From IMG/VR virus record IMGVR_UViG_3300042691_027374, positions 1-41,995 of that record: DNA of 41,995 nt; one strand, given 5' to 3'. The DNA is from a virus. Of the stretch, positions 1 to 41,995 are shown piece by piece. A program made the translations under genes and the position numbers. Each line of letters begins with the position of its first letter. Position 1 is the first letter of the stretch. The notes beneath the pieces are model-generated. The model did no database searches. It was not told where the DNA came from and was given only the letters and a program-made list of their open reading frames with translations.

Positions 1-16
1 TTCTTCTAGCAGCGGT

Positions 17-220
17 TCAAGAGAAGGCGGTGTAGACGAGGGCTGCGATGAGGATGCAAGTCCAGAGGAAAGTGATGAGATCGCCATGACGCTCAAGGAA
101 GGATTGGGGCTTGGAGGGTTTGCGGTGCGGACGTGAGGGCACGGCTTGGAGAGGTGCGGTGCGGGAGTAGGTGCGGCGTGTGGTGCGGGTGATGAAGGGA
201 GGAAGAGAGGGGGAGGTCAT
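17..220 (-). CDS. Small single-pass membrane protein, unknown function
   Basis: 67 aa. The first 45 residues are rich in Ser, Arg and Pro; residues about 48-66 form one hydrophobic segment (LITFLWTCILIAALVYTAF) next to the C-terminus, so it is probably a tail-anchored inner-membrane protein. The ATG overlaps the stop of the upstream gene as ATGA, which fixes the start and indicates translational coupling. No family recognised. Its position in the array of tiny early genes fits a host-interaction peptide, but that is only context. Confidence 0.6.
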   Translation of the reverse strand: MTSPSLPPFITRTTRRTYSRTAPLQAVPSRPHRKPSKPQSFLERHGDLITFLWTCILIAALVYTAFS

Positions 221-402
221 GGGTTGGGTCTCCAGCCGTTGCGGTAGGCGAGGGTGATGAGGGTTTGACGGTTGTGGGAAAAGCAGGGGATGCCGTGGTC
301 GTCGAGGAAGTCGGCGGCGTCTTCCTCGTGGATGTCGTTGGTGACGGCTTGCTCCAGCAGGAAAGCCAGCTGCTGCTCGTTAGGGCTAGTCACTGGAAGC
401 AA
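217..402 (-). CDS. Hypothetical acidic protein
   Basis: 61 aa, using a TTG start at 402 because no in-frame ATG exists upstream of the conserved-looking part; it overlaps the previous gene by 13 nt and the next by 4 nt. The stretch HEED...DDHGIP resembles HEEE...AAGIP in the neighbouring 85-aa protein, so the two may be distant paralogues. No function can be assigned. Confidence 0.5.
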   Translation of the reverse strand: MLPVTSPNEQQLAFLLEQAVTNDIHEEDAADFLDDHGIPCFSHNRQTLITLAYRNGWRPNP

Positions 403-647
403 GCAAAGGAGTTGCGATCAGCTGCGCTGAGGCATTCGCCGGCCCAGTCGTAGGGCTGGGGGTCAGGGGTGCCGGGGCGGAACTGGACGGTGTAGGGGAT
501 GCCGGCCGCCAAGAAGGTGGCGTGCATATCGTCGAGTTCTTCCTCGTGGCAGTAGTCGGAGAGGATGGCGCTGTTGAAGAGGTAGCGCTCAGCCCAGTCT
601 GTAGTGGAGGAGGGGAGGTCTGGGAGAACCGTGCAGAGAGGGTTCAT
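390..647 (-). CDS. Hypothetical protein, first gene behind a CTAG-operator promoter
   Basis: 85 aa, acidic, no recognised domain. It is the first gene after a good sigma-70-like promoter (683-711) and has a 5' leader hairpin shared with the gene at 913-1074. It starts a leftward chain (390-647, 217-402, 17-220) of overlapping genes. If the window is circular the chain continues into the genes at 41.9 kb. Its own promoter with an embedded palindrome suggests early, repressor-controlled expression. Confidence 0.6.
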   Translation of the reverse strand: MNPLCTVLPDLPSSTTDWAERYLFNSAILSDYCHEEELDDMHATFLAAGIPYTVQFRPGTPDPQPYDWAGECLSAADRNSFACFQ

Positions 648-652
648 GGGAA

Positions 653-673
653 GGATGCGGTGGGGTCGCCCCC
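653..673 (-). promoter_or_regulatory. 5' leader element: GGGG(GCGA)CCCC hairpin plus ACCGCATCC
   Basis: On the minus strand GGGGGCGACCCC can fold with a GCGA (GNRA-type) loop, followed by ACCGCATCC and then the ATG at 647. The same string, with one extra C, occurs at 1080-1101 before another gene. Confidence 0.55.
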
Positions 674-682
674 GTAATCACG

Positions 683-711
683 ACAATAGGCTAGCCAACG
701 TTAGGCGTCAA
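683..711 (-). promoter_or_regulatory. Sigma-70-like promoter with operator in the spacer
   Basis: Minus-strand -35 TTGACG (706-711), exactly 17 bp, -10 TATTGT (683-688). The spacer holds CTAACGTTGGCTAG (691-704), a near-perfect CTAGC-N4-GCTAG palindrome. A further GGCTAGCG lies upstream at 716-723. The spacer differs by one base from that of the promoter at 8887-8915. Confidence 0.65.
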
Positions 712-723
712 GGGTGGCTAGCG

Positions 724-872
724 AAGAGGGTGCCGGGATTCCGATGGAGCCGCATGCTCCTGCCCTGATTTCCCTTGCGGGTGTTGTATTCGGGCCATCC
801 CGGCGGATCAAGAGTGCCACGGGATGGGGCGCTGGTGGACTAGCGGCGGCTGATCAGCAGCAGGCAGGCATT
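724..872. other. Non-coding gap with two hairpins
   Basis: No convincing ORF on either strand. GGAGC/GCTCC (746-760, 5-nt loop) and CCATCCCG/CGGGATGG (795-802 and 820-827) are inverted repeats. It lies between a terminator and a promoter region, so it could hold a small RNA, an attachment site or only spacer DNA. Confidence 0.3.
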
Positions 873-894
873 AAAAAAGCCCCCAGCGGGGGCT
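873..894 (-). terminator. Rho-independent terminator
   Basis: On the minus strand GCCCCC-GCT-GGGGGC is followed by TTTTTT, 19 nt after the stop of the gene at 913-1074. Confidence 0.85.
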
Positions 895-912
895 GATAAG
901 CCAAGAAGTCGA

Positions 913-1074
913 TCAGGCCAGATCCATCACGACCACGGGATTGATGCTGCCGGTTTCCTTGCAGAGCTGGTAGCGGGCACCATCAGTGGCCTTGTTGGCT
1001 TCCCAGAGCGCCAAAGCGGCCTTCTTGGGCATCGGGCCGGTAACGGCGAGGGTGTTGCGAGCGATGTAGTACAT
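913..1074 (-). CDS. Small hypothetical protein, stand-alone transcription unit
   Basis: 53 aa starting MYYIARNTLAVTG. The frame is open to 1113, but the ATG at 1074 is preferred because the upstream part is the conserved leader hairpin. It has its own promoter (1112-1140) and terminator (873-894), so it is expressed separately from the genes around it, an arrangement typical of immunity or lysogeny-stage genes. No family recognised. Confidence 0.6.
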   Translation of the reverse strand: MYYIARNTLAVTGPMPKKAALALWEANKATDGARYQLCKETGSINPVVVMDLA

Positions 1075-1079
1075 GAGGT

Positions 1080-1101
1080 GGATGCGGGTGGGGTCGCCCC
1101 C
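1080..1101 (-). promoter_or_regulatory. 5' leader element, second copy
   Basis: GGGGGCGACCCC followed by ACCCGCATCC, ending about 6 nt before the ATG at 1074. It matches the element at 653-673 except for one extra C. Confidence 0.55.
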
Positions 1102-1111
1102 TGACCTCTTC

Positions 1112-1140
1112 AATATAGCCCATAGGCTAGCCTATGGCAA
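1112..1140 (-). promoter_or_regulatory. Sigma-70-like promoter with an 18-bp perfect palindrome
   Basis: Minus-strand -35 TTGCCA (1135-1140), 17-bp spacer, -10 TATATT (1112-1117). CCATAGGCTAGCCTATGG (1120-1137) is a perfect palindrome centred on CTAG, filling most of the spacer and entering the -35. A repressor bound here would exclude RNA polymerase. Confidence 0.7.
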
Positions 1141-1155
1141 GAGGGCTAGGAAGCC

Positions 1156-1755
1156 TTAGCAAGACGTAACAAGCAGGGGAAGCTGCTCGGTGATCGGTGG
1201 CAGCGCTGCAGTTCCCCACTGAGCCGCCATGGCATCAGCAACGCCTTGGAAGGTGCGGCTGCGCTCTTTCCAGCGATCAGGCCCTGGTGGCATGCGATGC
1301 ACCCGTGCCTCACGGCCGCCAACGCATTGAGTAGGGCGGAGCTTGGGTAGGTTGTTGAGCCAGAGGCAGGTGGCCTTGACTTCACCGTGGCCGTATTGCC
1401 AAGGCTGGATGATCTGATCCGGCGGCCTGATCGCTGAGCTGATCACGCTCACCGGGTTTTCGATGCACCAGCGAGGGATTGGTGCAGCCATCAGCAGCCG
1501 CACAAAGTCGAGAGCCTCGGCCTGCTCGCGTTGCTTGCGGTGGAAATGACGCGAGCCCGATACGGCGAGGTGCGTGCAAGGCGGGTGCGCCACCATCAGA
1601 TCCCAGCCCAGATGGAGGACGTGCTGTACCGGCGCCATGAAATGGGGGCCAGGCACTTCTGTGGGCAGCAGGTCACAGCTCCACGCGTCATGCCCGTGAC
1701 GGCGGAAGGCATCGCGGACTCGGCCGCTGTACTCGCAGGCGACTAAGACACGCAT
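1156..1755 (-). CDS. Phage cytosine-methyltransferase-like protein (short form)
   Basis: 199 aa. Starts MRVLVACEYSGRVRDAF, a motif I-like SAM-binding strand-turn. AHPPCTHLAVSG (about 56-67) holds the Pro-Pro-Cys of 5-methylcytosine methyltransferase motif IV and CIENPVS (about 97-103) resembles motif VI. GEVKATCLWLNNLPKL (about 124-139) is characteristic of the short phage members of this family. It is far shorter than a full cytosine-5 methyltransferase and lacks an obvious target-recognition domain, so the role could be modification, protection from host restriction, or something non-catalytic. It follows the nuclease gene by 16 nt; the gap reads TGACTAGGGCTAGC. Confidence 0.7.
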   Translation of the reverse strand: MRVLVACEYSGRVRDAFRRHGHDAWSCDLLPTEVPGPHFMAPVQHVLHLGWDLMVAHPPCTHLAVSGSRHFHRKQREQAEALDFVRLLMAAPIPRWCIENPVSVISSAIRPPDQIIQPWQYGHGEVKATCLWLNNLPKLRPTQCVGGREARVHRMPPGPDRWKERSRTFQGVADAMAAQWGTAALPPITEQLPLLVTSC

Positions 1756-1771
1756 TGCTTGCTAGCCCTAG

Positions 1772-2479
1772 TCACCACGGCCGAAAGCGTGCGGCGTACT
1801 GCTCGCAGACATCCAGCCAGGCCTGCAAGCACTCATCAGCGGTGTGGGTTTGGATCACGAGGCTGCCGGGTCGTGACCAGAGCGTGAGGCAGCGGGAGAT
1901 GAGCAGCTTGTAGTGGTCGCCGATCATTTCGACGCCGGCGCCAAGTTGCGGGCGGGTGTCGTAAGGGGTGGAGCGCTCGGAGCTTTGGGTTTTCAGATCG
2001 GCGATGCCGTAGGTGCCATCGGCAAAGCGGATCACGAGGTCGGCAGTGCCGGCGACGTTGCGGCGCAGGCTGTAGGCCATCACCTCTGCGCCGATCACGC
2101 TGATGCGATCCCAGAGTTCGTGGGCCAGGAGCGGTTCGATCCAGGCGCCGTAGTCACCATGGAGCGCTGGAGACAGGTTCGGCGGTGGGCTGGGGTTGAA
2201 GCGCTGGTGCGCCATCACCTCCAGGGCCTTGTGGATCGTGTTGCCCCGTGGTTCCCAGATGTGACGGCTGCTCATGATTGCCGCTAGTTGCTCGGGCGTT
2301 TTGCTCACCGCCGAGATCAGGCTGGTGACGCTGACCGGGAACTGGTGGCCATTGGAGAGGCGGTAGGTCCACGTTTCTTGGTCCCTCGTTAGCCCTAGTG
2401 GCTGCAGCCACATCGAAGTCGCGGGGGTTGATGGGTTGGACGGCTTCCCCGGTGTTGGCGGCGCGGAGCGGGTTGGCAT
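1772..2479 (-). CDS. PD-(D/E)XK family nuclease (Cas4/RecB-like exonuclease)
   Basis: 235 aa. GHQFPVSVTSLIS near residue 45 is the usual N-terminal signature of phage PD-(D/E)XK exonucleases. NVAGTADLVIRF...GIADLKTQ (about 141-165) supplies the catalytic D...D-x-K set. Such enzymes work with annealing proteins in phage recombination; the annealing protein at 8959-9642 is the likely partner although it is transcribed in the other direction. The true start may be 2479 or the internal Met at about 2413. The N-terminal part overlaps another open frame (2154-2651). Confidence 0.75.
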   Translation of the reverse strand: MPTRSAPPTPGKPSNPSTPATSMWLQPLGLTRDQETWTYRLSNGHQFPVSVTSLISAVSKTPEQLAAIMSSRHIWEPRGNTIHKALEVMAHQRFNPSPPPNLSPALHGDYGAWIEPLLAHELWDRISVIGAEVMAYSLRRNVAGTADLVIRFADGTYGIADLKTQSSERSTPYDTRPQLGAGVEMIGDHYKLLISRCLTLWSRPGSLVIQTHTADECLQAWLDVCEQYAARFRPW

Positions 2480-2651
2480 AGGGCGTGGGCGGTTCGTAAG
2501 TAGGGGAGAAGTAGCTGGACTGACGGGCTTCGAGCAGCTGCCGTTCGTAATCGGGACTAGGGAAGTCGAGGTGCTCTAGTTGCCAATGGCCCGCGTTGAT
2601 GCCACGTTGGAGCAGTGCCTGCACGCTGCTGAGATCAAAGGCTGGTTTCAT
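2154..2651 (-). CDS. Hypothetical protein overlapping the nuclease gene
   Basis: 165 aa open frame. The first 85 residues look like a real protein (QALLQRGINAGHWQLEHLDF). The remainder, where it overlaps the nuclease in another frame, is low-complexity and rich in Gln, Pro and Gly like a shadow. Either it is a separate protein with a long out-of-frame tail, or its N-terminal part joins the nuclease by a +1 shift near 2400. Only the N-terminal half should be trusted. Confidence 0.4.
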   Translation of the reverse strand: MKPAFDLSSVQALLQRGINAGHWQLEHLDFPSPDYERQLLEARQSSYFSPTYEPPTPYANPLRAANTGEAVQPINPRDFDVAAATRANEGPRNVDLPPLQWPPVPGQRHQPDLGGEQNARATSGNHEQPSHLGTTGQHDPQGPGGDGAPALQPQPTAEPVSSAPW

Positions 2652-2652
2652 A

Positions 2653-2674
2653 CAAGAAAGGGGCCGAAGCCCCT
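2653..2674 (-). terminator. Terminator-like hairpin right before a start codon
   Basis: Minus strand AGGGGC-TTCG-GCCCCT followed by TTCTTGT, ending 2 nt before the ATG at 2651. Strong stem with a UUCG loop but a broken T-tract. It could partly terminate, or control translation of the next gene, which has no visible Shine-Dalgarno. Confidence 0.55.
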
Positions 2675-2678
2675 GTAA

Positions 2679-3788
2679 TCAGACTTGAACGGTGGTCATG
2701 TCGATGCCAGTTGGGGGATTGCTAGATCGCGCCAAATTGACAGCTTCCATCAAATCTGTACCCATGGCCTGCAAACGGGTCATGTCGTCTTCGACAGTAA
2801 TCAGACCAAGCACGTCAGTGGCTCGCATTTCATCAAGATACTGAGTGCCATCAATCCGATCAACCGAGCGCAAGAACACCAACAGCTCGTGAACGGCAAC
2901 AGAAGCGCTGTTGAGCTTGCTGTTGTAATCCCTGACCTTTTTTTGCAAACGCTCTTGCTGCTCGCGATCGGATTTTGCTAGCTCTTCTTTGACAGCATCA
3001 ACGCTGGCCTGAGCATGCCTAGCTGGTGCTTCGGCACGAATTGAATGCAAGACCGCTTGAGTAGCAGCTTCTTGCGAAGCCTTTTCCTCGGGGCTCAATT
3101 CAATCACTTGCTGCCGTTTTGAGGCAGCAGCAGCCATCCGTTCAGCCAACCCTTGCTTGAGACCGGAGCTTGCTTCGCGGATCAGTCCCAAAGCCATTAG
3201 CTGAGGGCGCAGCTCCTCGCGTGCATTCCGTACATCCTCTGTCGTAGGTCCGTTTTTCCGTTGCTGCTTGACAGCATTCTGCTGGGCAAGTTTCCAGACG
3301 GCCTGAAGACCCTCAACACGTTGAGGATCATCCAAGACAGAAGGATTCCACTTAGCAGCCTGAGCTGTGTAGCGCCTTGGGATTAAAGCCACCAAGGTTC
3401 TGGCTGCCATACCAGTTGTGGGCAACTCGCTTCGATCGCATACGATCGAAAGACAACTGCGAACCTCATGGAGCCAGCGGCGGTCATCTGCCCAGTTATG
3501 ACCTGTGGCTTCAGGGAGGATTTCAGGCAAACGCTTGGTCACCCAATCTTCCCAGCTCCAGCGTTGGCCACCAGGAGCTGACCGTCTGAAAGTGCCGGAG
3601 TTGTAGATGTGACTGAGCTTTTCTCCAATGATCAAAGCCTTTTCGAGTCGGTCCTTACCGGCCAACTCGATGGCCATTTCATCAGCTTGGCGCTCGGTCC
3701 ACTCTTGATGAGTGAGATCAGACTCTAAGAACAGAACAGTGTCCTGCTCAATGTCTTGCTTGGAAAGAGTCATGGTCATGGGACTCAT
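2679..3788 (-). CDS. Hypothetical DNA-associated protein with coiled coil
   Basis: 369 aa. The N-terminal half is globular and Trp-rich (RWSWEDWVTKRLPEIL). A long Glu/Lys/Gln-rich helical region lies at about 215-305, and the C-terminus is mixed. No family recognised; the layout resembles coiled-coil DNA-binding accessory proteins of phages and plasmids. It overlaps the HTH gene upstream by 4 nt, so the two are coupled, and it shares the promoter at 4440-4468. AT content is higher than in its neighbours, which suggests a separate origin. Confidence 0.5.
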   Translation of the reverse strand: MSPMTMTLSKQDIEQDTVLFLESDLTHQEWTERQADEMAIELAGKDRLEKALIIGEKLSHIYNSGTFRRSAPGGQRWSWEDWVTKRLPEILPEATGHNWADDRRWLHEVRSCLSIVCDRSELPTTGMAARTLVALIPRRYTAQAAKWNPSVLDDPQRVEGLQAVWKLAQQNAVKQQRKNGPTTEDVRNAREELRPQLMALGLIREASSGLKQGLAERMAAAASKRQQVIELSPEEKASQEAATQAVLHSIRAEAPARHAQASVDAVKEELAKSDREQQERLQKKVRDYNSKLNSASVAVHELLVFLRSVDRIDGTQYLDEMRATDVLGLITVEDDMTRLQAMGTDLMEAVNLARSSNPPTGIDMTTVQV

Positions 3789-4387
3789 TCAGCAGACTTG
3801 AGAGCGGCTGCTTCCTCGTGTGCCTTGAGGAAGATCTGCGCTGTTGCAGGTAGCACGACAGCCTGACCGGATTGCTGCAGGCTTGCGGCACAGCTCTTGA
3901 CGGTCTCAAACTGACGATCCAGCAGCTCCAAGTTGGCGATCAGCTTCTCGGTGCGCTCACGCAGCGTGTCTTGGTTGACGATGAAGACGCGCTCACCGCT
4001 GCGGTCCACCTTCAGCCTGAAGGCATCCTCTAGCCACTGACGCACTACCAGCATGTGCTGATAGGCGCTGTCTTGGCTGATGCCGCAGGCCGTAGCGATT
4101 TCAGCGAATGTCGTATCGCAGCCGTAGAACTGAAAAGCGATCAGGCACTTGGCTTTGCTGTTGGGGCCGCCAGCGCGGGTGACCAGATCAGGATTCGCTT
4201 CTGCCAAGGCCAAATAGAGACCTGCATCAGCCCGGAGCAGGGTTTCGGTCTCTTGGATGGATTTACCCAAGAAGGTGAAGCGAGGCTTGACGCGCTGAGT
4301 GGTCTCGTTGAAGAAGCGCGAAAAGTCGAGAGGGGTCATGGAGAATGTGCCCAACCCTTGGCCGGGCATGAAAGGTGGACTGGCCAT
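3785..4387 (-). CDS. Putative helix-turn-helix DNA-binding regulator
   Basis: 200 aa. TTFAEIATACGISQDSAYQHM (about residues 94-114) fits a helix-turn-helix: TTFAEIATACG, turn, then ISQDSAYQH as recognition helix. The C-terminal third is helical and charged (RERTEKLIANLELLDRQFE). It is the first gene after a near-consensus promoter. ATG 4387 is used; MTPLDF at 4339 is an alternative. By position it could be an early regulator acting with the downstream gene. Confidence 0.55.
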   Translation of the reverse strand: MASPPFMPGQGLGTFSMTPLDFSRFFNETTQRVKPRFTFLGKSIQETETLLRADAGLYLALAEANPDLVTRAGGPNSKAKCLIAFQFYGCDTTFAEIATACGISQDSAYQHMLVVRQWLEDAFRLKVDRSGERVFIVNQDTLRERTEKLIANLELLDRQFETVKSCAASLQQSGQAVVLPATAQIFLKAHEEAAALKSAE

Positions 4388-4439
4388 GGGCCAGGAGCGG
4401 GGCGGGGGCCGAATCCCGCCTTGTTCCGCGTTTCGGAAG

Positions 4440-4468
4440 ATTAGCGCTACCTAGCCGTAGTCTGTCAA
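4440..4468 (-). promoter_or_regulatory. Sigma-70-like promoter with CTAG palindrome
   Basis: Minus-strand consensus -35 TTGACA (4463-4468), 17 bp, -10 GCTAAT (4440-4445). The spacer holds CTACGGCTAGGTAG (4447-4460), the same 14-bp size and CTA...TAG outer bases as the other operators but with diverged inner positions. It starts 7 nt after the stop of the upstream gene. Confidence 0.6.
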
Positions 4469-4474
4469 ACGGTT

Positions 4475-4822
4475 TTATGTAGCCGATGCGACGCGAATCA
4501 GCGAACGCCATACGGCTACAGGTCGGCGGTTAGCAGATGGGCGTGTGGTCGGCACCACGCGGTCGGTTTTGAGGATCAGGTCGTCCATGGCGGCTGCCCG
4601 CATCACGGAACCCATGGCGCGGTGCTCACGGGTGGTGAACCCCAGCGTGTCCAACTCGGCCCAAACGGAATCAGTGGTGAACTCGCGCTGGGTTTCAGCC
4701 AGATGACGCACGATGGCGGTGGCCGCTGCTTTCCAGCTGGTGTTGGCGTTGTCCCATGCGCGGGCCATGCCGTCCGCTTTGCCCGCTTCGCCTTGCAGCA
4801 CCAGAGCTAACTGGGTCACCAT
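4475..4822 (-). CDS. Hypothetical protein of the putative replication module
   Basis: 115 aa. The middle and C-terminal parts look like a small winged-helix fold (DSVWAELDTLGFTTREHRAM) ending in RPVAVWRSL, a tail seen in small phage and plasmid DNA-metabolism proteins. It overlaps the preceding gene by 7 nt and follows the iteron-associated RHH gene. No confirmed function. Confidence 0.5.
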   Translation of the reverse strand: MVTQLALVLQGEAGKADGMARAWDNANTSWKAAATAIVRHLAETQREFTTDSVWAELDTLGFTTREHRAMGSVMRAAAMDDLILKTDRVVPTTRPSANRRPVAVWRSLIRVASAT

Positions 4823-5211
4823 GCGGCCCCCTGCAGTAGCGGATTGGTGACAGCGGGCTCCGGTGGCAGCACCACCTGGCCGGGCACCGGCTGCGGGTTG
4901 AAGCGGTCTGGGTTGGCCATGCGCTCGGGCAGGTCAGCCTTGAGGCCCCAGCTCACATTGGCCCTGCCGTTCTCGTTGCGGAACACGTAGTTCAGCAGCT
5001 GCATCGGCAGCGGCAGGTCTTCCATCGGGTCAGGATCCAGCAGGCGCTGCGCGGCCGCATACATCCAGATCTCAGGGGTGAGGTCTTCTTTGGCCTTGGC
5101 CGGGAAGGTGGCCCACATCAAGGCATAGGTGGCTTCACCCATGCGCTTGCCACGCGGAAGCGCTTCGGTCAGGGCGCCCATGGTGGCGGAGAAGTGTTCA
5201 AGCGACAGCAC
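4816..5211 (-). CDS. Hypothetical protein, position of a helicase loader
   Basis: 131 aa, mostly helical (ATYALMWATFPAKAKEDL, PEIWMYAAAQRLLDPDPME). It overlaps the RHH/iteron gene by 14 nt, so the two are translated together. In lambda-type phages the gene after the initiator encodes a helicase loader. That role is suggested only by position; no sequence motif proves it. Confidence 0.45.
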   Translation of the reverse strand: MLSLEHFSATMGALTEALPRGKRMGEATYALMWATFPAKAKEDLTPEIWMYAAAQRLLDPDPMEDLPLPMQLLNYVFRNENGRANVSWGLKADLPERMANPDRFNPQPVPGQVVLPPEPAVTNPLLQGAAW

Positions 5212-5869
5212 GGCCTTCCTCCATGGCGCGTTGTTTGCGGATGAACGATGCGACGGTCTGCTCCATGTGGGTCATGGGTGCGCCGCTGGCCGAGAGCTGC
5301 TGTGTGGGGCGTGCCGACGTGAAGCGCTCCAAGTTGGCCAGCGTGATGCCCTTCCACTTGCCGTTGATCGCCAGCTCGATCTGCTGACGCAGCACGGCAT
5401 CACCATGCAGGTCTTGGATCTTGGTCAGCTCAGTGAGCAACAACGACCAGGCGCGGTCGCCTTTACTGCCGCCTTTAATCCGCCAGAAATCACGGATCAG
5501 ATCATCGTGCGCCAGCAGGTTGCCCGGAATCTGCTTTGGGTCCTTCCTAGGGGTTCCCTCAGACTCCCTCCCGACACCATCCCCCATCCCAATGGGAGGA
5601 AGGTCAGGAGAGAAAACTTTCTCAGGAGGAGAGAGGTGACCCTCTGCCGAGCTTTGCTCCGGCTGAGGTTGAGAGCCTGTCTCCGTTGTCCGGTGACCTG
5701 TGTTTCCCGCACCGACACGGTACGCGGGTAGCTTACTAGCGCTGTCAAGCCCTAGCCAGCTCTGCTCGATGAGCAGACTGCAGAACGCTGGTAGCGACAG
5801 GGCTTTTGGCTTGTGTTTGAGGATGTAGTCGTACAGCTCAGGCTGCACGGTCAGGTTGATCCGGGGCAT
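5198..5869 (-). CDS. RHH-domain protein next to iterons; candidate replication initiator or autorepressor
   Basis: 223 aa. N-terminus MPRINLTVQPELYDYILKH then a helix (SLPAFCSLLIEQSW) is a ribbon-helix-helix DNA-binding domain. Residues about 60-110 are low-complexity linker (Pro/Ser/Glu). The C-terminal domain (FWRIKGG...AINGKWKGITLANLERF) resembles the C-terminal domains of phage replication proteins. Six tandem 10-bp repeats lie 12-71 bp upstream of its start. RHH proteins bind such phased repeats, so it may act as initiator at an origin, as a partition-type DNA binder, or repress itself. The absence of any polymerase or helicase gene in the window makes an initiator plausible. Confidence 0.6.
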   Translation of the reverse strand: MPRINLTVQPELYDYILKHKPKALSLPAFCSLLIEQSWLGLDSASKLPAYRVGAGNTGHRTTETGSQPQPEQSSAEGHLSPPEKVFSPDLPPIGMGDGVGRESEGTPRKDPKQIPGNLLAHDDLIRDFWRIKGGSKGDRAWSLLLTELTKIQDLHGDAVLRQQIELAINGKWKGITLANLERFTSARPTQQLSASGAPMTHMEQTVASFIRKQRAMEEGRAVA

Positions 5870-5880
5870 CGCCAGTTGGC

Positions 5881-5940
5881 ACCGATTTGAACTGATCTGA
5901 ACCGATCTGCACCGTTTTGCACGGATTTGAACGGATCGGT
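5881..5940 (-). repeat. Six tandem 10-bp iterons
   Basis: Plus-strand units are ACCGATTTGA, ACTGATCTGA, ACCGATCTGC, ACCGTTTTGC, ACGGATTTGA and ACGGATCGGT, consensus ACCGATYTGA, with no gap between units. The period is about one helical turn, so bound proteins would line up on one face. They lie between the promoter at 5945-5973 and the RHH gene. Confidence 0.85.
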
Positions 5941-5944
5941 GCCG

Positions 5945-5973
5945 AAGCTAGCCACGGCTAGCCGCAGTGGCAA
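5945..5973 (-). promoter_or_regulatory. Candidate promoter of the RHH/replication operon with CTAG palindrome
   Basis: Minus-strand -35 TTGCCA (5968-5973, same hexamer as at 1135-1140), 17 bp, weak -10 TAGCTT (5945-5950). A perfect CTAGC-CGTG-GCTAG (5948-5961) overlaps the -10. Another CTAG is at 5986. The -10 is poor, so the call rests on the palindrome and the position. Confidence 0.45.
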
Positions 5974-6037
5974 GGCATATCTGCGCTAGTCACCGAGTCC
6001 CTTGCGACCCGCCGCAGGACTGCTGCACACCGCCACG

Positions 6038-6058
6038 AAAAAGGCCCCTTCCGGGGCC
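6038..6058 (-). terminator. Rho-independent terminator
   Basis: Minus strand GGCCCC-GGAA-GGGGCC followed by TTTTT, directly after the RHH gene at 6065-6268. Confidence 0.85.
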
Positions 6059-6064
6059 GTGCGC

Positions 6065-6268
6065 TCAGCCCTTGCCGGGCCACTTCTTCTTGATCGGCGG
6101 CTCGCCGTGCATGGCCTCCAGCGCCACCTCCAGCAAGTGAGCGGCCAGGTTGCTGGTGGAGCGGCCCTGCTCGTCGCTCATCGTGAAGAGGTGCTCCGCG
6201 ACGGCGTAGGACACGGTGATCGTGATGCGCTTGGGCCTGCGCGTCACCAAGTGAAGGGATGCGGTCAT
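6065..6268 (-). CDS. Small ribbon-helix-helix DNA-binding protein
   Basis: 67 aa from the ATG at 6268; longer starts would run into the promoter region. RPKRITITVSYAVAEHLFTM is the RHH beta-strand and first helix, and STSNLAAHLLEVALEAM the second. The tail is basic (IKKKWPGKG). It is a single-gene unit with its own terminator, suitable for a transcriptional repressor. It lies beside several CTAG sites (6289, 6309, 6337) and is a candidate to bind them. Confidence 0.65.
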   Translation of the reverse strand: MTASLHLVTRRPKRITITVSYAVAEHLFTMSDEQGRSTSNLAAHLLEVALEAMHGEPPIKKKWPGKG

Positions 6269-6323
6269 GGCTTTGGATGTGTTAGTCGCTAGCCGTCGCA
6301 TGGCGGGACTAGCGCGAATCACA

Positions 6324-6352
6324 ACAATAAACTGCGCTAGAGCGAATTAGCC
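6324..6352 (-). promoter_or_regulatory. Possible promoter of the small RHH gene
   Basis: Minus strand TATTGT (6324-6329) is followed by TGTGATT, almost as in the promoter at 683-711 (TATTGT then CGTGATT). The -35 position (GGCTAA) is weak. CTAG occurs at 6337 and 6309, on both sides of the -10. Confidence 0.35.
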
Positions 6353-6385
6353 AGTCCGAGGCAGATCTGCTGCGCGTCAAGACAG

Positions 6386-6417
6386 CAAAAAGCCCTAGGG
6401 GCGTTGTTCCCTAGGGC
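6386..6417 (-). terminator. Strong rho-independent terminator
   Basis: GCCCTAGGG (6392-6400) pairs with CCCTAGGGC (6409-6417), 9 bp, 8-nt loop; TTTTT follows on the minus strand. It ends the transcript of the gene at 6445-6690. Confidence 0.85.
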
Positions 6418-6444
6418 CAGTGGCAATTCGACTGGGCGTGCCGT

Positions 6445-6690
6445 TCAGATCAGCTCGCGGGCATCCTCCAGTGCCGCAAACGCTTGATCGAGGTGCCAGC
6501 GGAAGCGGCTCAGAGGCTCCTCCAGCACCGCCGGCAGGTCGTAGTAGCTCCGGGCCTCGTGCAGGCACATGCAGGCCTCGCGGACGCCCGCTCCCAGGTT
6601 TTCATGGGCCTGGCCGTCGCTGCTGAGCAGCTCCAGCAGAGTGCTGCGCGTGATCGGCTGAGCGGTCAGGTCTGAGATCGCAGTGGTCAT
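6445..6690 (-). CDS. Small hypothetical protein divergent from the recombinase
   Basis: 81 aa from ATG 6690 (MTTAISDLTAQP). Helical, with DGQAHENLGAGVREACMCLHEAR in the middle. It is transcribed away from the recombinase across an 86-bp gap and stops at a strong terminator, so it is a one-gene unit. That location suits an excisionase/directionality factor or a lysogeny regulator, but no motif supports either. Confidence 0.5.
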   Translation of the reverse strand: MTTAISDLTAQPITRSTLLELLSSDGQAHENLGAGVREACMCLHEARSYYDLPAVLEEPLSRFRWHLDQAFAALEDARELI

Positions 6691-6775
6691 GCGGCTTTTC
6701 GGCTGTGGTTTCAGGCCAAGCAGCTCTGGCGCGGCTAAGCCTGTAGCCACAGAATAGCCTGGAGCGAATTGAACG
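6691..6775. promoter_or_regulatory. Divergent control region; possible attP position
   Basis: 85 bp between two divergent genes. It holds GGCTAAGCCTGTAGCC (6733-6748), an inverted repeat, and TAGCCTGG (6754-6761). No clear -35/-10 pair is visible on either strand. Serine-recombinase phages usually keep attP beside the recombinase gene, so this gap and 8198-8228 are the first places to look. Confidence 0.3.
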
Positions 6776-8197
6776 ATGACGACCGCGATTTACGCCCGCG
6801 TCAGCACCGAAAGCGAGGATCAGGCCCACGCCTTAGAGCAGCAGCTGAGCCGCCTTCGGGATCAGGCCGAGAAGCTGGGCGAGCCGGTGGTGGAGTTTGT
6901 GGATGTGGCCTCCGGCACCCGCGACGACCGGCCGGAGCTGAAGCGCTTGCTGGAGTGCTGCGACCAGGGCCTGCTGAACACGGTGCTCTGCACGCGCATG
7001 GATCGCATGAGCCGCTCCACGGTGCATGGGGGCAAGCTGCTGCGCCTGTTCAACCAAGACAGCTGGCCGAACCTGATCTGCCTCGATCAGTCGATTGATC
7101 TCTCCACAGCGATGGGGCGCTTCTACGCCAACTTGCTGATGGGCATGGCGCAGATGGAATCGGAGCTGATCGGCGAGCGCGTGCATCACGGGCAGGTGTA
7201 TGCCCGCAAGCGGCTCAAGCCTCAAGCGGGCAAACCACCGTTTGGCTACCGCTACACCGAGGGCAAGCTCAACTACGAACTAGACCCCGAGACGGCGCCG
7301 GTGGCGCGGCAGATCGTGGAGCACTTCTTGGCCAGCGGCAGCCTGCGGGATGCCTTCGACTATCAGTACAAGGAATGCGGGCAGGCGTTTCGCAGCCTGG
7401 AGGGCCTGCGACGTTGGCTGCTGAATCCAGCGATTGCCGGCAGCCGCGTGTATGGCACCTTCCGCTGGAAGCTGGACGCCGATGGCAACAAAAGCCGCCT
7501 GCTGAACAAACCAGGCGAGGTGGAGGAGATTCACCCGCACGCCCATCAAGGGCTGGTGAGCCACGAGGAGCAGGTGGAGATCCAGCAGGTGATGCAGTCC
7601 CTGCGGGTCCGCTCCACAACGCCGATTCGCAAACGGCGCAGCCGGGTGCTGACCAGCTTGGTGTACTGCGGCCATTGCGGCGGGTTGATGCACTACCACC
7701 AGCCGCGCCAGCCAGGGCCGATCTATTTGCGCTGCACCCATGAGGTGTGCCCGATCCGTCCGCACAAAGGGATCAAGGAAGAGACCGTGCTGGAGGCAGT
7801 GCTGCAGCGGTTGTGGGAGAAGCGGGAACTGCTGGCCTACAGCAGCGTGGTGGATGAGCTGCGGCTGAAGCAGCGGCTCAGCCCAGAGATCAAACGGCTG
7901 CAGGGCCAGATCAGTGACCTGCGGTTGCTGGAGGATGCGGACTTGGCGGAAGTGATCGAGCGCAAGGAGCAGCGCTTGAGCACGCTGCTGCAGGACTGCG
8001 TGAGGGATGGCGGCAGCCGCTTCACGCTGAGCGATGCCTTAGAGGCACTGGATCAACCGCAGGTGTGGGCGGAGATGACCAGGACACCGGAGCAGACGCG
8101 GCGGCTGCTGTCGCAGTGGGTGGATCGGGTCGTCGTGAGTGATGGAGCAGTGCAGGACGTGCGGCTAAGGGCCGGGGAGGCGGCTGCCCATCCTTAG
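6776..8197 (+). CDS. Large serine recombinase (phage integrase)
   Basis: 473 aa. The catalytic serine is Ser10 in IYARVSTESEDQ. RMDRMSRS (74-81) supplies catalytic arginines and GRFYANLLMGMAQMESELI (about 114-132) is the long helix of the resolvase domain. The recombinase domain follows (FGYRYTEGK, about 156-275). A zinc-ribbon with C298, C301, C320 and C325 and a coiled-coil stretch (about 345-405) complete the large-serine-recombinase layout. It should integrate and excise the phage by attP x attB recombination. RBS-like GGAG lies 11 nt before the ATG. All expected residues are present. Confidence 0.92.
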   Translation: MTTAIYARVSTESEDQAHALEQQLSRLRDQAEKLGEPVVEFVDVASGTRDDRPELKRLLECCDQGLLNTVLCTRMDRMSRSTVHGGKLLRLFNQDSWPNLICLDQSIDLSTAMGRFYANLLMGMAQMESELIGERVHHGQVYARKRLKPQAGKPPFGYRYTEGKLNYELDPETAPVARQIVEHFLASGSLRDAFDYQYKECGQAFRSLEGLRRWLLNPAIAGSRVYGTFRWKLDADGNKSRLLNKPGEVEEIHPHAHQGLVSHEEQVEIQQVMQSLRVRSTTPIRKRRSRVLTSLVYCGHCGGLMHYHQPRQPGPIYLRCTHEVCPIRPHKGIKEETVLEAVLQRLWEKRELLAYSSVVDELRLKQRLSPEIKRLQGQISDLRLLEDADLAEVIERKEQRLSTLLQDCVRDGGSRFTLSDALEALDQPQVWAEMTRTPEQTRRLLSQWVDRVVVSDGAVQDVRLRAGEAAAHP

Positions 8198-8204
8198 GGG
8201 TAGG

Positions 8205-8215
8205 CTAGCCGCTAG
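8205..8215. promoter_or_regulatory. CTAGCCGCTAG operator-like site
   Basis: CTAGC-C-GCTAG palindrome in the 31-bp gap between the recombinase and the candidate repressor gene. No good -35/-10 pair accompanies it. Confidence 0.35.
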
Positions 8216-8228
8216 CGAAGCACAAGCA

Positions 8229-8897
8229 TTGGATCACGACCGCTACAGCCATCCACCGCTAGCCACCCGCCAGCGCTTTGGCCGCACCCTCACGGCGTGG
8301 TGCAACCGCAATGGGTGGATTCACAGCACGCTGCATGAGTGGGGTGAGCAGGCCGGCTTTCCCGCCGTGCGCGATTCGAGTTTCAACAAGCTGCAGAACG
8401 CCAAGACCGATCAGCCGCAGCCGCTCACCTTCATCCAGCTGGCGCTGGCCAATGCGCGGGTGGCGGACGGCGACTACAGCGGCGTGAGCGACCGACGGCT
8501 GAAGGATCGGCTCAAGGATTCTCAGCCGATCACTGACGCCCACGGCCGGCCATGGCGGGCGACGGAGTTCTTCTCGCATTTCATCGGCGAACTGGAGCCG
8601 CCGGAGTGGTTGCAGCAACCGGAGCCGTTGTCCGAGGAAGCCGCCAAGGCGCTGAGCGCCGAGCATCAGGGCCGCTTTGAGGCGATTGCCAAGGAAAAGC
8701 AGCTGAGCCCGGCGGTGGCATGGAAAGAGCTGGAGCAGCACTGCCAAGGCCTGACCAACGCCCAGCGCGACCTGCTGCGCAACGTGCTGAGCGGCTGGCA
8801 TCAGTGGACGCCGAGCGAATGGGAGGCGATCACGATTAACGGCTCCGATCCGGTTGCCGATGCACTAGCGGCAATGGATCAGGGACTTGACCCCTAG
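8229..8897 (+). CDS. Putative HTH repressor-like protein
   Basis: 222 aa from a TTG start at 8229. Residues about 15-75 (RFGRTLTAWCNRNGW, HEWGEQAGFPAV, FNKLQNAKTDQP) look like an XRE/lambda-repressor-type HTH domain. The remainder is helical and acidic. It lies directly downstream of the recombinase and between two CTAG operator sites, one before its start and one overlapping its stop codon. That makes it the best candidate for the immunity repressor acting at the CTAGC-N4-GCTAG promoters. The repressor role is inferred from context. Confidence 0.5.
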   Translation: MDHDRYSHPPLATRQRFGRTLTAWCNRNGWIHSTLHEWGEQAGFPAVRDSSFNKLQNAKTDQPQPLTFIQLALANARVADGDYSGVSDRRLKDRLKDSQPITDAHGRPWRATEFFSHFIGELEPPEWLQQPEPLSEEAAKALSAEHQGRFEAIAKEKQLSPAVAWKELEQHCQGLTNAQRDLLRNVLSGWHQWTPSEWEAITINGSDPVADALAAMDQGLDP

Positions 8898-8915
8898 CGT
8901 TGGCTAGCCTAGGAT
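8887..8915 (+). promoter_or_regulatory. Sigma-70-like promoter with CTAGC-GTTG-GCTAG operator
   Basis: -35 TTGACC (8887-8892), 17-bp spacer, -10 TAGGAT (8910-8915). The operator at 8894-8907 is perfect. The leader then has GGGTGC/GCACCC and ACCGCATCC directly before the ATG at 8959, as in the leftward leaders at 653 and 1080. Confidence 0.65.
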
Positions 8916-8958
8916 GCAAGGGTGCTGCAGCGACGCGGCACCCGATACCACCGCATCC

Positions 8959-9642
8959 ATGACCGACTTCCCGCAACTTGGTTGGGTCATCTCTCCTGAT
9001 GACATCTCCACCAAGGGCAGCGGCTCCTATGCCGCTGACTATGTGAACTGGGCGAAGATCGCCCACCTGCTGCACGTTCACGCACCCGGCTGGCAGTTCA
9101 CCCTTAGCGCCGCCCCGGATGGCGGCCATGTGTGGCGTGCCCCTGATGGCTCCGGTTATGTCGTTGGCTACTTCGCCAATGGCGATCAGGTGACGCCGGA
9201 CTTCCCGCAAGCGTGCATGGACAACCGCAACAACCCGATTCCCTTTGAGCGGATCACAGCGCGGACGCTGACCGACACGCACCGCCGCTGCCTTTGCACC
9301 GCTGCAGCCTTTGCCTTTGGGTTGGGGTATGAGCTGTGGGCGCGGGTGGAGGTGGAAAACCCGATGCGCGAAGAGGCCGCCTCTGTCGTGCCCGCACCAG
9401 CTAGCGCTAGCAAGCCACTTACCAAGAAGCCGGCATCCCCGAATCCCGAGAAGCTCAGTGCCGCTGAGGTGCAAGAGCTGGTGCAGGCCGTGCTCAAGGT
9501 GAGCGAGGAACGCCGCGCTCAGATCGTGCTGGCCTTTCAAGAGCGGTTCAGCCTGCCGCCCGACAAGAAGGCCGCCGATTACATCAAGACCGCCGCGCAC
9601 CGCGACTTCCTGATGGAGCAGCTTCATGCCGTTGCCGCCTGA
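8959..9642 (+). CDS. Single-strand annealing protein, Sak-type (DUF1071-like)
   Basis: 227 aa from ATG 8959, just after ACCGCATCC. MDNRNNPIPFERITARTL followed by the Arg-rich CLCTAAAFAFGLGYELW region (about 87-130) matches the core of the Sak annealing family. Such proteins pair complementary single strands in phage recombination and replication. The C-terminal 90 residues are a Pro/Ala/Ser linker and a helical tail. It is followed, by stop/start overlap, by the 147-aa gene and then the SSB-like gene, so this is a recombination operon. The exact family needs a profile search. Confidence 0.65.
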   Translation: MTDFPQLGWVISPDDISTKGSGSYAADYVNWAKIAHLLHVHAPGWQFTLSAAPDGGHVWRAPDGSGYVVGYFANGDQVTPDFPQACMDNRNNPIPFERITARTLTDTHRRCLCTAAAFAFGLGYELWARVEVENPMREEAASVVPAPASASKPLTKKPASPNPEKLSAAEVQELVQAVLKVSEERRAQIVLAFQERFSLPPDKKAADYIKTAAHRDFLMEQLHAVAA

Positions 9643-10085
9643 TGAGCACATCCGACTTGCTCACGCGCATGTATGCCATGCCATTGAAGGCATTGAATCG
9701 GCGGGAGCAGACGTTTATGCAGAAGCTGCATTTAATGCAAGGCTCACGTACTTCGGCAATCACTGCGCGAAACGCGTCCTCCTCCAACGCATCCGCGCGG
9801 ATCTCAAGCTCCTGCAGCGATCCGTATCTGCACCGGGTTTATTGGCTGCTGAGGAATAACCAAGGCGCCTACCTTGCTGCACTTTGCGGCACTTCACTGC
9901 AGTGGGCCGAATCAGCCAATGCGGTGCCGGCGGAATACCGCTTTTGCTCGCATGAACGGGTGAAATCGTGCTGGCTTCAACTGCGCAGTTTCATCGCCAT
10001 GCAGGATGAAGGCTTAGCGATTGCCCCTGTTGATTTCTATGCCCACCGCAACACGCCCTACCTCTGGTGTGCCCTTGATGACTAG
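9642..10085 (+). CDS. Hypothetical protein of the recombination operon
   Basis: 147 aa. Its ATG overlaps the annealing-protein stop (TGATG) and its stop overlaps the next ATG, which supports this frame over the competing one at 9626-9859. Low-complexity Ser/Ala run at about 34-60 and an aromatic C-terminal half. The first 200 bp have lower GC than the flanks. Function unknown. Confidence 0.5.
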   Translation: MSTSDLLTRMYAMPLKALNRREQTFMQKLHLMQGSRTSAITARNASSSNASARISSSCSDPYLHRVYWLLRNNQGAYLAALCGTSLQWAESANAVPAEYRFCSHERVKSCWLQLRSFIAMQDEGLAIAPVDFYAHRNTPYLWCALDD

Positions 10086-10278
10086 CGCTAGCGAACGCAA
10101 GCCGGTAACGCCCAGGCGGCGGTACGCCCGCAGCACCAAAAGCGTGGCCGTCTGCGCCCACCTCTGGCCGGACGTGATGAAGCTGATCCGCAAACACGCG
10201 GATGAGCATCAGCTCACCCCCAGCGGTGCAGTGCATGACGCGCTGCGCCGTTACTTCAACCTTCCCACCATCAACTGA
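10078..10278 (+). CDS. Small RHH-like basic protein
   Basis: 66 aa from the ATG at 10078 that overlaps the upstream stop. The basic N-terminus (KPVTPRRRYARSTKS) is followed by VAVCAHLWPDVMKLIRK and TPSGAVHDALRRYF, the strand-helix-helix order of RHH proteins. The CTAGCGCTAGC palindrome at 10082-10092 lies within its first codons, so it could bind its own gene start. It is the third RHH protein in the window. Confidence 0.55.
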   Translation: MTSASERKPVTPRRRYARSTKSVAVCAHLWPDVMKLIRKHADEHQLTPSGAVHDALRRYFNLPTIN

Positions 10279-10281
10279 CTC

Positions 10282-10569
10282 ATGGCCGATTTCGCCCCTG
10301 ATGCCTTCACCCTTTGGTTCACCTGCAACCAAGACAAGAAAACCGAAGGCGCCTACTGGGCATCGTCGGATGTGCCAGTGGAAGAGATCGAAAAGCTCTA
10401 CAACTGGGCGCTGACGCAGAACCCGGTCGCCAACGACAAAGGCCAACCCTGCGTGCAGCTCCGCGCCAACCTGCGCCCCCGCACCAGCAAGGCCGGCAAT
10501 GACTATCTGCTGCTGGCGGTGAGCGATCAAAAGGCCAAGGCCGAATCTACCAATTCGATGCCCTTCTGA
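10282..10569 (+). CDS. Small SSB-like protein
   Basis: 95 aa. Alternating strands (FTLWFTCNQD, CVQLRANLRPR, DYLLLAVSD) are compatible with a small OB fold. The C-terminus ends ESTNSMPF, reminiscent of the ...PF tip by which bacterial SSB recruits partner proteins. Located behind the annealing protein, it would bind single-stranded DNA for recombination or replication. Length is about half that of bacterial SSB and similarity is weak, so this is a moderate call. Confidence 0.5.
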   Translation: MADFAPDAFTLWFTCNQDKKTEGAYWASSDVPVEEIEKLYNWALTQNPVANDKGQPCVQLRANLRPRTSKAGNDYLLLAVSDQKAKAESTNSMPF

Positions 10570-10733
10570 TGAACCCCGACTGCAACCCGATTGAGCAGCA
10601 AGCGCGGCAAGACCGCCTAGACGCTGCCTACCAAGCCAGCGGCCGCGCTGATCTCCCCAACGGCGACCCGCTCAAATCCACCTACACCGGCCTTCTCACC
10701 CAACCCCATGACGACGACAACGCCGACGCTTGA
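10569..10733 (+). CDS. Very small acidic protein
   Basis: 54 aa (MNPDCNPIEQQARQDRLDAA...), starting on the stop of the SSB-like gene (TGATG). Hydrophilic, no family recognised. Its 3' end overlaps the next small gene by 26 nt. Confidence 0.5.
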   Translation: MNPDCNPIEQQARQDRLDAAYQASGRADLPNGDPLKSTYTGLLTQPHDDDNADA

Positions 10734-10866
10734 AGATCTACTGGCTGAGTGGTGGCGTGATAGCTACCCCCACGCGGCACCAATCAACAACCAAACCGCC
10801 AGCTTGATCGTGGCGTTTGCCGCATGGGTGCTGGCCCGCAAAGCACGCGGGGAGGCCCTGCTGTGA
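10708..10866 (+). CDS. Very small protein with one hydrophobic helix
   Basis: 52 aa (MTTTTPTLEDLLAEWWRD...). ASLIVAFAAWVLARKARG near the C-terminus is a short hydrophobic helix ending in basic residues. The stop overlaps the GTG of dcd (GTGA), so the genes are coupled. Function unknown. Confidence 0.5.
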   Translation: MTTTTPTLEDLLAEWWRDSYPHAAPINNQTASLIVAFAAWVLARKARGEALL

Positions 10867-11444
10867 TCAAAGCTGACCACTGGATTCGCGTCCGCGCTGA
10901 CGCCGGCATGATCCAGCCGTTTGAACCCACCTTGATCCGGCAGATCGCCAGCCACAAGGTGCTGAGCTACGGCTGCAGCTCCTACGGCTACGACATCCGC
11001 CTGTCACCTGCTGACTTCCGGGTCTTTCAGCATGTGCCCGGCACAATCATGGACCCCAAGGCGTTCAACCCGGACAACCTGCGCAACGTTGAGCTGCAGA
11101 GCGATGAGCGCGGCCGCTACTTCGTGCTGCCGGCCCACAGCTACGGCTTGGGTGTCGCCTTAGAGAAACTCTGCGTGCCGCCCAACGTCACGGTGATCTG
11201 CCTAGGCAAATCCACCTATGCCCGTATGGGTGTGATCGCCAACATGACCCCCGCTGAAGCTGGCTGGCGCGGCCACCTCACCCTGGAGTTTTCCAACTCT
11301 TCCGGTGCGGACTGCCGCATCTATGCCAACGAGGGCATCTGTCAGCTGCTCTTCTTTGAAGGCGATCCCTGCTCGGTCAGCTACGAAGACCGCGCGGGCA
11401 AATACCAGGACCAAGAGCACACGGTGACCTTGGCCACGGTCTGA
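10863..11444 (+). CDS. dcd: dCTP deaminase
   Basis: 193 aa from the GTG at 10863, the usual length of the enzyme. IKADHWIRVRA, MIQPFEP and SYGCSSYGYDIRLS match the N-terminal signature. GKSTYARMGVIANMTPAEAG carries the active-site region, with Arg and Glu in the expected places, and the C-terminal KYQDQ...HTVTLA lid is present. It converts dCTP to dUTP (the bifunctional form goes to dUMP), feeding dTTP synthesis for phage DNA. It ends the nucleotide/recombination operon. Confidence 0.9.
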   Translation: MIKADHWIRVRADAGMIQPFEPTLIRQIASHKVLSYGCSSYGYDIRLSPADFRVFQHVPGTIMDPKAFNPDNLRNVELQSDERGRYFVLPAHSYGLGVALEKLCVPPNVTVICLGKSTYARMGVIANMTPAEAGWRGHLTLEFSNSSGADCRIYANEGICQLLFFEGDPCSVSYEDRAGKYQDQEHTVTLATV

Positions 11445-11445
11445 G

Positions 11446-11501
11446 CAAAAAGGTGGCAGGTGGCCAGGGCTCACGCACCACTGGCCTTACCGCAGCCTGC
11501 C
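11446..11501 (-). terminator. Nested hairpin with T-tract on the minus strand
   Basis: Outer stem GGCAGG/CCTGCC (11455-11460, 11496-11501) and inner stem GGCCAG/CTGGCC (11462-11467, 11481-11486). On the minus strand TTTTT follows after 4 nt. It would end a leftward transcript running antisense to the sigma gene; on the plus strand it is only a structured region. Confidence 0.4.
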
Positions 11502-11574
11502 TCTACGGTTCCGCCTAGCCCTCGAAAAAGGTCTAGGCCCAAACACTAGCCATTTCTCCCCCACACTGCTGCCA

Positions 11575-12489
11575 ATGGCTACGCCTGGCACTTCCGTCGA
11601 TTGGATCATCCAGCACTCGCGCCGCTATCCCCTGCTCACAGCTGCCGAAGAGATCACCCTGGCCCGTCAGGTGCAGGCTTGGCTCGCCATCGGTGACCCT
11701 CAAAAGCCCACCAAACAGCAGAAGGGCATCATCAACAAAGGGCGCCGCGCTCGTGATCGCTTCTTTCTCTCCAACATTCGCCTGGCCGTCAATGTGGCCG
11801 GCAAATACAAGAAGTACAGCGGCACGCTGACCCTTGAAGACCTGATTCAAGAAGGTCTGATTGGCCTCGATTCCGCCATCCTCAAATTTGAGCCGGCGCT
11901 GGGCTACAAGTTCAGCACCTATTGCTACTGGTGGATTCGCCAGGGCATCACGCGGGCGATCAACCGCCACAGCCGCATCATCCACCTGCCGATGCAGGCC
12001 AATGATCAGCTGCGCAAAGCGATGGACTACATGCAGCTGCACCTGCGGGAGCAGGGAAAGCTGCCGCCGCTGGCCGATGTGGCCAAGCATTGCGGGATCC
12101 AGAAGCAAACGCTGCTGGGCTACCTCAACCACAACGCCAGCGTCTTGAGCCTGGATCAGAAGATGCCAGGCGGTGAGAAGTACGGCGAGTTTATGGATGT
12201 GGTAGCTGATCCACGCAGCACCGATGGACAACTCGATGATTTGCAAGAGTTCAGTGATGCGCTGCATGAAGCCATCAACGATCTGACCCCCGAGCACCAG
12301 CACATCATCCGCAGCCGTTATTTCGGCAGCACCCGCCTGCCGAAGCCTTACGAACAAATTGGTGCCGAGCTTCAGGTGAGCCGTCAGGCCACCCAGCAGA
12401 TGCACAACCGAGCCATGACCACCCTCAGGCTTAAGCTTGGCGGTCTGCAAGGGCAAGAGTGCATTCAAGCTCTGCGATCCGCCGCGTAG
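11575..12489 (+). CDS. Phage-encoded sigma-70 family factor
   Basis: 304 aa. Region 1.2 (TAAEEITLARQVQAWL), regions 2.1-2.2 (NIRLAVNVAGKYKKYSG, LEDLIQEGLIGLDSAI), 2.3-2.4 (GYKFSTYCYWWIRQGITRAI), region 3 (PPLADVAKHCGIQKQTLLGYL) and region 4 (LTPEHQHIIRSRYFG, YEQIGAELQVSRQATQQM) are all present. The WWIRQ core points to primary/group-2 type factors as in cyanobacteria. It should steer host RNA polymerase to selected promoters. The 57 bp before the start contain three CTAG sites (11515, 11533, 11546) but no clear promoter. It ends convergently, overlapping the 3' end of the gene at 12431-12652 by 59 nt. Confidence 0.88.
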   Translation: MATPGTSVDWIIQHSRRYPLLTAAEEITLARQVQAWLAIGDPQKPTKQQKGIINKGRRARDRFFLSNIRLAVNVAGKYKKYSGTLTLEDLIQEGLIGLDSAILKFEPALGYKFSTYCYWWIRQGITRAINRHSRIIHLPMQANDQLRKAMDYMQLHLREQGKLPPLADVAKHCGIQKQTLLGYLNHNASVLSLDQKMPGGEKYGEFMDVVADPRSTDGQLDDLQEFSDALHEAINDLTPEHQHIIRSRYFGSTRLPKPYEQIGAELQVSRQATQQMHNRAMTTLRLKLGGLQGQECIQALRSAA

Positions 12490-12652
12490 CGCCTCGGATA
12501 ATCAGGTCTTGATGTAGGGACAGCTGGCACAAGCGCAGCAGCATGGCCTTGGCCTGCGGCAGCGTGTAGCCATCAACGGCACGCCGCTGCTGTTCCAGCG
12601 TGAGCAGGTGCTCCGGTCCTGGCTGGGGCACCATCCACTCTCCCCACGCCAT
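12431..12652 (-). CDS. Small protein with possible NblA-like similarity
   Basis: 73 aa. LLTLEQQ followed by VDGYTLPQAKAMLLRLCQLS can be laid against the NblA pattern (LSLEQQ...MSxEQAxxxLLxLY) with a short deletion between the two parts. NblA proteins trigger phycobilisome breakdown and some freshwater cyanophages carry them. The similarity is by eye and weak. The gene has its own late-type motif (12675-12686) and shares a 34-bp divergent gap with the 54-aa plus-strand gene. Confidence 0.4.
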   Translation of the reverse strand: MAWGEWMVPQPGPEHLLTLEQQRRAVDGYTLPQAKAMLLRLCQLSLHQDLIIRGATRRIAELECTLALADRQA

Positions 12653-12655
12653 AAC

Positions 12656-12665
12656 GGGAACCTAG
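12656..12665 (+). promoter_or_regulatory. Late motif GGGAACCTAG
   Basis: Plus orientation, 21 nt before the GTG at 12687, the only gene it can serve. Confidence 0.5.
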
Positions 12666-12674
12666 AAGGTTGCG

Positions 12675-12686
12675 CTAAGTATTCCC
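12675..12686 (-). promoter_or_regulatory. Late motif variant GGGAATACTTAG
   Basis: Minus orientation, 22 nt before the ATG at 12652. Together with the plus-strand copy it makes the inverted repeat ACGGGAA/TTCCCGT across the divergent gap. Confidence 0.4.
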
Positions 12687-12851
12687 GTGAGTGAACCTGT
12701 CATCAATCAGGTCACTACAAAGGATGGGATCAAGTGGCGGGTGTGTGGCCTTGGTTACTGCATTGAACACCAACAACGCTGGCAAGCTGAAGTGATGTTT
12801 GAGTGCATGATGGTGGCGAAAGGCTTAAGAAATGACAAGCCGGCAAACTAG
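12687..12851 (+). CDS. Small hypothetical protein, isolated plus-strand unit
   Basis: 54 aa from GTG 12687 (VSEPVINQVTTKDG...), with WRVCGLGYCIEHQQRWQAE in the centre. It has its own late-type motif upstream and a terminator 17 nt downstream, so it looks like a complete one-gene unit inserted at the convergence point of the two halves of the genome. No family recognised. Confidence 0.55.
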   Translation: MSEPVINQVTTKDGIKWRVCGLGYCIEHQQRWQAEVMFECMMVAKGLRNDKPAN

Positions 12852-12867
12852 GTCGGATGTTCAACTT

Positions 12868-12895
12868 GCCCCCGTGGTCATGCCGGGGGCTTTTT
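12868..12895 (+). terminator. Rho-independent terminator
   Basis: GCCCCCG (12868-12874), 9-nt loop, CGGGGGC (12884-12890), TTTTT. It ends rightward transcription. Confidence 0.85.
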
Positions 12896-13080
12896 CATGC
12901 CGCCTCCAGCGGTTCTGGATCATCTAGCTCACGGCTAAGCCAGAGGCGGGTTTGCTCCTCGTGATAGCTGAGGTAGGTGATGCCGTTGGCCATCGCCATC
13001 CACACCACCACGCCGGTGTCTTTGCGGTGGACCTTCCACAGGCCAGGTTGAATGCGCTGGCTGATGTTCACGTTCCTCAT
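12895..13080 (-). CDS. Small hypothetical protein after the endolysin
   Basis: 61 aa from the ATG at 13080 that overlaps the endolysin stop (ATGA). Aromatic, beta-rich (GLWKVHRKDTGVVVWMAMANGITYLSYHEE) with an acidic tail. It is the last gene of the leftward late transcript. Function unknown. Confidence 0.55.
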   Translation of the reverse strand: MRNVNISQRIQPGLWKVHRKDTGVVVWMAMANGITYLSYHEEQTRLWLSRELDDPEPLEAA

Positions 13081-14258
13081 GGCTCGGCGATGATGCACCA
13101 GCCGGAACGCGGCCCTTCCACCAGCCACCGTGGCCCCCAGTTCGCCTTGCTGTAGGGCAGCCCTGAACCTTTGCTGTTGAGGTAGGTGCCGCGCACCACG
13201 TCCATCTCGCCGAAGGGATCGTTGACGATGACGTGACCTTTGGTGATGCCGATCACGGTCAGCCAATGGCCGCCGCCAGTGGGCTTGGCGCTGGTGCCGT
13301 GATGCAGGAATCCGCAGGGGATCGGCACTGAACGTGCGATCTGCTGCTGCAGGTCATCCCAACCGGCGTCTTGCTTGAAGCGAGCCTTGATGCCGTAGTG
13401 CGCTAATGCCTTGAGCTGTGCATTCACGTCGGTGGTATCGCCAAAGCGCTGCACCGTCTTGAGGTATTGGTCGTCGGCCGCTGCGCCCGTAATCACACCC
13501 GGCCGCAGGAAGGAGACGAGCATGGCGCAACTGCTGGAGAAGCACATCCGGTTGGCCTGGCCCGCCACCGTGGAATCGCGTTGGCTGTAGTACGGCACCT
13601 TCAACGGTGTGTTGGGCTTCTGCTGTGCGGGCACGCCCAAACGCTGATCACCGCAGAACAGGGCCACCTCCGCAGCGCGACGCCGCTCTAGCCCAGCCAG
13701 CACGGCTTCCCCGGCATGCACCCAGCGCGGTAGTTCTTCCCGCACGACGGTGCAGGGGTCTTCCCCAGCCAGCAGCCGCTTGCGCAGCGTGGAATCCTCT
13801 AAAGCACCAAGGCCGAGGTTGTAGGCAAAGCTGATGATGGCCGCGACTTGATTGGGCTTCCACTGCTTGGCCATCGGCAGCAGGTGCAGCACGCCAGGGC
13901 CGAAGAGGTTCTCTACCTCGTTTTGCAGCAGCTCATCCGCTAGGGCCTGGCTGATCTTGTCGCCCATGCGCACCGGCGTATCCATCAGCCGTGTGGTGCC
14001 CCAACCGATGGTGGGCACACCAGCTGGGCAGCGGTAAGCCTCCAGCTTGCAGCCTTCAAACTCGCGGATGATCTTCAGAGCGGGAGCCAGCCAGGTCGGG
14101 GGCAGCGGTTGCTTGATCGCAGGATCAGCGCGATACAGCTCCGCGAACTGCCTGAGCGTGTCAGCGTCTAAGTGTTCCTGCAGCCAATCCCAAGCGGCAA
14201 GTTGATGAGGCAGCTGCTTGAAGTGCTTGGCCGCATCGCGCAGCTGAATGATGCTCAT
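13077..14258 (-). CDS. Modular endolysin: GH24 lysozyme plus C39-like peptidase domain
   Basis: 393 aa. Residues about 1-55 are a helical N-terminal extension. GH24 muramidase at about 58-205: E68, C77 and T83 have the spacing of the T4 lysozyme E-D-T triad with Cys in place of Asp, a substitution seen in other phage lysozymes. The C-terminal domain (about 220-393) looks like a C39-type papain-fold peptidase: VPYYSQRD, Cys239 in NRMCFSSSCAM, His331 in GGGHW and Asp347 in VNDPFG. It would cut both glycan and peptide bonds of the host wall. No signal peptide is visible, so release probably depends on the adjacent holin. Confidence 0.85.
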   Translation of the reverse strand: MSIIQLRDAAKHFKQLPHQLAAWDWLQEHLDADTLRQFAELYRADPAIKQPLPPTWLAPALKIIREFEGCKLEAYRCPAGVPTIGWGTTRLMDTPVRMGDKISQALADELLQNEVENLFGPGVLHLLPMAKQWKPNQVAAIISFAYNLGLGALEDSTLRKRLLAGEDPCTVVREELPRWVHAGEAVLAGLERRRAAEVALFCGDQRLGVPAQQKPNTPLKVPYYSQRDSTVAGQANRMCFSSSCAMLVSFLRPGVITGAAADDQYLKTVQRFGDTTDVNAQLKALAHYGIKARFKQDAGWDDLQQQIARSVPIPCGFLHHGTSAKPTGGGHWLTVIGITKGHVIVNDPFGEMDVVRGTYLNSKGSGLPYSKANWGPRWLVEGPRSGWCIIAEP

Positions 14259-14497
14259 ATCTTGGTCTCCAGCACAGCTAGGCGCTGTTCAATCGCGTTC
14301 AAGCGGGGGTATAGCTCTTGCCGGTCTTCCTTGATCTCTGTGCGCAGCAGGCTGACTTCACCAGCAATGTGCTCCACAGCGGCGGTCAGGCGGATCACAG
14401 CCTTTGAGGCTTCCTCGTCTTTGCGCATAAAGGAACCAACGCCGCCTGCCCCAATGGCAAGGACAGCACCTGCCAAAGCAGCGACGATTTCGACCAT
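14255..14497 (-). CDS. Lysis-cassette membrane protein with coiled coil (holin/spanin-like)
   Basis: 80 aa. N-terminal membrane segment IVAALAGAVLAIGAGGVGSF, then a charged heptad-like helix (EEVSLLRTEIKEDRQ type, ending IEQRLAVLETKI). This layout resembles XhlA- or Rz-like proteins that act with a holin. It overlaps the endolysin start by 4 nt. Confidence 0.65.
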   Translation of the reverse strand: MVEIVAALAGAVLAIGAGGVGSFMRKDEEASKAVIRLTAAVEHIAGEVSLLRTEIKEDRQELYPRLNAIEQRLAVLETKI

Positions 14498-14500
14498 GGC

Positions 14501-14674
14501 TCAGCGGCGCTTGCGCTTGTTGTTTTGCTCAACCTGAGCAGCGGCTGCGATACCCCGAAGGGCCGCGAGCACCAGCTGCACCCAACCGTTGGCCTTGACG
14601 CCAGGGATGTAGCTGAGCAGCTCGGAGCCAGCCAGTAAGGCAATGGCTAGGCCCGCAAGTTCCTCTGGCGTCAT
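14501..14674 (-). CDS. Small putative holin
   Basis: 57 aa: MTPEELAGLAIALLAG, then ELLSYIPGVKANGWVQLV and ALRGIAAAA, with a strongly basic C-terminus (NNKRKRR). One or two weak membrane helices plus a basic tail at the head of the lysis cassette suggest a holin. It starts 18 nt after a late motif that itself follows a terminator. Confidence 0.6.
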   Translation of the reverse strand: MTPEELAGLAIALLAGSELLSYIPGVKANGWVQLVLAALRGIAAAAQVEQNNKRKRR

Positions 14675-14692
14675 GGTGGCCGAGCAGTTGAT

Positions 14693-14702
14693 CTAAGTTG
14701 CC
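14693..14702 (-). promoter_or_regulatory. Late motif GGCAACTTAG of the lysis cassette
   Basis: Minus orientation, 18 nt before the ATG at 14674 and 3 nt after the T-tract of the terminator at 14706-14734. The lysis genes therefore appear to start transcription here. Confidence 0.6.
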
Positions 14703-14705
14703 CGG

Positions 14706-14734
14706 CAAAACAAAGGCCCCGCCGTAGCGGAGCC
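14706..14734 (-). terminator. Rho-independent terminator before the lysis cassette
   Basis: Minus strand GGCTCCGC-TACG-GCGGGGCC (one G-U pair) followed by TTTGTTTTG. Confidence 0.75.
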
Positions 14735-14786
14735 TTCAGCCCGTTGCCAAAGCAGAGCGGGAACACAACAAAAGTAGTCGGCGAGA

Positions 14787-15122
14787 CTAAGCAGCGGCAG
14801 GTGCTGCACTCCAGGGCAAGCCTTGGGCGACCTTTGGAGCACGCTGATCCTCGATTTGCTGCGAGAGGGCGGCCTGGATCTCTGCCACTTTCTCCTCGCC
14901 AAACTTGGCCTGCACCCAGCTCACTACCTCCGCCTCAGTGACGCTGGCAAACGGGATCATGTTGTCGGGATCGGCAGGGTCGAGGCCCAGGCTGCCGTAG
15001 GCCGAGCTGGCGTACACCTCGTCTTCACTGCGAGCGGCCACCGAATAGTGAACCGTCTGAATCTCTCCGGTTTGCGCCAGTCGTTCGAGCTGGTTAATGG
15101 TCCAGGTGTAGGTGTCAGCCAT
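14787..15122 (-). CDS. Hypothetical virion-region protein
   Basis: 111 aa starting MADTYTWTINQLERLAQ. EAEVVSWVQAKFGEEKVAEIQAALSQQIEDQR is a helical C-terminal half, and the tail is Pro/Ala. Proteins with this start occur near fibre genes in cyanophages as I recall, but no function is known to me. It precedes a terminator. Confidence 0.6.
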   Translation of the reverse strand: MADTYTWTINQLERLAQTGEIQTVHYSVAARSEDEVYASSAYGSLGLDPADPDNMIPFASVTEAEVVSWVQAKFGEEKVAEIQAALSQQIEDQRAPKVAQGLPWSAAPAAA

Positions 15123-15237
15123 GGGTGTAGTGGCAGTGCCTTAAGGCTAAGAGTGGTGCAACCTGTTGAACAGGCCGGTTGCCCGCCTTAGTGAAGGTGA
15201 CTACTCAGCATGGGGGTGAAATCGCCCCAGAAAGGGG
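15123..15237. other. Intergenic region with nested inverted repeats
   Basis: 115 bp. CCTGTT-G-AACAGG (15161-15173) is nested between GCAACC and GGTTGC. The minus strand reads GGGCAACCGG, a partial late motif, far from the ATG at 15122. Confidence 0.3.
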
Positions 15238-15411
15238 TTAGCCAAACTTGATTGCGCCACCAGTCATCTGGATCTTGACATCGCCGGTCATCTTGATGCT
15301 GCCGCCTTCCTTGGTCTCGACGGTGACGCCTTCAACCTGCTCAGCGACGTGCTTGACCAGTTCGGTCACGTCCTCTTTGTTGTCCTCAGCGTTGATTTCG
15401 TAGTGGGTCAT
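15238..15411 (-). CDS. Small hypothetical protein
   Basis: 57 aa: MTHYEINAEDNKEDVTELVK then KHVAEQVEGVTVETKEGG and short strands (SIKMTGDVKIQMTGGAIKFG). Acidic helix followed by a beta tail. It lies between the main fibre gene and the 111-aa gene. Function unknown. Confidence 0.6.
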   Translation of the reverse strand: MTHYEINAEDNKEDVTELVKHVAEQVEGVTVETKEGGSIKMTGDVKIQMTGGAIKFG

Positions 15412-15453
15412 GGTGGTATGGCGAGGGTGAGAAGAGAGTAGGACTGGTCTGCC

Positions 15454-17463
15454 TCAGCGAACTAACCATTCCTCAACGGAATCGCTGATGTCGCGCATCT
15501 TGATCCAGCGGCTGCCGGTGGGTTGACCTTTGCGGAGGCGGAGTTTGCCCATCAGACCCACGCAATCCCACTCGGGGCGTTCTTCGCGGGAGGTGTATTC
15601 CACGTCAGGGTCGTAAGCAGGGTTGAGCTTGCGGCGCTGTTGGATGACGGTGTTGCCGTCTTCATCCTCGACTTCGTAATCCTCTTGGATGTAGGTGCCG
15701 TAGTCATCGCGGAGGTACTTGCCGATCCATTTAGTTGAAGCAGCGTCACCAACCACGCTTGGATTGCCCGAAATAACACCGATTGGGTCGTCTCCAGAGA
15801 CGGCGTGGCGAATTTTATTGCCGTCAAGCACCACGCTGATACCACGGCGGTCTTCAGCGGTTGGATTGCTATCGTTCCACTCAAAGTATTCGGCGTAGTC
15901 AGCGCCGCCACCAATCCAAGATCCATCAGCTAATCCTACGCCATCTCCACGCAGCAAGAATTCATTGTCGCCACCACTTGAAGATTGACATGCAAGAAAA
16001 TACCATCCATTTCCAGCGGCAGCGCTGCTGTCAAAAGTGGCGAGCCTTGAGCTATATGTAGACGCTGTATTGTCTACAATAAAATGGTGGATATCACTGC
16101 TTGCTGAACTTGTTAACTGGCCATTGCTGGTGACGCGCAGACGTTCTGAAACACCATGAGGCAGTTGGTTTCCATTGACGACAGTATTAGCACCTTGAAA
16201 AATGATGTCGCCATTGGCGCCTGATCCAGTCCCAACCCCGCCGCGCAGTATCAAGTTTCTTCCGTTAACACTATTGCTGCCTGTTCCTGATGGCTGTGAA
16301 AAGCCTGTTACGAGTCCGTCAACTCCATCAGCACCAATTAAAAGTGTGCGTTCTGTGTAAGCTTGAACCCCGGTGCCACCTATAGAGACATTACCTGCAC
16401 TTGTAATTCTCATGCGCTCGCTGGGCGAGCTCGCCCCATCTGAGGTCGTGCTCAGGACGAGCCGGCCCGGCATGTCGTCGACGCCAGGGGTGCCGTCTAC
16501 AAAGACTTGAATTGATGCAGAAGTAGACACTAGGTCTGTGCCGTCTGCACCCGCAAATCTAATTACGCCTAAAGTCTGACCATTGGCAACAAGAGTGTTA
16601 CTTCCAACGGAAGAGCCGCCTGTAGATGCCAAAGAAAGCGTCCCGCCAGATGTATTGTTAGCTACAATTCCAACTATTGTATGCAGTGCAGATTCATATA
16701 GAGATAAAGGTGCTGTAATTGATCCGACACTGCGGCTCGTAGACGTGCCAACTAACAACCTGCCGGAGCTGTCGATGCGGGCATATTCATTAGCAGCGTT
16801 AAGGCCAAAGACTGTCGGGCGTCCAAATATATTTAGCGTGTTGTCGGCGCCACCAGTAGATGCTGCAACAATTTCGGCTTGTCCACTTGCGTTATGACCT
16901 AAAGTCAAGAATCTTGATGAACCAGAAAGCTCGCCTTCAATCCGCACACTGCCAGTAGTAGATCCGGCATCAATATGCAATAAATAAGCAGGACTTGTAG
17001 TGCCAATCGCTAGTCTGTTATTGGTAGCGTCATAGAACACACCGCCGCTATCAATGTTGATGTCGCCATCAGCTTCGATGTTGATGCGCTGAACACCATT
17101 AGTCGAGATGGCTACGTTGTTGCTGGAAGGTAGATAAACCCCGTTCGTGGGTACGCTGCTGCCACTTGGGATCAGTGCTGCGGCTGTTGCGGTGCCGGTG
17201 GTGGTGAGGTTCTGGCTCCCGAAGTTAGGGCTGATCTTCGTGCCGGCAATCGCGGCGCTCGCGTTCACGTCCGCGTTGACGATGGTGCCATCAACGATGG
17301 CGGCCGAAGGCGCATAAGCCAGGCTGTCCCAAGCCGTGCTGCCGTCGCCGTACTTGATCTTGCCGGTGTCAGTTTCGTAGCCCGGCTCACCCTGCGTCAG
17401 GGTTGGGTTGGTGCTGGCCCAGTTGGCTGCCGTGTCACGGCGCAGTTGGATGCGGACAGACAT
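15454..17463 (-). CDS. Tail fibre/spike with C-terminal intramolecular chaperone-like domain
   Basis: 669 aa. The N-terminus (MSVRIQLRRDTAANWAST) is the virion-attachment type found in many phage fibres. The centre (about 110-500) is beta-rich and Gly/Ser/Asn-rich, with lower GC than the ends. The C-terminal about 150 residues (GADYAEYFEWNDSNP, GISVVLDGNKI, DDPIGVISGNPSVVGDA) match the Peptidase_G2/IMC self-cleaving chaperone type that trimerises and then releases the mature fibre. It overlaps the preceding short fibre gene at the start codon. The AT-richer middle suggests replacement of a receptor-binding module. Confidence 0.8.
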   Translation of the reverse strand: MSVRIQLRRDTAANWASTNPTLTQGEPGYETDTGKIKYGDGSTAWDSLAYAPSAAIVDGTIVNADVNASAAIAGTKISPNFGSQNLTTTGTATAAALIPSGSSVPTNGVYLPSSNNVAISTNGVQRINIEADGDINIDSGGVFYDATNNRLAIGTTSPAYLLHIDAGSTTGSVRIEGELSGSSRFLTLGHNASGQAEIVAASTGGADNTLNIFGRPTVFGLNAANEYARIDSSGRLLVGTSTSRSVGSITAPLSLYESALHTIVGIVANNTSGGTLSLASTGGSSVGSNTLVANGQTLGVIRFAGADGTDLVSTSASIQVFVDGTPGVDDMPGRLVLSTTSDGASSPSERMRITSAGNVSIGGTGVQAYTERTLLIGADGVDGLVTGFSQPSGTGSNSVNGRNLILRGGVGTGSGANGDIIFQGANTVVNGNQLPHGVSERLRVTSNGQLTSSASSDIHHFIVDNTASTYSSRLATFDSSAAAGNGWYFLACQSSSGGDNEFLLRGDGVGLADGSWIGGGADYAEYFEWNDSNPTAEDRRGISVVLDGNKIRHAVSGDDPIGVISGNPSVVGDAASTKWIGKYLRDDYGTYIQEDYEVEDEDGNTVIQQRRKLNPAYDPDVEYTSREERPEWDCVGLMGKLRLRKGQPTGSRWIKMRDISDSVEEWLVR

Positions 17464-17714
17464 TACGCAGCACCTCCATCAAGAGCAGTGAGTTCGCCAA
17501 CCGTGAAAACGCTTGATGCGCTGCCACCGTCGAGTTCGTTGAGTGTTCCGCTACCACCACCGGACAACTCCACGACGCTCGCGGTGCCGTTGTCCTTTTT
17601 GGTGTAGAGCTTGCCGTCGTAGGTGTTGAGCGCTAGCTCGCCCAGCTGCAAATCTGCTACAGCAGGAACTTTGCCTGCGACGGCTGAGCGCCGAAGCTTG
17701 ATTGTGTTCGCCAT
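17463..17714 (-). CDS. Short fibre-related protein
   Basis: 83 aa. MANTIKLRRSAVAGKVP...LQLGELALNTYDGKLYTKK is the same attachment-type N-terminus as in the neighbouring fibres, without a long shaft. It may be a cut-down fibre or an adaptor. It shares the MANTI(K/R)(L/I)(R/K)RS start with the 275-aa fibre. Confidence 0.7.
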   Translation of the reverse strand: MANTIKLRRSAVAGKVPAVADLQLGELALNTYDGKLYTKKDNGTASVVELSGGGSGTLNELDGGSASSVFTVGELTALDGGAA

Positions 17715-17748
17715 GTGGCGTCCGTGGGTGGCTATCTAGCCGGACGCA

Positions 17749-17758
17749 CTAAGTTGCC
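17749..17758 (-). promoter_or_regulatory. Late motif GGCAACTTAG
   Basis: 34 nt before the ATG at 17714, further than at most copies; GGCTAG follows at 17732-17737. Confidence 0.4.
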
Positions 17759-17765
17759 GGCCAGC

Positions 17766-18593
17766 TCAATAGCTGCCGCCATCCAAGGTGATGCCATCAA
17801 TCGTGCCGCCGGTAATGGCCACGTTGTTGGCGTTCTGAGTGCTCATCGTGCCCAGACCGCTGATGTCAGTGTTGGGGATCGTGGCCGACGCGGTGAGGGC
17901 GCTGGTGCCAGAGCCTTTGACGTAGCCGGTCAGCGTTGCGGCGCCGGTGCCGCCGTACTGCACGCCAATGGTGCTGGCGTTCCACACACCACTGGTGAGG
18001 GTGCCAACAGAGGTGAGGCTGGAGCCGGTAACACCGCTGCCGAGCGTGCTGCCGCTCAGCACGTTGGCGCCGTTGATGCGATAGACCTTGCCGCTGGCTA
18101 GATCAATGTCTTCGCTGGAAGTCCAGCTGTCGGTGGCATTGATCCAGTTGAAAGTCTTGTCGGTTGCACCCTTGAGGGTGATGCCACCACCATCGGCTGT
18201 GGAGTCCGTGGGCGAGGCCACGTCGCCCAGGATGATGTTCTTGTCGTCAACGGCGAGCGTGGTGCTGTTGATCGTGGTGGTGGTGCCGTTGACGGTCAGG
18301 TCACCACCGACGACCACGTTGCCGGTCGTGGTGAAGGCGCCAATGGTCGCCGCGCTTAGATCAACAGTGCCGGTGAAGGTCTTGTTGCCGCTGATCGTCT
18401 GAGCGGTGTCCAGCGTGACGAACGCACCGGCGCCACCGATCTTGATGATGCTCGTCGCGCTGCCACCTGCCCCGCCAGTGCCGGTGCCGTAGTGCAGGAC
18501 AGCGTTGCCCTCGCTAAAGGCAAGCTCCGCATTGGCCAGGCTCGTCGGTGCGCTGCTGCCCGTCGAACGCTTAATGCGGATGGTGTTGGCCAC
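17766..18593 (-). CDS. Tail fibre protein
   Basis: 275 aa from GTG 18593. The N-terminus MANTIRIKRSTGSSAPTSL is of attachment type. The remainder is Thr/Gly/Asn-rich beta repeats (TTGNVVVGGDLTVNG, STTLAVDDKNIILGD, SVGTLTSGVWNAS) typical of phage fibre shafts. Probably part of the host-recognition apparatus together with the genes at 15454-17714. Confidence 0.75.
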   Translation of the reverse strand: MANTIRIKRSTGSSAPTSLANAELAFSEGNAVLHYGTGTGGAGGSATSIIKIGGAGAFVTLDTAQTISGNKTFTGTVDLSAATIGAFTTTGNVVVGGDLTVNGTTTTINSTTLAVDDKNIILGDVASPTDSTADGGGITLKGATDKTFNWINATDSWTSSEDIDLASGKVYRINGANVLSGSTLGSGVTGSSLTSVGTLTSGVWNASTIGVQYGGTGAATLTGYVKGSGTSALTASATIPNTDISGLGTMSTQNANNVAITGGTIDGITLDGGSY

Positions 18594-18620
18594 GGTTACC
18601 GGCGAGACACTGCGTTGCAG

Positions 18621-18630
18621 CTAGGTTTCC
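18621..18630 (-). promoter_or_regulatory. Late motif GGAAACCTAG
   Basis: 27 nt before the GTG at 18593, immediately after the upstream stop; shares flank TGACCGGAAACC with the copy at 19271. Confidence 0.4.
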
Positions 18631-18632
18631 GG

Positions 18633-18920
18633 TCAGAAATTCCCGCCGTCCGTCAGTGTGATGACCGTGTTGATGTCATCGCCTTTCCAAGTGCTGGTGG
18701 TGGCGTCGTAGTACAAGACGCTGCCGGTGACTTTGGCGGTGTCGTTGACGTTCGCCAGGTCGCCGAGGTTCAGCACTTCACTAATGGGCGGGCCTTGTGG
18801 GCCAGCGGTTTGCACCTCCACCAGCAGCGGCTGGGCTGCCGTGGTGAGTTCAATCGCCTGCTCGGCTATTTCAGTGACGACCACCTGGCCGGTGCTGATC
18901 ACCTTAACGGTGTTGGCCAT
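18633..18920 (-). CDS. Small fibre/tail-associated protein
   Basis: 95 aa: MANTVKVISTGQVVVTEIAEQ, a short collagen-like GPQGPP, then SVLYYDATTSTWKGDDIN. The collagen-like triplet and final segment resemble linkers in phage fibre proteins. It sits in the fibre cluster with 2 nt to its upstream neighbour. Confidence 0.6.
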   Translation of the reverse strand: MANTVKVISTGQVVVTEIAEQAIELTTAAQPLLVEVQTAGPQGPPISEVLNLGDLANVNDTAKVTGSVLYYDATTSTWKGDDINTVITLTDGGNF

Positions 18921-18922
18921 AG

Positions 18923-19267
18923 TCAGCTCGGTGCGGTGTAGCCCTCAGAGGGGCGCACGATGCCTTCGAGGTAATACTCCCGCAGACCGTTGCTGTCGAT
19001 CAGCATCACGTCGTACCGGCATTCTTCCGGGAGGGTTGCCGTGACGGTGTACGGCAGCGTGAGCTTTACCGAGCCAGTGCTGGCATTCAGCGTCGTCACC
19101 GTGAAGTCGCCGTACTTGGTCACGCGATCCTTGCTCCACACCTGCGCCAGCACCGTCCAGCCGGTGATGTTGATGCCGTCGCCATCCGAATCCTTGAACT
19201 GCACCTGCAGCGGATAATCCGCCCGCCGCTGGGGCCGGATGTTGTAGCTCGCCGGGGTGATCGCCAT
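18923..19267 (-). CDS. Tail/fibre-region protein, beta-sandwich type
   Basis: 114 aa from ATG 19267 (MAITPASYNIRPQRRADY). Beta-rich (YPLQVQFKDSDGDGINITGWT, YDVMLIDSNGLREYYLEG), like small baseplate or fibre-adaptor proteins of siphophages. The frame also allows a TTG at 19273. A late motif ends 3 nt before the ATG. Confidence 0.6.
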   Translation of the reverse strand: MAITPASYNIRPQRRADYPLQVQFKDSDGDGINITGWTVLAQVWSKDRVTKYGDFTVTTLNASTGSVKLTLPYTVTATLPEECRYDVMLIDSNGLREYYLEGIVRPSEGYTAPS

Positions 19268-19270
19268 ACC

Positions 19271-19280
19271 CAAGGTTTCC
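19271..19280 (-). promoter_or_regulatory. Late motif variant GGAAACCTTG
   Basis: Minus orientation directly after the upstream stop (TGACC), only 3 nt before the ATG at 19267. Confidence 0.35.
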
Positions 19281-19287
19281 GGTCAGC

Positions 19288-19686
19288 TCAACCCGCGTAG
19301 GTGTCGGGGTTGGTTGTGATGTCCACGCGCATCTGCGATCTCGGCCCCACACCACGGGGCACGTTGATCGTCACCGCGTTGCTGCCGGGGTAGCTCCAGA
19401 GCAGGCGGCCGGCCACTTCCTGCAGGCTGGCATCGCCGCTCCAATCCACCAGATATAGCGTCCAGCGGTTGAAGGCTTGCTCCTTGCTGTATTGCCGCAC
19501 CGGCACCAGCTCAGGCTCGCGCACGATCACCACCTCCAAGCCCGTGACGGTGGTGCCAGGCGGCAGGCTCTCACCCGGTGCCCGCACCGAGATGGCCGGG
19601 GTGGTGGCGCTATTGGCGAGGGTGTACGTGCCGAGCTGATCCACCAGCGTGGTCTCGATGGCGGTGCGCAGGCTCAGCAAGTCCAT
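19288..19686 (-). CDS. Tail protein, unknown (possible tail-completion type)
   Basis: 132 aa: MDLLSLRTAIETTLVDQLGT helix, then strands (LEVVIVREPELVPVRQY, FNRWTLYLVDWSGD), and NVPRGVGPRSQMRVDITT. The layout resembles small tail-terminator/completion proteins. It follows the frameshifted gene by 3 nt. Confidence 0.5.
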   Translation of the reverse strand: MDLLSLRTAIETTLVDQLGTYTLANSATTPAISVRAPGESLPPGTTVTGLEVVIVREPELVPVRQYSKEQAFNRWTLYLVDWSGDASLQEVAGRLLWSYPGSNAVTINVPRGVGPRSQMRVDITTNPDTYAG

Positions 19687-19689
19687 TAC

Positions 19690-20337
19690 CTAGTCTTCCG
19701 CCGAAAGGAGCAAGCAGCCTGCCTCGATCCAGCCGAAGCCGGGGCGAGCTGGGACTAGCAGCCGGTGCGTCAACAGTGGCCGATCCAGATCGCGCAGCAG
19801 GACCGTGCCGCTGATCTGCCCACGAACGAGCACCAATCCGCCACGGATGCCGGTCGCTTCCCACACCGGCGCCAACACCCACACCGCCTCATCGTCGGAA
19901 TGCAGCGCCCGCACCTCGGGCATTCGCGTGCCGTCTGCTGCGCTGGCCAGCACCTCGTTCCAACAGGACACCAATAGGGGCGGTGCCTTGTCGTCGTGCT
20001 TGAGCGCCAGGGCAACTGCAGCCACCTCGGCGCTGAGACGTCGCTCGGCCTTCTGCTCGCTGGCGAACAGCTGGAAGTCCTGCAGCGAGAAGGGTTTGCC
20101 CTTCTTGGGGTCGCGGTTGATGTTGGCTAGGAGCGCTGCGAGTTGGGCCACCGGCATCTCCTGCAGTTGCGCTTGCTCGCGGCGAATTCGCTGCAGCTCA
20201 CGCCATGCCTGCAGCACCGTTTGCCGCAGTTCCCTCGCGTAGGTGGTGCGGTGGAACTGGCCGGGGTAGCTGTGCGCTAGGTCGTAGAAGATCGCTTGCC
20301 AGTCCGTTTCGCTGCGGCGCCATCCGCCGCTGGCGGC
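19690..20337 (-). CDS. -1 frame extension of the frameshifted tail gene (gpT-like part)
   Basis: 215 codons of open frame without a normal start near its 5' end. The frame opens only three codons before the slippery GGGAAAG, after a TGA. It encodes TDWQAIFYDLAHSYPGQFHR..., then a charged helix (LQRIRREQAQLQEM) and a globular C-terminus. A GTG at 20217 could also start it alone. Read through a -1 slip it would make a 390-aa fusion with the 194-aa protein, as gpGT does in lambda. WQAIFYDL...YPG and KGKPFSLQDFQLF look like tail-assembly chaperone sequence. Confidence 0.65.
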   Translation of the reverse strand, partial: AASGGWRRSETDWQAIFYDLAHSYPGQFHRTTYARELRQTVLQAWRELQRIRREQAQLQEMPVAQLAALLANINRDPKKGKPFSLQDFQLFASEQKAERRLSAEVAAVALALKHDDKAPPLLVSCWNEVLASAADGTRMPEVRALHSDDEAVWVLAPVWEATGIRGGLVLVRGQISGTVLLRDLDRPLLTHRLLVPARPGFGWIEAGCLLLSAED

Positions 20338-20861
20338 TTTCCCAGCTCCTCCTCAGTCGGTGGCTCACTGGGCATGGCTTCCGCGTCGGATTCTTCCTGC
20401 GCCAGTTGCCAGATCGCATTGAACAAGGCGCGGTGCATCTGGCGGGTGTCGGCGATGCTCCACTCCGGCAGGTTGCAGCGGCAGCGGATCAAGGCCGTGA
20501 CCGTGGATTCCATGTTGCGCTGCCCTGCAGCGGCGTACACCTGCGCCACCTCTTGGATCAAGGCCGCGTGCTTCGTGCGGATCTCTTCGGCCCGCTCCTC
20601 CAGTTGGCGGCCGCTGATCGCACCTTCAATGATGTTTAACGCCTCGGAAATGCTGATCGCTTCGGCCTTGGCAATGGCATCGGCGATCTGGGCGCCTTTG
20701 ACGAAGCTGCTCTGCTCATTAGCCAGCAGCTCAGAGATCACGGCCGACTCCCCAACGGTGAGGCCGCCAAGTACCGGCATCTCCAGAATGCCGCTGGCGG
20801 GTGTGCCAAGTCGCCGGGTCGTGGGTGCCTCGGGCGCCTGGACAAAGGGAAGCGTCGGCAT
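20277..20861 (-). CDS. Tail-assembly chaperone-like protein (gpG-like, frameshift donor)
   Basis: 194 aa. The N-terminal 25 residues are Pro/Thr-rich; the core is helical (VGESAVISELLANEQ, RNMESTVTALIRCRCNLPEWSIADTRQM, LFNAIWQLAQEESDA). Slippage at 20337-20343 (codons G174-K175) adds the -1 frame domain; without it translation stops 19 codons later. In lambda the short and long forms chaperone the tape measure. Here the pair lies far downstream of the tape-measure gene, an unusual order. Confidence 0.65.
   Translation of the reverse strand: MPTLPFVQAPEAPTTRRLGTPASGILEMPVLGGLTVGESAVISELLANEQSSFVKGAQIADAIAKAEAISISEALNIIEGAISGRQLEERAEEIRTKHAALIQEVAQVYAAAGQRNMESTVTALIRCRCNLPEWSIADTRQMHRALFNAIWQLAQEESDAEAMPSEPPTEEELGKPPAADGAAAKRTGKRSSTT
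20337..20343 (-). other. Programmed -1 ribosomal frameshift site GGGAAAG
   Basis: Minus strand heptamer G-GGA-AAG in the 0 frame (X-XXY-YYZ), identical to the slippery heptamer of the lambda G-T genes. The -1 frame opens just before it and runs 648 nt. Confidence 0.7.
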
Positions 20862-20874
20862 ACGGGTTGGCTAC

Positions 20875-20994
20875 TTACTTAGAGGTTATTGCCTTGTTGA
20901 TGAGACGTTGCTCTTTTTCCTTGCGTAGCAGGGCCTGGCGGTTTGCGGTCTGCACCTGCTTGGCGCGGATTAGTAGCAGGCGTTGGTCGTTCAT
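20875..20994 (-). CDS. 39-aa coiled-coil peptide resembling its neighbour's N-terminus
   Basis: MNDQRLLLIRAKQVQTANRQ then ALLRKEKEQRLINKAITSK. AKQVQTANRQALLRKEKEQR lines up with ARQVQQANREAQLQRERDAR near the N-terminus of the adjacent 505-aa protein. ATG overlaps that gene's stop. Could be a small partner that co-assembles with the larger protein. Confidence 0.55.
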   Translation of the reverse strand: MNDQRLLLIRAKQVQTANRQALLRKEKEQRLINKAITSK

Positions 20995-22508
20995 GGCTTG
21001 AGATCAGCAGCGGTAAAGCCAAGTGCCGTCAGCTTGGTGCGGCACAAAGTAGGGTCATCCCAGTCCCAGCCGAATACAACTTCAAAGTCGTTCACACCAT
21101 TGAGTGCGACGTTATAGCGTCGGGCGCTGGTAAAGCTGGAAGCCGAAATAGCCGTATCAATATCTTCAGGAGCTGTGGTGCTCACATCAAATCCAACCGT
21201 TTCCTCTTCGACACAGCTGGAGCTGTTAACGCAGGGGGCTAGGTACTTACGAGGCGCGTTAGCAAAGTAGTTCTGACGCATCCAGGCATACGTCTGTGCT
21301 GTAGCTGAAGTCAAATTCATGGCAGGCCCCAAAAAGCGGTATACAGCGGGAGTGAAGTAGTTGCCGTCGTGGGTTTCTTCATTTAGACGCCCTAGGCCGA
21401 ATTGCTGGGCAAGCACGTCGTTACGTGCTGGGTAGTTGCCGTGCAGTTTGCTTTCGGCGTGAACGGTGTAGTCAAAGCTGGGTACATCGGTATAGCCGTA
21501 TGTCACTGGGCCGTTGTAATTACTGGGTTCGCTGGAGGAACCTGCCACGTCAGCGTACTCAAAGCGGGTGTAAAGCGAGGAGGTGAGCACTTCTTGGGTG
21601 CTGTTTACCGCTAGCGGCGGATGCAAGGCGCGAATCGCGGTGTCTAATGCTTCAGGAACGTCTAGCTGGCGCACGTTGGAGGTGTCAACGTAGAAAGCAA
21701 AAATCTCGTAACGCTGGCGTTGCTCGGTGTTGTAAACCGTCTCCCGTACATCAAAGATGCTTTCCCGGTCGTAATAGGTGCCAGCTTGGCCACCGCACCC
21801 AGAGCTGGTGACTCGTGGATTTGTTGATGTGCGGTCCACACGACTTGTCCTTTCATACACCGTCAGCAGCCGCAGCTTGCTGTAGACATAGACAAAGATG
21901 CAGGCTTTCTGGCCGATGGGAAGCAGGTAAAAGTCGGAGTCGTCGTAGTCCTGGCTGGTGACCCGTGGGATAACAGAATCCGTCCATGACATGGTGGGCG
22001 GTGTTCCGGGGCCAGTTTGGAAGGTATAGCCACAGGGGTACTCCGACGTGTAGTTATTGCCGAAGAAATTAGGTGTAGCTGAGTAGGTAACAAAGCCCAG
22101 TACAGATTCAGATCCGCTGCTGGTATCGGAAGGAGTTGGCTGATTGGTGGCTGCAGCACCACTGGGTTCTAGCGTGTCCACCACAACCTTCTGTGCCAGC
22201 CCTGGAATACCGACCGTCAGACGGAACGTGCTTGCCGGCACGGCCGAAATGATCTGGGTGGTGTACTGCACGCCCATCGTGCTACCGACTGCTTTGCGTT
22301 GAGCAGCAGGGCGCCGCTCAACGCCGGTATCGGGGTTGCCGCCATTGGGCGGCTGCAGCGTTGTCGGCTGCCCTTCAGCCGTGGCAGTCGCTGTTGTGCG
22401 TGCGTCACGCTCGCGCTGCAGTTGTGCCTCACGATTGGCCTGTTGTACCTGACGCGCACTGGCCAGCAACGCATCACTGCTGCTGGTGACCGTGATGCGG
22501 GTGCTCAT
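20991..22508 (-). CDS. Large tail/virion protein, unknown family
   Basis: 505 aa. Residues about 12-60 are a charged helix followed by a Thr/Gln/Pro linker. About 85-505 is an aromatic, Tyr/Ser/Thr-rich beta-type region (FGNNYTSEYPCGYTFQ, DYDDSDFYLLPIGQKACIFVYVYSKL) with several cysteines (SSGCGG, APCVNSSSCVEE). Lower GC than neighbours. Probably a tail-tip or receptor-binding protein from its place between hub and fibres. Confidence 0.6.
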   Translation of the reverse strand: MSTRITVTSSSDALLASARQVQQANREAQLQRERDARTTATATAEGQPTTLQPPNGGNPDTGVERRPAAQRKAVGSTMGVQYTTQIISAVPASTFRLTVGIPGLAQKVVVDTLEPSGAAATNQPTPSDTSSGSESVLGFVTYSATPNFFGNNYTSEYPCGYTFQTGPGTPPTMSWTDSVIPRVTSQDYDDSDFYLLPIGQKACIFVYVYSKLRLLTVYERTSRVDRTSTNPRVTSSGCGGQAGTYYDRESIFDVRETVYNTEQRQRYEIFAFYVDTSNVRQLDVPEALDTAIRALHPPLAVNSTQEVLTSSLYTRFEYADVAGSSSEPSNYNGPVTYGYTDVPSFDYTVHAESKLHGNYPARNDVLAQQFGLGRLNEETHDGNYFTPAVYRFLGPAMNLTSATAQTYAWMRQNYFANAPRKYLAPCVNSSSCVEEETVGFDVSTTAPEDIDTAISASSFTSARRYNVALNGVNDFEVVFGWDWDDPTLCRTKLTALGFTAADLKP

Positions 22509-22511
22509 GGA

Positions 22512-22916
22512 TCAGTCGTCCTGCACCAACGTGATCACATAGGTCTTGGATTGTCCAGCGGCCAAGGTGATCGACGGCGATTCAGCCACGGTGCTGTGCA
22601 GGTAGGTCTCAGTGCCGATCCGCACGCAGATGGTGTCGTAGCTGAAGCCAGAGCCGCTGCTGGTGAAGGTGGCCGTGATGGCGGGCAGTTCATAACGGGC
22701 GTCACCCGCATCCCAAGCGCCGGTGCCGATGGTGCCGGTCACAGGGGCATAGCCGTTGGCGCTGGCGACTTCCACCGCCTGCCAAGCGGCGTAGGTGGAA
22801 TTAGCGGACAGGCTGCCGTCATTGGTGGCGAGAAACACCTCATAGGCGCGACCCTCCAAGCACAGCGCAGCCTGCCGTTGCAGTTCCTTCTGACTGATCG
22901 AGAGCGTGATGGCCAT
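22512..22916 (-). CDS. Tail-associated hypothetical protein
   Basis: 134 aa: MAITLSISQKELQRQAALCL then GRAYEVFLATN and beta-rich C-terminus (YLHSTVAESPSITLAAGQSKTY). It shares ...SITLAAG(Q/E)S with the next protein, so the two are related tail proteins. 3 nt separate it from each neighbour. Confidence 0.6.
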   Translation of the reverse strand: MAITLSISQKELQRQAALCLEGRAYEVFLATNDGSLSANSTYAAWQAVEVASANGYAPVTGTIGTGAWDAGDARYELPAITATFTSSGSGFSYDTICVRIGTETYLHSTVAESPSITLAAGQSKTYVITLVQDD

Positions 22917-22918
22917 GA

Positions 22919-23341
22919 TCAGGCAAGGGTGAGGACACCGGTGGTCGGATCAAAGTCCACAGCGAAGGATTCACCTGCGGCAAGGGTGATGCTGGAGCCG
23001 TAATCCCACCAGCCGATCAGCTCCTTGTTGCTGGCGGTGTCGTTGTAGAGCACGGCATAACGGAATGGGCCGATGCTGCCGCCGCTGGCGGTCCAGGTGG
23101 CGGGGTCGCCTAACACCAGCTTGTAGGTGCCGGAGCTTTGCGTTGAGCTAGTCACCGAGGCGGTATTGCCACCGGCGGTGTAGCCGTTGCCCCCACTTAG
23201 CTCAGTGAGGTCCGCTTTCACCGAATTGGTAGCGACCGGCGCGGTGTTGGTGAGCAGCACCTTGAGCGTGTCAGCGCCGAGATCATGCTTCTTCTCGGCC
23301 AATGCCTCCACGAAGCTATTGAACTTGTTAAACGACGCCAT
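22919..23341 (-). CDS. Tail-associated beta-sandwich protein
   Basis: 140 aa: MASFNKFNSFVEALAEKKHDLGADTLK..., then KVLLTNTAPVATNSV, YAVLYNDTASNKELIGWWDYG and SITLAAGESFAVDFD. This sequence style is widespread next to tail hub genes in siphophages of many hosts. Role is presumably structural. A late motif lies 18 nt upstream. Confidence 0.7.
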   Translation of the reverse strand: MASFNKFNSFVEALAEKKHDLGADTLKVLLTNTAPVATNSVKADLTELSGGNGYTAGGNTASVTSSTQSSGTYKLVLGDPATWTASGGSIGPFRYAVLYNDTASNKELIGWWDYGSSITLAAGESFAVDFDPTTGVLTLA

Positions 23342-23359
23342 GAGGCCGGAGCTTTGGGG

Positions 23360-23369
23360 CTAGGTTGCC
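23360..23369 (-). promoter_or_regulatory. Late motif GGCAACCTAG
   Basis: Minus orientation, 18 nt before the ATG at 23341, after the stop of the hub gene. Confidence 0.55.
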
Positions 23370-23384
23370 GCCATTGCGTGTAGG

Positions 23385-26300
23385 TCACACACCTTTGATC
23401 TGGATGTTGATGCCTCCATGGTTTGGGTTGTTTAGGGTATCCGTTGCGGCATGAGTAGAAGTGACGGTTGTGGCGTTGCGGGTGTAACCACCAGAGATCC
23501 GGGCATTTGCTTTTGGAGAGTCGGTTATTTGAGTCAGGCTTGAATCTGCCGCCGACTGGCTGTACGTCTCCGATCCACTGGATTGCGCGTAAACCCAAGT
23601 AAAGACAGTGAGATTCAGCCTGTCTGCAACCGTTGAGATTGTTGCTGTTGTTCCATTTCCATAGTTTTCACTAACGGTATCGATCTGGCCAAAACGCACC
23701 GACGCGCTGAGCCATGCGTTTCTCGTGCTCGTGGCGGCCGTCCATGTGTAAGTTGCAGGCTCGCTTGCAGAAGCAGTCTTTGTGTAAACCAGCAGGTTTT
23801 GCTGGACACCGCTGATCATAATAGAGCTTGTATATGTGCCCTGCAGCGTCCAACCAGAAGGCACGGTCAACGTGCCTCGGTCGTTCCGCCACATCAACAC
23901 TGCAATTAGCAAGTCTCCTTGTGCATTTGAAGGAACAGTTACAACCGCCGACGTGTCAGCCGTAGCATCGGAGTTGATCTGCGATCCAATAAGTTGAGGT
24001 TTAGCAATCGAAGGCTTGCCGTCAACTAAGTAGGTAGCGCTATCTGCTCTTAATCGAAGAGAGCGAGTTAGAGTAGCGACTTGGCCATCAAAGGTGAAAG
24101 TTCCGTTATTAGCAGGCGCAATAATTCCTTTCCGGTAGCCAGCGCCTTGGCCGCTCAACGCAAAGCTGCCAGCGCCTGCAGCCAGTGGTGCCCGCTGCAG
24201 CGCCACAATGGCGTTCTGGCCCGTGGCAGCGAAGGTGCCGAAGTTGGTGCCGATTCGGTAGTCACGGATTGAGCCGGCGCCGTAACCGTTCAGCACCAGG
24301 CTGCCCGCACCGCCTGCAATCCCGCGCCGGTAGGTCAAGGTTGCGCTCTGCCCCGTCAGCGTCAATGCCCCAACCGCTGCTTCAAGCCGGCTACCGGCCA
24401 CCAAGCCTGCGCGGGTGCGCAGCACCAACGCTTCACTACCGCGATCCAAGCCATAGGGGTAGTCAGTGATCGCTGCGCTGCTGCGGCTCACTCCTTCCAC
24501 CAGCACCGACTCGATGTAGGGCGGCAGGACTGTGGTGGGGGTGATCACGGCGCTGAAGGTCACACAGGTTTCCGAATCAGGGCTGCCGCTGGTCGGTGTG
24601 TACGGCAGGGGCAGGCTGGTGGTGCCCGGTGCCAACGGCACCCAACTGCTGGCTAGGTTGGTGCCGGACGTTGCACTCACCGCACCCCACAGCAGGGCAT
24701 CGGTGGAGGCCACGATGCCGCTGGCGTCAAACGCCCAGCTGGTGCCATTGACGCGGTAGGCGCCGGTGATGCCCGATGCCTGCAGATACAGCGGGTCGAA
24801 GGGGCGTTTGGGCAGTTGCTCGGGTGCCAGCTGCAAGCTCACGCCACTGCGGTTGCCCAGCAGCAGCTTGTTTTGGATGCGTCCGTAACGCAGCGCTTTT
24901 TCCTTGGCGTCACTCGGCACGCTGCTGAACGCACCACTGCTTTCATCCCAAGTGATCTCGTCGTCTGGGGCGTAGGGCACGGTGAACTCGGTGACGGCCG
25001 TGCTGGTGGTGCTGCCGGTCACCCAAGCGATCTCGGCCTTCTGCTCGGTGACGGTGGGTTTCTCGTTGGCGGTGTTGTTGCGCTCGGCTTCGCTGGGGCG
25101 CTTTTGCAGCCCGTACTCACGCTGGGTGTGCAGGCTGGTGTCGGCACCGATGTAGACCTGCCGGCGGGCCAGGTTCAGCAGCGACGCAATGCTGTTGGTG
25201 AGGTCAGCGGTATCAAGGTCTTGGGCGCGGGTGGCGAGATCCTGCTGGCCGGAGACCGTTTGCGAGCGAGAGATGCTGCGCTTGGTGATCGTCTTAGAGA
25301 TGCCGCTGGTGGTGTCGGTTTCGTATTCGACAACCACCGTGGAATCCAGTTCAGCAGCAATGGTGTCGAACTCTTCCAGCGAACCGGTGTCGTCGATGTA
25401 AGTGTCGATGTTGAGGCTGCCGGCTAGCTCCAGCTCCGAGAAGTAGTTGTAGGTGGTCTGCGACTTCACCACATCGGCACCATCGGGCACATCGGTTTTG
25501 CAGAGGTTGGCGAGGCCGGTGTGCTCTTCTGCCGCACTGCTCAGGGCCGCTTTGATCTCAGTGACCCCGCCACCAACCAGCTGCACCGACAGCAGATTGA
25601 CGTTGTTAGCAGGGGCCGCAGCCTTTTCGTACTCAATCACCTCACGCACCAACTTGGCGGTGGGCAGGTTCCACGAGCTGCCGCTGCGCAGGGCATCACT
25701 GGCCCAGCGGTTGTTGGTTTCTGCCGAGGAGACCAGATTCAGCGAGATCGACTCGATCTTGCGGTCCCACACGTCGTAGCGCGTGGCCGTGAAGCTGTAG
25801 GGGTAGAAAACATCGCTGTCGGTGACGGTGGCACCGGCGTCGTTGGTGTAGCTGACGCTGACTTCCGAGGGCGCACCGAAGACTTCCTCGATTTCCCAGC
25901 TGCGCTTGAGGTAGCCGTCGCCATACAGATCGTCTGGCGGCAGCAGGCGGAGGCTGCTGAAGCGGACCACCACGCTCTCGCCGGGCAGGTCACCGACGCC
26001 GATGGGGCCAAGGTCCACCACATCAGCCGGGGTGATCACAGGGCCGGTGGCTGTGTCCTGCGTCAGGTCCAGAAACTGCAGCGTTTCGCTGCTGTCGAGA
26101 TAGCCGACATAGCCCTCGGATTGCAGCAGGTCGCTCATCACCTGGATGAAGCCCGGCGTCAGGTCAAACTGCTCTAGGGAGAACTTGTTGGTGAGCGGGA
26201 TGGCCGCGCTGTCCAGCTCCAGCGCATCAAGGCACTGCTGGAACACGTAGTCCGCGCTGATCGGCAGCATTGCCTTGAGGAACACCTTGCACGGCACATC

Positions 26301-26636
26301 GCTGTGCTCGTCTTTGGCGTTGGGATCCTCAACAGGTGGCTTGCGGTTTTCGAGGTAGGTCAGCTTGCAGCCCAGCTGCACCGTGGTGGTGCGGCGAAAC
26401 GGATCGGCAAAGCTGCTCAGCACCCGCAGCACCCGTGGAATCGTGTAGGTGCTGCCGCCTTTGTCGTAGGTAAACGTCACTTCAGTGCCGACCACAGGCG
26501 TTTGGGTGCCGTTGAGCACCACCTCGCCACGGGTCTTGATTAGGCCGTTGCCCTGCAGGTAGTCATCAGCAAAGCTGCCGCTGATCACGGTGCCGAGGCT
26601 GCAGCTGACTTCAGCGCGGATGTCGATGGCCATCAC
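23385..26636 (-). CDS. Large tail hub/baseplate protein with tandem GQxA repeats
   Basis: 1083 aa. The N-terminal about 300 residues (IRAEVSCSLGTVISGSF, RTTTVQLGCKLTYLENRKPP) look like a tail-hub (gp27-type) core. The middle is beta-rich. At roughly 760-880 there are about six repeats of some 20 residues with the core G(S/T)(F/L)xLxGQxAxL (e.g. GALTLTGQSATLTYRR, GSFALSGQGAGYRKG, GTFTFDGQVATLTRS). The last about 200 residues (QGDLLIAVLMWRND, VPSGWTLQGTYTSS) form an Ig/lectin-like domain of lower GC, a likely receptor-contacting tip. Overlaps the upstream gene by 4 nt. Confidence 0.7.
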   Translation of the reverse strand: MMAIDIRAEVSCSLGTVISGSFADDYLQGNGLIKTRGEVVLNGTQTPVVGTEVTFTYDKGGSTYTIPRVLRVLSSFADPFRRTTTVQLGCKLTYLENRKPPVEDPNAKDEHSDVPCKVFLKAMLPISADYVFQQCLDALELDSAAIPLTNKFSLEQFDLTPGFIQVMSDLLQSEGYVGYLDSSETLQFLDLTQDTATGPVITPADVVDLGPIGVGDLPGESVVVRFSSLRLLPPDDLYGDGYLKRSWEIEEVFGAPSEVSVSYTNDAGATVTDSDVFYPYSFTATRYDVWDRKIESISLNLVSSAETNNRWASDALRSGSSWNLPTAKLVREVIEYEKAAAPANNVNLLSVQLVGGGVTEIKAALSSAAEEHTGLANLCKTDVPDGADVVKSQTTYNYFSELELAGSLNIDTYIDDTGSLEEFDTIAAELDSTVVVEYETDTTSGISKTITKRSISRSQTVSGQQDLATRAQDLDTADLTNSIASLLNLARRQVYIGADTSLHTQREYGLQKRPSEAERNNTANEKPTVTEQKAEIAWVTGSTTSTAVTEFTVPYAPDDEITWDESSGAFSSVPSDAKEKALRYGRIQNKLLLGNRSGVSLQLAPEQLPKRPFDPLYLQASGITGAYRVNGTSWAFDASGIVASTDALLWGAVSATSGTNLASSWVPLAPGTTSLPLPYTPTSGSPDSETCVTFSAVITPTTVLPPYIESVLVEGVSRSSAAITDYPYGLDRGSEALVLRTRAGLVAGSRLEAAVGALTLTGQSATLTYRRGIAGGAGSLVLNGYGAGSIRDYRIGTNFGTFAATGQNAIVALQRAPLAAGAGSFALSGQGAGYRKGIIAPANNGTFTFDGQVATLTRSLRLRADSATYLVDGKPSIAKPQLIGSQINSDATADTSAVVTVPSNAQGDLLIAVLMWRNDRGTLTVPSGWTLQGTYTSSIMISGVQQNLLVYTKTASASEPATYTWTAATSTRNAWLSASVRFGQIDTVSENYGNGTTATISTVADRLNLTVFTWVYAQSSGSETYSQSAADSSLTQITDSPKANARISGGYTRNATTVTSTHAATDTLNNPNHGGINIQIKGV

Positions 26637-27382
26637 TTCACCTCCGCCACTTCAACGCTGACCGTGTAGCGGGTGCTTTTAACGCCGCTGCTGATGATCA
26701 CCTCAGCGCTGGCACTGGGTGCGCTGATCGGGAAGTAGCTGCCGGTGCTGGGGGTGCTGGCGACGGCGGTTTCGTACCAGCTCCGCACCGCCGTCCAGCC
26801 GCTGCTATCGGTGGTGCCCTCAATGCGGCGCACGCGAGTGGCGGTCAAAGCGCCAGAGATGTAGTGCGTGCCGCTAGCAGTCAGCTGCAACTGGGGGGTG
26901 TCTTGATAGGTCTCCATCGGAGACAGCAGCGTGAGCGTGGCGCTGCCGAGCGTCACGGTGCCCAGGCTTGGGATGGTGGCCTCACTGCGCTGGCGGTTCT
27001 TCTCCTCTTGGCGCAGCAGCACGGCTAGCGCTTGCGCGGCATCCACCAGCTCGCAGGTGGCCTGGATGTAGGGGCCGGCTTGCTCGCCTGTCGGTGCAGC
27101 GGTGAACCAACAGCCGATCCCGCTCCAGCTGATCCCGTTGGCGCTGGCGGTCAGGCTGACGGTGGTGCCGACCGTGCCGCTGCTGAGCGTGTCGGCATCG
27201 GTGATGCGGGTGTCGCGCCAGGTGTTGTAGACGCTGAGGAGGGACTGCCACTCGCTGGTGGTGAGTAGGCCGCTGACGGTCCACTTACGGGCGGTGAGGC
27301 CAGCACTGGTGTCGGTTTCGTCGTAGCCAAATGGCTGGGCGATCAGCTTGCTGGTGCTGAAGGCGCCGATTGAGATGCTCAT
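26633..27382 (-). CDS. Distal-tail-like protein
   Basis: 249 aa: MSISIGAFSTSKLIAQPFGYDET, RKWTVSGLLTTSEWQSLLSVYNTW, VRRIEGTTDSSGWTAVRSWYE. Between tape measure and hub, the normal location of a distal tail protein that starts the baseplate. Both ends overlap neighbours by 4 nt, so the three genes form one coupled unit. Confidence 0.6.
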   Translation of the reverse strand: MSISIGAFSTSKLIAQPFGYDETDTSAGLTARKWTVSGLLTTSEWQSLLSVYNTWRDTRITDADTLSSGTVGTTVSLTASANGISWSGIGCWFTAAPTGEQAGPYIQATCELVDAAQALAVLLRQEEKNRQRSEATIPSLGTVTLGSATLTLLSPMETYQDTPQLQLTASGTHYISGALTATRVRRIEGTTDSSGWTAVRSWYETAVASTPSTGSYFPISAPSASAEVIISSGVKSTRYTVSVEVAEVK

Positions 27383-29553
27383 TGGTAAACCCCCTCGCGG
27401 ACGACATCACCGGAGGCGCTGCCGCCGGGCACACTCACGTAGACGTTCCAATCCTTGTCGGCTAGCGCTTGGGTCGCGGTGGCAAGGTCAGTGTTGACGG
27501 TGACAAGGCTTTGGTTGATCGTCGCAAGGTCGTTCTGTGCCTTGCCAAGGTCCACACGGCTTTGAGCGAGGTCTTGCTCCAGCCTTGTTTGCTGGCGATC
27601 TGCTTGGATTAGGCGCAAGATCGCGTTGTTGCGGTCTTCGTTGGTGCCGGACAGCGTGAAGTTGAGATTGCGGCGGTTGGCGATTTCTTGCACAATCGGT
27701 CGTAGCTCATCAGCCAGTGCTGCTTGACGATCAGCAACCTGCTGTCCTGACATAAACTCATTGAGCCCGCCACCGCTGGTGTTCTGAAGCTGTTGGAGCT
27801 GCGTAACAGTGTCTTCAATCCCACGGCTAATTGCTTGTACTGAGTCCTGCGCCGACTTAAAGGCATCAATAAGATCGGCCTTGGTCTTAGCTGCTGCTAA
27901 CTGGACGTTTTCAGCCGCAATCCGAGATGCGTTGAGCAAGCCTTCACGCTTCTTGGCATCTTCTGCTTGACCAGCACGAAGAGCAGCCTGCGCATCGCGC
28001 TCAGCACGCTTGGCATCCTCTAACGCTTTAATTGCCTGCAGAGCACCGATGCCCTTGTCTGTCAAGGCACCGCGCTGAGACTGGATGGCTAGCTCATCTT
28101 GTATCGAAGCAATCTGATTGGCCGTTTTCACAGTTTCAAGCCACGTTTTACTGGCATCCATGACACCAGATGCTGCTTTTTGACCACCCTTTGCAAGTTC
28201 TTTGCCTGCCTGCTTTCCAGCCTCTGGCAATGCCTTGTTGATCTCGGCTAGATCTTTAGCTAGGAGGGCTTTAATAATGTCCTCACGCACACCAGTAGCC
28301 GAACCCGTAAAGGCCTTGTCTTTGAACTCTGGGCCAACGCTGGCTCCTGATACTGACACAGAACCAAAGAAGCCTGTTCCCTTGATGCCAAGCGGGCCTA
28401 GGTTGGCAGCCACTAAATCTGTAGCTTGCTTCTCACGGGCCAGCACCTTTTCTGGCGCCAGCGCCGCCACTTGATTCAGCTTGCTTAGGATGTCATTGAT
28501 GCTCTTGATGAACCCTCCAAACAAGGGTGTCAAGGTTGTATCCAGCGTCGTAGCCAAATTAGAAAAGCCATTGCCAATCTGCTGCAAACCGCCGCTAATG
28601 GTTTTGGCATTGATCTCTGAGGCCGATGCCGCTTGGCCAGCAGCTTGGCTTTGCTTGTCCAGTAGCTCGTTGTATTTAGCCAATCGGTCATTCAATAGCG
28701 GTTGAATAGCAGCCTGTGCCTCAACGCTTCCCAACAGCACTGCCAGCTTGTCAGCCGAGCCACCGGTCTTTTGCTGCACATCAGCCAACACCGCAGCAAA
28801 ACCCTTGGACTGCAACGCTGCAACGCTGTAATCCAGGCCCAAGGATGCAGCCAACTCCTTGGCTTGCTCACTTGGCTTGATGATGCTGCTGATCGCTTGA
28901 CGGAGACCGGTGAACGTCTGAGCAACAGGCACACCACGAAGAGTGGCAGTCGCCACTGCGGCATTTAACTCATCAATGCTGACACCCGCTGCAGCCGCGA
29001 TGGAGCTGATCGTACCGATCTGCGCTGCGTATTGACGCACGGTAATCACACCGTCCGCCTGCGTCTGCACAAACTTATCAACAATGTCGGTTGCCGATGA
29101 TGCACTGAGGCCGTAAGCGTTCAGCACACCGGTCAATGCGCTGGCCACATCATTGACATCAGCAAAGCCACCTTTGGCGCCTAGAGCAGAAGCGCGAAGT
29201 ATGTCCGTCGCCTCAGAAGCGGACGCAAAGCCAGAGCTGGCCACGTCATAGGCCGCCTTGGTCAGGTCGATCTGACTGATGTTGCTATCTAGCTCAGCGG
29301 ACAACGCACGCAGTCGCTTGCCTAGTTCGTCAGAGTCAACGCCAAGGGTGCGTACAGCAGCACTGGCCTCATCCAGCTGCTTGACCTGATTGCCAATAAA
29401 GGCCAAGCCACCGCCGATGGTGGTTGCAACGCCAAGACTGGCGACGACATTACGAAACGATTCAGCCGCCGTCTGTGCGCTTTTGAGGCCAGCCTGAAAG
29501 CGGGAGTCATCAACGCTGAGCGTCAATACAGCAGCGCCCAGACTCTCGGCCAC
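27379..29553 (-). CDS. Tail tape-measure protein
   Basis: 724 aa from GTG 29553. N-terminal AAVLTLSVDDSRFQAGL and the TP901-type core (LTKAAYDVASSGFASASEATDIL, LNAYGLSASSATDIVDKFVQTQ, VPVAQTFTGLRQAISSI) identify the family. Helical, Ala/Gln-rich C-terminal half with long coiled coils (about 490-710). It sets tail length. Lower GC than its neighbours. It starts 20 nt after its own late motif and downstream of a terminator at 30450-30476, so it is transcribed separately from the tail tube gene. Confidence 0.88.
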   Translation of the reverse strand: MAESLGAAVLTLSVDDSRFQAGLKSAQTAAESFRNVVASLGVATTIGGGLAFIGNQVKQLDEASAAVRTLGVDSDELGKRLRALSAELDSNISQIDLTKAAYDVASSGFASASEATDILRASALGAKGGFADVNDVASALTGVLNAYGLSASSATDIVDKFVQTQADGVITVRQYAAQIGTISSIAAAAGVSIDELNAAVATATLRGVPVAQTFTGLRQAISSIIKPSEQAKELAASLGLDYSVAALQSKGFAAVLADVQQKTGGSADKLAVLLGSVEAQAAIQPLLNDRLAKYNELLDKQSQAAGQAASASEINAKTISGGLQQIGNGFSNLATTLDTTLTPLFGGFIKSINDILSKLNQVAALAPEKVLAREKQATDLVAANLGPLGIKGTGFFGSVSVSGASVGPEFKDKAFTGSATGVREDIIKALLAKDLAEINKALPEAGKQAGKELAKGGQKAASGVMDASKTWLETVKTANQIASIQDELAIQSQRGALTDKGIGALQAIKALEDAKRAERDAQAALRAGQAEDAKKREGLLNASRIAAENVQLAAAKTKADLIDAFKSAQDSVQAISRGIEDTVTQLQQLQNTSGGGLNEFMSGQQVADRQAALADELRPIVQEIANRRNLNFTLSGTNEDRNNAILRLIQADRQQTRLEQDLAQSRVDLGKAQNDLATINQSLVTVNTDLATATQALADKDWNVYVSVPGGSASGDVVREGVYQ

Positions 29554-29573
29554 AACTCAGCTTCTCGTTGCTT

Positions 29574-29583
29574 TTAGGTTGCC
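29574..29583 (-). promoter_or_regulatory. Late motif GGCAACCTAA, leftward
   Basis: 20 nt before the tape-measure GTG. It forms an inverted pair with the copy at 29594-29603 in the 53-bp divergent gap. Confidence 0.6.
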
Positions 29584-29593
29584 TCTCAAACGC

Positions 29594-29603
29594 GGGAACC
29601 TAG
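29594..29603 (+). promoter_or_regulatory. Late motif GGGAACCTAG, rightward
   Basis: Plus orientation, ends 3 nt before the ATG at 29607. If it is a promoter the transcript would be nearly leaderless, or the true start lies downstream. Confidence 0.5.
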
Positions 29604-29606
29604 GCC

Positions 29607-30002
29607 ATGACAAGTGCTCTCGCTGCGCTCGCCAACGCCACGGCGACCTTTACTGTGCCCACCGTTGGCACCATGACTGATCCGACAACCGGCAATGTGG
29701 TGCCGGCATCAGAGACCGTCACCGTCAGCTTGTACTTACGCGAAGCGGGCAGCAGCAGCGCTGGCTTTCCTGGCGTTGATACAGACGTAGAGACCTATGA
29801 GGGCTATGCCGTCAGCCCGCAGGCATTGGATGCCCGCATCAAGGCAGGCATCACCGGGACGCTGAACTTTGCTGGTCAAGGTGTCATTGAATGCGAGGTG
29901 ATCAACGGCCGTTTTCCCTACGGCAGCACCGGCCTGATCGGCAGCACGTTGCAGCAGGTGCTGGGCGACAAGATCCGCTTGGCCCGCTACGTGCAGGGCT
30001 GA
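29607..30002 (+). CDS. Tail/neck-region protein on the opposite strand
   Basis: 131 aa: Ala/Thr-rich N-terminus (MTSALAALANATATFTVP) and ITGTLNFAGQGVIECEVINGRFPYG. It resembles small head-tail joining proteins in size and composition, but I do not recognise the family. It is read against the surrounding late genes. The stop overlaps the next ATG (TGATG). Confidence 0.55.
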   Translation: MTSALAALANATATFTVPTVGTMTDPTTGNVVPASETVTVSLYLREAGSSSAGFPGVDTDVETYEGYAVSPQALDARIKAGITGTLNFAGQGVIECEVINGRFPYGSTGLIGSTLQQVLGDKIRLARYVQG

Positions 30003-30448
30003 TGGCGGTTCAGGTCCGTGCTTCATTCCGCCTGACGGGCTGGAACGCCAATCAACTGAAGCTGCGGGTGCCGCAGATCTTGGGCACCTACCAGACGGTG
30101 CTGGACAAGCAGCTCAAAGCTGAGATCCAATCGCCGCAGTTCGGCTGGCCTCGGGAAACCAAACGCCGCAATGGCGCCACTGTCAGCAGCCCCCGCGACA
30201 TCGTGGACCTTGGCGGCTTCCTGCGCTCTCAGCGCCGCAACTTTGACGGTCGCACCACAATCACCTTTACGTGGGATGCCAAGAGCAAAGGCGGGTTTGC
30301 CTATGCTCCGCTGATCCTCACCGGCTACACCACCAGCAAGGGCACGCTGGTGCCGGGGCGCAACTGGATCAAGCCGGCGCTAGAGAATGCCCCGCTCGAT
30401 ACCTACTTCGCAGATCAGTGGCGCAAGCTGAGCGGCATGAGCCTCTAA
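30002..30448 (+). CDS. HK97 gp10-like minor tail/neck protein
   Basis: 148 aa. ASFRLTGWNANQLKLRVPQILGT, DIVDLGGFLRSQRRNF, FAYAPLILTGYTTSKGTLVPGRNW and IKPALENAPLDTYF match the neck/tail-completion type (HK97 gp10 family): a substrate-like helix, then Y-x-P-x-I-L-x-G-Y and PGRNWIKPAL. It normally sits between connector and tail tube genes on the same strand. Here it lies just past the tail tube gene and inverted, convergent with it. Confidence 0.65.
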   Translation: MAVQVRASFRLTGWNANQLKLRVPQILGTYQTVLDKQLKAEIQSPQFGWPRETKRRNGATVSSPRDIVDLGGFLRSQRRNFDGRTTITFTWDAKSKGGFAYAPLILTGYTTSKGTLVPGRNWIKPALENAPLDTYFADQWRKLSGMSL

Positions 30449-30449
30449 C

Positions 30450-30476
30450 AAAAAGCGGTGAGCCGTAGCCCACCGC
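30450..30476 (-). terminator. Rho-independent terminator after the tail tube gene
   Basis: Minus strand GCGGTG, 10-nt loop, CACCGC, TTTTTG. It separates the tail tube gene from the tape measure. Confidence 0.7.
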
Positions 30477-30508
30477 CTGTGATCCCTTTGCTCGCTCTCT
30501 AGTTAGCC

Positions 30509-30988
30509 TCAGGTGTTCGTCTCAGCCACCCAAGACGGGGCGCCATAACCGGTCAAGGTGAACGAAACACTGGCCACGTTGCCAGCCTGGATGTCTTCGG
30601 AGAAGTCGGTCACGAAGGCCACGCCGCTGTTGTACTCAGGGCTGCCGGTGGAACTCATCTCAGGCGATTCACGGAACCACTCCACAGTCACGCCAGTGGC
30701 CGCATCCAAAGCTGCTTGACGCAAGATCTTGTAGCCCGCGTCATTGAGATTGAGGTTCATGGTGCAGGGGATGGTGTAACTCTGCCCTGTCACCAAGCTG
30801 GCGCTGTAGCCCTGAGTGGAGCCGTAGTCCAGCACGTCAGTGGTGGAGCTACTGCCCTGGATTCCTGCGTTGGTCAGACTGAGGATCTCAGTCATGCCCG
30901 TAGAAGCGGTTGGGTTGGTGGAGGCCGTGGTGCCAGCCTTCACATAGAAGCGATACCCAAGGGCCGCGAAGAAGGCACCGGTGGCCAT
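30509..30988 (-). CDS. Major tail tube protein
   Basis: 159 aa: FFAALGYRFYVKAG, MTEILSLTNAGIQGSSSTTD, VTGQSYTIPCTMNLNLNDAGYKIL and VSFTLTGYGAPSWVAE are the strands and loops of a siphophage tail tube subunit. It is followed by a terminator and preceded at 23 nt by a late motif, so it appears to be its own transcription unit, consistent with high expression. Confidence 0.75.
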   Translation of the reverse strand: MATGAFFAALGYRFYVKAGTTASTNPTASTGMTEILSLTNAGIQGSSSTTDVLDYGSTQGYSASLVTGQSYTIPCTMNLNLNDAGYKILRQAALDAATGVTVEWFRESPEMSSTGSPEYNSGVAFVTDFSEDIQAGNVASVSFTLTGYGAPSWVAETNT

Positions 30989-31011
30989 GATCGTTCCTGT
31001 GGCTTGTAGCC

Positions 31012-31021
31012 CTAACTTGCC
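31012..31021 (-). promoter_or_regulatory. Late motif GGCAAGTTAG of the tail tube gene
   Basis: Minus orientation, 23 nt before the ATG at 30988. Its TAG is the stop codon of the sigma-like gene. Confidence 0.55.
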
Positions 31022-31590
31022 GCTAAACGATCTTCTTCAGCTTCCAGCACCTCCCACGGTGTAGGCCGAGGGCAAACGTGCAGATCAAAGCCCTTCACGT
31101 CATGGGCGACCCCAGCGGTGGCCAGCAGCGCATCCTTCAGCTCGGTCTTCGTGCAGCTCAGCTCCTTGCACACCGCTAGCGAGGTCCAGCCAAGGGCCAT
31201 GAGCTTCCTAGCGCTATTGCCCAAGAGACGCGCTTTGTGCGTGGCCTTGATTGTCCAGTTGCTCCCCCGCAGGAAGTGCAGGCACTCGCCTTGGGCAAAC
31301 GTCCAGAAGATGGTGCTGAGCTTCCCGCGTTCCGGGTCATGCGCACGGCACGCCTTGAGAAAGGCAATGTCCACGCAGGAGAAGATGTCTTCGGTGGCCA
31401 TGCAGTGCCGATACTTGCGGCACAGCTTCCCGCCGAACATGCGGATCAGGCCAATGTTCTCGGCATACATCCGACCAAAGCGCCGCTGCTCTTCTCTGGT
31501 GAACGGCTTGGCGAGATGATGCTCAACGCGCTTTTTCTCCGGTTCAGCCGGAGTGCTGAAGAATGAAAGTTGGCCTTCAGCGATGCGCAT
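31012..31590 (-). CDS. Second sigma-like protein inside the late operon
   Basis: 192 aa. YAENIGLIRMFGGKLCRKYRH (about 43-63) parallels sigma region 2.1, MATEDIFSCVDIAFLKACRAHDPERGKLS (about 65-93) parallels 2.2, and TIFWTFAQGECLHFLR (about 94-109) parallels 2.3-2.4. An HTH-like segment (GWTSLAVCKELSCTKTELKDAL, about 133-154) could be region 4. It is smaller and far more diverged than the factor at 11575-12489. Located between head and tail genes with a late motif before it, it could amplify late transcription. The sigma assignment is by pattern and needs structure or profile support. Confidence 0.6.
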   Translation of the reverse strand: MRIAEGQLSFFSTPAEPEKKRVEHHLAKPFTREEQRRFGRMYAENIGLIRMFGGKLCRKYRHCMATEDIFSCVDIAFLKACRAHDPERGKLSTIFWTFAQGECLHFLRGSNWTIKATHKARLLGNSARKLMALGWTSLAVCKELSCTKTELKDALLATAGVAHDVKGFDLHVCPRPTPWEVLEAEEDRLAAS

Positions 31591-31599
31591 ACATGCAGT

Positions 31600-31609
31600 C
31601 TAACTTCGC
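31600..31609 (-). promoter_or_regulatory. Late motif variant GCGAAGTTAG
   Basis: Minus orientation, 9 nt before the ATG of the sigma-like gene; its TAG is the stop of the connector gene. Confidence 0.4.
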
Positions 31610-32157
31610 AAGACTTGGACAGCCCCAACAGAAGATGATGCCTTGCTTAAGCACAGACAACCGAGCACCTGCTTGAGGTGTGGCACGACGTTCAAAGCGT
31701 TCTTGCTTTCGGCTTGCTGCACGCTGTTGAACTCCACATCAATCACATCAACGCGGGCACGCTTGAGGTTGGCATTGGGGATGCCAGGGATCAGCTCAGT
31801 GCTGCCAGCGCCGGCAACGGTCAGCAGGGTGCTGTCACCGAGTAGAGCCTCAGCCAGATCAAAGGTGGCTTGCTTGATCGGCTGCGGGATCTCGCTGGTG
31901 GTGAAGCTCCAATCACCGCAGGCTGCATCACTCCGGGGCCAGGCCAGCGCTTGGGTGGTGGAGGCCTTCTCGCCGATGTAGCGCAGCTCATCGAGGTAGC
32001 GGGTCGCCATGATCAGCGCCCGCCCTTTGTTATCGGTGCTGGCTGAAGTCCAATTCAGAGTGCCGAGGTAGAGATTGGCGAGATCATCACCAGTGGCCAC
32101 GCTGATGTAGCTATTGGCCGAAGCCGATCCAGCAGTGGCAACAACAGTGACGGTCAT
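31600..32157 (-). CDS. Head-tail connector protein (DnaT-like fold type)
   Basis: 185 aa. SANSYISVATGDDLANLYL, GRALIMATRYLDELRYIGEK and LAWPRSDAACG match the phage connector family that databases call DnaT-like (a Tyr-rich start, AL.ATRYLD and a WPR motif). It joins portal and tail. Gene order (after the gp7-like gene and before the tail tube) agrees. Confidence 0.7.
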   Translation of the reverse strand: MTVTVVATAGSASANSYISVATGDDLANLYLGTLNWTSASTDNKGRALIMATRYLDELRYIGEKASTTQALAWPRSDAACGDWSFTTSEIPQPIKQATFDLAEALLGDSTLLTVAGAGSTELIPGIPNANLKRARVDVIDVEFNSVQQAESKNALNVVPHLKQVLGCLCLSKASSSVGAVQVLRS

Positions 32158-32175
32158 GGCAACGCACCCTTAGCA

Positions 32176-32185
32176 CTAACTTGCC
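32176..32185 (-). promoter_or_regulatory. Late motif GGCAAGTTAG
   Basis: Minus orientation, 18 nt before the ATG at 32157; its TAG is the stop codon of the gp7-like gene. Confidence 0.55.
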
Positions 32186-33192
32186 TTTGGAGCGGCCCAC
32201 TGCTTGACGGCCTTATCGAAGCTGATCTCACCGTCCACGAGGCGCTGGCCCAGCTTCTTGCCAAAGATGGCCTGAGCGGTCTGGGGGTTGTCTTTGACCC
32301 ACTGCTTCGCGGCCACCTTGAAGTCGAGCGGTTGCTCGGGGCCATCACCATCGGCGAGGCGACGTGGTGCCACGGGGTTGCCGTTGGGATCGCGCATATC
32401 CTCGTTGCGCCATTTCCAAGGCACGAGGCTGCAGCGGCACTGGAGGTGAGGCGAAACCTTCTGGTAGTCCGGCGGGAAGCGCTTGCCGTCCAGCTTCAGG
32501 CAGATCGGGCAGACCTGGCTGTCCAGCAGGGCGGTCCACACCAGGCCCTCGGCATCCAGCCAGTCCGGGTCAGCTTCGTATTGATAGATCGCCTGTTGTG
32601 CCGCGCTGCCCACCTCATTGACGGCAGTGCGCACGATGGCTTCGACATTGTTCTCAGTGACGCGCACCACGGCGTTCTGATAGGTGGCAAACGTCTCACC
32701 ACCAATGTCCGATAGGCCGAGGCGGATGAAGCGCTCTACGCGATCTGCGACTGTGGCTGGCAGAGCTTGCGTGAGCTGCGTGCTGAGGGTTTTGCCACCC
32801 ACGACGGCATCATTCACGAGGCGCTGCACCTGCACCTGGCTGAGCTGACCCGCGCCTTCTGCAGTGAGGTTCCCGCCGGCCATGGTGACCAGCTTGCGGG
32901 CATAGTCCAGCTGCTGCTCCACAAACGGTGCCAAGGCCTCCTGCAAGGCTGCCAGCTGCGGCACGCCAAAGGACTCCTGCACGCTGCGACCGACAGCGGC
33001 TGTGATTGCCGCAATGGTGCGCTCACGGTTGACGCCAACCGCCAGCACACCAGAGCTACCCACGACTCTCTCCACCGCAGCCAAGGTGCTGCGCAGATCA
33101 CGCAGTGCCTGACGGATCAGGCGATCTTCCAGCTTGCGCTGCCGCAACGCATTGCGGAGGAACACCTCGATCTGCTGAGAGAGATCAGCCAC
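32176..33192 (-). CDS. SPP1 gp7/Mu F-like head morphogenesis protein
   Basis: 338 aa from GTG 33192. A helical N-terminal two-thirds, then WTALLDSQVCPICLKLDGKRF (about 218-238) and SPHLQCRCSLVPW, the C-P-I-C...H-x-x-C-R-C signature of the gp7/Mu F family. These minor capsid proteins bind portal and DNA during head assembly. The C-terminal 80 residues (VKDNPQTAQAIFGKKLGQRLVDGEI) are the usual helical end. It overlaps the 44-aa gene by 8 nt. Confidence 0.82.
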   Translation of the reverse strand: MADLSQQIEVFLRNALRQRKLEDRLIRQALRDLRSTLAAVERVVGSSGVLAVGVNRERTIAAITAAVGRSVQESFGVPQLAALQEALAPFVEQQLDYARKLVTMAGGNLTAEGAGQLSQVQVQRLVNDAVVGGKTLSTQLTQALPATVADRVERFIRLGLSDIGGETFATYQNAVVRVTENNVEAIVRTAVNEVGSAAQQAIYQYEADPDWLDAEGLVWTALLDSQVCPICLKLDGKRFPPDYQKVSPHLQCRCSLVPWKWRNEDMRDPNGNPVAPRRLADGDGPEQPLDFKVAAKQWVKDNPQTAQAIFGKKLGQRLVDGEISFDKAVKQWAAPKAS

Positions 33193-33319
33193 GGCCTTGG
33201 CCCCTTAGCTTCTTGCGTCCATGGTTAGGGCGACTGCGTTTGCCCTGCCCTTGGCGCGTGCGCTTGGGCGGAGACTGAAAAAGGCGAGCACTACTGCCCG
33301 CCTTTGCTTTGGTCGCCAT
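33185..33319 (-). CDS. Tiny basic protein of the head module
   Basis: 44 aa: MATKAKAGSSARLFQSPPKR then TRQGQGKRSRPNHGRKKLRGQGRG. Very Arg/Lys-rich with a final RGQGRG, like small basic proteins found near capsid genes of other cyanophages. Its ATG overlaps the upstream stop (TGATG) and its stop lies inside the start of the gp7-like gene. It may bind DNA in the head; unproven. Confidence 0.6.
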   Translation of the reverse strand: MATKAKAGSSARLFQSPPKRTRQGQGKRSRPNHGRKKLRGQGRG

Positions 33320-33576
33320 CAGAGCTTGTAGGCCACGACCTTGCCGCTGGTGAGCGTCACCGAAGTGAACAACCCATCAATGGCACCACCGGCCGGAATC
33401 GGCACAGCGGAGAAGGTGTTGCCGGAAGCGTTCTGCACCGTGGCCGTGTTGATCACGGTGGCTTCGAGGGCATAGAGGCGGAAGAACCGCCCGGTGTGAG
33501 CACTGGTGTCAGTGATCAGCTCAAAGCCAACCTGACCAGCACCACCAACCTGTTCAGTGGAAGGGAAGACGGCCAT
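33319..33576 (-). CDS. Small head-associated protein, possibly decoration
   Basis: 85 aa, beta-rich: MAVFPSTEQVGGAGQVGFEL, FFRLYALEATVINTATVQNAS, IDGLFTSVTLTSGKVVAYKL. Location directly after the capsid gene and size suit a capsid decoration or head fibre-base protein. No family recognised. Confidence 0.55.
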   Translation of the reverse strand: MAVFPSTEQVGGAGQVGFELITDTSAHTGRFFRLYALEATVINTATVQNASGNTFSAVPIPAGGAIDGLFTSVTLTSGKVVAYKL

Positions 33577-33728
33577 CAGGATTCCTCCTCAGCCTTCTTG
33601 CGACCACGCTTGGGTGTTTCGGCTTGAGGCACCGGGGCCTCACACACTGCTGGCTCGGAAGGAACAGAGGCTGCCGGAGCAGCCTCCTCTTCTTCACGAC
33701 GGGCCAGGTTGAAACCTGTTAATCCCAT
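33576..33728 (-). CDS. Small charged protein after the capsid gene
   Basis: 50 aa: MGLTGFNLARREEEEAAPAA then a Pro/Glu/Val linker and RGRKKAEEES. Its stop overlaps the next ATG (TGATG). Similar short Glu/Pro-rich ORFs follow capsid genes in many phages. Function unknown. Confidence 0.55.
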   Translation of the reverse strand: MGLTGFNLARREEEEAAPAASVPSEPAVCEAPVPQAETPKRGRKKAEEES

Positions 33729-33737
33729 CGTTCAACC

Positions 33738-34790
33738 TCAATCAAAGTTGCTAGTTACAGTTCCACGAACCACACCAATGTTTTTCGTGGAATAAACCTT
33801 GGTCCAGTTAGTGATAGTGGCCAAGGTTGCCTGACTGGGGTTGGCGCCTCCGGCAGTTTGATACTGCGCACCAATGGGGTGGAAGCAGTTGTGCCAAGAC
33901 ACGGCCATGTAGTCAGCCAGCGCAAGAATGTCGCGGTCCACTTCAGTCTTCAGACCCTGCTGTTCGCCAGAGGCCACAGCGCCGGGGGTGAAGAAATAGG
34001 TGGCGTACTTCTTGCTGGAGCCAGAACCGGAGGTCTGCACATCGTCAGAGACGATCACGCGCATGCCCATGAAGAAGGGCACGCTGTCATCCGCAGTGAA
34101 CGCACCAGCCACAGAGCCGGCGAACACATCAGGGGTGGCAGCGTTAGAAGCAGCAGCGGTGGCGCGAGCTTCAGCAGCGGTCACGTAGTCAATGGCGCGG
34201 CGCTCCACCAAGTCGTAATAGACAGCGGAGTGCATGCAGATGGCGGAGAGCTTGTCGCCCTGATCGCCCAGCAGTGCGCGAGCCTTGGCCACATGGCGTG
34301 GCGTCAGGGGAGTTTCACCCGAACCACCGGCATCAAAGGTCAGGTCGATGAAGGCAGCACCGGTGTTAGCGGAACCGACAGCGCCGAACACACCCGCGAG
34401 GGTGGCCAGCAGATCCTTTTGCTGCTGGAAGGCGATGTAGGAGGCCACCTTGTTGCCAATGGCAGCCATGGGATCAGCGCCAGCAGCCAGCTTGGCCAGC
34501 TCACGCACACCCCAAGCACGACCACGGTGCAGGATGACGCCGCGCTGCTTATCGGCAGTGATGTTGCCGGGAGTCAGCGAACCGGAGTCGCTCAGCACCT
34601 CAGCATCACCGCTCAGGTTGGCAGCGAAGTGGGGAACGTTCACATAGTCGCCACCATCAACGGCATTGAGAGCCTCAAGGGGCTGCACAACGCCAGAAGC
34701 GATGAAGGCGTTCTTGAGGGTGGTGGCCTCCTCAAGATAGGGCGTGAAGATTTCGGGAATTACAATGTCCGACCGCACAGTGGCAGCCAT
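33738..34790 (-). CDS. Major capsid protein
   Basis: 350 aa. VRSDIVIPEIFTPYLEEATT is the N-terminal arm of this capsid type. GDYVNVPHFAANLSGDAEVLSD, KQRGVILHRGRAWGVRELAKLAAG, LTPRHVAKARALLGDQGDKL and CMHSAVYYDL follow the HK97-fold order (E-loop, spine helix, P-domain). It lies downstream of the scaffold as expected. The 92-bp upstream gap carries GGAATACTTAC and AGGTAACGGGTAG, degenerate forms of the late motif. Confidence 0.82.
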   Translation of the reverse strand: MAATVRSDIVIPEIFTPYLEEATTLKNAFIASGVVQPLEALNAVDGGDYVNVPHFAANLSGDAEVLSDSGSLTPGNITADKQRGVILHRGRAWGVRELAKLAAGADPMAAIGNKVASYIAFQQQKDLLATLAGVFGAVGSANTGAAFIDLTFDAGGSGETPLTPRHVAKARALLGDQGDKLSAICMHSAVYYDLVERRAIDYVTAAEARATAAASNAATPDVFAGSVAGAFTADDSVPFFMGMRVIVSDDVQTSGSGSSKKYATYFFTPGAVASGEQQGLKTEVDRDILALADYMAVSWHNCFHPIGAQYQTAGGANPSQATLATITNWTKVYSTKNIGVVRGTVTSNFD

Positions 34791-34881
34791 GGTGTTCTCC
34801 AGGTTGGGGGTTTACAAAGGCGGCCAACAGCCATTCAGGGCGCCAACAGCTACCCGTTACCTGTAAGTATTCCGCTGCGTG

Positions 34882-35571
34882 TTACTTACCGGCAGCGGCT
34901 TTAAGGCGTGCGTACAACTCAGGATCGGTCTTGTAGATGCGAGCCTGTTCGGTGAGGTTGTAGTGCTCCCGGCTAAAGGGGTTCTTGCTGCCAGCCGGTA
35001 GCTCACCACCGCCACCGCTACGGCCGACCGGTGCGCCGGTGCCTTGGGGCTTGGGTGCCTTGAGGCGGTATTGCGGCAGGCTCGTGCGTGCCCAGTCGTT
35101 GATGGGCGTGCGCTGATAGCCATCGACCACCACAACGGTGCCATCGGCCTCGCGTTCGATCTGCTCAGGCTTGAGCTTCAGGCGAATCACCTCATCGGGG
35201 TCATGCACCGTGTCCGCTAGTGCGGCGACAGCAGGACCAATCAGTTTCAACTCGCGGTTTTCCGCTTCCAAGGCTTCCAGCCGCTGCTGCAGTTGTGATT
35301 CGCGCTCACGGAACTGCGCTTCAAGGGCTTGCCGTGCTTCGGCGTATTTGCCCTGTTGCTCCAGCTGCGCCTGCTCGTGTTCCTGTTTGAACTTGATCAG
35401 CCCATCCACGTCCACGCCTTCTGGCACAGCCCGCAGCTTGTCTTTGGCCTGGCCGAGTTGGCGCTCCAGCTTTTGGTTGTGCTGGATCAGGGACTCAATC
35501 TTCGACTGCAGCGCTGAAGAGTCAACTGAAGCCTGGCTTGATGACTCTTGCTGATCGAGATCGTCAGACAA
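34882..35571 (-). CDS. Capsid scaffolding protein
   Basis: 229 aa from a TTG start. Long heptad-like coiled coil at about 20-110 (SKIESLIQHNQKLERQLGQA, YAEARQALEAQFRERESQLQ), Pro/Gly-rich region, and a C-terminal helix (YNLTEQARIYKTDPELYARLK). A coiled-coil protein between portal and capsid is the normal scaffold; it guides head assembly and then leaves. It has its own sigma-70-like promoter. Confidence 0.8.
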   Translation of the reverse strand: MSDDLDQQESSSQASVDSSALQSKIESLIQHNQKLERQLGQAKDKLRAVPEGVDVDGLIKFKQEHEQAQLEQQGKYAEARQALEAQFRERESQLQQRLEALEAENRELKLIGPAVAALADTVHDPDEVIRLKLKPEQIEREADGTVVVVDGYQRTPINDWARTSLPQYRLKAPKPQGTGAPVGRSGGGGELPAGSKNPFSREHYNLTEQARIYKTDPELYARLKAAAGK

Positions 35572-35598
35572 AACAGCAGCAAACGACGTATCGCTGAA

Positions 35599-35627
35599 AG
35601 TATAACTAGCGCTCGCTAGCCACTCAA
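35599..35627 (-). promoter_or_regulatory. Sigma-70-like promoter with CTAGC-GAGC-GCTAG operator before the scaffold gene
   Basis: Minus-strand -35 TTGAGT (35622-35627), 17-bp spacer, -10 TATACT (35599-35604). The perfect 14-bp palindrome is at 35606-35619. The -35 overlaps the portal stop codon. It puts scaffold and capsid genes under the same type of control as the early genes. Confidence 0.7.
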
Positions 35628-37075
35628 TTCAGCTGCTGGAGGTTGGCGTCAAGCTGTGCAGCTTGTGCATCCAGTCGTTGCGCTTGCTGGGCAGCAGTGG
35701 CTTCAATCTCGGCATCAACGTTGAAGTCGTCGTAGAGCCACTCACCGTCAGCCAGCTGGATCAGCAGCGTTTCTTGGGTGATGTCACCGTTCATGCGCAG
35801 CTTGATCAGCTCGGCGACGTGGGCAGGCTCCAGCGTGCGAGCCACGAAGTCGTTGTTGACCATGCTGCTGCCGGAGGTGGGCAGATTCAGGTAGGCGGCA
35901 TGGAACTGCAGGCAGCTGTCGATGAGGTTCTGCAGGCCGATAGCCACGGCTTGCAAGGCGGCATCACCTTGGCTGCGTTCAATGGCTTTGGACTCGGCAG
36001 CCTGGTTGGTCATGTTCTGACCGAGCACAGCAGCCAAGCCCAGTTCCGCAATCTGCTTCTCGATGCGGTCCAGCTCGGTGAAGCGGGCTTGATAGCTAGT
36101 GCCGGTGGGTTCGGTGAACTCAGCGCGGGCATCCACGGGGAAGGCCATGGCCGAATTAGGGCCAGCCTCTAGCTCATCCACCTCAGCCGGCACACCGAAG
36201 AGGTTGTATCGGGGGACAGCGGCGACGTGGAGGATGTTGGCCTGATCGGATTCGCAGCGGTAGGCCTTGAGGTTCAGCCAAGCCACCTCTTCTAGAGGCG
36301 GGGTGGATTCGAGGATGCCGGTGCGGTTGGCATAGGCCACCGCGAAGGGAATCTGATCGAGGGTGGTGGTGCCTTCGGAAATCAGCTCCCAGTCGCGGTT
36401 CTTGGATGCCTGCTTGCGGTAGAGACGGAAGCGGCCGATTTCGAGCACGCGAATCTGCTCCACGAGTTCTTCGCCGAACTCGCCGTAAGGCACGACGACC
36501 TGCTCGCGCAGGCGCAGTTGCGTCAGCTGCTGGCTGCCGTTCACCACATCCGTGCGCCAGCCAAGGATGTCGCGGGGCGTGTAGCTGACCCAGTACGGGC
36601 GGCTGAAGTCCGTGACTGGGGTGTCATCCCCTTCATCACCGCGAGGGAAGTCCACCAGCACACCAACGTGGCCGTAGCGGATGCACTTCCGCGCCAGATC
36701 CTGCAGGTAGACGTTCAGATCGGCACCGCTCAGATCCACGTCATAGAGGTGCTGCTGGATCACGTCGGGCACGTTGTCCAGCCGCACCGGCTTGCGGGTG
36801 AGCATGCCGGCCAGCATCTGCTCTAGGCGCAGCGTGTAAGGCGGGCAGACCGAACGGGCTAAGCGTGCTTGATAACTCTCGTCGTCTTCCTTCGGTTCCT
36901 GCGGCAGGTAGCGGCGGCCTGCAGCTTGCATGCCGAGGGTGCCAAGGCTGAGCTGCTCAATGAGCCGCCAGCGAGGTTCCATGCGCTGCCACGGAATCCC
37001 AGGATCGTGAACCTGCAGATCCTTGATGGTGGTCAAGGCGAGGTTCAGGTTGGTGGTGGCAGCGAGGGTATGCAC
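35624..37075 (-). CDS. Portal protein (DUF4055 type)
   Basis: 483 aa from GTG 37075. PGIPWQRMEPRWRLIEQLSLGT, YLPQEPKEDDESYQARLARS, LDQIPFAVAYANRTG and LEEVAWLNLKAYRCESDQANILHVAA match the DUF4055 family of siphophage portals. The C-terminal helix region (AAVLGQNMTNQAAESKAIERSQ) is present. It forms the dodecameric DNA entry channel. Length agrees with the family. Confidence 0.82.
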   Translation of the reverse strand: MHTLAATTNLNLALTTIKDLQVHDPGIPWQRMEPRWRLIEQLSLGTLGMQAAGRRYLPQEPKEDDESYQARLARSVCPPYTLRLEQMLAGMLTRKPVRLDNVPDVIQQHLYDVDLSGADLNVYLQDLARKCIRYGHVGVLVDFPRGDEGDDTPVTDFSRPYWVSYTPRDILGWRTDVVNGSQQLTQLRLREQVVVPYGEFGEELVEQIRVLEIGRFRLYRKQASKNRDWELISEGTTTLDQIPFAVAYANRTGILESTPPLEEVAWLNLKAYRCESDQANILHVAAVPRYNLFGVPAEVDELEAGPNSAMAFPVDARAEFTEPTGTSYQARFTELDRIEKQIAELGLAAVLGQNMTNQAAESKAIERSQGDAALQAVAIGLQNLIDSCLQFHAAYLNLPTSGSSMVNNDFVARTLEPAHVAELIKLRMNGDITQETLLIQLADGEWLYDDFNVDAEIEATAAQQAQRLDAQAAQLDANLQQLN

Positions 37076-37106
37076 GGCAGCTCAGGTAAGGGCGATCAAC
37101 AACCGA

Positions 37107-37547
37107 TCACTTGCGACGACGACGGGAAGGGGCTTTGCCACCGCCATAGGCTGCGGCCTTGGCATCAAGAGCGGCATTGCGAGCACTGGCTTTGTTGGCC
37201 ATTGCAGAACCTTTGGCGCGGCCAGCAGCTCGGGCAGCCGCCACTCCAGAGGATGCCGACTTTTTACCTTTACCGCTCAGGTTATTGCTGACGCGAGTTA
37301 GGCCGGACTTTGCACCGCCAGCCTGACGATTCCAGAACGCTTTTTCCTTAGCAGAAGACTTGGGATTGCTGGCAACGTTGCTGGCCATCTTGGTCAGCTC
37401 ACGAGCCTTGCCGCTGGCTTCTTTGTATTTAGCGCGTGCGCTTTCGTTCTTCGCGCTTTTACCCAGCTTCCCGCCACCGCCACCACCACCACCGCCGCCG
37501 CCACCAGCGAAACGACCGTTTTTGTCACGCTTGTAGGAACGGGCCAT
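37107..37547 (-). CDS. Basic Ala/Gly/Lys-rich protein with a poly-glycine run
   Basis: 146 aa. MARSYKRDKNGRFAG, then a run of about a dozen glycines encoded by GGC/GGT repeats, then Lys/Ala/Ser-rich sequence ending PSRRRRK. Highly basic, no recognised fold; the N-terminus RDKNGRFAGGG is seen in small basic phage proteins near portals. It may bind DNA or be a disordered head component. The glycine codon run could vary in length between isolates. Confidence 0.6.
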   Translation of the reverse strand: MARSYKRDKNGRFAGGGGGGGGGGGGKLGKSAKNESARAKYKEASGKARELTKMASNVASNPKSSAKEKAFWNRQAGGAKSGLTRVSNNLSGKGKKSASSGVAAARAAGRAKGSAMANKASARNAALDAKAAAYGGGKAPSRRRRK

Positions 37548-37567
37548 TAGGGAGGCAAACTCTACGG

Positions 37568-37577
37568 CTAGGTTTCC
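37568..37577 (-). promoter_or_regulatory. Late motif GGAAACCTAG
   Basis: Minus orientation, 20 nt before the ATG at 37547. Confidence 0.5.
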
Positions 37578-37583
37578 GGTGGC

Positions 37584-37769
37584 TTACGGAGCGGCTAAAG
37601 CTTTCCTGACGGCATAACGGGAGAGATTGAGGCGGCTGGCGATCTTGGTCTGGCTCAGGCCTGCAGTGTGCAGACGGCGGATGCGCTGCTGCTGGGACTC
37701 AGTAGCCCAGAGCAGGAGGATGAGCGGGAAGAGCAGGATCACCGCCACCCACGCGAGGGTGGTTGTCAT
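37584..37769 (-). CDS. Membrane-anchored helix-turn-helix miniprotein
   Basis: 61 aa. LAWVAVILLFPLILLLWA (about 5-22) is a membrane helix. The rest, QQRIRRLHTAGLSQTKIASR followed by LNLSRYAVRKAL (about 27-57), is a resolvase/Hin-type HTH. An HTH tied to the membrane in so small a protein is unusual; it could tether DNA or regulate from the membrane. It lies between terminase and the poly-Gly gene and has a possible CTAG-type promoter. Confidence 0.65.
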   Translation of the reverse strand: MTTTLAWVAVILLFPLILLLWATESQQQRIRRLHTAGLSQTKIASRLNLSRYAVRKALAAP

Positions 37770-37813
37770 GGCAGTGATGAAATGGTGCGTCGGTTGCCCG
37801 ACTGCTCAACACT

Positions 37814-37842
37814 AGCCTATCGACGTGGCTAGCGCCAGTCAG
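37814..37842 (-). promoter_or_regulatory. Weak promoter with CTAG inverted repeat
   Basis: Minus-strand CTGACT (37837-37842), 17 bp, TAGGCT (37814-37819). CTAGCC...GGCTAG arms at 37812-37832 are 9 nt apart, wider than the standard operator. Confidence 0.35.
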
Positions 37843-39164
37843 TACAGCCGCACGCCGCGCACCGCCTTGCCAGTCGTGCTCTTCCAGGGATGCACCGGGT
37901 CAAATACACCGATCACGCCATAGGACAGCGCATCCCAGCCGTGGTCCCAGCCGCCATCCTTGTCTGGCATGTTGGTGCCTTCCTTAAAGGTCAGGTTGCG
38001 CAGGCTCTTGATCGTCTGCTTGCAGCGCGGGTGGATGAACAGACGCCGGTTGCCATTGGCATCGCAGACCATGGCGTTGATGGCATTGCGCTTGTCGTCT
38101 TGCATGTACGGGCGCTTGTTTTCTGAGACCCAGAGGCCACGGCTGCGGAGGATCCCGTGGTCGGTCTTGCCACCCGCCGAAGTCTTCCGGGCATGGCCGG
38201 TGGGGTCGGGGTAGACGCGGATCGTGCGGTCGGGGTAGCGGCGCAGCAGTTCGGAGGCTGCTTCATCGGTATGCGTCTCGCGGATGTGGATCTCGTCGAA
38301 GCAATGCAGCTGATCGCCGACCTTCTGGCCGATGATCCAGTGCATGGGTGAGACGTTGAAGTCCGCGCAGACGATCAGCTCACCGCCGAGGTCGGCTAGG
38401 TCGTCGCGGATGTTGTCATCGCTGAAGTCAGGCACCACGCGGCCAACGAGGTTGACGAAGGAAGCTTCGTATTCCTGAGAGAAGGTGCGCGGGTCAAGGG
38501 TGCGACGTGCGGCTTCGATTTCATCGGCGCTGACCTGGCCGCCTTGAAGGGTGTTGAAGGTAAAGGTGGAAGCATCCGGGTCGTCGTCAGCGGCATCCCA
38601 GGCTTCGGCAAACCAGTTCAGGCCCGCTGGTGTGGTGGTGAACCAGGCTGGGCCTTGCTGATCGGAAAGCGCAGGGCGGAGCACCATTGTCCAGGCGTCT
38701 TCCCGCACGTAGGCGGCTTCATCGACGACACAGCCGGAGAGGGATACCCCTCGGAGGCGATCTGGATCTTCGGCACCCTTGAGGAAGATCGTGCTGCCGT
38801 TGGCCAAGTGGACCGATAGCTCGGTTTCGTTTTTGTGGGAGAAGATCTCTGGGGGGACCATCTGCTTGAGCTGCACCCAAGCGATCTGCTTGGCCATGCG
38901 GTAGGTGGGTGCCACGTAGTAGAAGAGGCCGCCCGGAAGGTCAAGGCCCCAGGTGATGAGGCGCGTGAGGGAGAGGTAGGTCTTACCGAAGCGACGACCG
39001 GAGCAGAGGTAGGTGAAGCGCGTGGAGGCGTCGTAGACCTGCCGCTGGGCGTCGGTGAGGGAGGTATAGAGCGAGTCCTTGAGCGGCGTGAAGTCGAGGT
39101 CGAGCTTCAGCGGTTGCGGCGGCTCTAAGACTGATCCACCGCTGACGGCAGCAAGGATGCTCAC
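37839..39164 (-). CDS. terL: Terminase large subunit
   Basis: 441 aa from the GTG at 39164, which overlaps the TerS stop (GTGA); an open frame continues to 39260 but runs inside terS. Walker A-like CSGRRFGKT (54-62), Walker B GCVVDEA (144-150) and the nuclease part (LIVCADFNVSPMHWIIGQK, with later Asp/Glu) identify the packaging ATPase-nuclease. The C-terminus KDGGWDHGWDALSYG is typical. It translocates DNA into the head and cuts it. Confidence 0.9.
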   Translation of the reverse strand: MSILAAVSGGSVLEPPQPLKLDLDFTPLKDSLYTSLTDAQRQVYDASTRFTYLCSGRRFGKTYLSLTRLITWGLDLPGGLFYYVAPTYRMAKQIAWVQLKQMVPPEIFSHKNETELSVHLANGSTIFLKGAEDPDRLRGVSLSGCVVDEAAYVREDAWTMVLRPALSDQQGPAWFTTTPAGLNWFAEAWDAADDDPDASTFTFNTLQGGQVSADEIEAARRTLDPRTFSQEYEASFVNLVGRVVPDFSDDNIRDDLADLGGELIVCADFNVSPMHWIIGQKVGDQLHCFDEIHIRETHTDEAASELLRRYPDRTIRVYPDPTGHARKTSAGGKTDHGILRSRGLWVSENKRPYMQDDKRNAINAMVCDANGNRRLFIHPRCKQTIKSLRNLTFKEGTNMPDKDGGWDHGWDALSYGVIGVFDPVHPWKSTTGKAVRGVRLY

Positions 39165-39484
39165 GAGCAGAGCTGCGCGAGTTTGGCAGCGGTGTTGATG
39201 GCACCAAGAGCGATGTGATATTGGCCAGCGCGACGTGCCTCCAGTTGCAGGGTGGAGCACTGAGAGAGCAGGTCGGCAATCATCTGGGGGCGTTCGATGT
39301 CCCAGTCAGCCTTCATCTGGTCCCGCGCCATGCGCAGGTATTTGTCACAGGTGTCTTCTGTGACCCCCCAGTTTTCCTTGGCATAGCGGATGCAGTCCGA
39401 CCTACGGCCACCGGTAGCGATGATCCGCGCAAAGCGTTGAGCGCGGAGTTCGGTTTCAGCCTTAGTGGTGCCTTTGGCTGCCAT
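39161..39484 (-). CDS. terS: Terminase small subunit
   Basis: 107 aa. Basic N-terminus, then an HTH (SDCIRYAKENWGVTEDTCDKYLRMA, about 35-59) that would recognise the packaging site, and a helical C-terminal oligomerisation part. Overlaps terL by 4 nt and starts on the stop of the methyltransferase gene (TAATG). Confidence 0.78.
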   Translation of the reverse strand: MAAKGTTKAETELRAQRFARIIATGGRRSDCIRYAKENWGVTEDTCDKYLRMARDQMKADWDIERPQMIADLLSQCSTLQLEARRAGQYHIALGAINTAAKLAQLCS

Positions 39485-40671
39485 TAGAAGGCCTCCTGCG
39501 GCTCCGGGGTGAAGTGGGCGTTGGAGGGTTGGCAGATGGCGGTGTTGCCGGTGAAGTCTTCCCAGCGCTTGACGATCACGTCGCAGTAGGCGGGATCGAG
39601 TTCCATCATGCGGCAGTGGCGGGAGGTCTTCTCGCAGGCAATAAGAGTGGTGCCTGAGCCGCCGTAAAGGTCAACAACGAGATTACCTAGTTTGGAGTCT
39701 TTCTCAATAGCCCTGACTGGGAGTTCGCAGGGCTTTTGAGTCGGATGGGCTTTTAGGTGTTCATCGGTCATATGGATGCGACGAACGAACCAGAGTTCTT
39801 TCTTGGCTTTAGGGAAACGCCAGCAGACTTCAAAAGAGGAGCCGTAGACCTTGTTTTCGTCTTCAGAGTGAGCTTTAGCCCAGATGAGGGTTGAGCCTTG
39901 CTCCCAGAGCGGAATGGACTTGCAGAAATAATCAGCGCCCCAGATGTACCAGACAGGAGCTGGGAGGAGCTTCATCATCGCTCCTGCATCAAAAGGCTTG
40001 TCGTCGTCGTGAACCTGCTTGTACGTCTTGGTTGACGTACCCATTTTTGAATAATCGGTATCGAGGTTCATCCCATATGGCGGGTCAGTGAACACCATGT
40101 CCGCCTTCTGCCCATCCATGAGGCGTTCGATGTGCTGGATGTTGGTGGAGTCGCCGCAGAGGAGGCGATGATTGCCGAGGATCCAAAGGTCGCCAGGTTT
40201 GGTGATCGGGTCTTCAGGTGCCTCAGGCACCTCATCAGGGTCGGTATTGCCTTCGACGGGCTCTAGCTGCTCCGCTTCCTGCAGCAGGGCATCCAAGTCT
40301 TCCTGCTCAAACCACGGGGCTATGTCGTGCTCTTCACTGAGCTGCTGCAGCATCTCGGCATCCCAGTCAGAGAGTTCAGCAGCGCGGTTGTCGGCCAGGG
40401 CTAGGCCTACCTTGTCGTCTTCGGATAGGCCAGAGCGGCGAACGGCAATGATCTCGTCGCCTGCGGCTTCAACCACCTTGAGCTTCGTTAGCCCTAGTGC
40501 CTTGGCACCTTCGATGGTGCCGTTACCGGCTAGGATGCGGTTCTCTTCGTCGATGACGATGGAGCGTGCGGCACCGTAGCGCTGCAGGGATTCTTGTATT
40601 AGGCGTGCAGAACTATCAGTGCGCTTGCGTGCATTCTTATGGTCGAACTTTAGGTCTGAGATATTTGCCAT
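39484..40671 (-). CDS. ParB-like domain fused to a DNA methyltransferase
   Basis: 395 aa. Residues about 1-110 are a ParB/sulfiredoxin-type N-terminal domain (ILAGNGTIEGAKALGLTKLKVV; GLSEDDKVGLALADNRAAEL). From about 160 a beta-order N6-adenine/N4-cytosine methyltransferase: GDLWILGNHRLLCGDS, DPPYG (196-200), HPTQKP (309-314) and DLYGGSGTT (334-342, SAM binding). It would methylate phage DNA, probably against host restriction. Next to terminase in many phages; target sequence unknown. Confidence 0.88.
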   Translation of the reverse strand: MANISDLKFDHKNARKRTDSSARLIQESLQRYGAARSIVIDEENRILAGNGTIEGAKALGLTKLKVVEAAGDEIIAVRRSGLSEDDKVGLALADNRAAELSDWDAEMLQQLSEEHDIAPWFEQEDLDALLQEAEQLEPVEGNTDPDEVPEAPEDPITKPGDLWILGNHRLLCGDSTNIQHIERLMDGQKADMVFTDPPYGMNLDTDYSKMGTSTKTYKQVHDDDKPFDAGAMMKLLPAPVWYIWGADYFCKSIPLWEQGSTLIWAKAHSEDENKVYGSSFEVCWRFPKAKKELWFVRRIHMTDEHLKAHPTQKPCELPVRAIEKDSKLGNLVVDLYGGSGTTLIACEKTSRHCRMMELDPAYCDVIVKRWEDFTGNTAICQPSNAHFTPEPQEAF

Positions 40672-40680
40672 GGCCGGAGT

Positions 40681-40995
40681 TTAACCGGGGGAGGGCATGA
40701 AAAGCGTGCCATCGGAGGCTAGGACGTTCAGGCGGAGTTCCGCGTCGTCGACGCCGTAGGCCCAGATGGTGCCCATGCGGGGGATGGTTTCAGGCTCGAT
40801 GGTGAAGAGGAAGAGGTAGTTGCCTTCGGGGTTGTCTTGTGAGGAGGAGGGGAGGTAGAGGCCGGTGAGGCGGAAGGTGGCGAGGAGTTGTCGAGCGATG
40901 TATTCAGCTTCAGCCATGGTGGAGTCGTCATTGAAGACAAGGCCGAATGGTTCGCCGGTGTAGGGGTATTCAGCGACAACGGACCACGGTTCCAT
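40681..40995 (-). CDS. Hypothetical protein
   Basis: 104 aa from the ATG at 40995 (MEPWSVVAEYPYTGEPFGLV). The frame is open to 41154 but that part lies inside the RusA-like gene. Tyr/Pro/Glu-rich, single compact domain (AEAEYIARQLLATFRLTGLYL). A late motif lies 19 nt upstream, which supports this start. Function unknown. Confidence 0.6.
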   Translation of the reverse strand: MEPWSVVAEYPYTGEPFGLVFNDDSTMAEAEYIARQLLATFRLTGLYLPSSSQDNPEGNYLFLFTIEPETIPRMGTIWAYGVDDAELRLNVLASDGTLFMPSPG

Positions 40996-41014
40996 GGTGC
41001 CAAGGCTGGCTAGC

Positions 41015-41024
41015 TTAAGTTGCC
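41015..41024 (-). promoter_or_regulatory. Late motif GGCAACTTAA
   Basis: Minus orientation, 19 nt before the ATG at 40995; its TAA is the stop of the RusA-like gene. It is the most upstream copy in the late region. Confidence 0.5.
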
Positions 41025-41548
41025 GTGAGGGGGATGATGGTGATGAGGGCACCTGGACGTTCTTCTGGTGTGGTGTAGCGCTTGTGGGCGGATAGTTGAA
41101 CCACTTGAGAATCGTCGTGAAGAAGAGTGCCAGTGAGGGCATCAAGCACGGCACGGGAGAGCTTGTCGATGTCGCCTTTGTGTTTGGAGGTTAGGTGGAG
41201 TGGTGCTTTAGGGGATAGACCGGACTTGTTGAAGTGAGCCTTGGGTCGTAGGAAACGGAAGGTGATGGAGATAGAGACGGGTGCTGTGGTGAGGGGGTAG
41301 TTGGTAGCGAGTGCGGCGTCAGTGATGTGCGAGCGCCAGGGGCGTAGGCGCTTGTTGGTTTCGAGCATGATGCCGTTAGGCATGGCGCGCTTGGAGCCTT
41401 GCGTGGCGGCTTCCATGCCGATCACATCGAAGGTGATGGCGCTAGGCGCGGAGAATGATGGTGGCGGTGTTGATGCGTTGCTGCTGTCGTTCGATATACC
41501 AGCGCTCTGCGGTGAGAGCGCGGGCAGGGTCTGCGGAGAAGGTGCCAT
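41015..41548 (-). CDS. RusA-like Holliday-junction resolvase
   Basis: Up to 177 aa. KGDIDKLSRAVLDALTGTLL (about 126-145) followed by HDDSQVVQLSAHKRY is the RusA signature, with the Asp residues that bind metal. ITFDVIGMEAATQGSKR is the usual first strand, so the first about 37 residues, which overlap the upstream gene in another frame and are low-complexity, are probably not translated; an in-frame GTG at 41425 is a possible start. It resolves branched DNA before packaging. Confidence 0.72.
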   Translation of the reverse strand: MAPSPQTLPALSPQSAGISNDSSNASTPPPSFSAPSAITFDVIGMEAATQGSKRAMPNGIMLETNKRLRPWRSHITDAALATNYPLTTAPVSISITFRFLRPKAHFNKSGLSPKAPLHLTSKHKGDIDKLSRAVLDALTGTLLHDDSQVVQLSAHKRYTTPEERPGALITIIPLTAT

Positions 41549-41618
41549 TAACGGTGAGGTATTGACCGCAGAGGGAGACGAGGCGACAGGGTTGGTATTC
41601 AGGCCGCTTTGTCGTCAT
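41442..41618 (-). CDS. Small hypothetical protein
   Basis: 58 aa from ATG 41618 (MTTKRPEYQPCRLVSLCGQY...), ending ...ERQQQRINTATIILRA. The ATG is inside the 3' end of the previous gene. Beta-strand start and a charged helix; function unknown. Confidence 0.5.
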   Translation of the reverse strand: MTTKRPEYQPCRLVSLCGQYLTVNGTFSADPARALTAERWYIERQQQRINTATIILRA

Positions 41619-41772
41619 GGTCTGGTTTGCCGATGGCGGTGATAGCGGCGGCAACGATGGCTTCGAGTTGAGCGCGGGGGATGCCAGAGACGGTGCGAGC
41701 GGCGGCGTCGATGGCGCGTTGGTAGGCGGTGAGGGTGATGGGGAGGGAGGAGGCTTTGAGCTTGGTCTTCAT
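41599..41772 (-). CDS. Small hypothetical protein
   Basis: 57 aa (MKTKLKASSLPITLTAYQRA, then IDAAARTVSGIPRAQLEAIV...). Its ATG overlaps the upstream stop (ATGA). Helical, Ala-rich; unknown function. Confidence 0.5.
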   Translation of the reverse strand: MKTKLKASSLPITLTAYQRAIDAAARTVSGIPRAQLEAIVAAAITAIGKPDHDDKAA

Positions 41773-41975
41773 GCGGTGCGGACTTCCCAGAAGTGTTTGA
41801 TGGTTACCGTGGCCTCGCCCAAGGCGAGTGAAAGTCGTTCGGATGCCTTGAGCTGCTCGCGTTGCTCAAGGATGTGAGCGGGATAGGTGTAGGACTTGCG
41901 GCTACGGCGAGTGATTTTGCAGTCGTTCCACGCGAGTTGCTCCTCTGCTTCACCCGCTTCCACCAGTTGATCCAA
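41769..41975 (-). CDS. Hypothetical protein at the right edge
   Basis: 68 aa from a TTG at 41975 (LDQLVEAGEAEEQLAWNDCK). The frame stays open to the window edge and, if the ends are joined, back to the stop of the gene at 17-220 with no better start. C-terminal half is basic then beta-type (SLALGEATVTIKHFWEV). Function unknown. Confidence 0.5.
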   Translation of the reverse strand: MDQLVEAGEAEEQLAWNDCKITRRSRKSYTYPAHILEQREQLKASERLSLALGEATVTIKHFWEVRTA

Positions 41976-41995
41976 TAGGTCAAGGAGTTCTTGGC

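Follow-up and report, generated by a model that had tools for sequence, protein, structure and literature searches.

A candidate late promoter element without a -35 box and its putative sigma factor in a probable temperate cyanosiphovirus

A ten-base element with the consensus GGVAASYTAR was found ahead of late genes in a 42-kb virus record (IMG/VR IMGVR_UViG_3300042691_027374, positions 1-41,995; this whole stretch is referred to here as the window). It is likely that the element is a complete late promoter core lacking a -35 box, read by the host RNA polymerase together with a small phage-encoded sigma factor. The product of the gene at 31012-31590 (minus strand) is most likely the reader. 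The window encodes a serine integrase, a portal protein with 54% identity to that of cyanophage KBS-S-2A, and a full-length sigma factor with 40% identity to RpsD4 of Synechococcus phage S-CBS3; it is probably a temperate cyanosiphovirus, presumably with a cyanobacterial host. Early genes occupy about 1-12.6 kb, and late genes (head, tail, and lysis) make up the remainder, mainly on the minus strand. A 48-bp stretch at 16735-16782 shows 98% identity to the tail fiber genes of two Synechococcus phages, S-CBP4 and S-CBP3, a possible case of exchange among phages with a common host range.

Copies of the element in the window

The motif is real. The exact pattern GGNAASYTAG occurs nine times in the window (12656+, 14693-, 17749-, 18621-, 23360-, 29594+, 31012-, 32176-, and 37568-), compared with a mean of 0.8 and a maximum of 4 in 100 shuffles. 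Copies at 29574 and 41015 join the exact set if A is permitted at position 10. None of these copies lies in the early region (below 12656), and all of them are sense to the gene that they precede, as had been claimed in the preliminary description. With one mismatch permitted, 21 matches were counted in the window against 21.3 expected by chance; since this is no excess, weak copies require outside support from conservation. When a profile was trained on relatives after removal of any site shared unchanged with the window, ten real sites headed its list, and nine matches scored at least 14 (0.2 expected). The consensus was derived from 120 distinct site clusters, in which position 3 is C, A, or G and in no case T. 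A home-made motif finder based on EM picked up the motif in relative G003; no clear motif was returned for the window set, KBS-S-2A, S-CBS1, S-CBS3, S-CRES1, or P-SS2.

About 12 of the roughly 14 copies listed in the preliminary description are retained, those at 31600 and 12675 having failed. Nine copies had been placed 18-23 nt before the start codon; eight lie there (18, 18, 18, 19, 20, 20, 21, and 23 nt), and the copies at 18621, 17749, and 29594 lie at 27, 34, and 3 nt. Two divergent gaps had each been described as holding an inverted pair. The gap at 29554-29606 does contain a true back-to-back pair, but only one supported element was found at 12653-12686. This element, GGGAACCTAG (12656-12665, plus strand), is exact, stands 21 nt before the GTG of ORF 12687-12851, and is kept ahead of the same ORF in relatives G001, G002, G004, and G006, with a weaker profile score of 9.0. 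Its supposed partner GAATACTTAG (12675-12684, minus strand) differs at conserved positions and falls outside the top 30 profile matches.

The remaining copies, on the minus strand unless stated otherwise, are distributed over the late region. The lysis cassette is preceded by an exact copy, GGCAACTTAG (14693-14702), 18 nt from ORF 14501-14674 and kept in G001, G003, G004, and G007. On its upstream side it adjoins an intrinsic terminator, a strong hairpin followed by a T-tract (14707-14736, minus strand; the fold of 14698-14745 gives -26.2 kcal/mol, z -3.1), so the earlier statement that one copy directly follows a terminator holds. The same sequence, GGCAACTTAG, recurs at 17749-17758, 34 nt from ORF 17463-17714, and is kept in G001, G004, G006, and G007. 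The leader downstream of this copy (17715-17748) can form a hairpin, GCGTCC-GGCTAGATAGCC-...-GGACGC, the inner GGCTAGATAGCC of which is invariant in the same four relatives; it is possibly a translational control element. An exact copy GGAAACCTAG at 18621-18630 precedes ORF 17766-18593 by 27 nt, a spacing also found in G001, G004, and G006, and its leader (18594-18620) carries GCAACGCAGTGTCTCG, kept in three relatives.

The top profile score of the window (21.8) belongs to the exact copy GGCAACCTAG at 23360-23369, 18 nt from ORF 22919-23341 and kept in G001, G002, G003, G004, and G006. In the gap upstream of the tape measure gene, GGCAACCTAA (29574-29583; profile score 17.8, kept in relatives) lies 20 nt before the GTG at 29553. 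Back to back with it is an exact plus-strand copy, GGGAACCTAG (29594-29603), 3 nt from the ATG of ORF 29607-30002, a gene predicted to be leaderless; this spacing persists in relatives with as little as about 45% protein identity. Another exact copy, GGCAAGTTAG (31012-31021), stands 23 nt before the major tail protein gene. Its TAG doubles as the stop codon that ends the small sigma gene, and in relatives the element is present also where the stop codon sits elsewhere. A second exact GGCAAGTTAG (32176-32185) stands 18 nt before the head-tail adaptor gene, the first of the adaptor-small sigma unit, and is kept in dozens of loci. Further exact and near-exact copies are GGAAACCTAG (37568-37577), 20 nt from ORF 37107-37547 and found also in G001 and G002, and GGCAACTTAA (41015-41024; profile score 13.8), 19 nt from the ATG of ORF 40681-40995 and kept in G001, G002, G003, G004, and G006. 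A variant, GGAAACCTTG (19271-19280), lies 3 nt before the ATG of ORF 18923-19267, for which a leaderless transcript is predicted. It was accepted as a weak copy because this spacing is kept ahead of the same gene in several relatives (G001, G002, G003, G004, and G006).

Two other candidates were discarded. The sequence GCGAAGTTAG at 31600-31609 (minus strand) consists of the C-terminal Leu-Arg-Ser-stop codons of the adaptor gene; relatives show CGA, CGG, or CGC followed by AGT TAG, and since these are synonymous Arg codons the match was taken as a coding artefact. A match at 33822 (profile score 12.9) falls within the capsid gene, where no start codon follows it, and was attributed to chance.

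Conservation and anatomy of the element

Relatives were fetched by the small sigma factor and by the capsid (120 loci), and a second round added 85 more. The preliminary description had named, as a test of its reading, whether related phages keep the motif at corresponding places; the test was run, and the motif is kept at orthologous junctions. GGVAASYTAR recurs ahead of orthologous late genes in relatives with only 40-60% protein identity. In the aligned junctions of nearly all sigma-positive relatives it precedes the genes for the adaptor, the major tail protein, and the tape measure as well as the 29607-type gene, and in eight near-complete relatives it is found also ahead of many other late genes. 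Coding does not account for this conservation: some relatives have the end of the upstream gene within the element, others ahead of it.

No -35 box was conserved where one would be expected: across the 120 site clusters, the relative entropy at positions 10-35 nt upstream of the motif is at most 0.09 bits each, and upstream of the motif only weak preferences close to the element were seen. Adenine is enriched downstream, at positions 14-17 counted from the motif start. The two elements of the tape measure gap lie between a few and roughly a dozen bases apart, so that any separate -35 box would have to sit within the leader of the opposite gene. A search for sigma-70 promoters (TTGACA/TATAAT) in 12000-31999 returned 1 match against 5.7 expected, that is, no excess. 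This speaks against the possibility that the motif is the site of a repressor or another DNA-binding protein overlapping ordinary promoters. Such a site could account for the inverted pair in a divergent gap and for the inverted half-copy (AAGTTGCC) found just upstream of the sense element, ahead of the adaptor gene, in one clade (L170-L188). Most copies, however, are single, asymmetric, and strictly oriented, and we regard a repressor-type site as very improbable. The half-copy itself could be an antisense promoter, a remnant of a divergent gene, or part of a dyad.

The distance from motif to start codon is bimodal, either exactly 3 nt or mostly 16-24 nt, with few values between. For the adaptor gene it is 18 nt in the window and many relatives and 3 nt in L239-L241; as one gene shows both, the two arrangements replace each other. 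The bimodal spacing, taken with the fixed adenine, is consistent with a promoter whose start site is fixed and whose mRNAs are leaderless or carry short leaders. The preliminary description had allowed an RNA-level role, as a mark for processing or transcript starts; a translation enhancer upstream of late genes was considered with it. Copies that are always sense and close to start codons, and conserved hairpins in some leaders, would agree with it. The distance to the AUG, however, jumps between 3 and 16-24 nt while that to the downstream adenine is constant. A copy stands right behind a terminator, a back-to-back pair fills a divergent gap, no -35 partner accompanies the element, and enrichment is limited to phages with the small sigma gene, so the presence of the motif tracks a sigma gene. 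Moreover, the other motif junctions tested fold no more strongly than shuffles beyond z -1.6. For these reasons a promoter is preferred, and an RNA-level signal appears very improbable.

The numbering of the motif follows standard sigma-70 promoter knowledge. If A14 or A15 were the +1 position, the invariant A4 would fall at about -11, T8 at about -7, and G1G2 at the place of an extended -10. The element would then be read as an extended -10, G-14 G-13 V-12 A-11 A-10 S-9 Y-8 T-7 A-6 R-5, with transcription predicted to start at the adenine 14-15 nt from the first G, 4-5 nt beyond the end of the 10-mer. Where the spacing is 3 nt, this predicted start coincides with the A of the ATG. An element 3 nt before the AUG would thus yield a leaderless mRNA, and one at 16-24 nt a short leader.

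The small sigma factor and its association with the motif

The candidate reader is a protein of 192 amino acids encoded at 31012-31590 (minus strand), between the adaptor and major tail protein genes and behind the 32176 promoter, within the late operon. It matched PHROG sigma families (E 4e-9 and 3e-6) and Pfam region 2 (E 0.0012, under the Pfam cut-off), and no region 4 was detected by Pfam. A profile built from 41 relatives could be aligned with SigB and FliA over their regions 2-3. The predicted fold comprises sigma-2, a three-helix sigma-3-like bundle, and one C-terminal helix, making sigma-3 a probable assignment; the model is moderately confident (mean pLDDT 73.5, pTM 0.52). Sigma factors dominate a PDB fold search with this model, with no Foldseek match below E 0.001, and the SigE N-terminal domain superposes on it at 1.9-2.4 A.

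Presence of this gene and of the motif go together. The sampled sigma-positive loci (42 loci, 554,650 bases) contain 172 copies in sense and 18 in antisense orientation, where about 16 would be expected, and every one of the 42 has at least 2 sense copies. Capsid relatives lacking the gene (28 loci, 288,402 bases) contain 10 sense and 5 antisense copies against about 16 expected, which is the chance level; GC content is 0.45 in these and 0.60 in the sigma-positive relatives, a difference allowed for by the shuffle-based expectation. Sense copies were found in 83 of the 85 small-sigma loci of the second fetch, some of which have capsids with no more than 30-34% identity to that of the window. 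The motif pattern is absent from L214 and L215, short loci with the most diverged small sigmas (57-58%); in L215, GGAAAACTAG stands ahead of the tail protein gene in its place, which could be sigma-motif co-evolution. On a capsid tree a single sigma-motif transition was not rejected (p-AU 0.558). The association tracks one clade and may reflect a single evolutionary event; its independent replication on this tree was tested and not established.

A second sigma gene, at 11575-12489 (plus strand), encodes a full-length, group-2-like factor with regions 1.2, 2, 3, and 4. The same element could be read through this protein, the small sigma acting, for example, as co-activator or anti-sigma. A full-length sigma is indeed present in all nine of the near-complete motif-bearing relatives examined, so it may take some part. 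However, phages that carry a full-length sigma without the small one, S-CBS1, S-CBS3, and KBS-S-2A, have 0, 0, and 3 copies, not above control, and G012, which also carries one, shows no enrichment either. A sigma with region 4 would also be expected to use a -35 box, and none is conserved. We therefore consider the full-length sigma an unlikely reader and keep the small sigma in that role. A PHROG scan of 40 window proteins detected no T7-type single-subunit RNA polymerase.

Based on these results, the preliminary proposal of a promoter read by a phage-modified RNA polymerase is supported by the terminator, the back-to-back pair, the missing -35 box, the fixed adenine, and the co-occurrence with a sigma gene. 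The host polymerase, probably cyanobacterial, would read the element with the small sigma, the sigma-2 domain contacting the -10 part and the sigma-3-like domain the GG. As its gene lies in the unit behind the 32176 promoter, the small sigma would reinforce its own production, and the switch may be started by the full-length sigma, whose gene closes the early region. What the analysis demonstrates is the motif with its conservation, the lack of -35 information, the two spacing classes, and the co-occurrence with the small sigma; the start sites, the reader, and the autoregulation are deductions.

Several observations were made alongside. A 61-aa protein (37584-37769, minus strand) starts with a hydrophobic helix and gives weak matches to helix-turn-helix families, HTH_7 being the best and sigma region 4 among them; as a speculation, it might be a membrane-tethered DNA-binding protein or a region-4 partner of the small sigma. 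Across sigma-positive loci capsid identity spans 30-100%, yet the adaptor-sigma-tail protein block is retained, which suggests that head modules are exchanged around a conserved regulatory block. The IMG/VR record G005 (106,734 bases) was examined for host genes; only about 70-100 kb resembles the window phage, the first part having a GC content of 0.48-0.51 and other phage-like genes, and it may be a chimera joining a window-type phage to a different phage. A scan of genome contigs gave one match, L129, a 3.3-kb contig binned as a Rhodoferax MAG that carries a small-sigma relative followed by the motif and is probably a misbinned phage fragment. A plasmid search with the window capsid returned distant capsids only.

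Relation to known late promoters

Sigma factors reduced around sigma-2 and late promoters made of a single element have precedents in phiEco32 gp36 and T4 gp55 (PMC8948821; PMC7892883). The window case appears to be of the same kind, having sigma-2 homology, no detectable region 4, and a single element without a -35 box, and the element does not show the TTGACA and TATAAT boxes of canonical sigma-70 promoters. As in T4 late promoters, a -10-like element stands alone and the sigma is diverged, with sigma-2 and an additional helical part (PMC7892883; PMC2988020). The T4 late element TATAAATA is not matched by GGVAASYTAR, and the small sigma seems to have a sigma-3-like domain where gp55 has a helix-loop-helix. 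T4 late transcription also employs the co-activator gp33 and the sliding clamp gp45 (PMC7892883; PMC2988020). The phiEco32 gp36 element, tAATGTAtA, differs from the more GC-rich window consensus. Transcription from gp36 middle and late promoters starts 6-8 bp downstream (PMC8948821), whereas 4-5 nt is predicted here; unlike in phiEco32, the small sigma is encoded within the late operon, a leaderless class is predicted, and a second, full-length sigma is present in the same phage.

Cyanosiphoviruses P-SS2 and S-CRES1 have two sigma factors each, as does the window, and show distant similarity to its small sigma. No enrichment of GGVAASYTAR was detected in the first 40 kb of either. In P-SS2, a group 2 sigma was reported in 2009 together with a small group 3 sigma next to the terminase, and the small one was expected by the authors to serve a special regulon; in the parts of that account available to us no motif is assigned to it (PMC2784084). 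In the literature found and read, no late promoter is assigned for cyanosiphoviruses despite the two sigmas of P-SS2 (PMC2784084). Here an element sequence, a candidate reader gene, and start sites predicted to a base or two are proposed jointly.

The kind of system is known from T4 gp55 and phiEco32 gp36; the element sequence, the sigma family, and the leaderless class appear to be new. A broader picture can be offered tentatively, and may well not hold in full: a separate family of phage sigmas would consist of sigma-2 and sigma-3, with a conserved C-terminal Pro-Trp-Glu helix replacing region 4; it would have abandoned a TATAAT-like -10 for a more GC-rich extended element, would need no -35 box, clamp, or co-activator, and would produce leaderless or short-leader late mRNAs from one promoter. 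If the promoter reading is true, the element would act as the switch that sets off particle assembly in these phages. It would add a further example of phages cutting the promoter to one element, and would offer a test of whether region 3 can stand in for region 4 in specificity.
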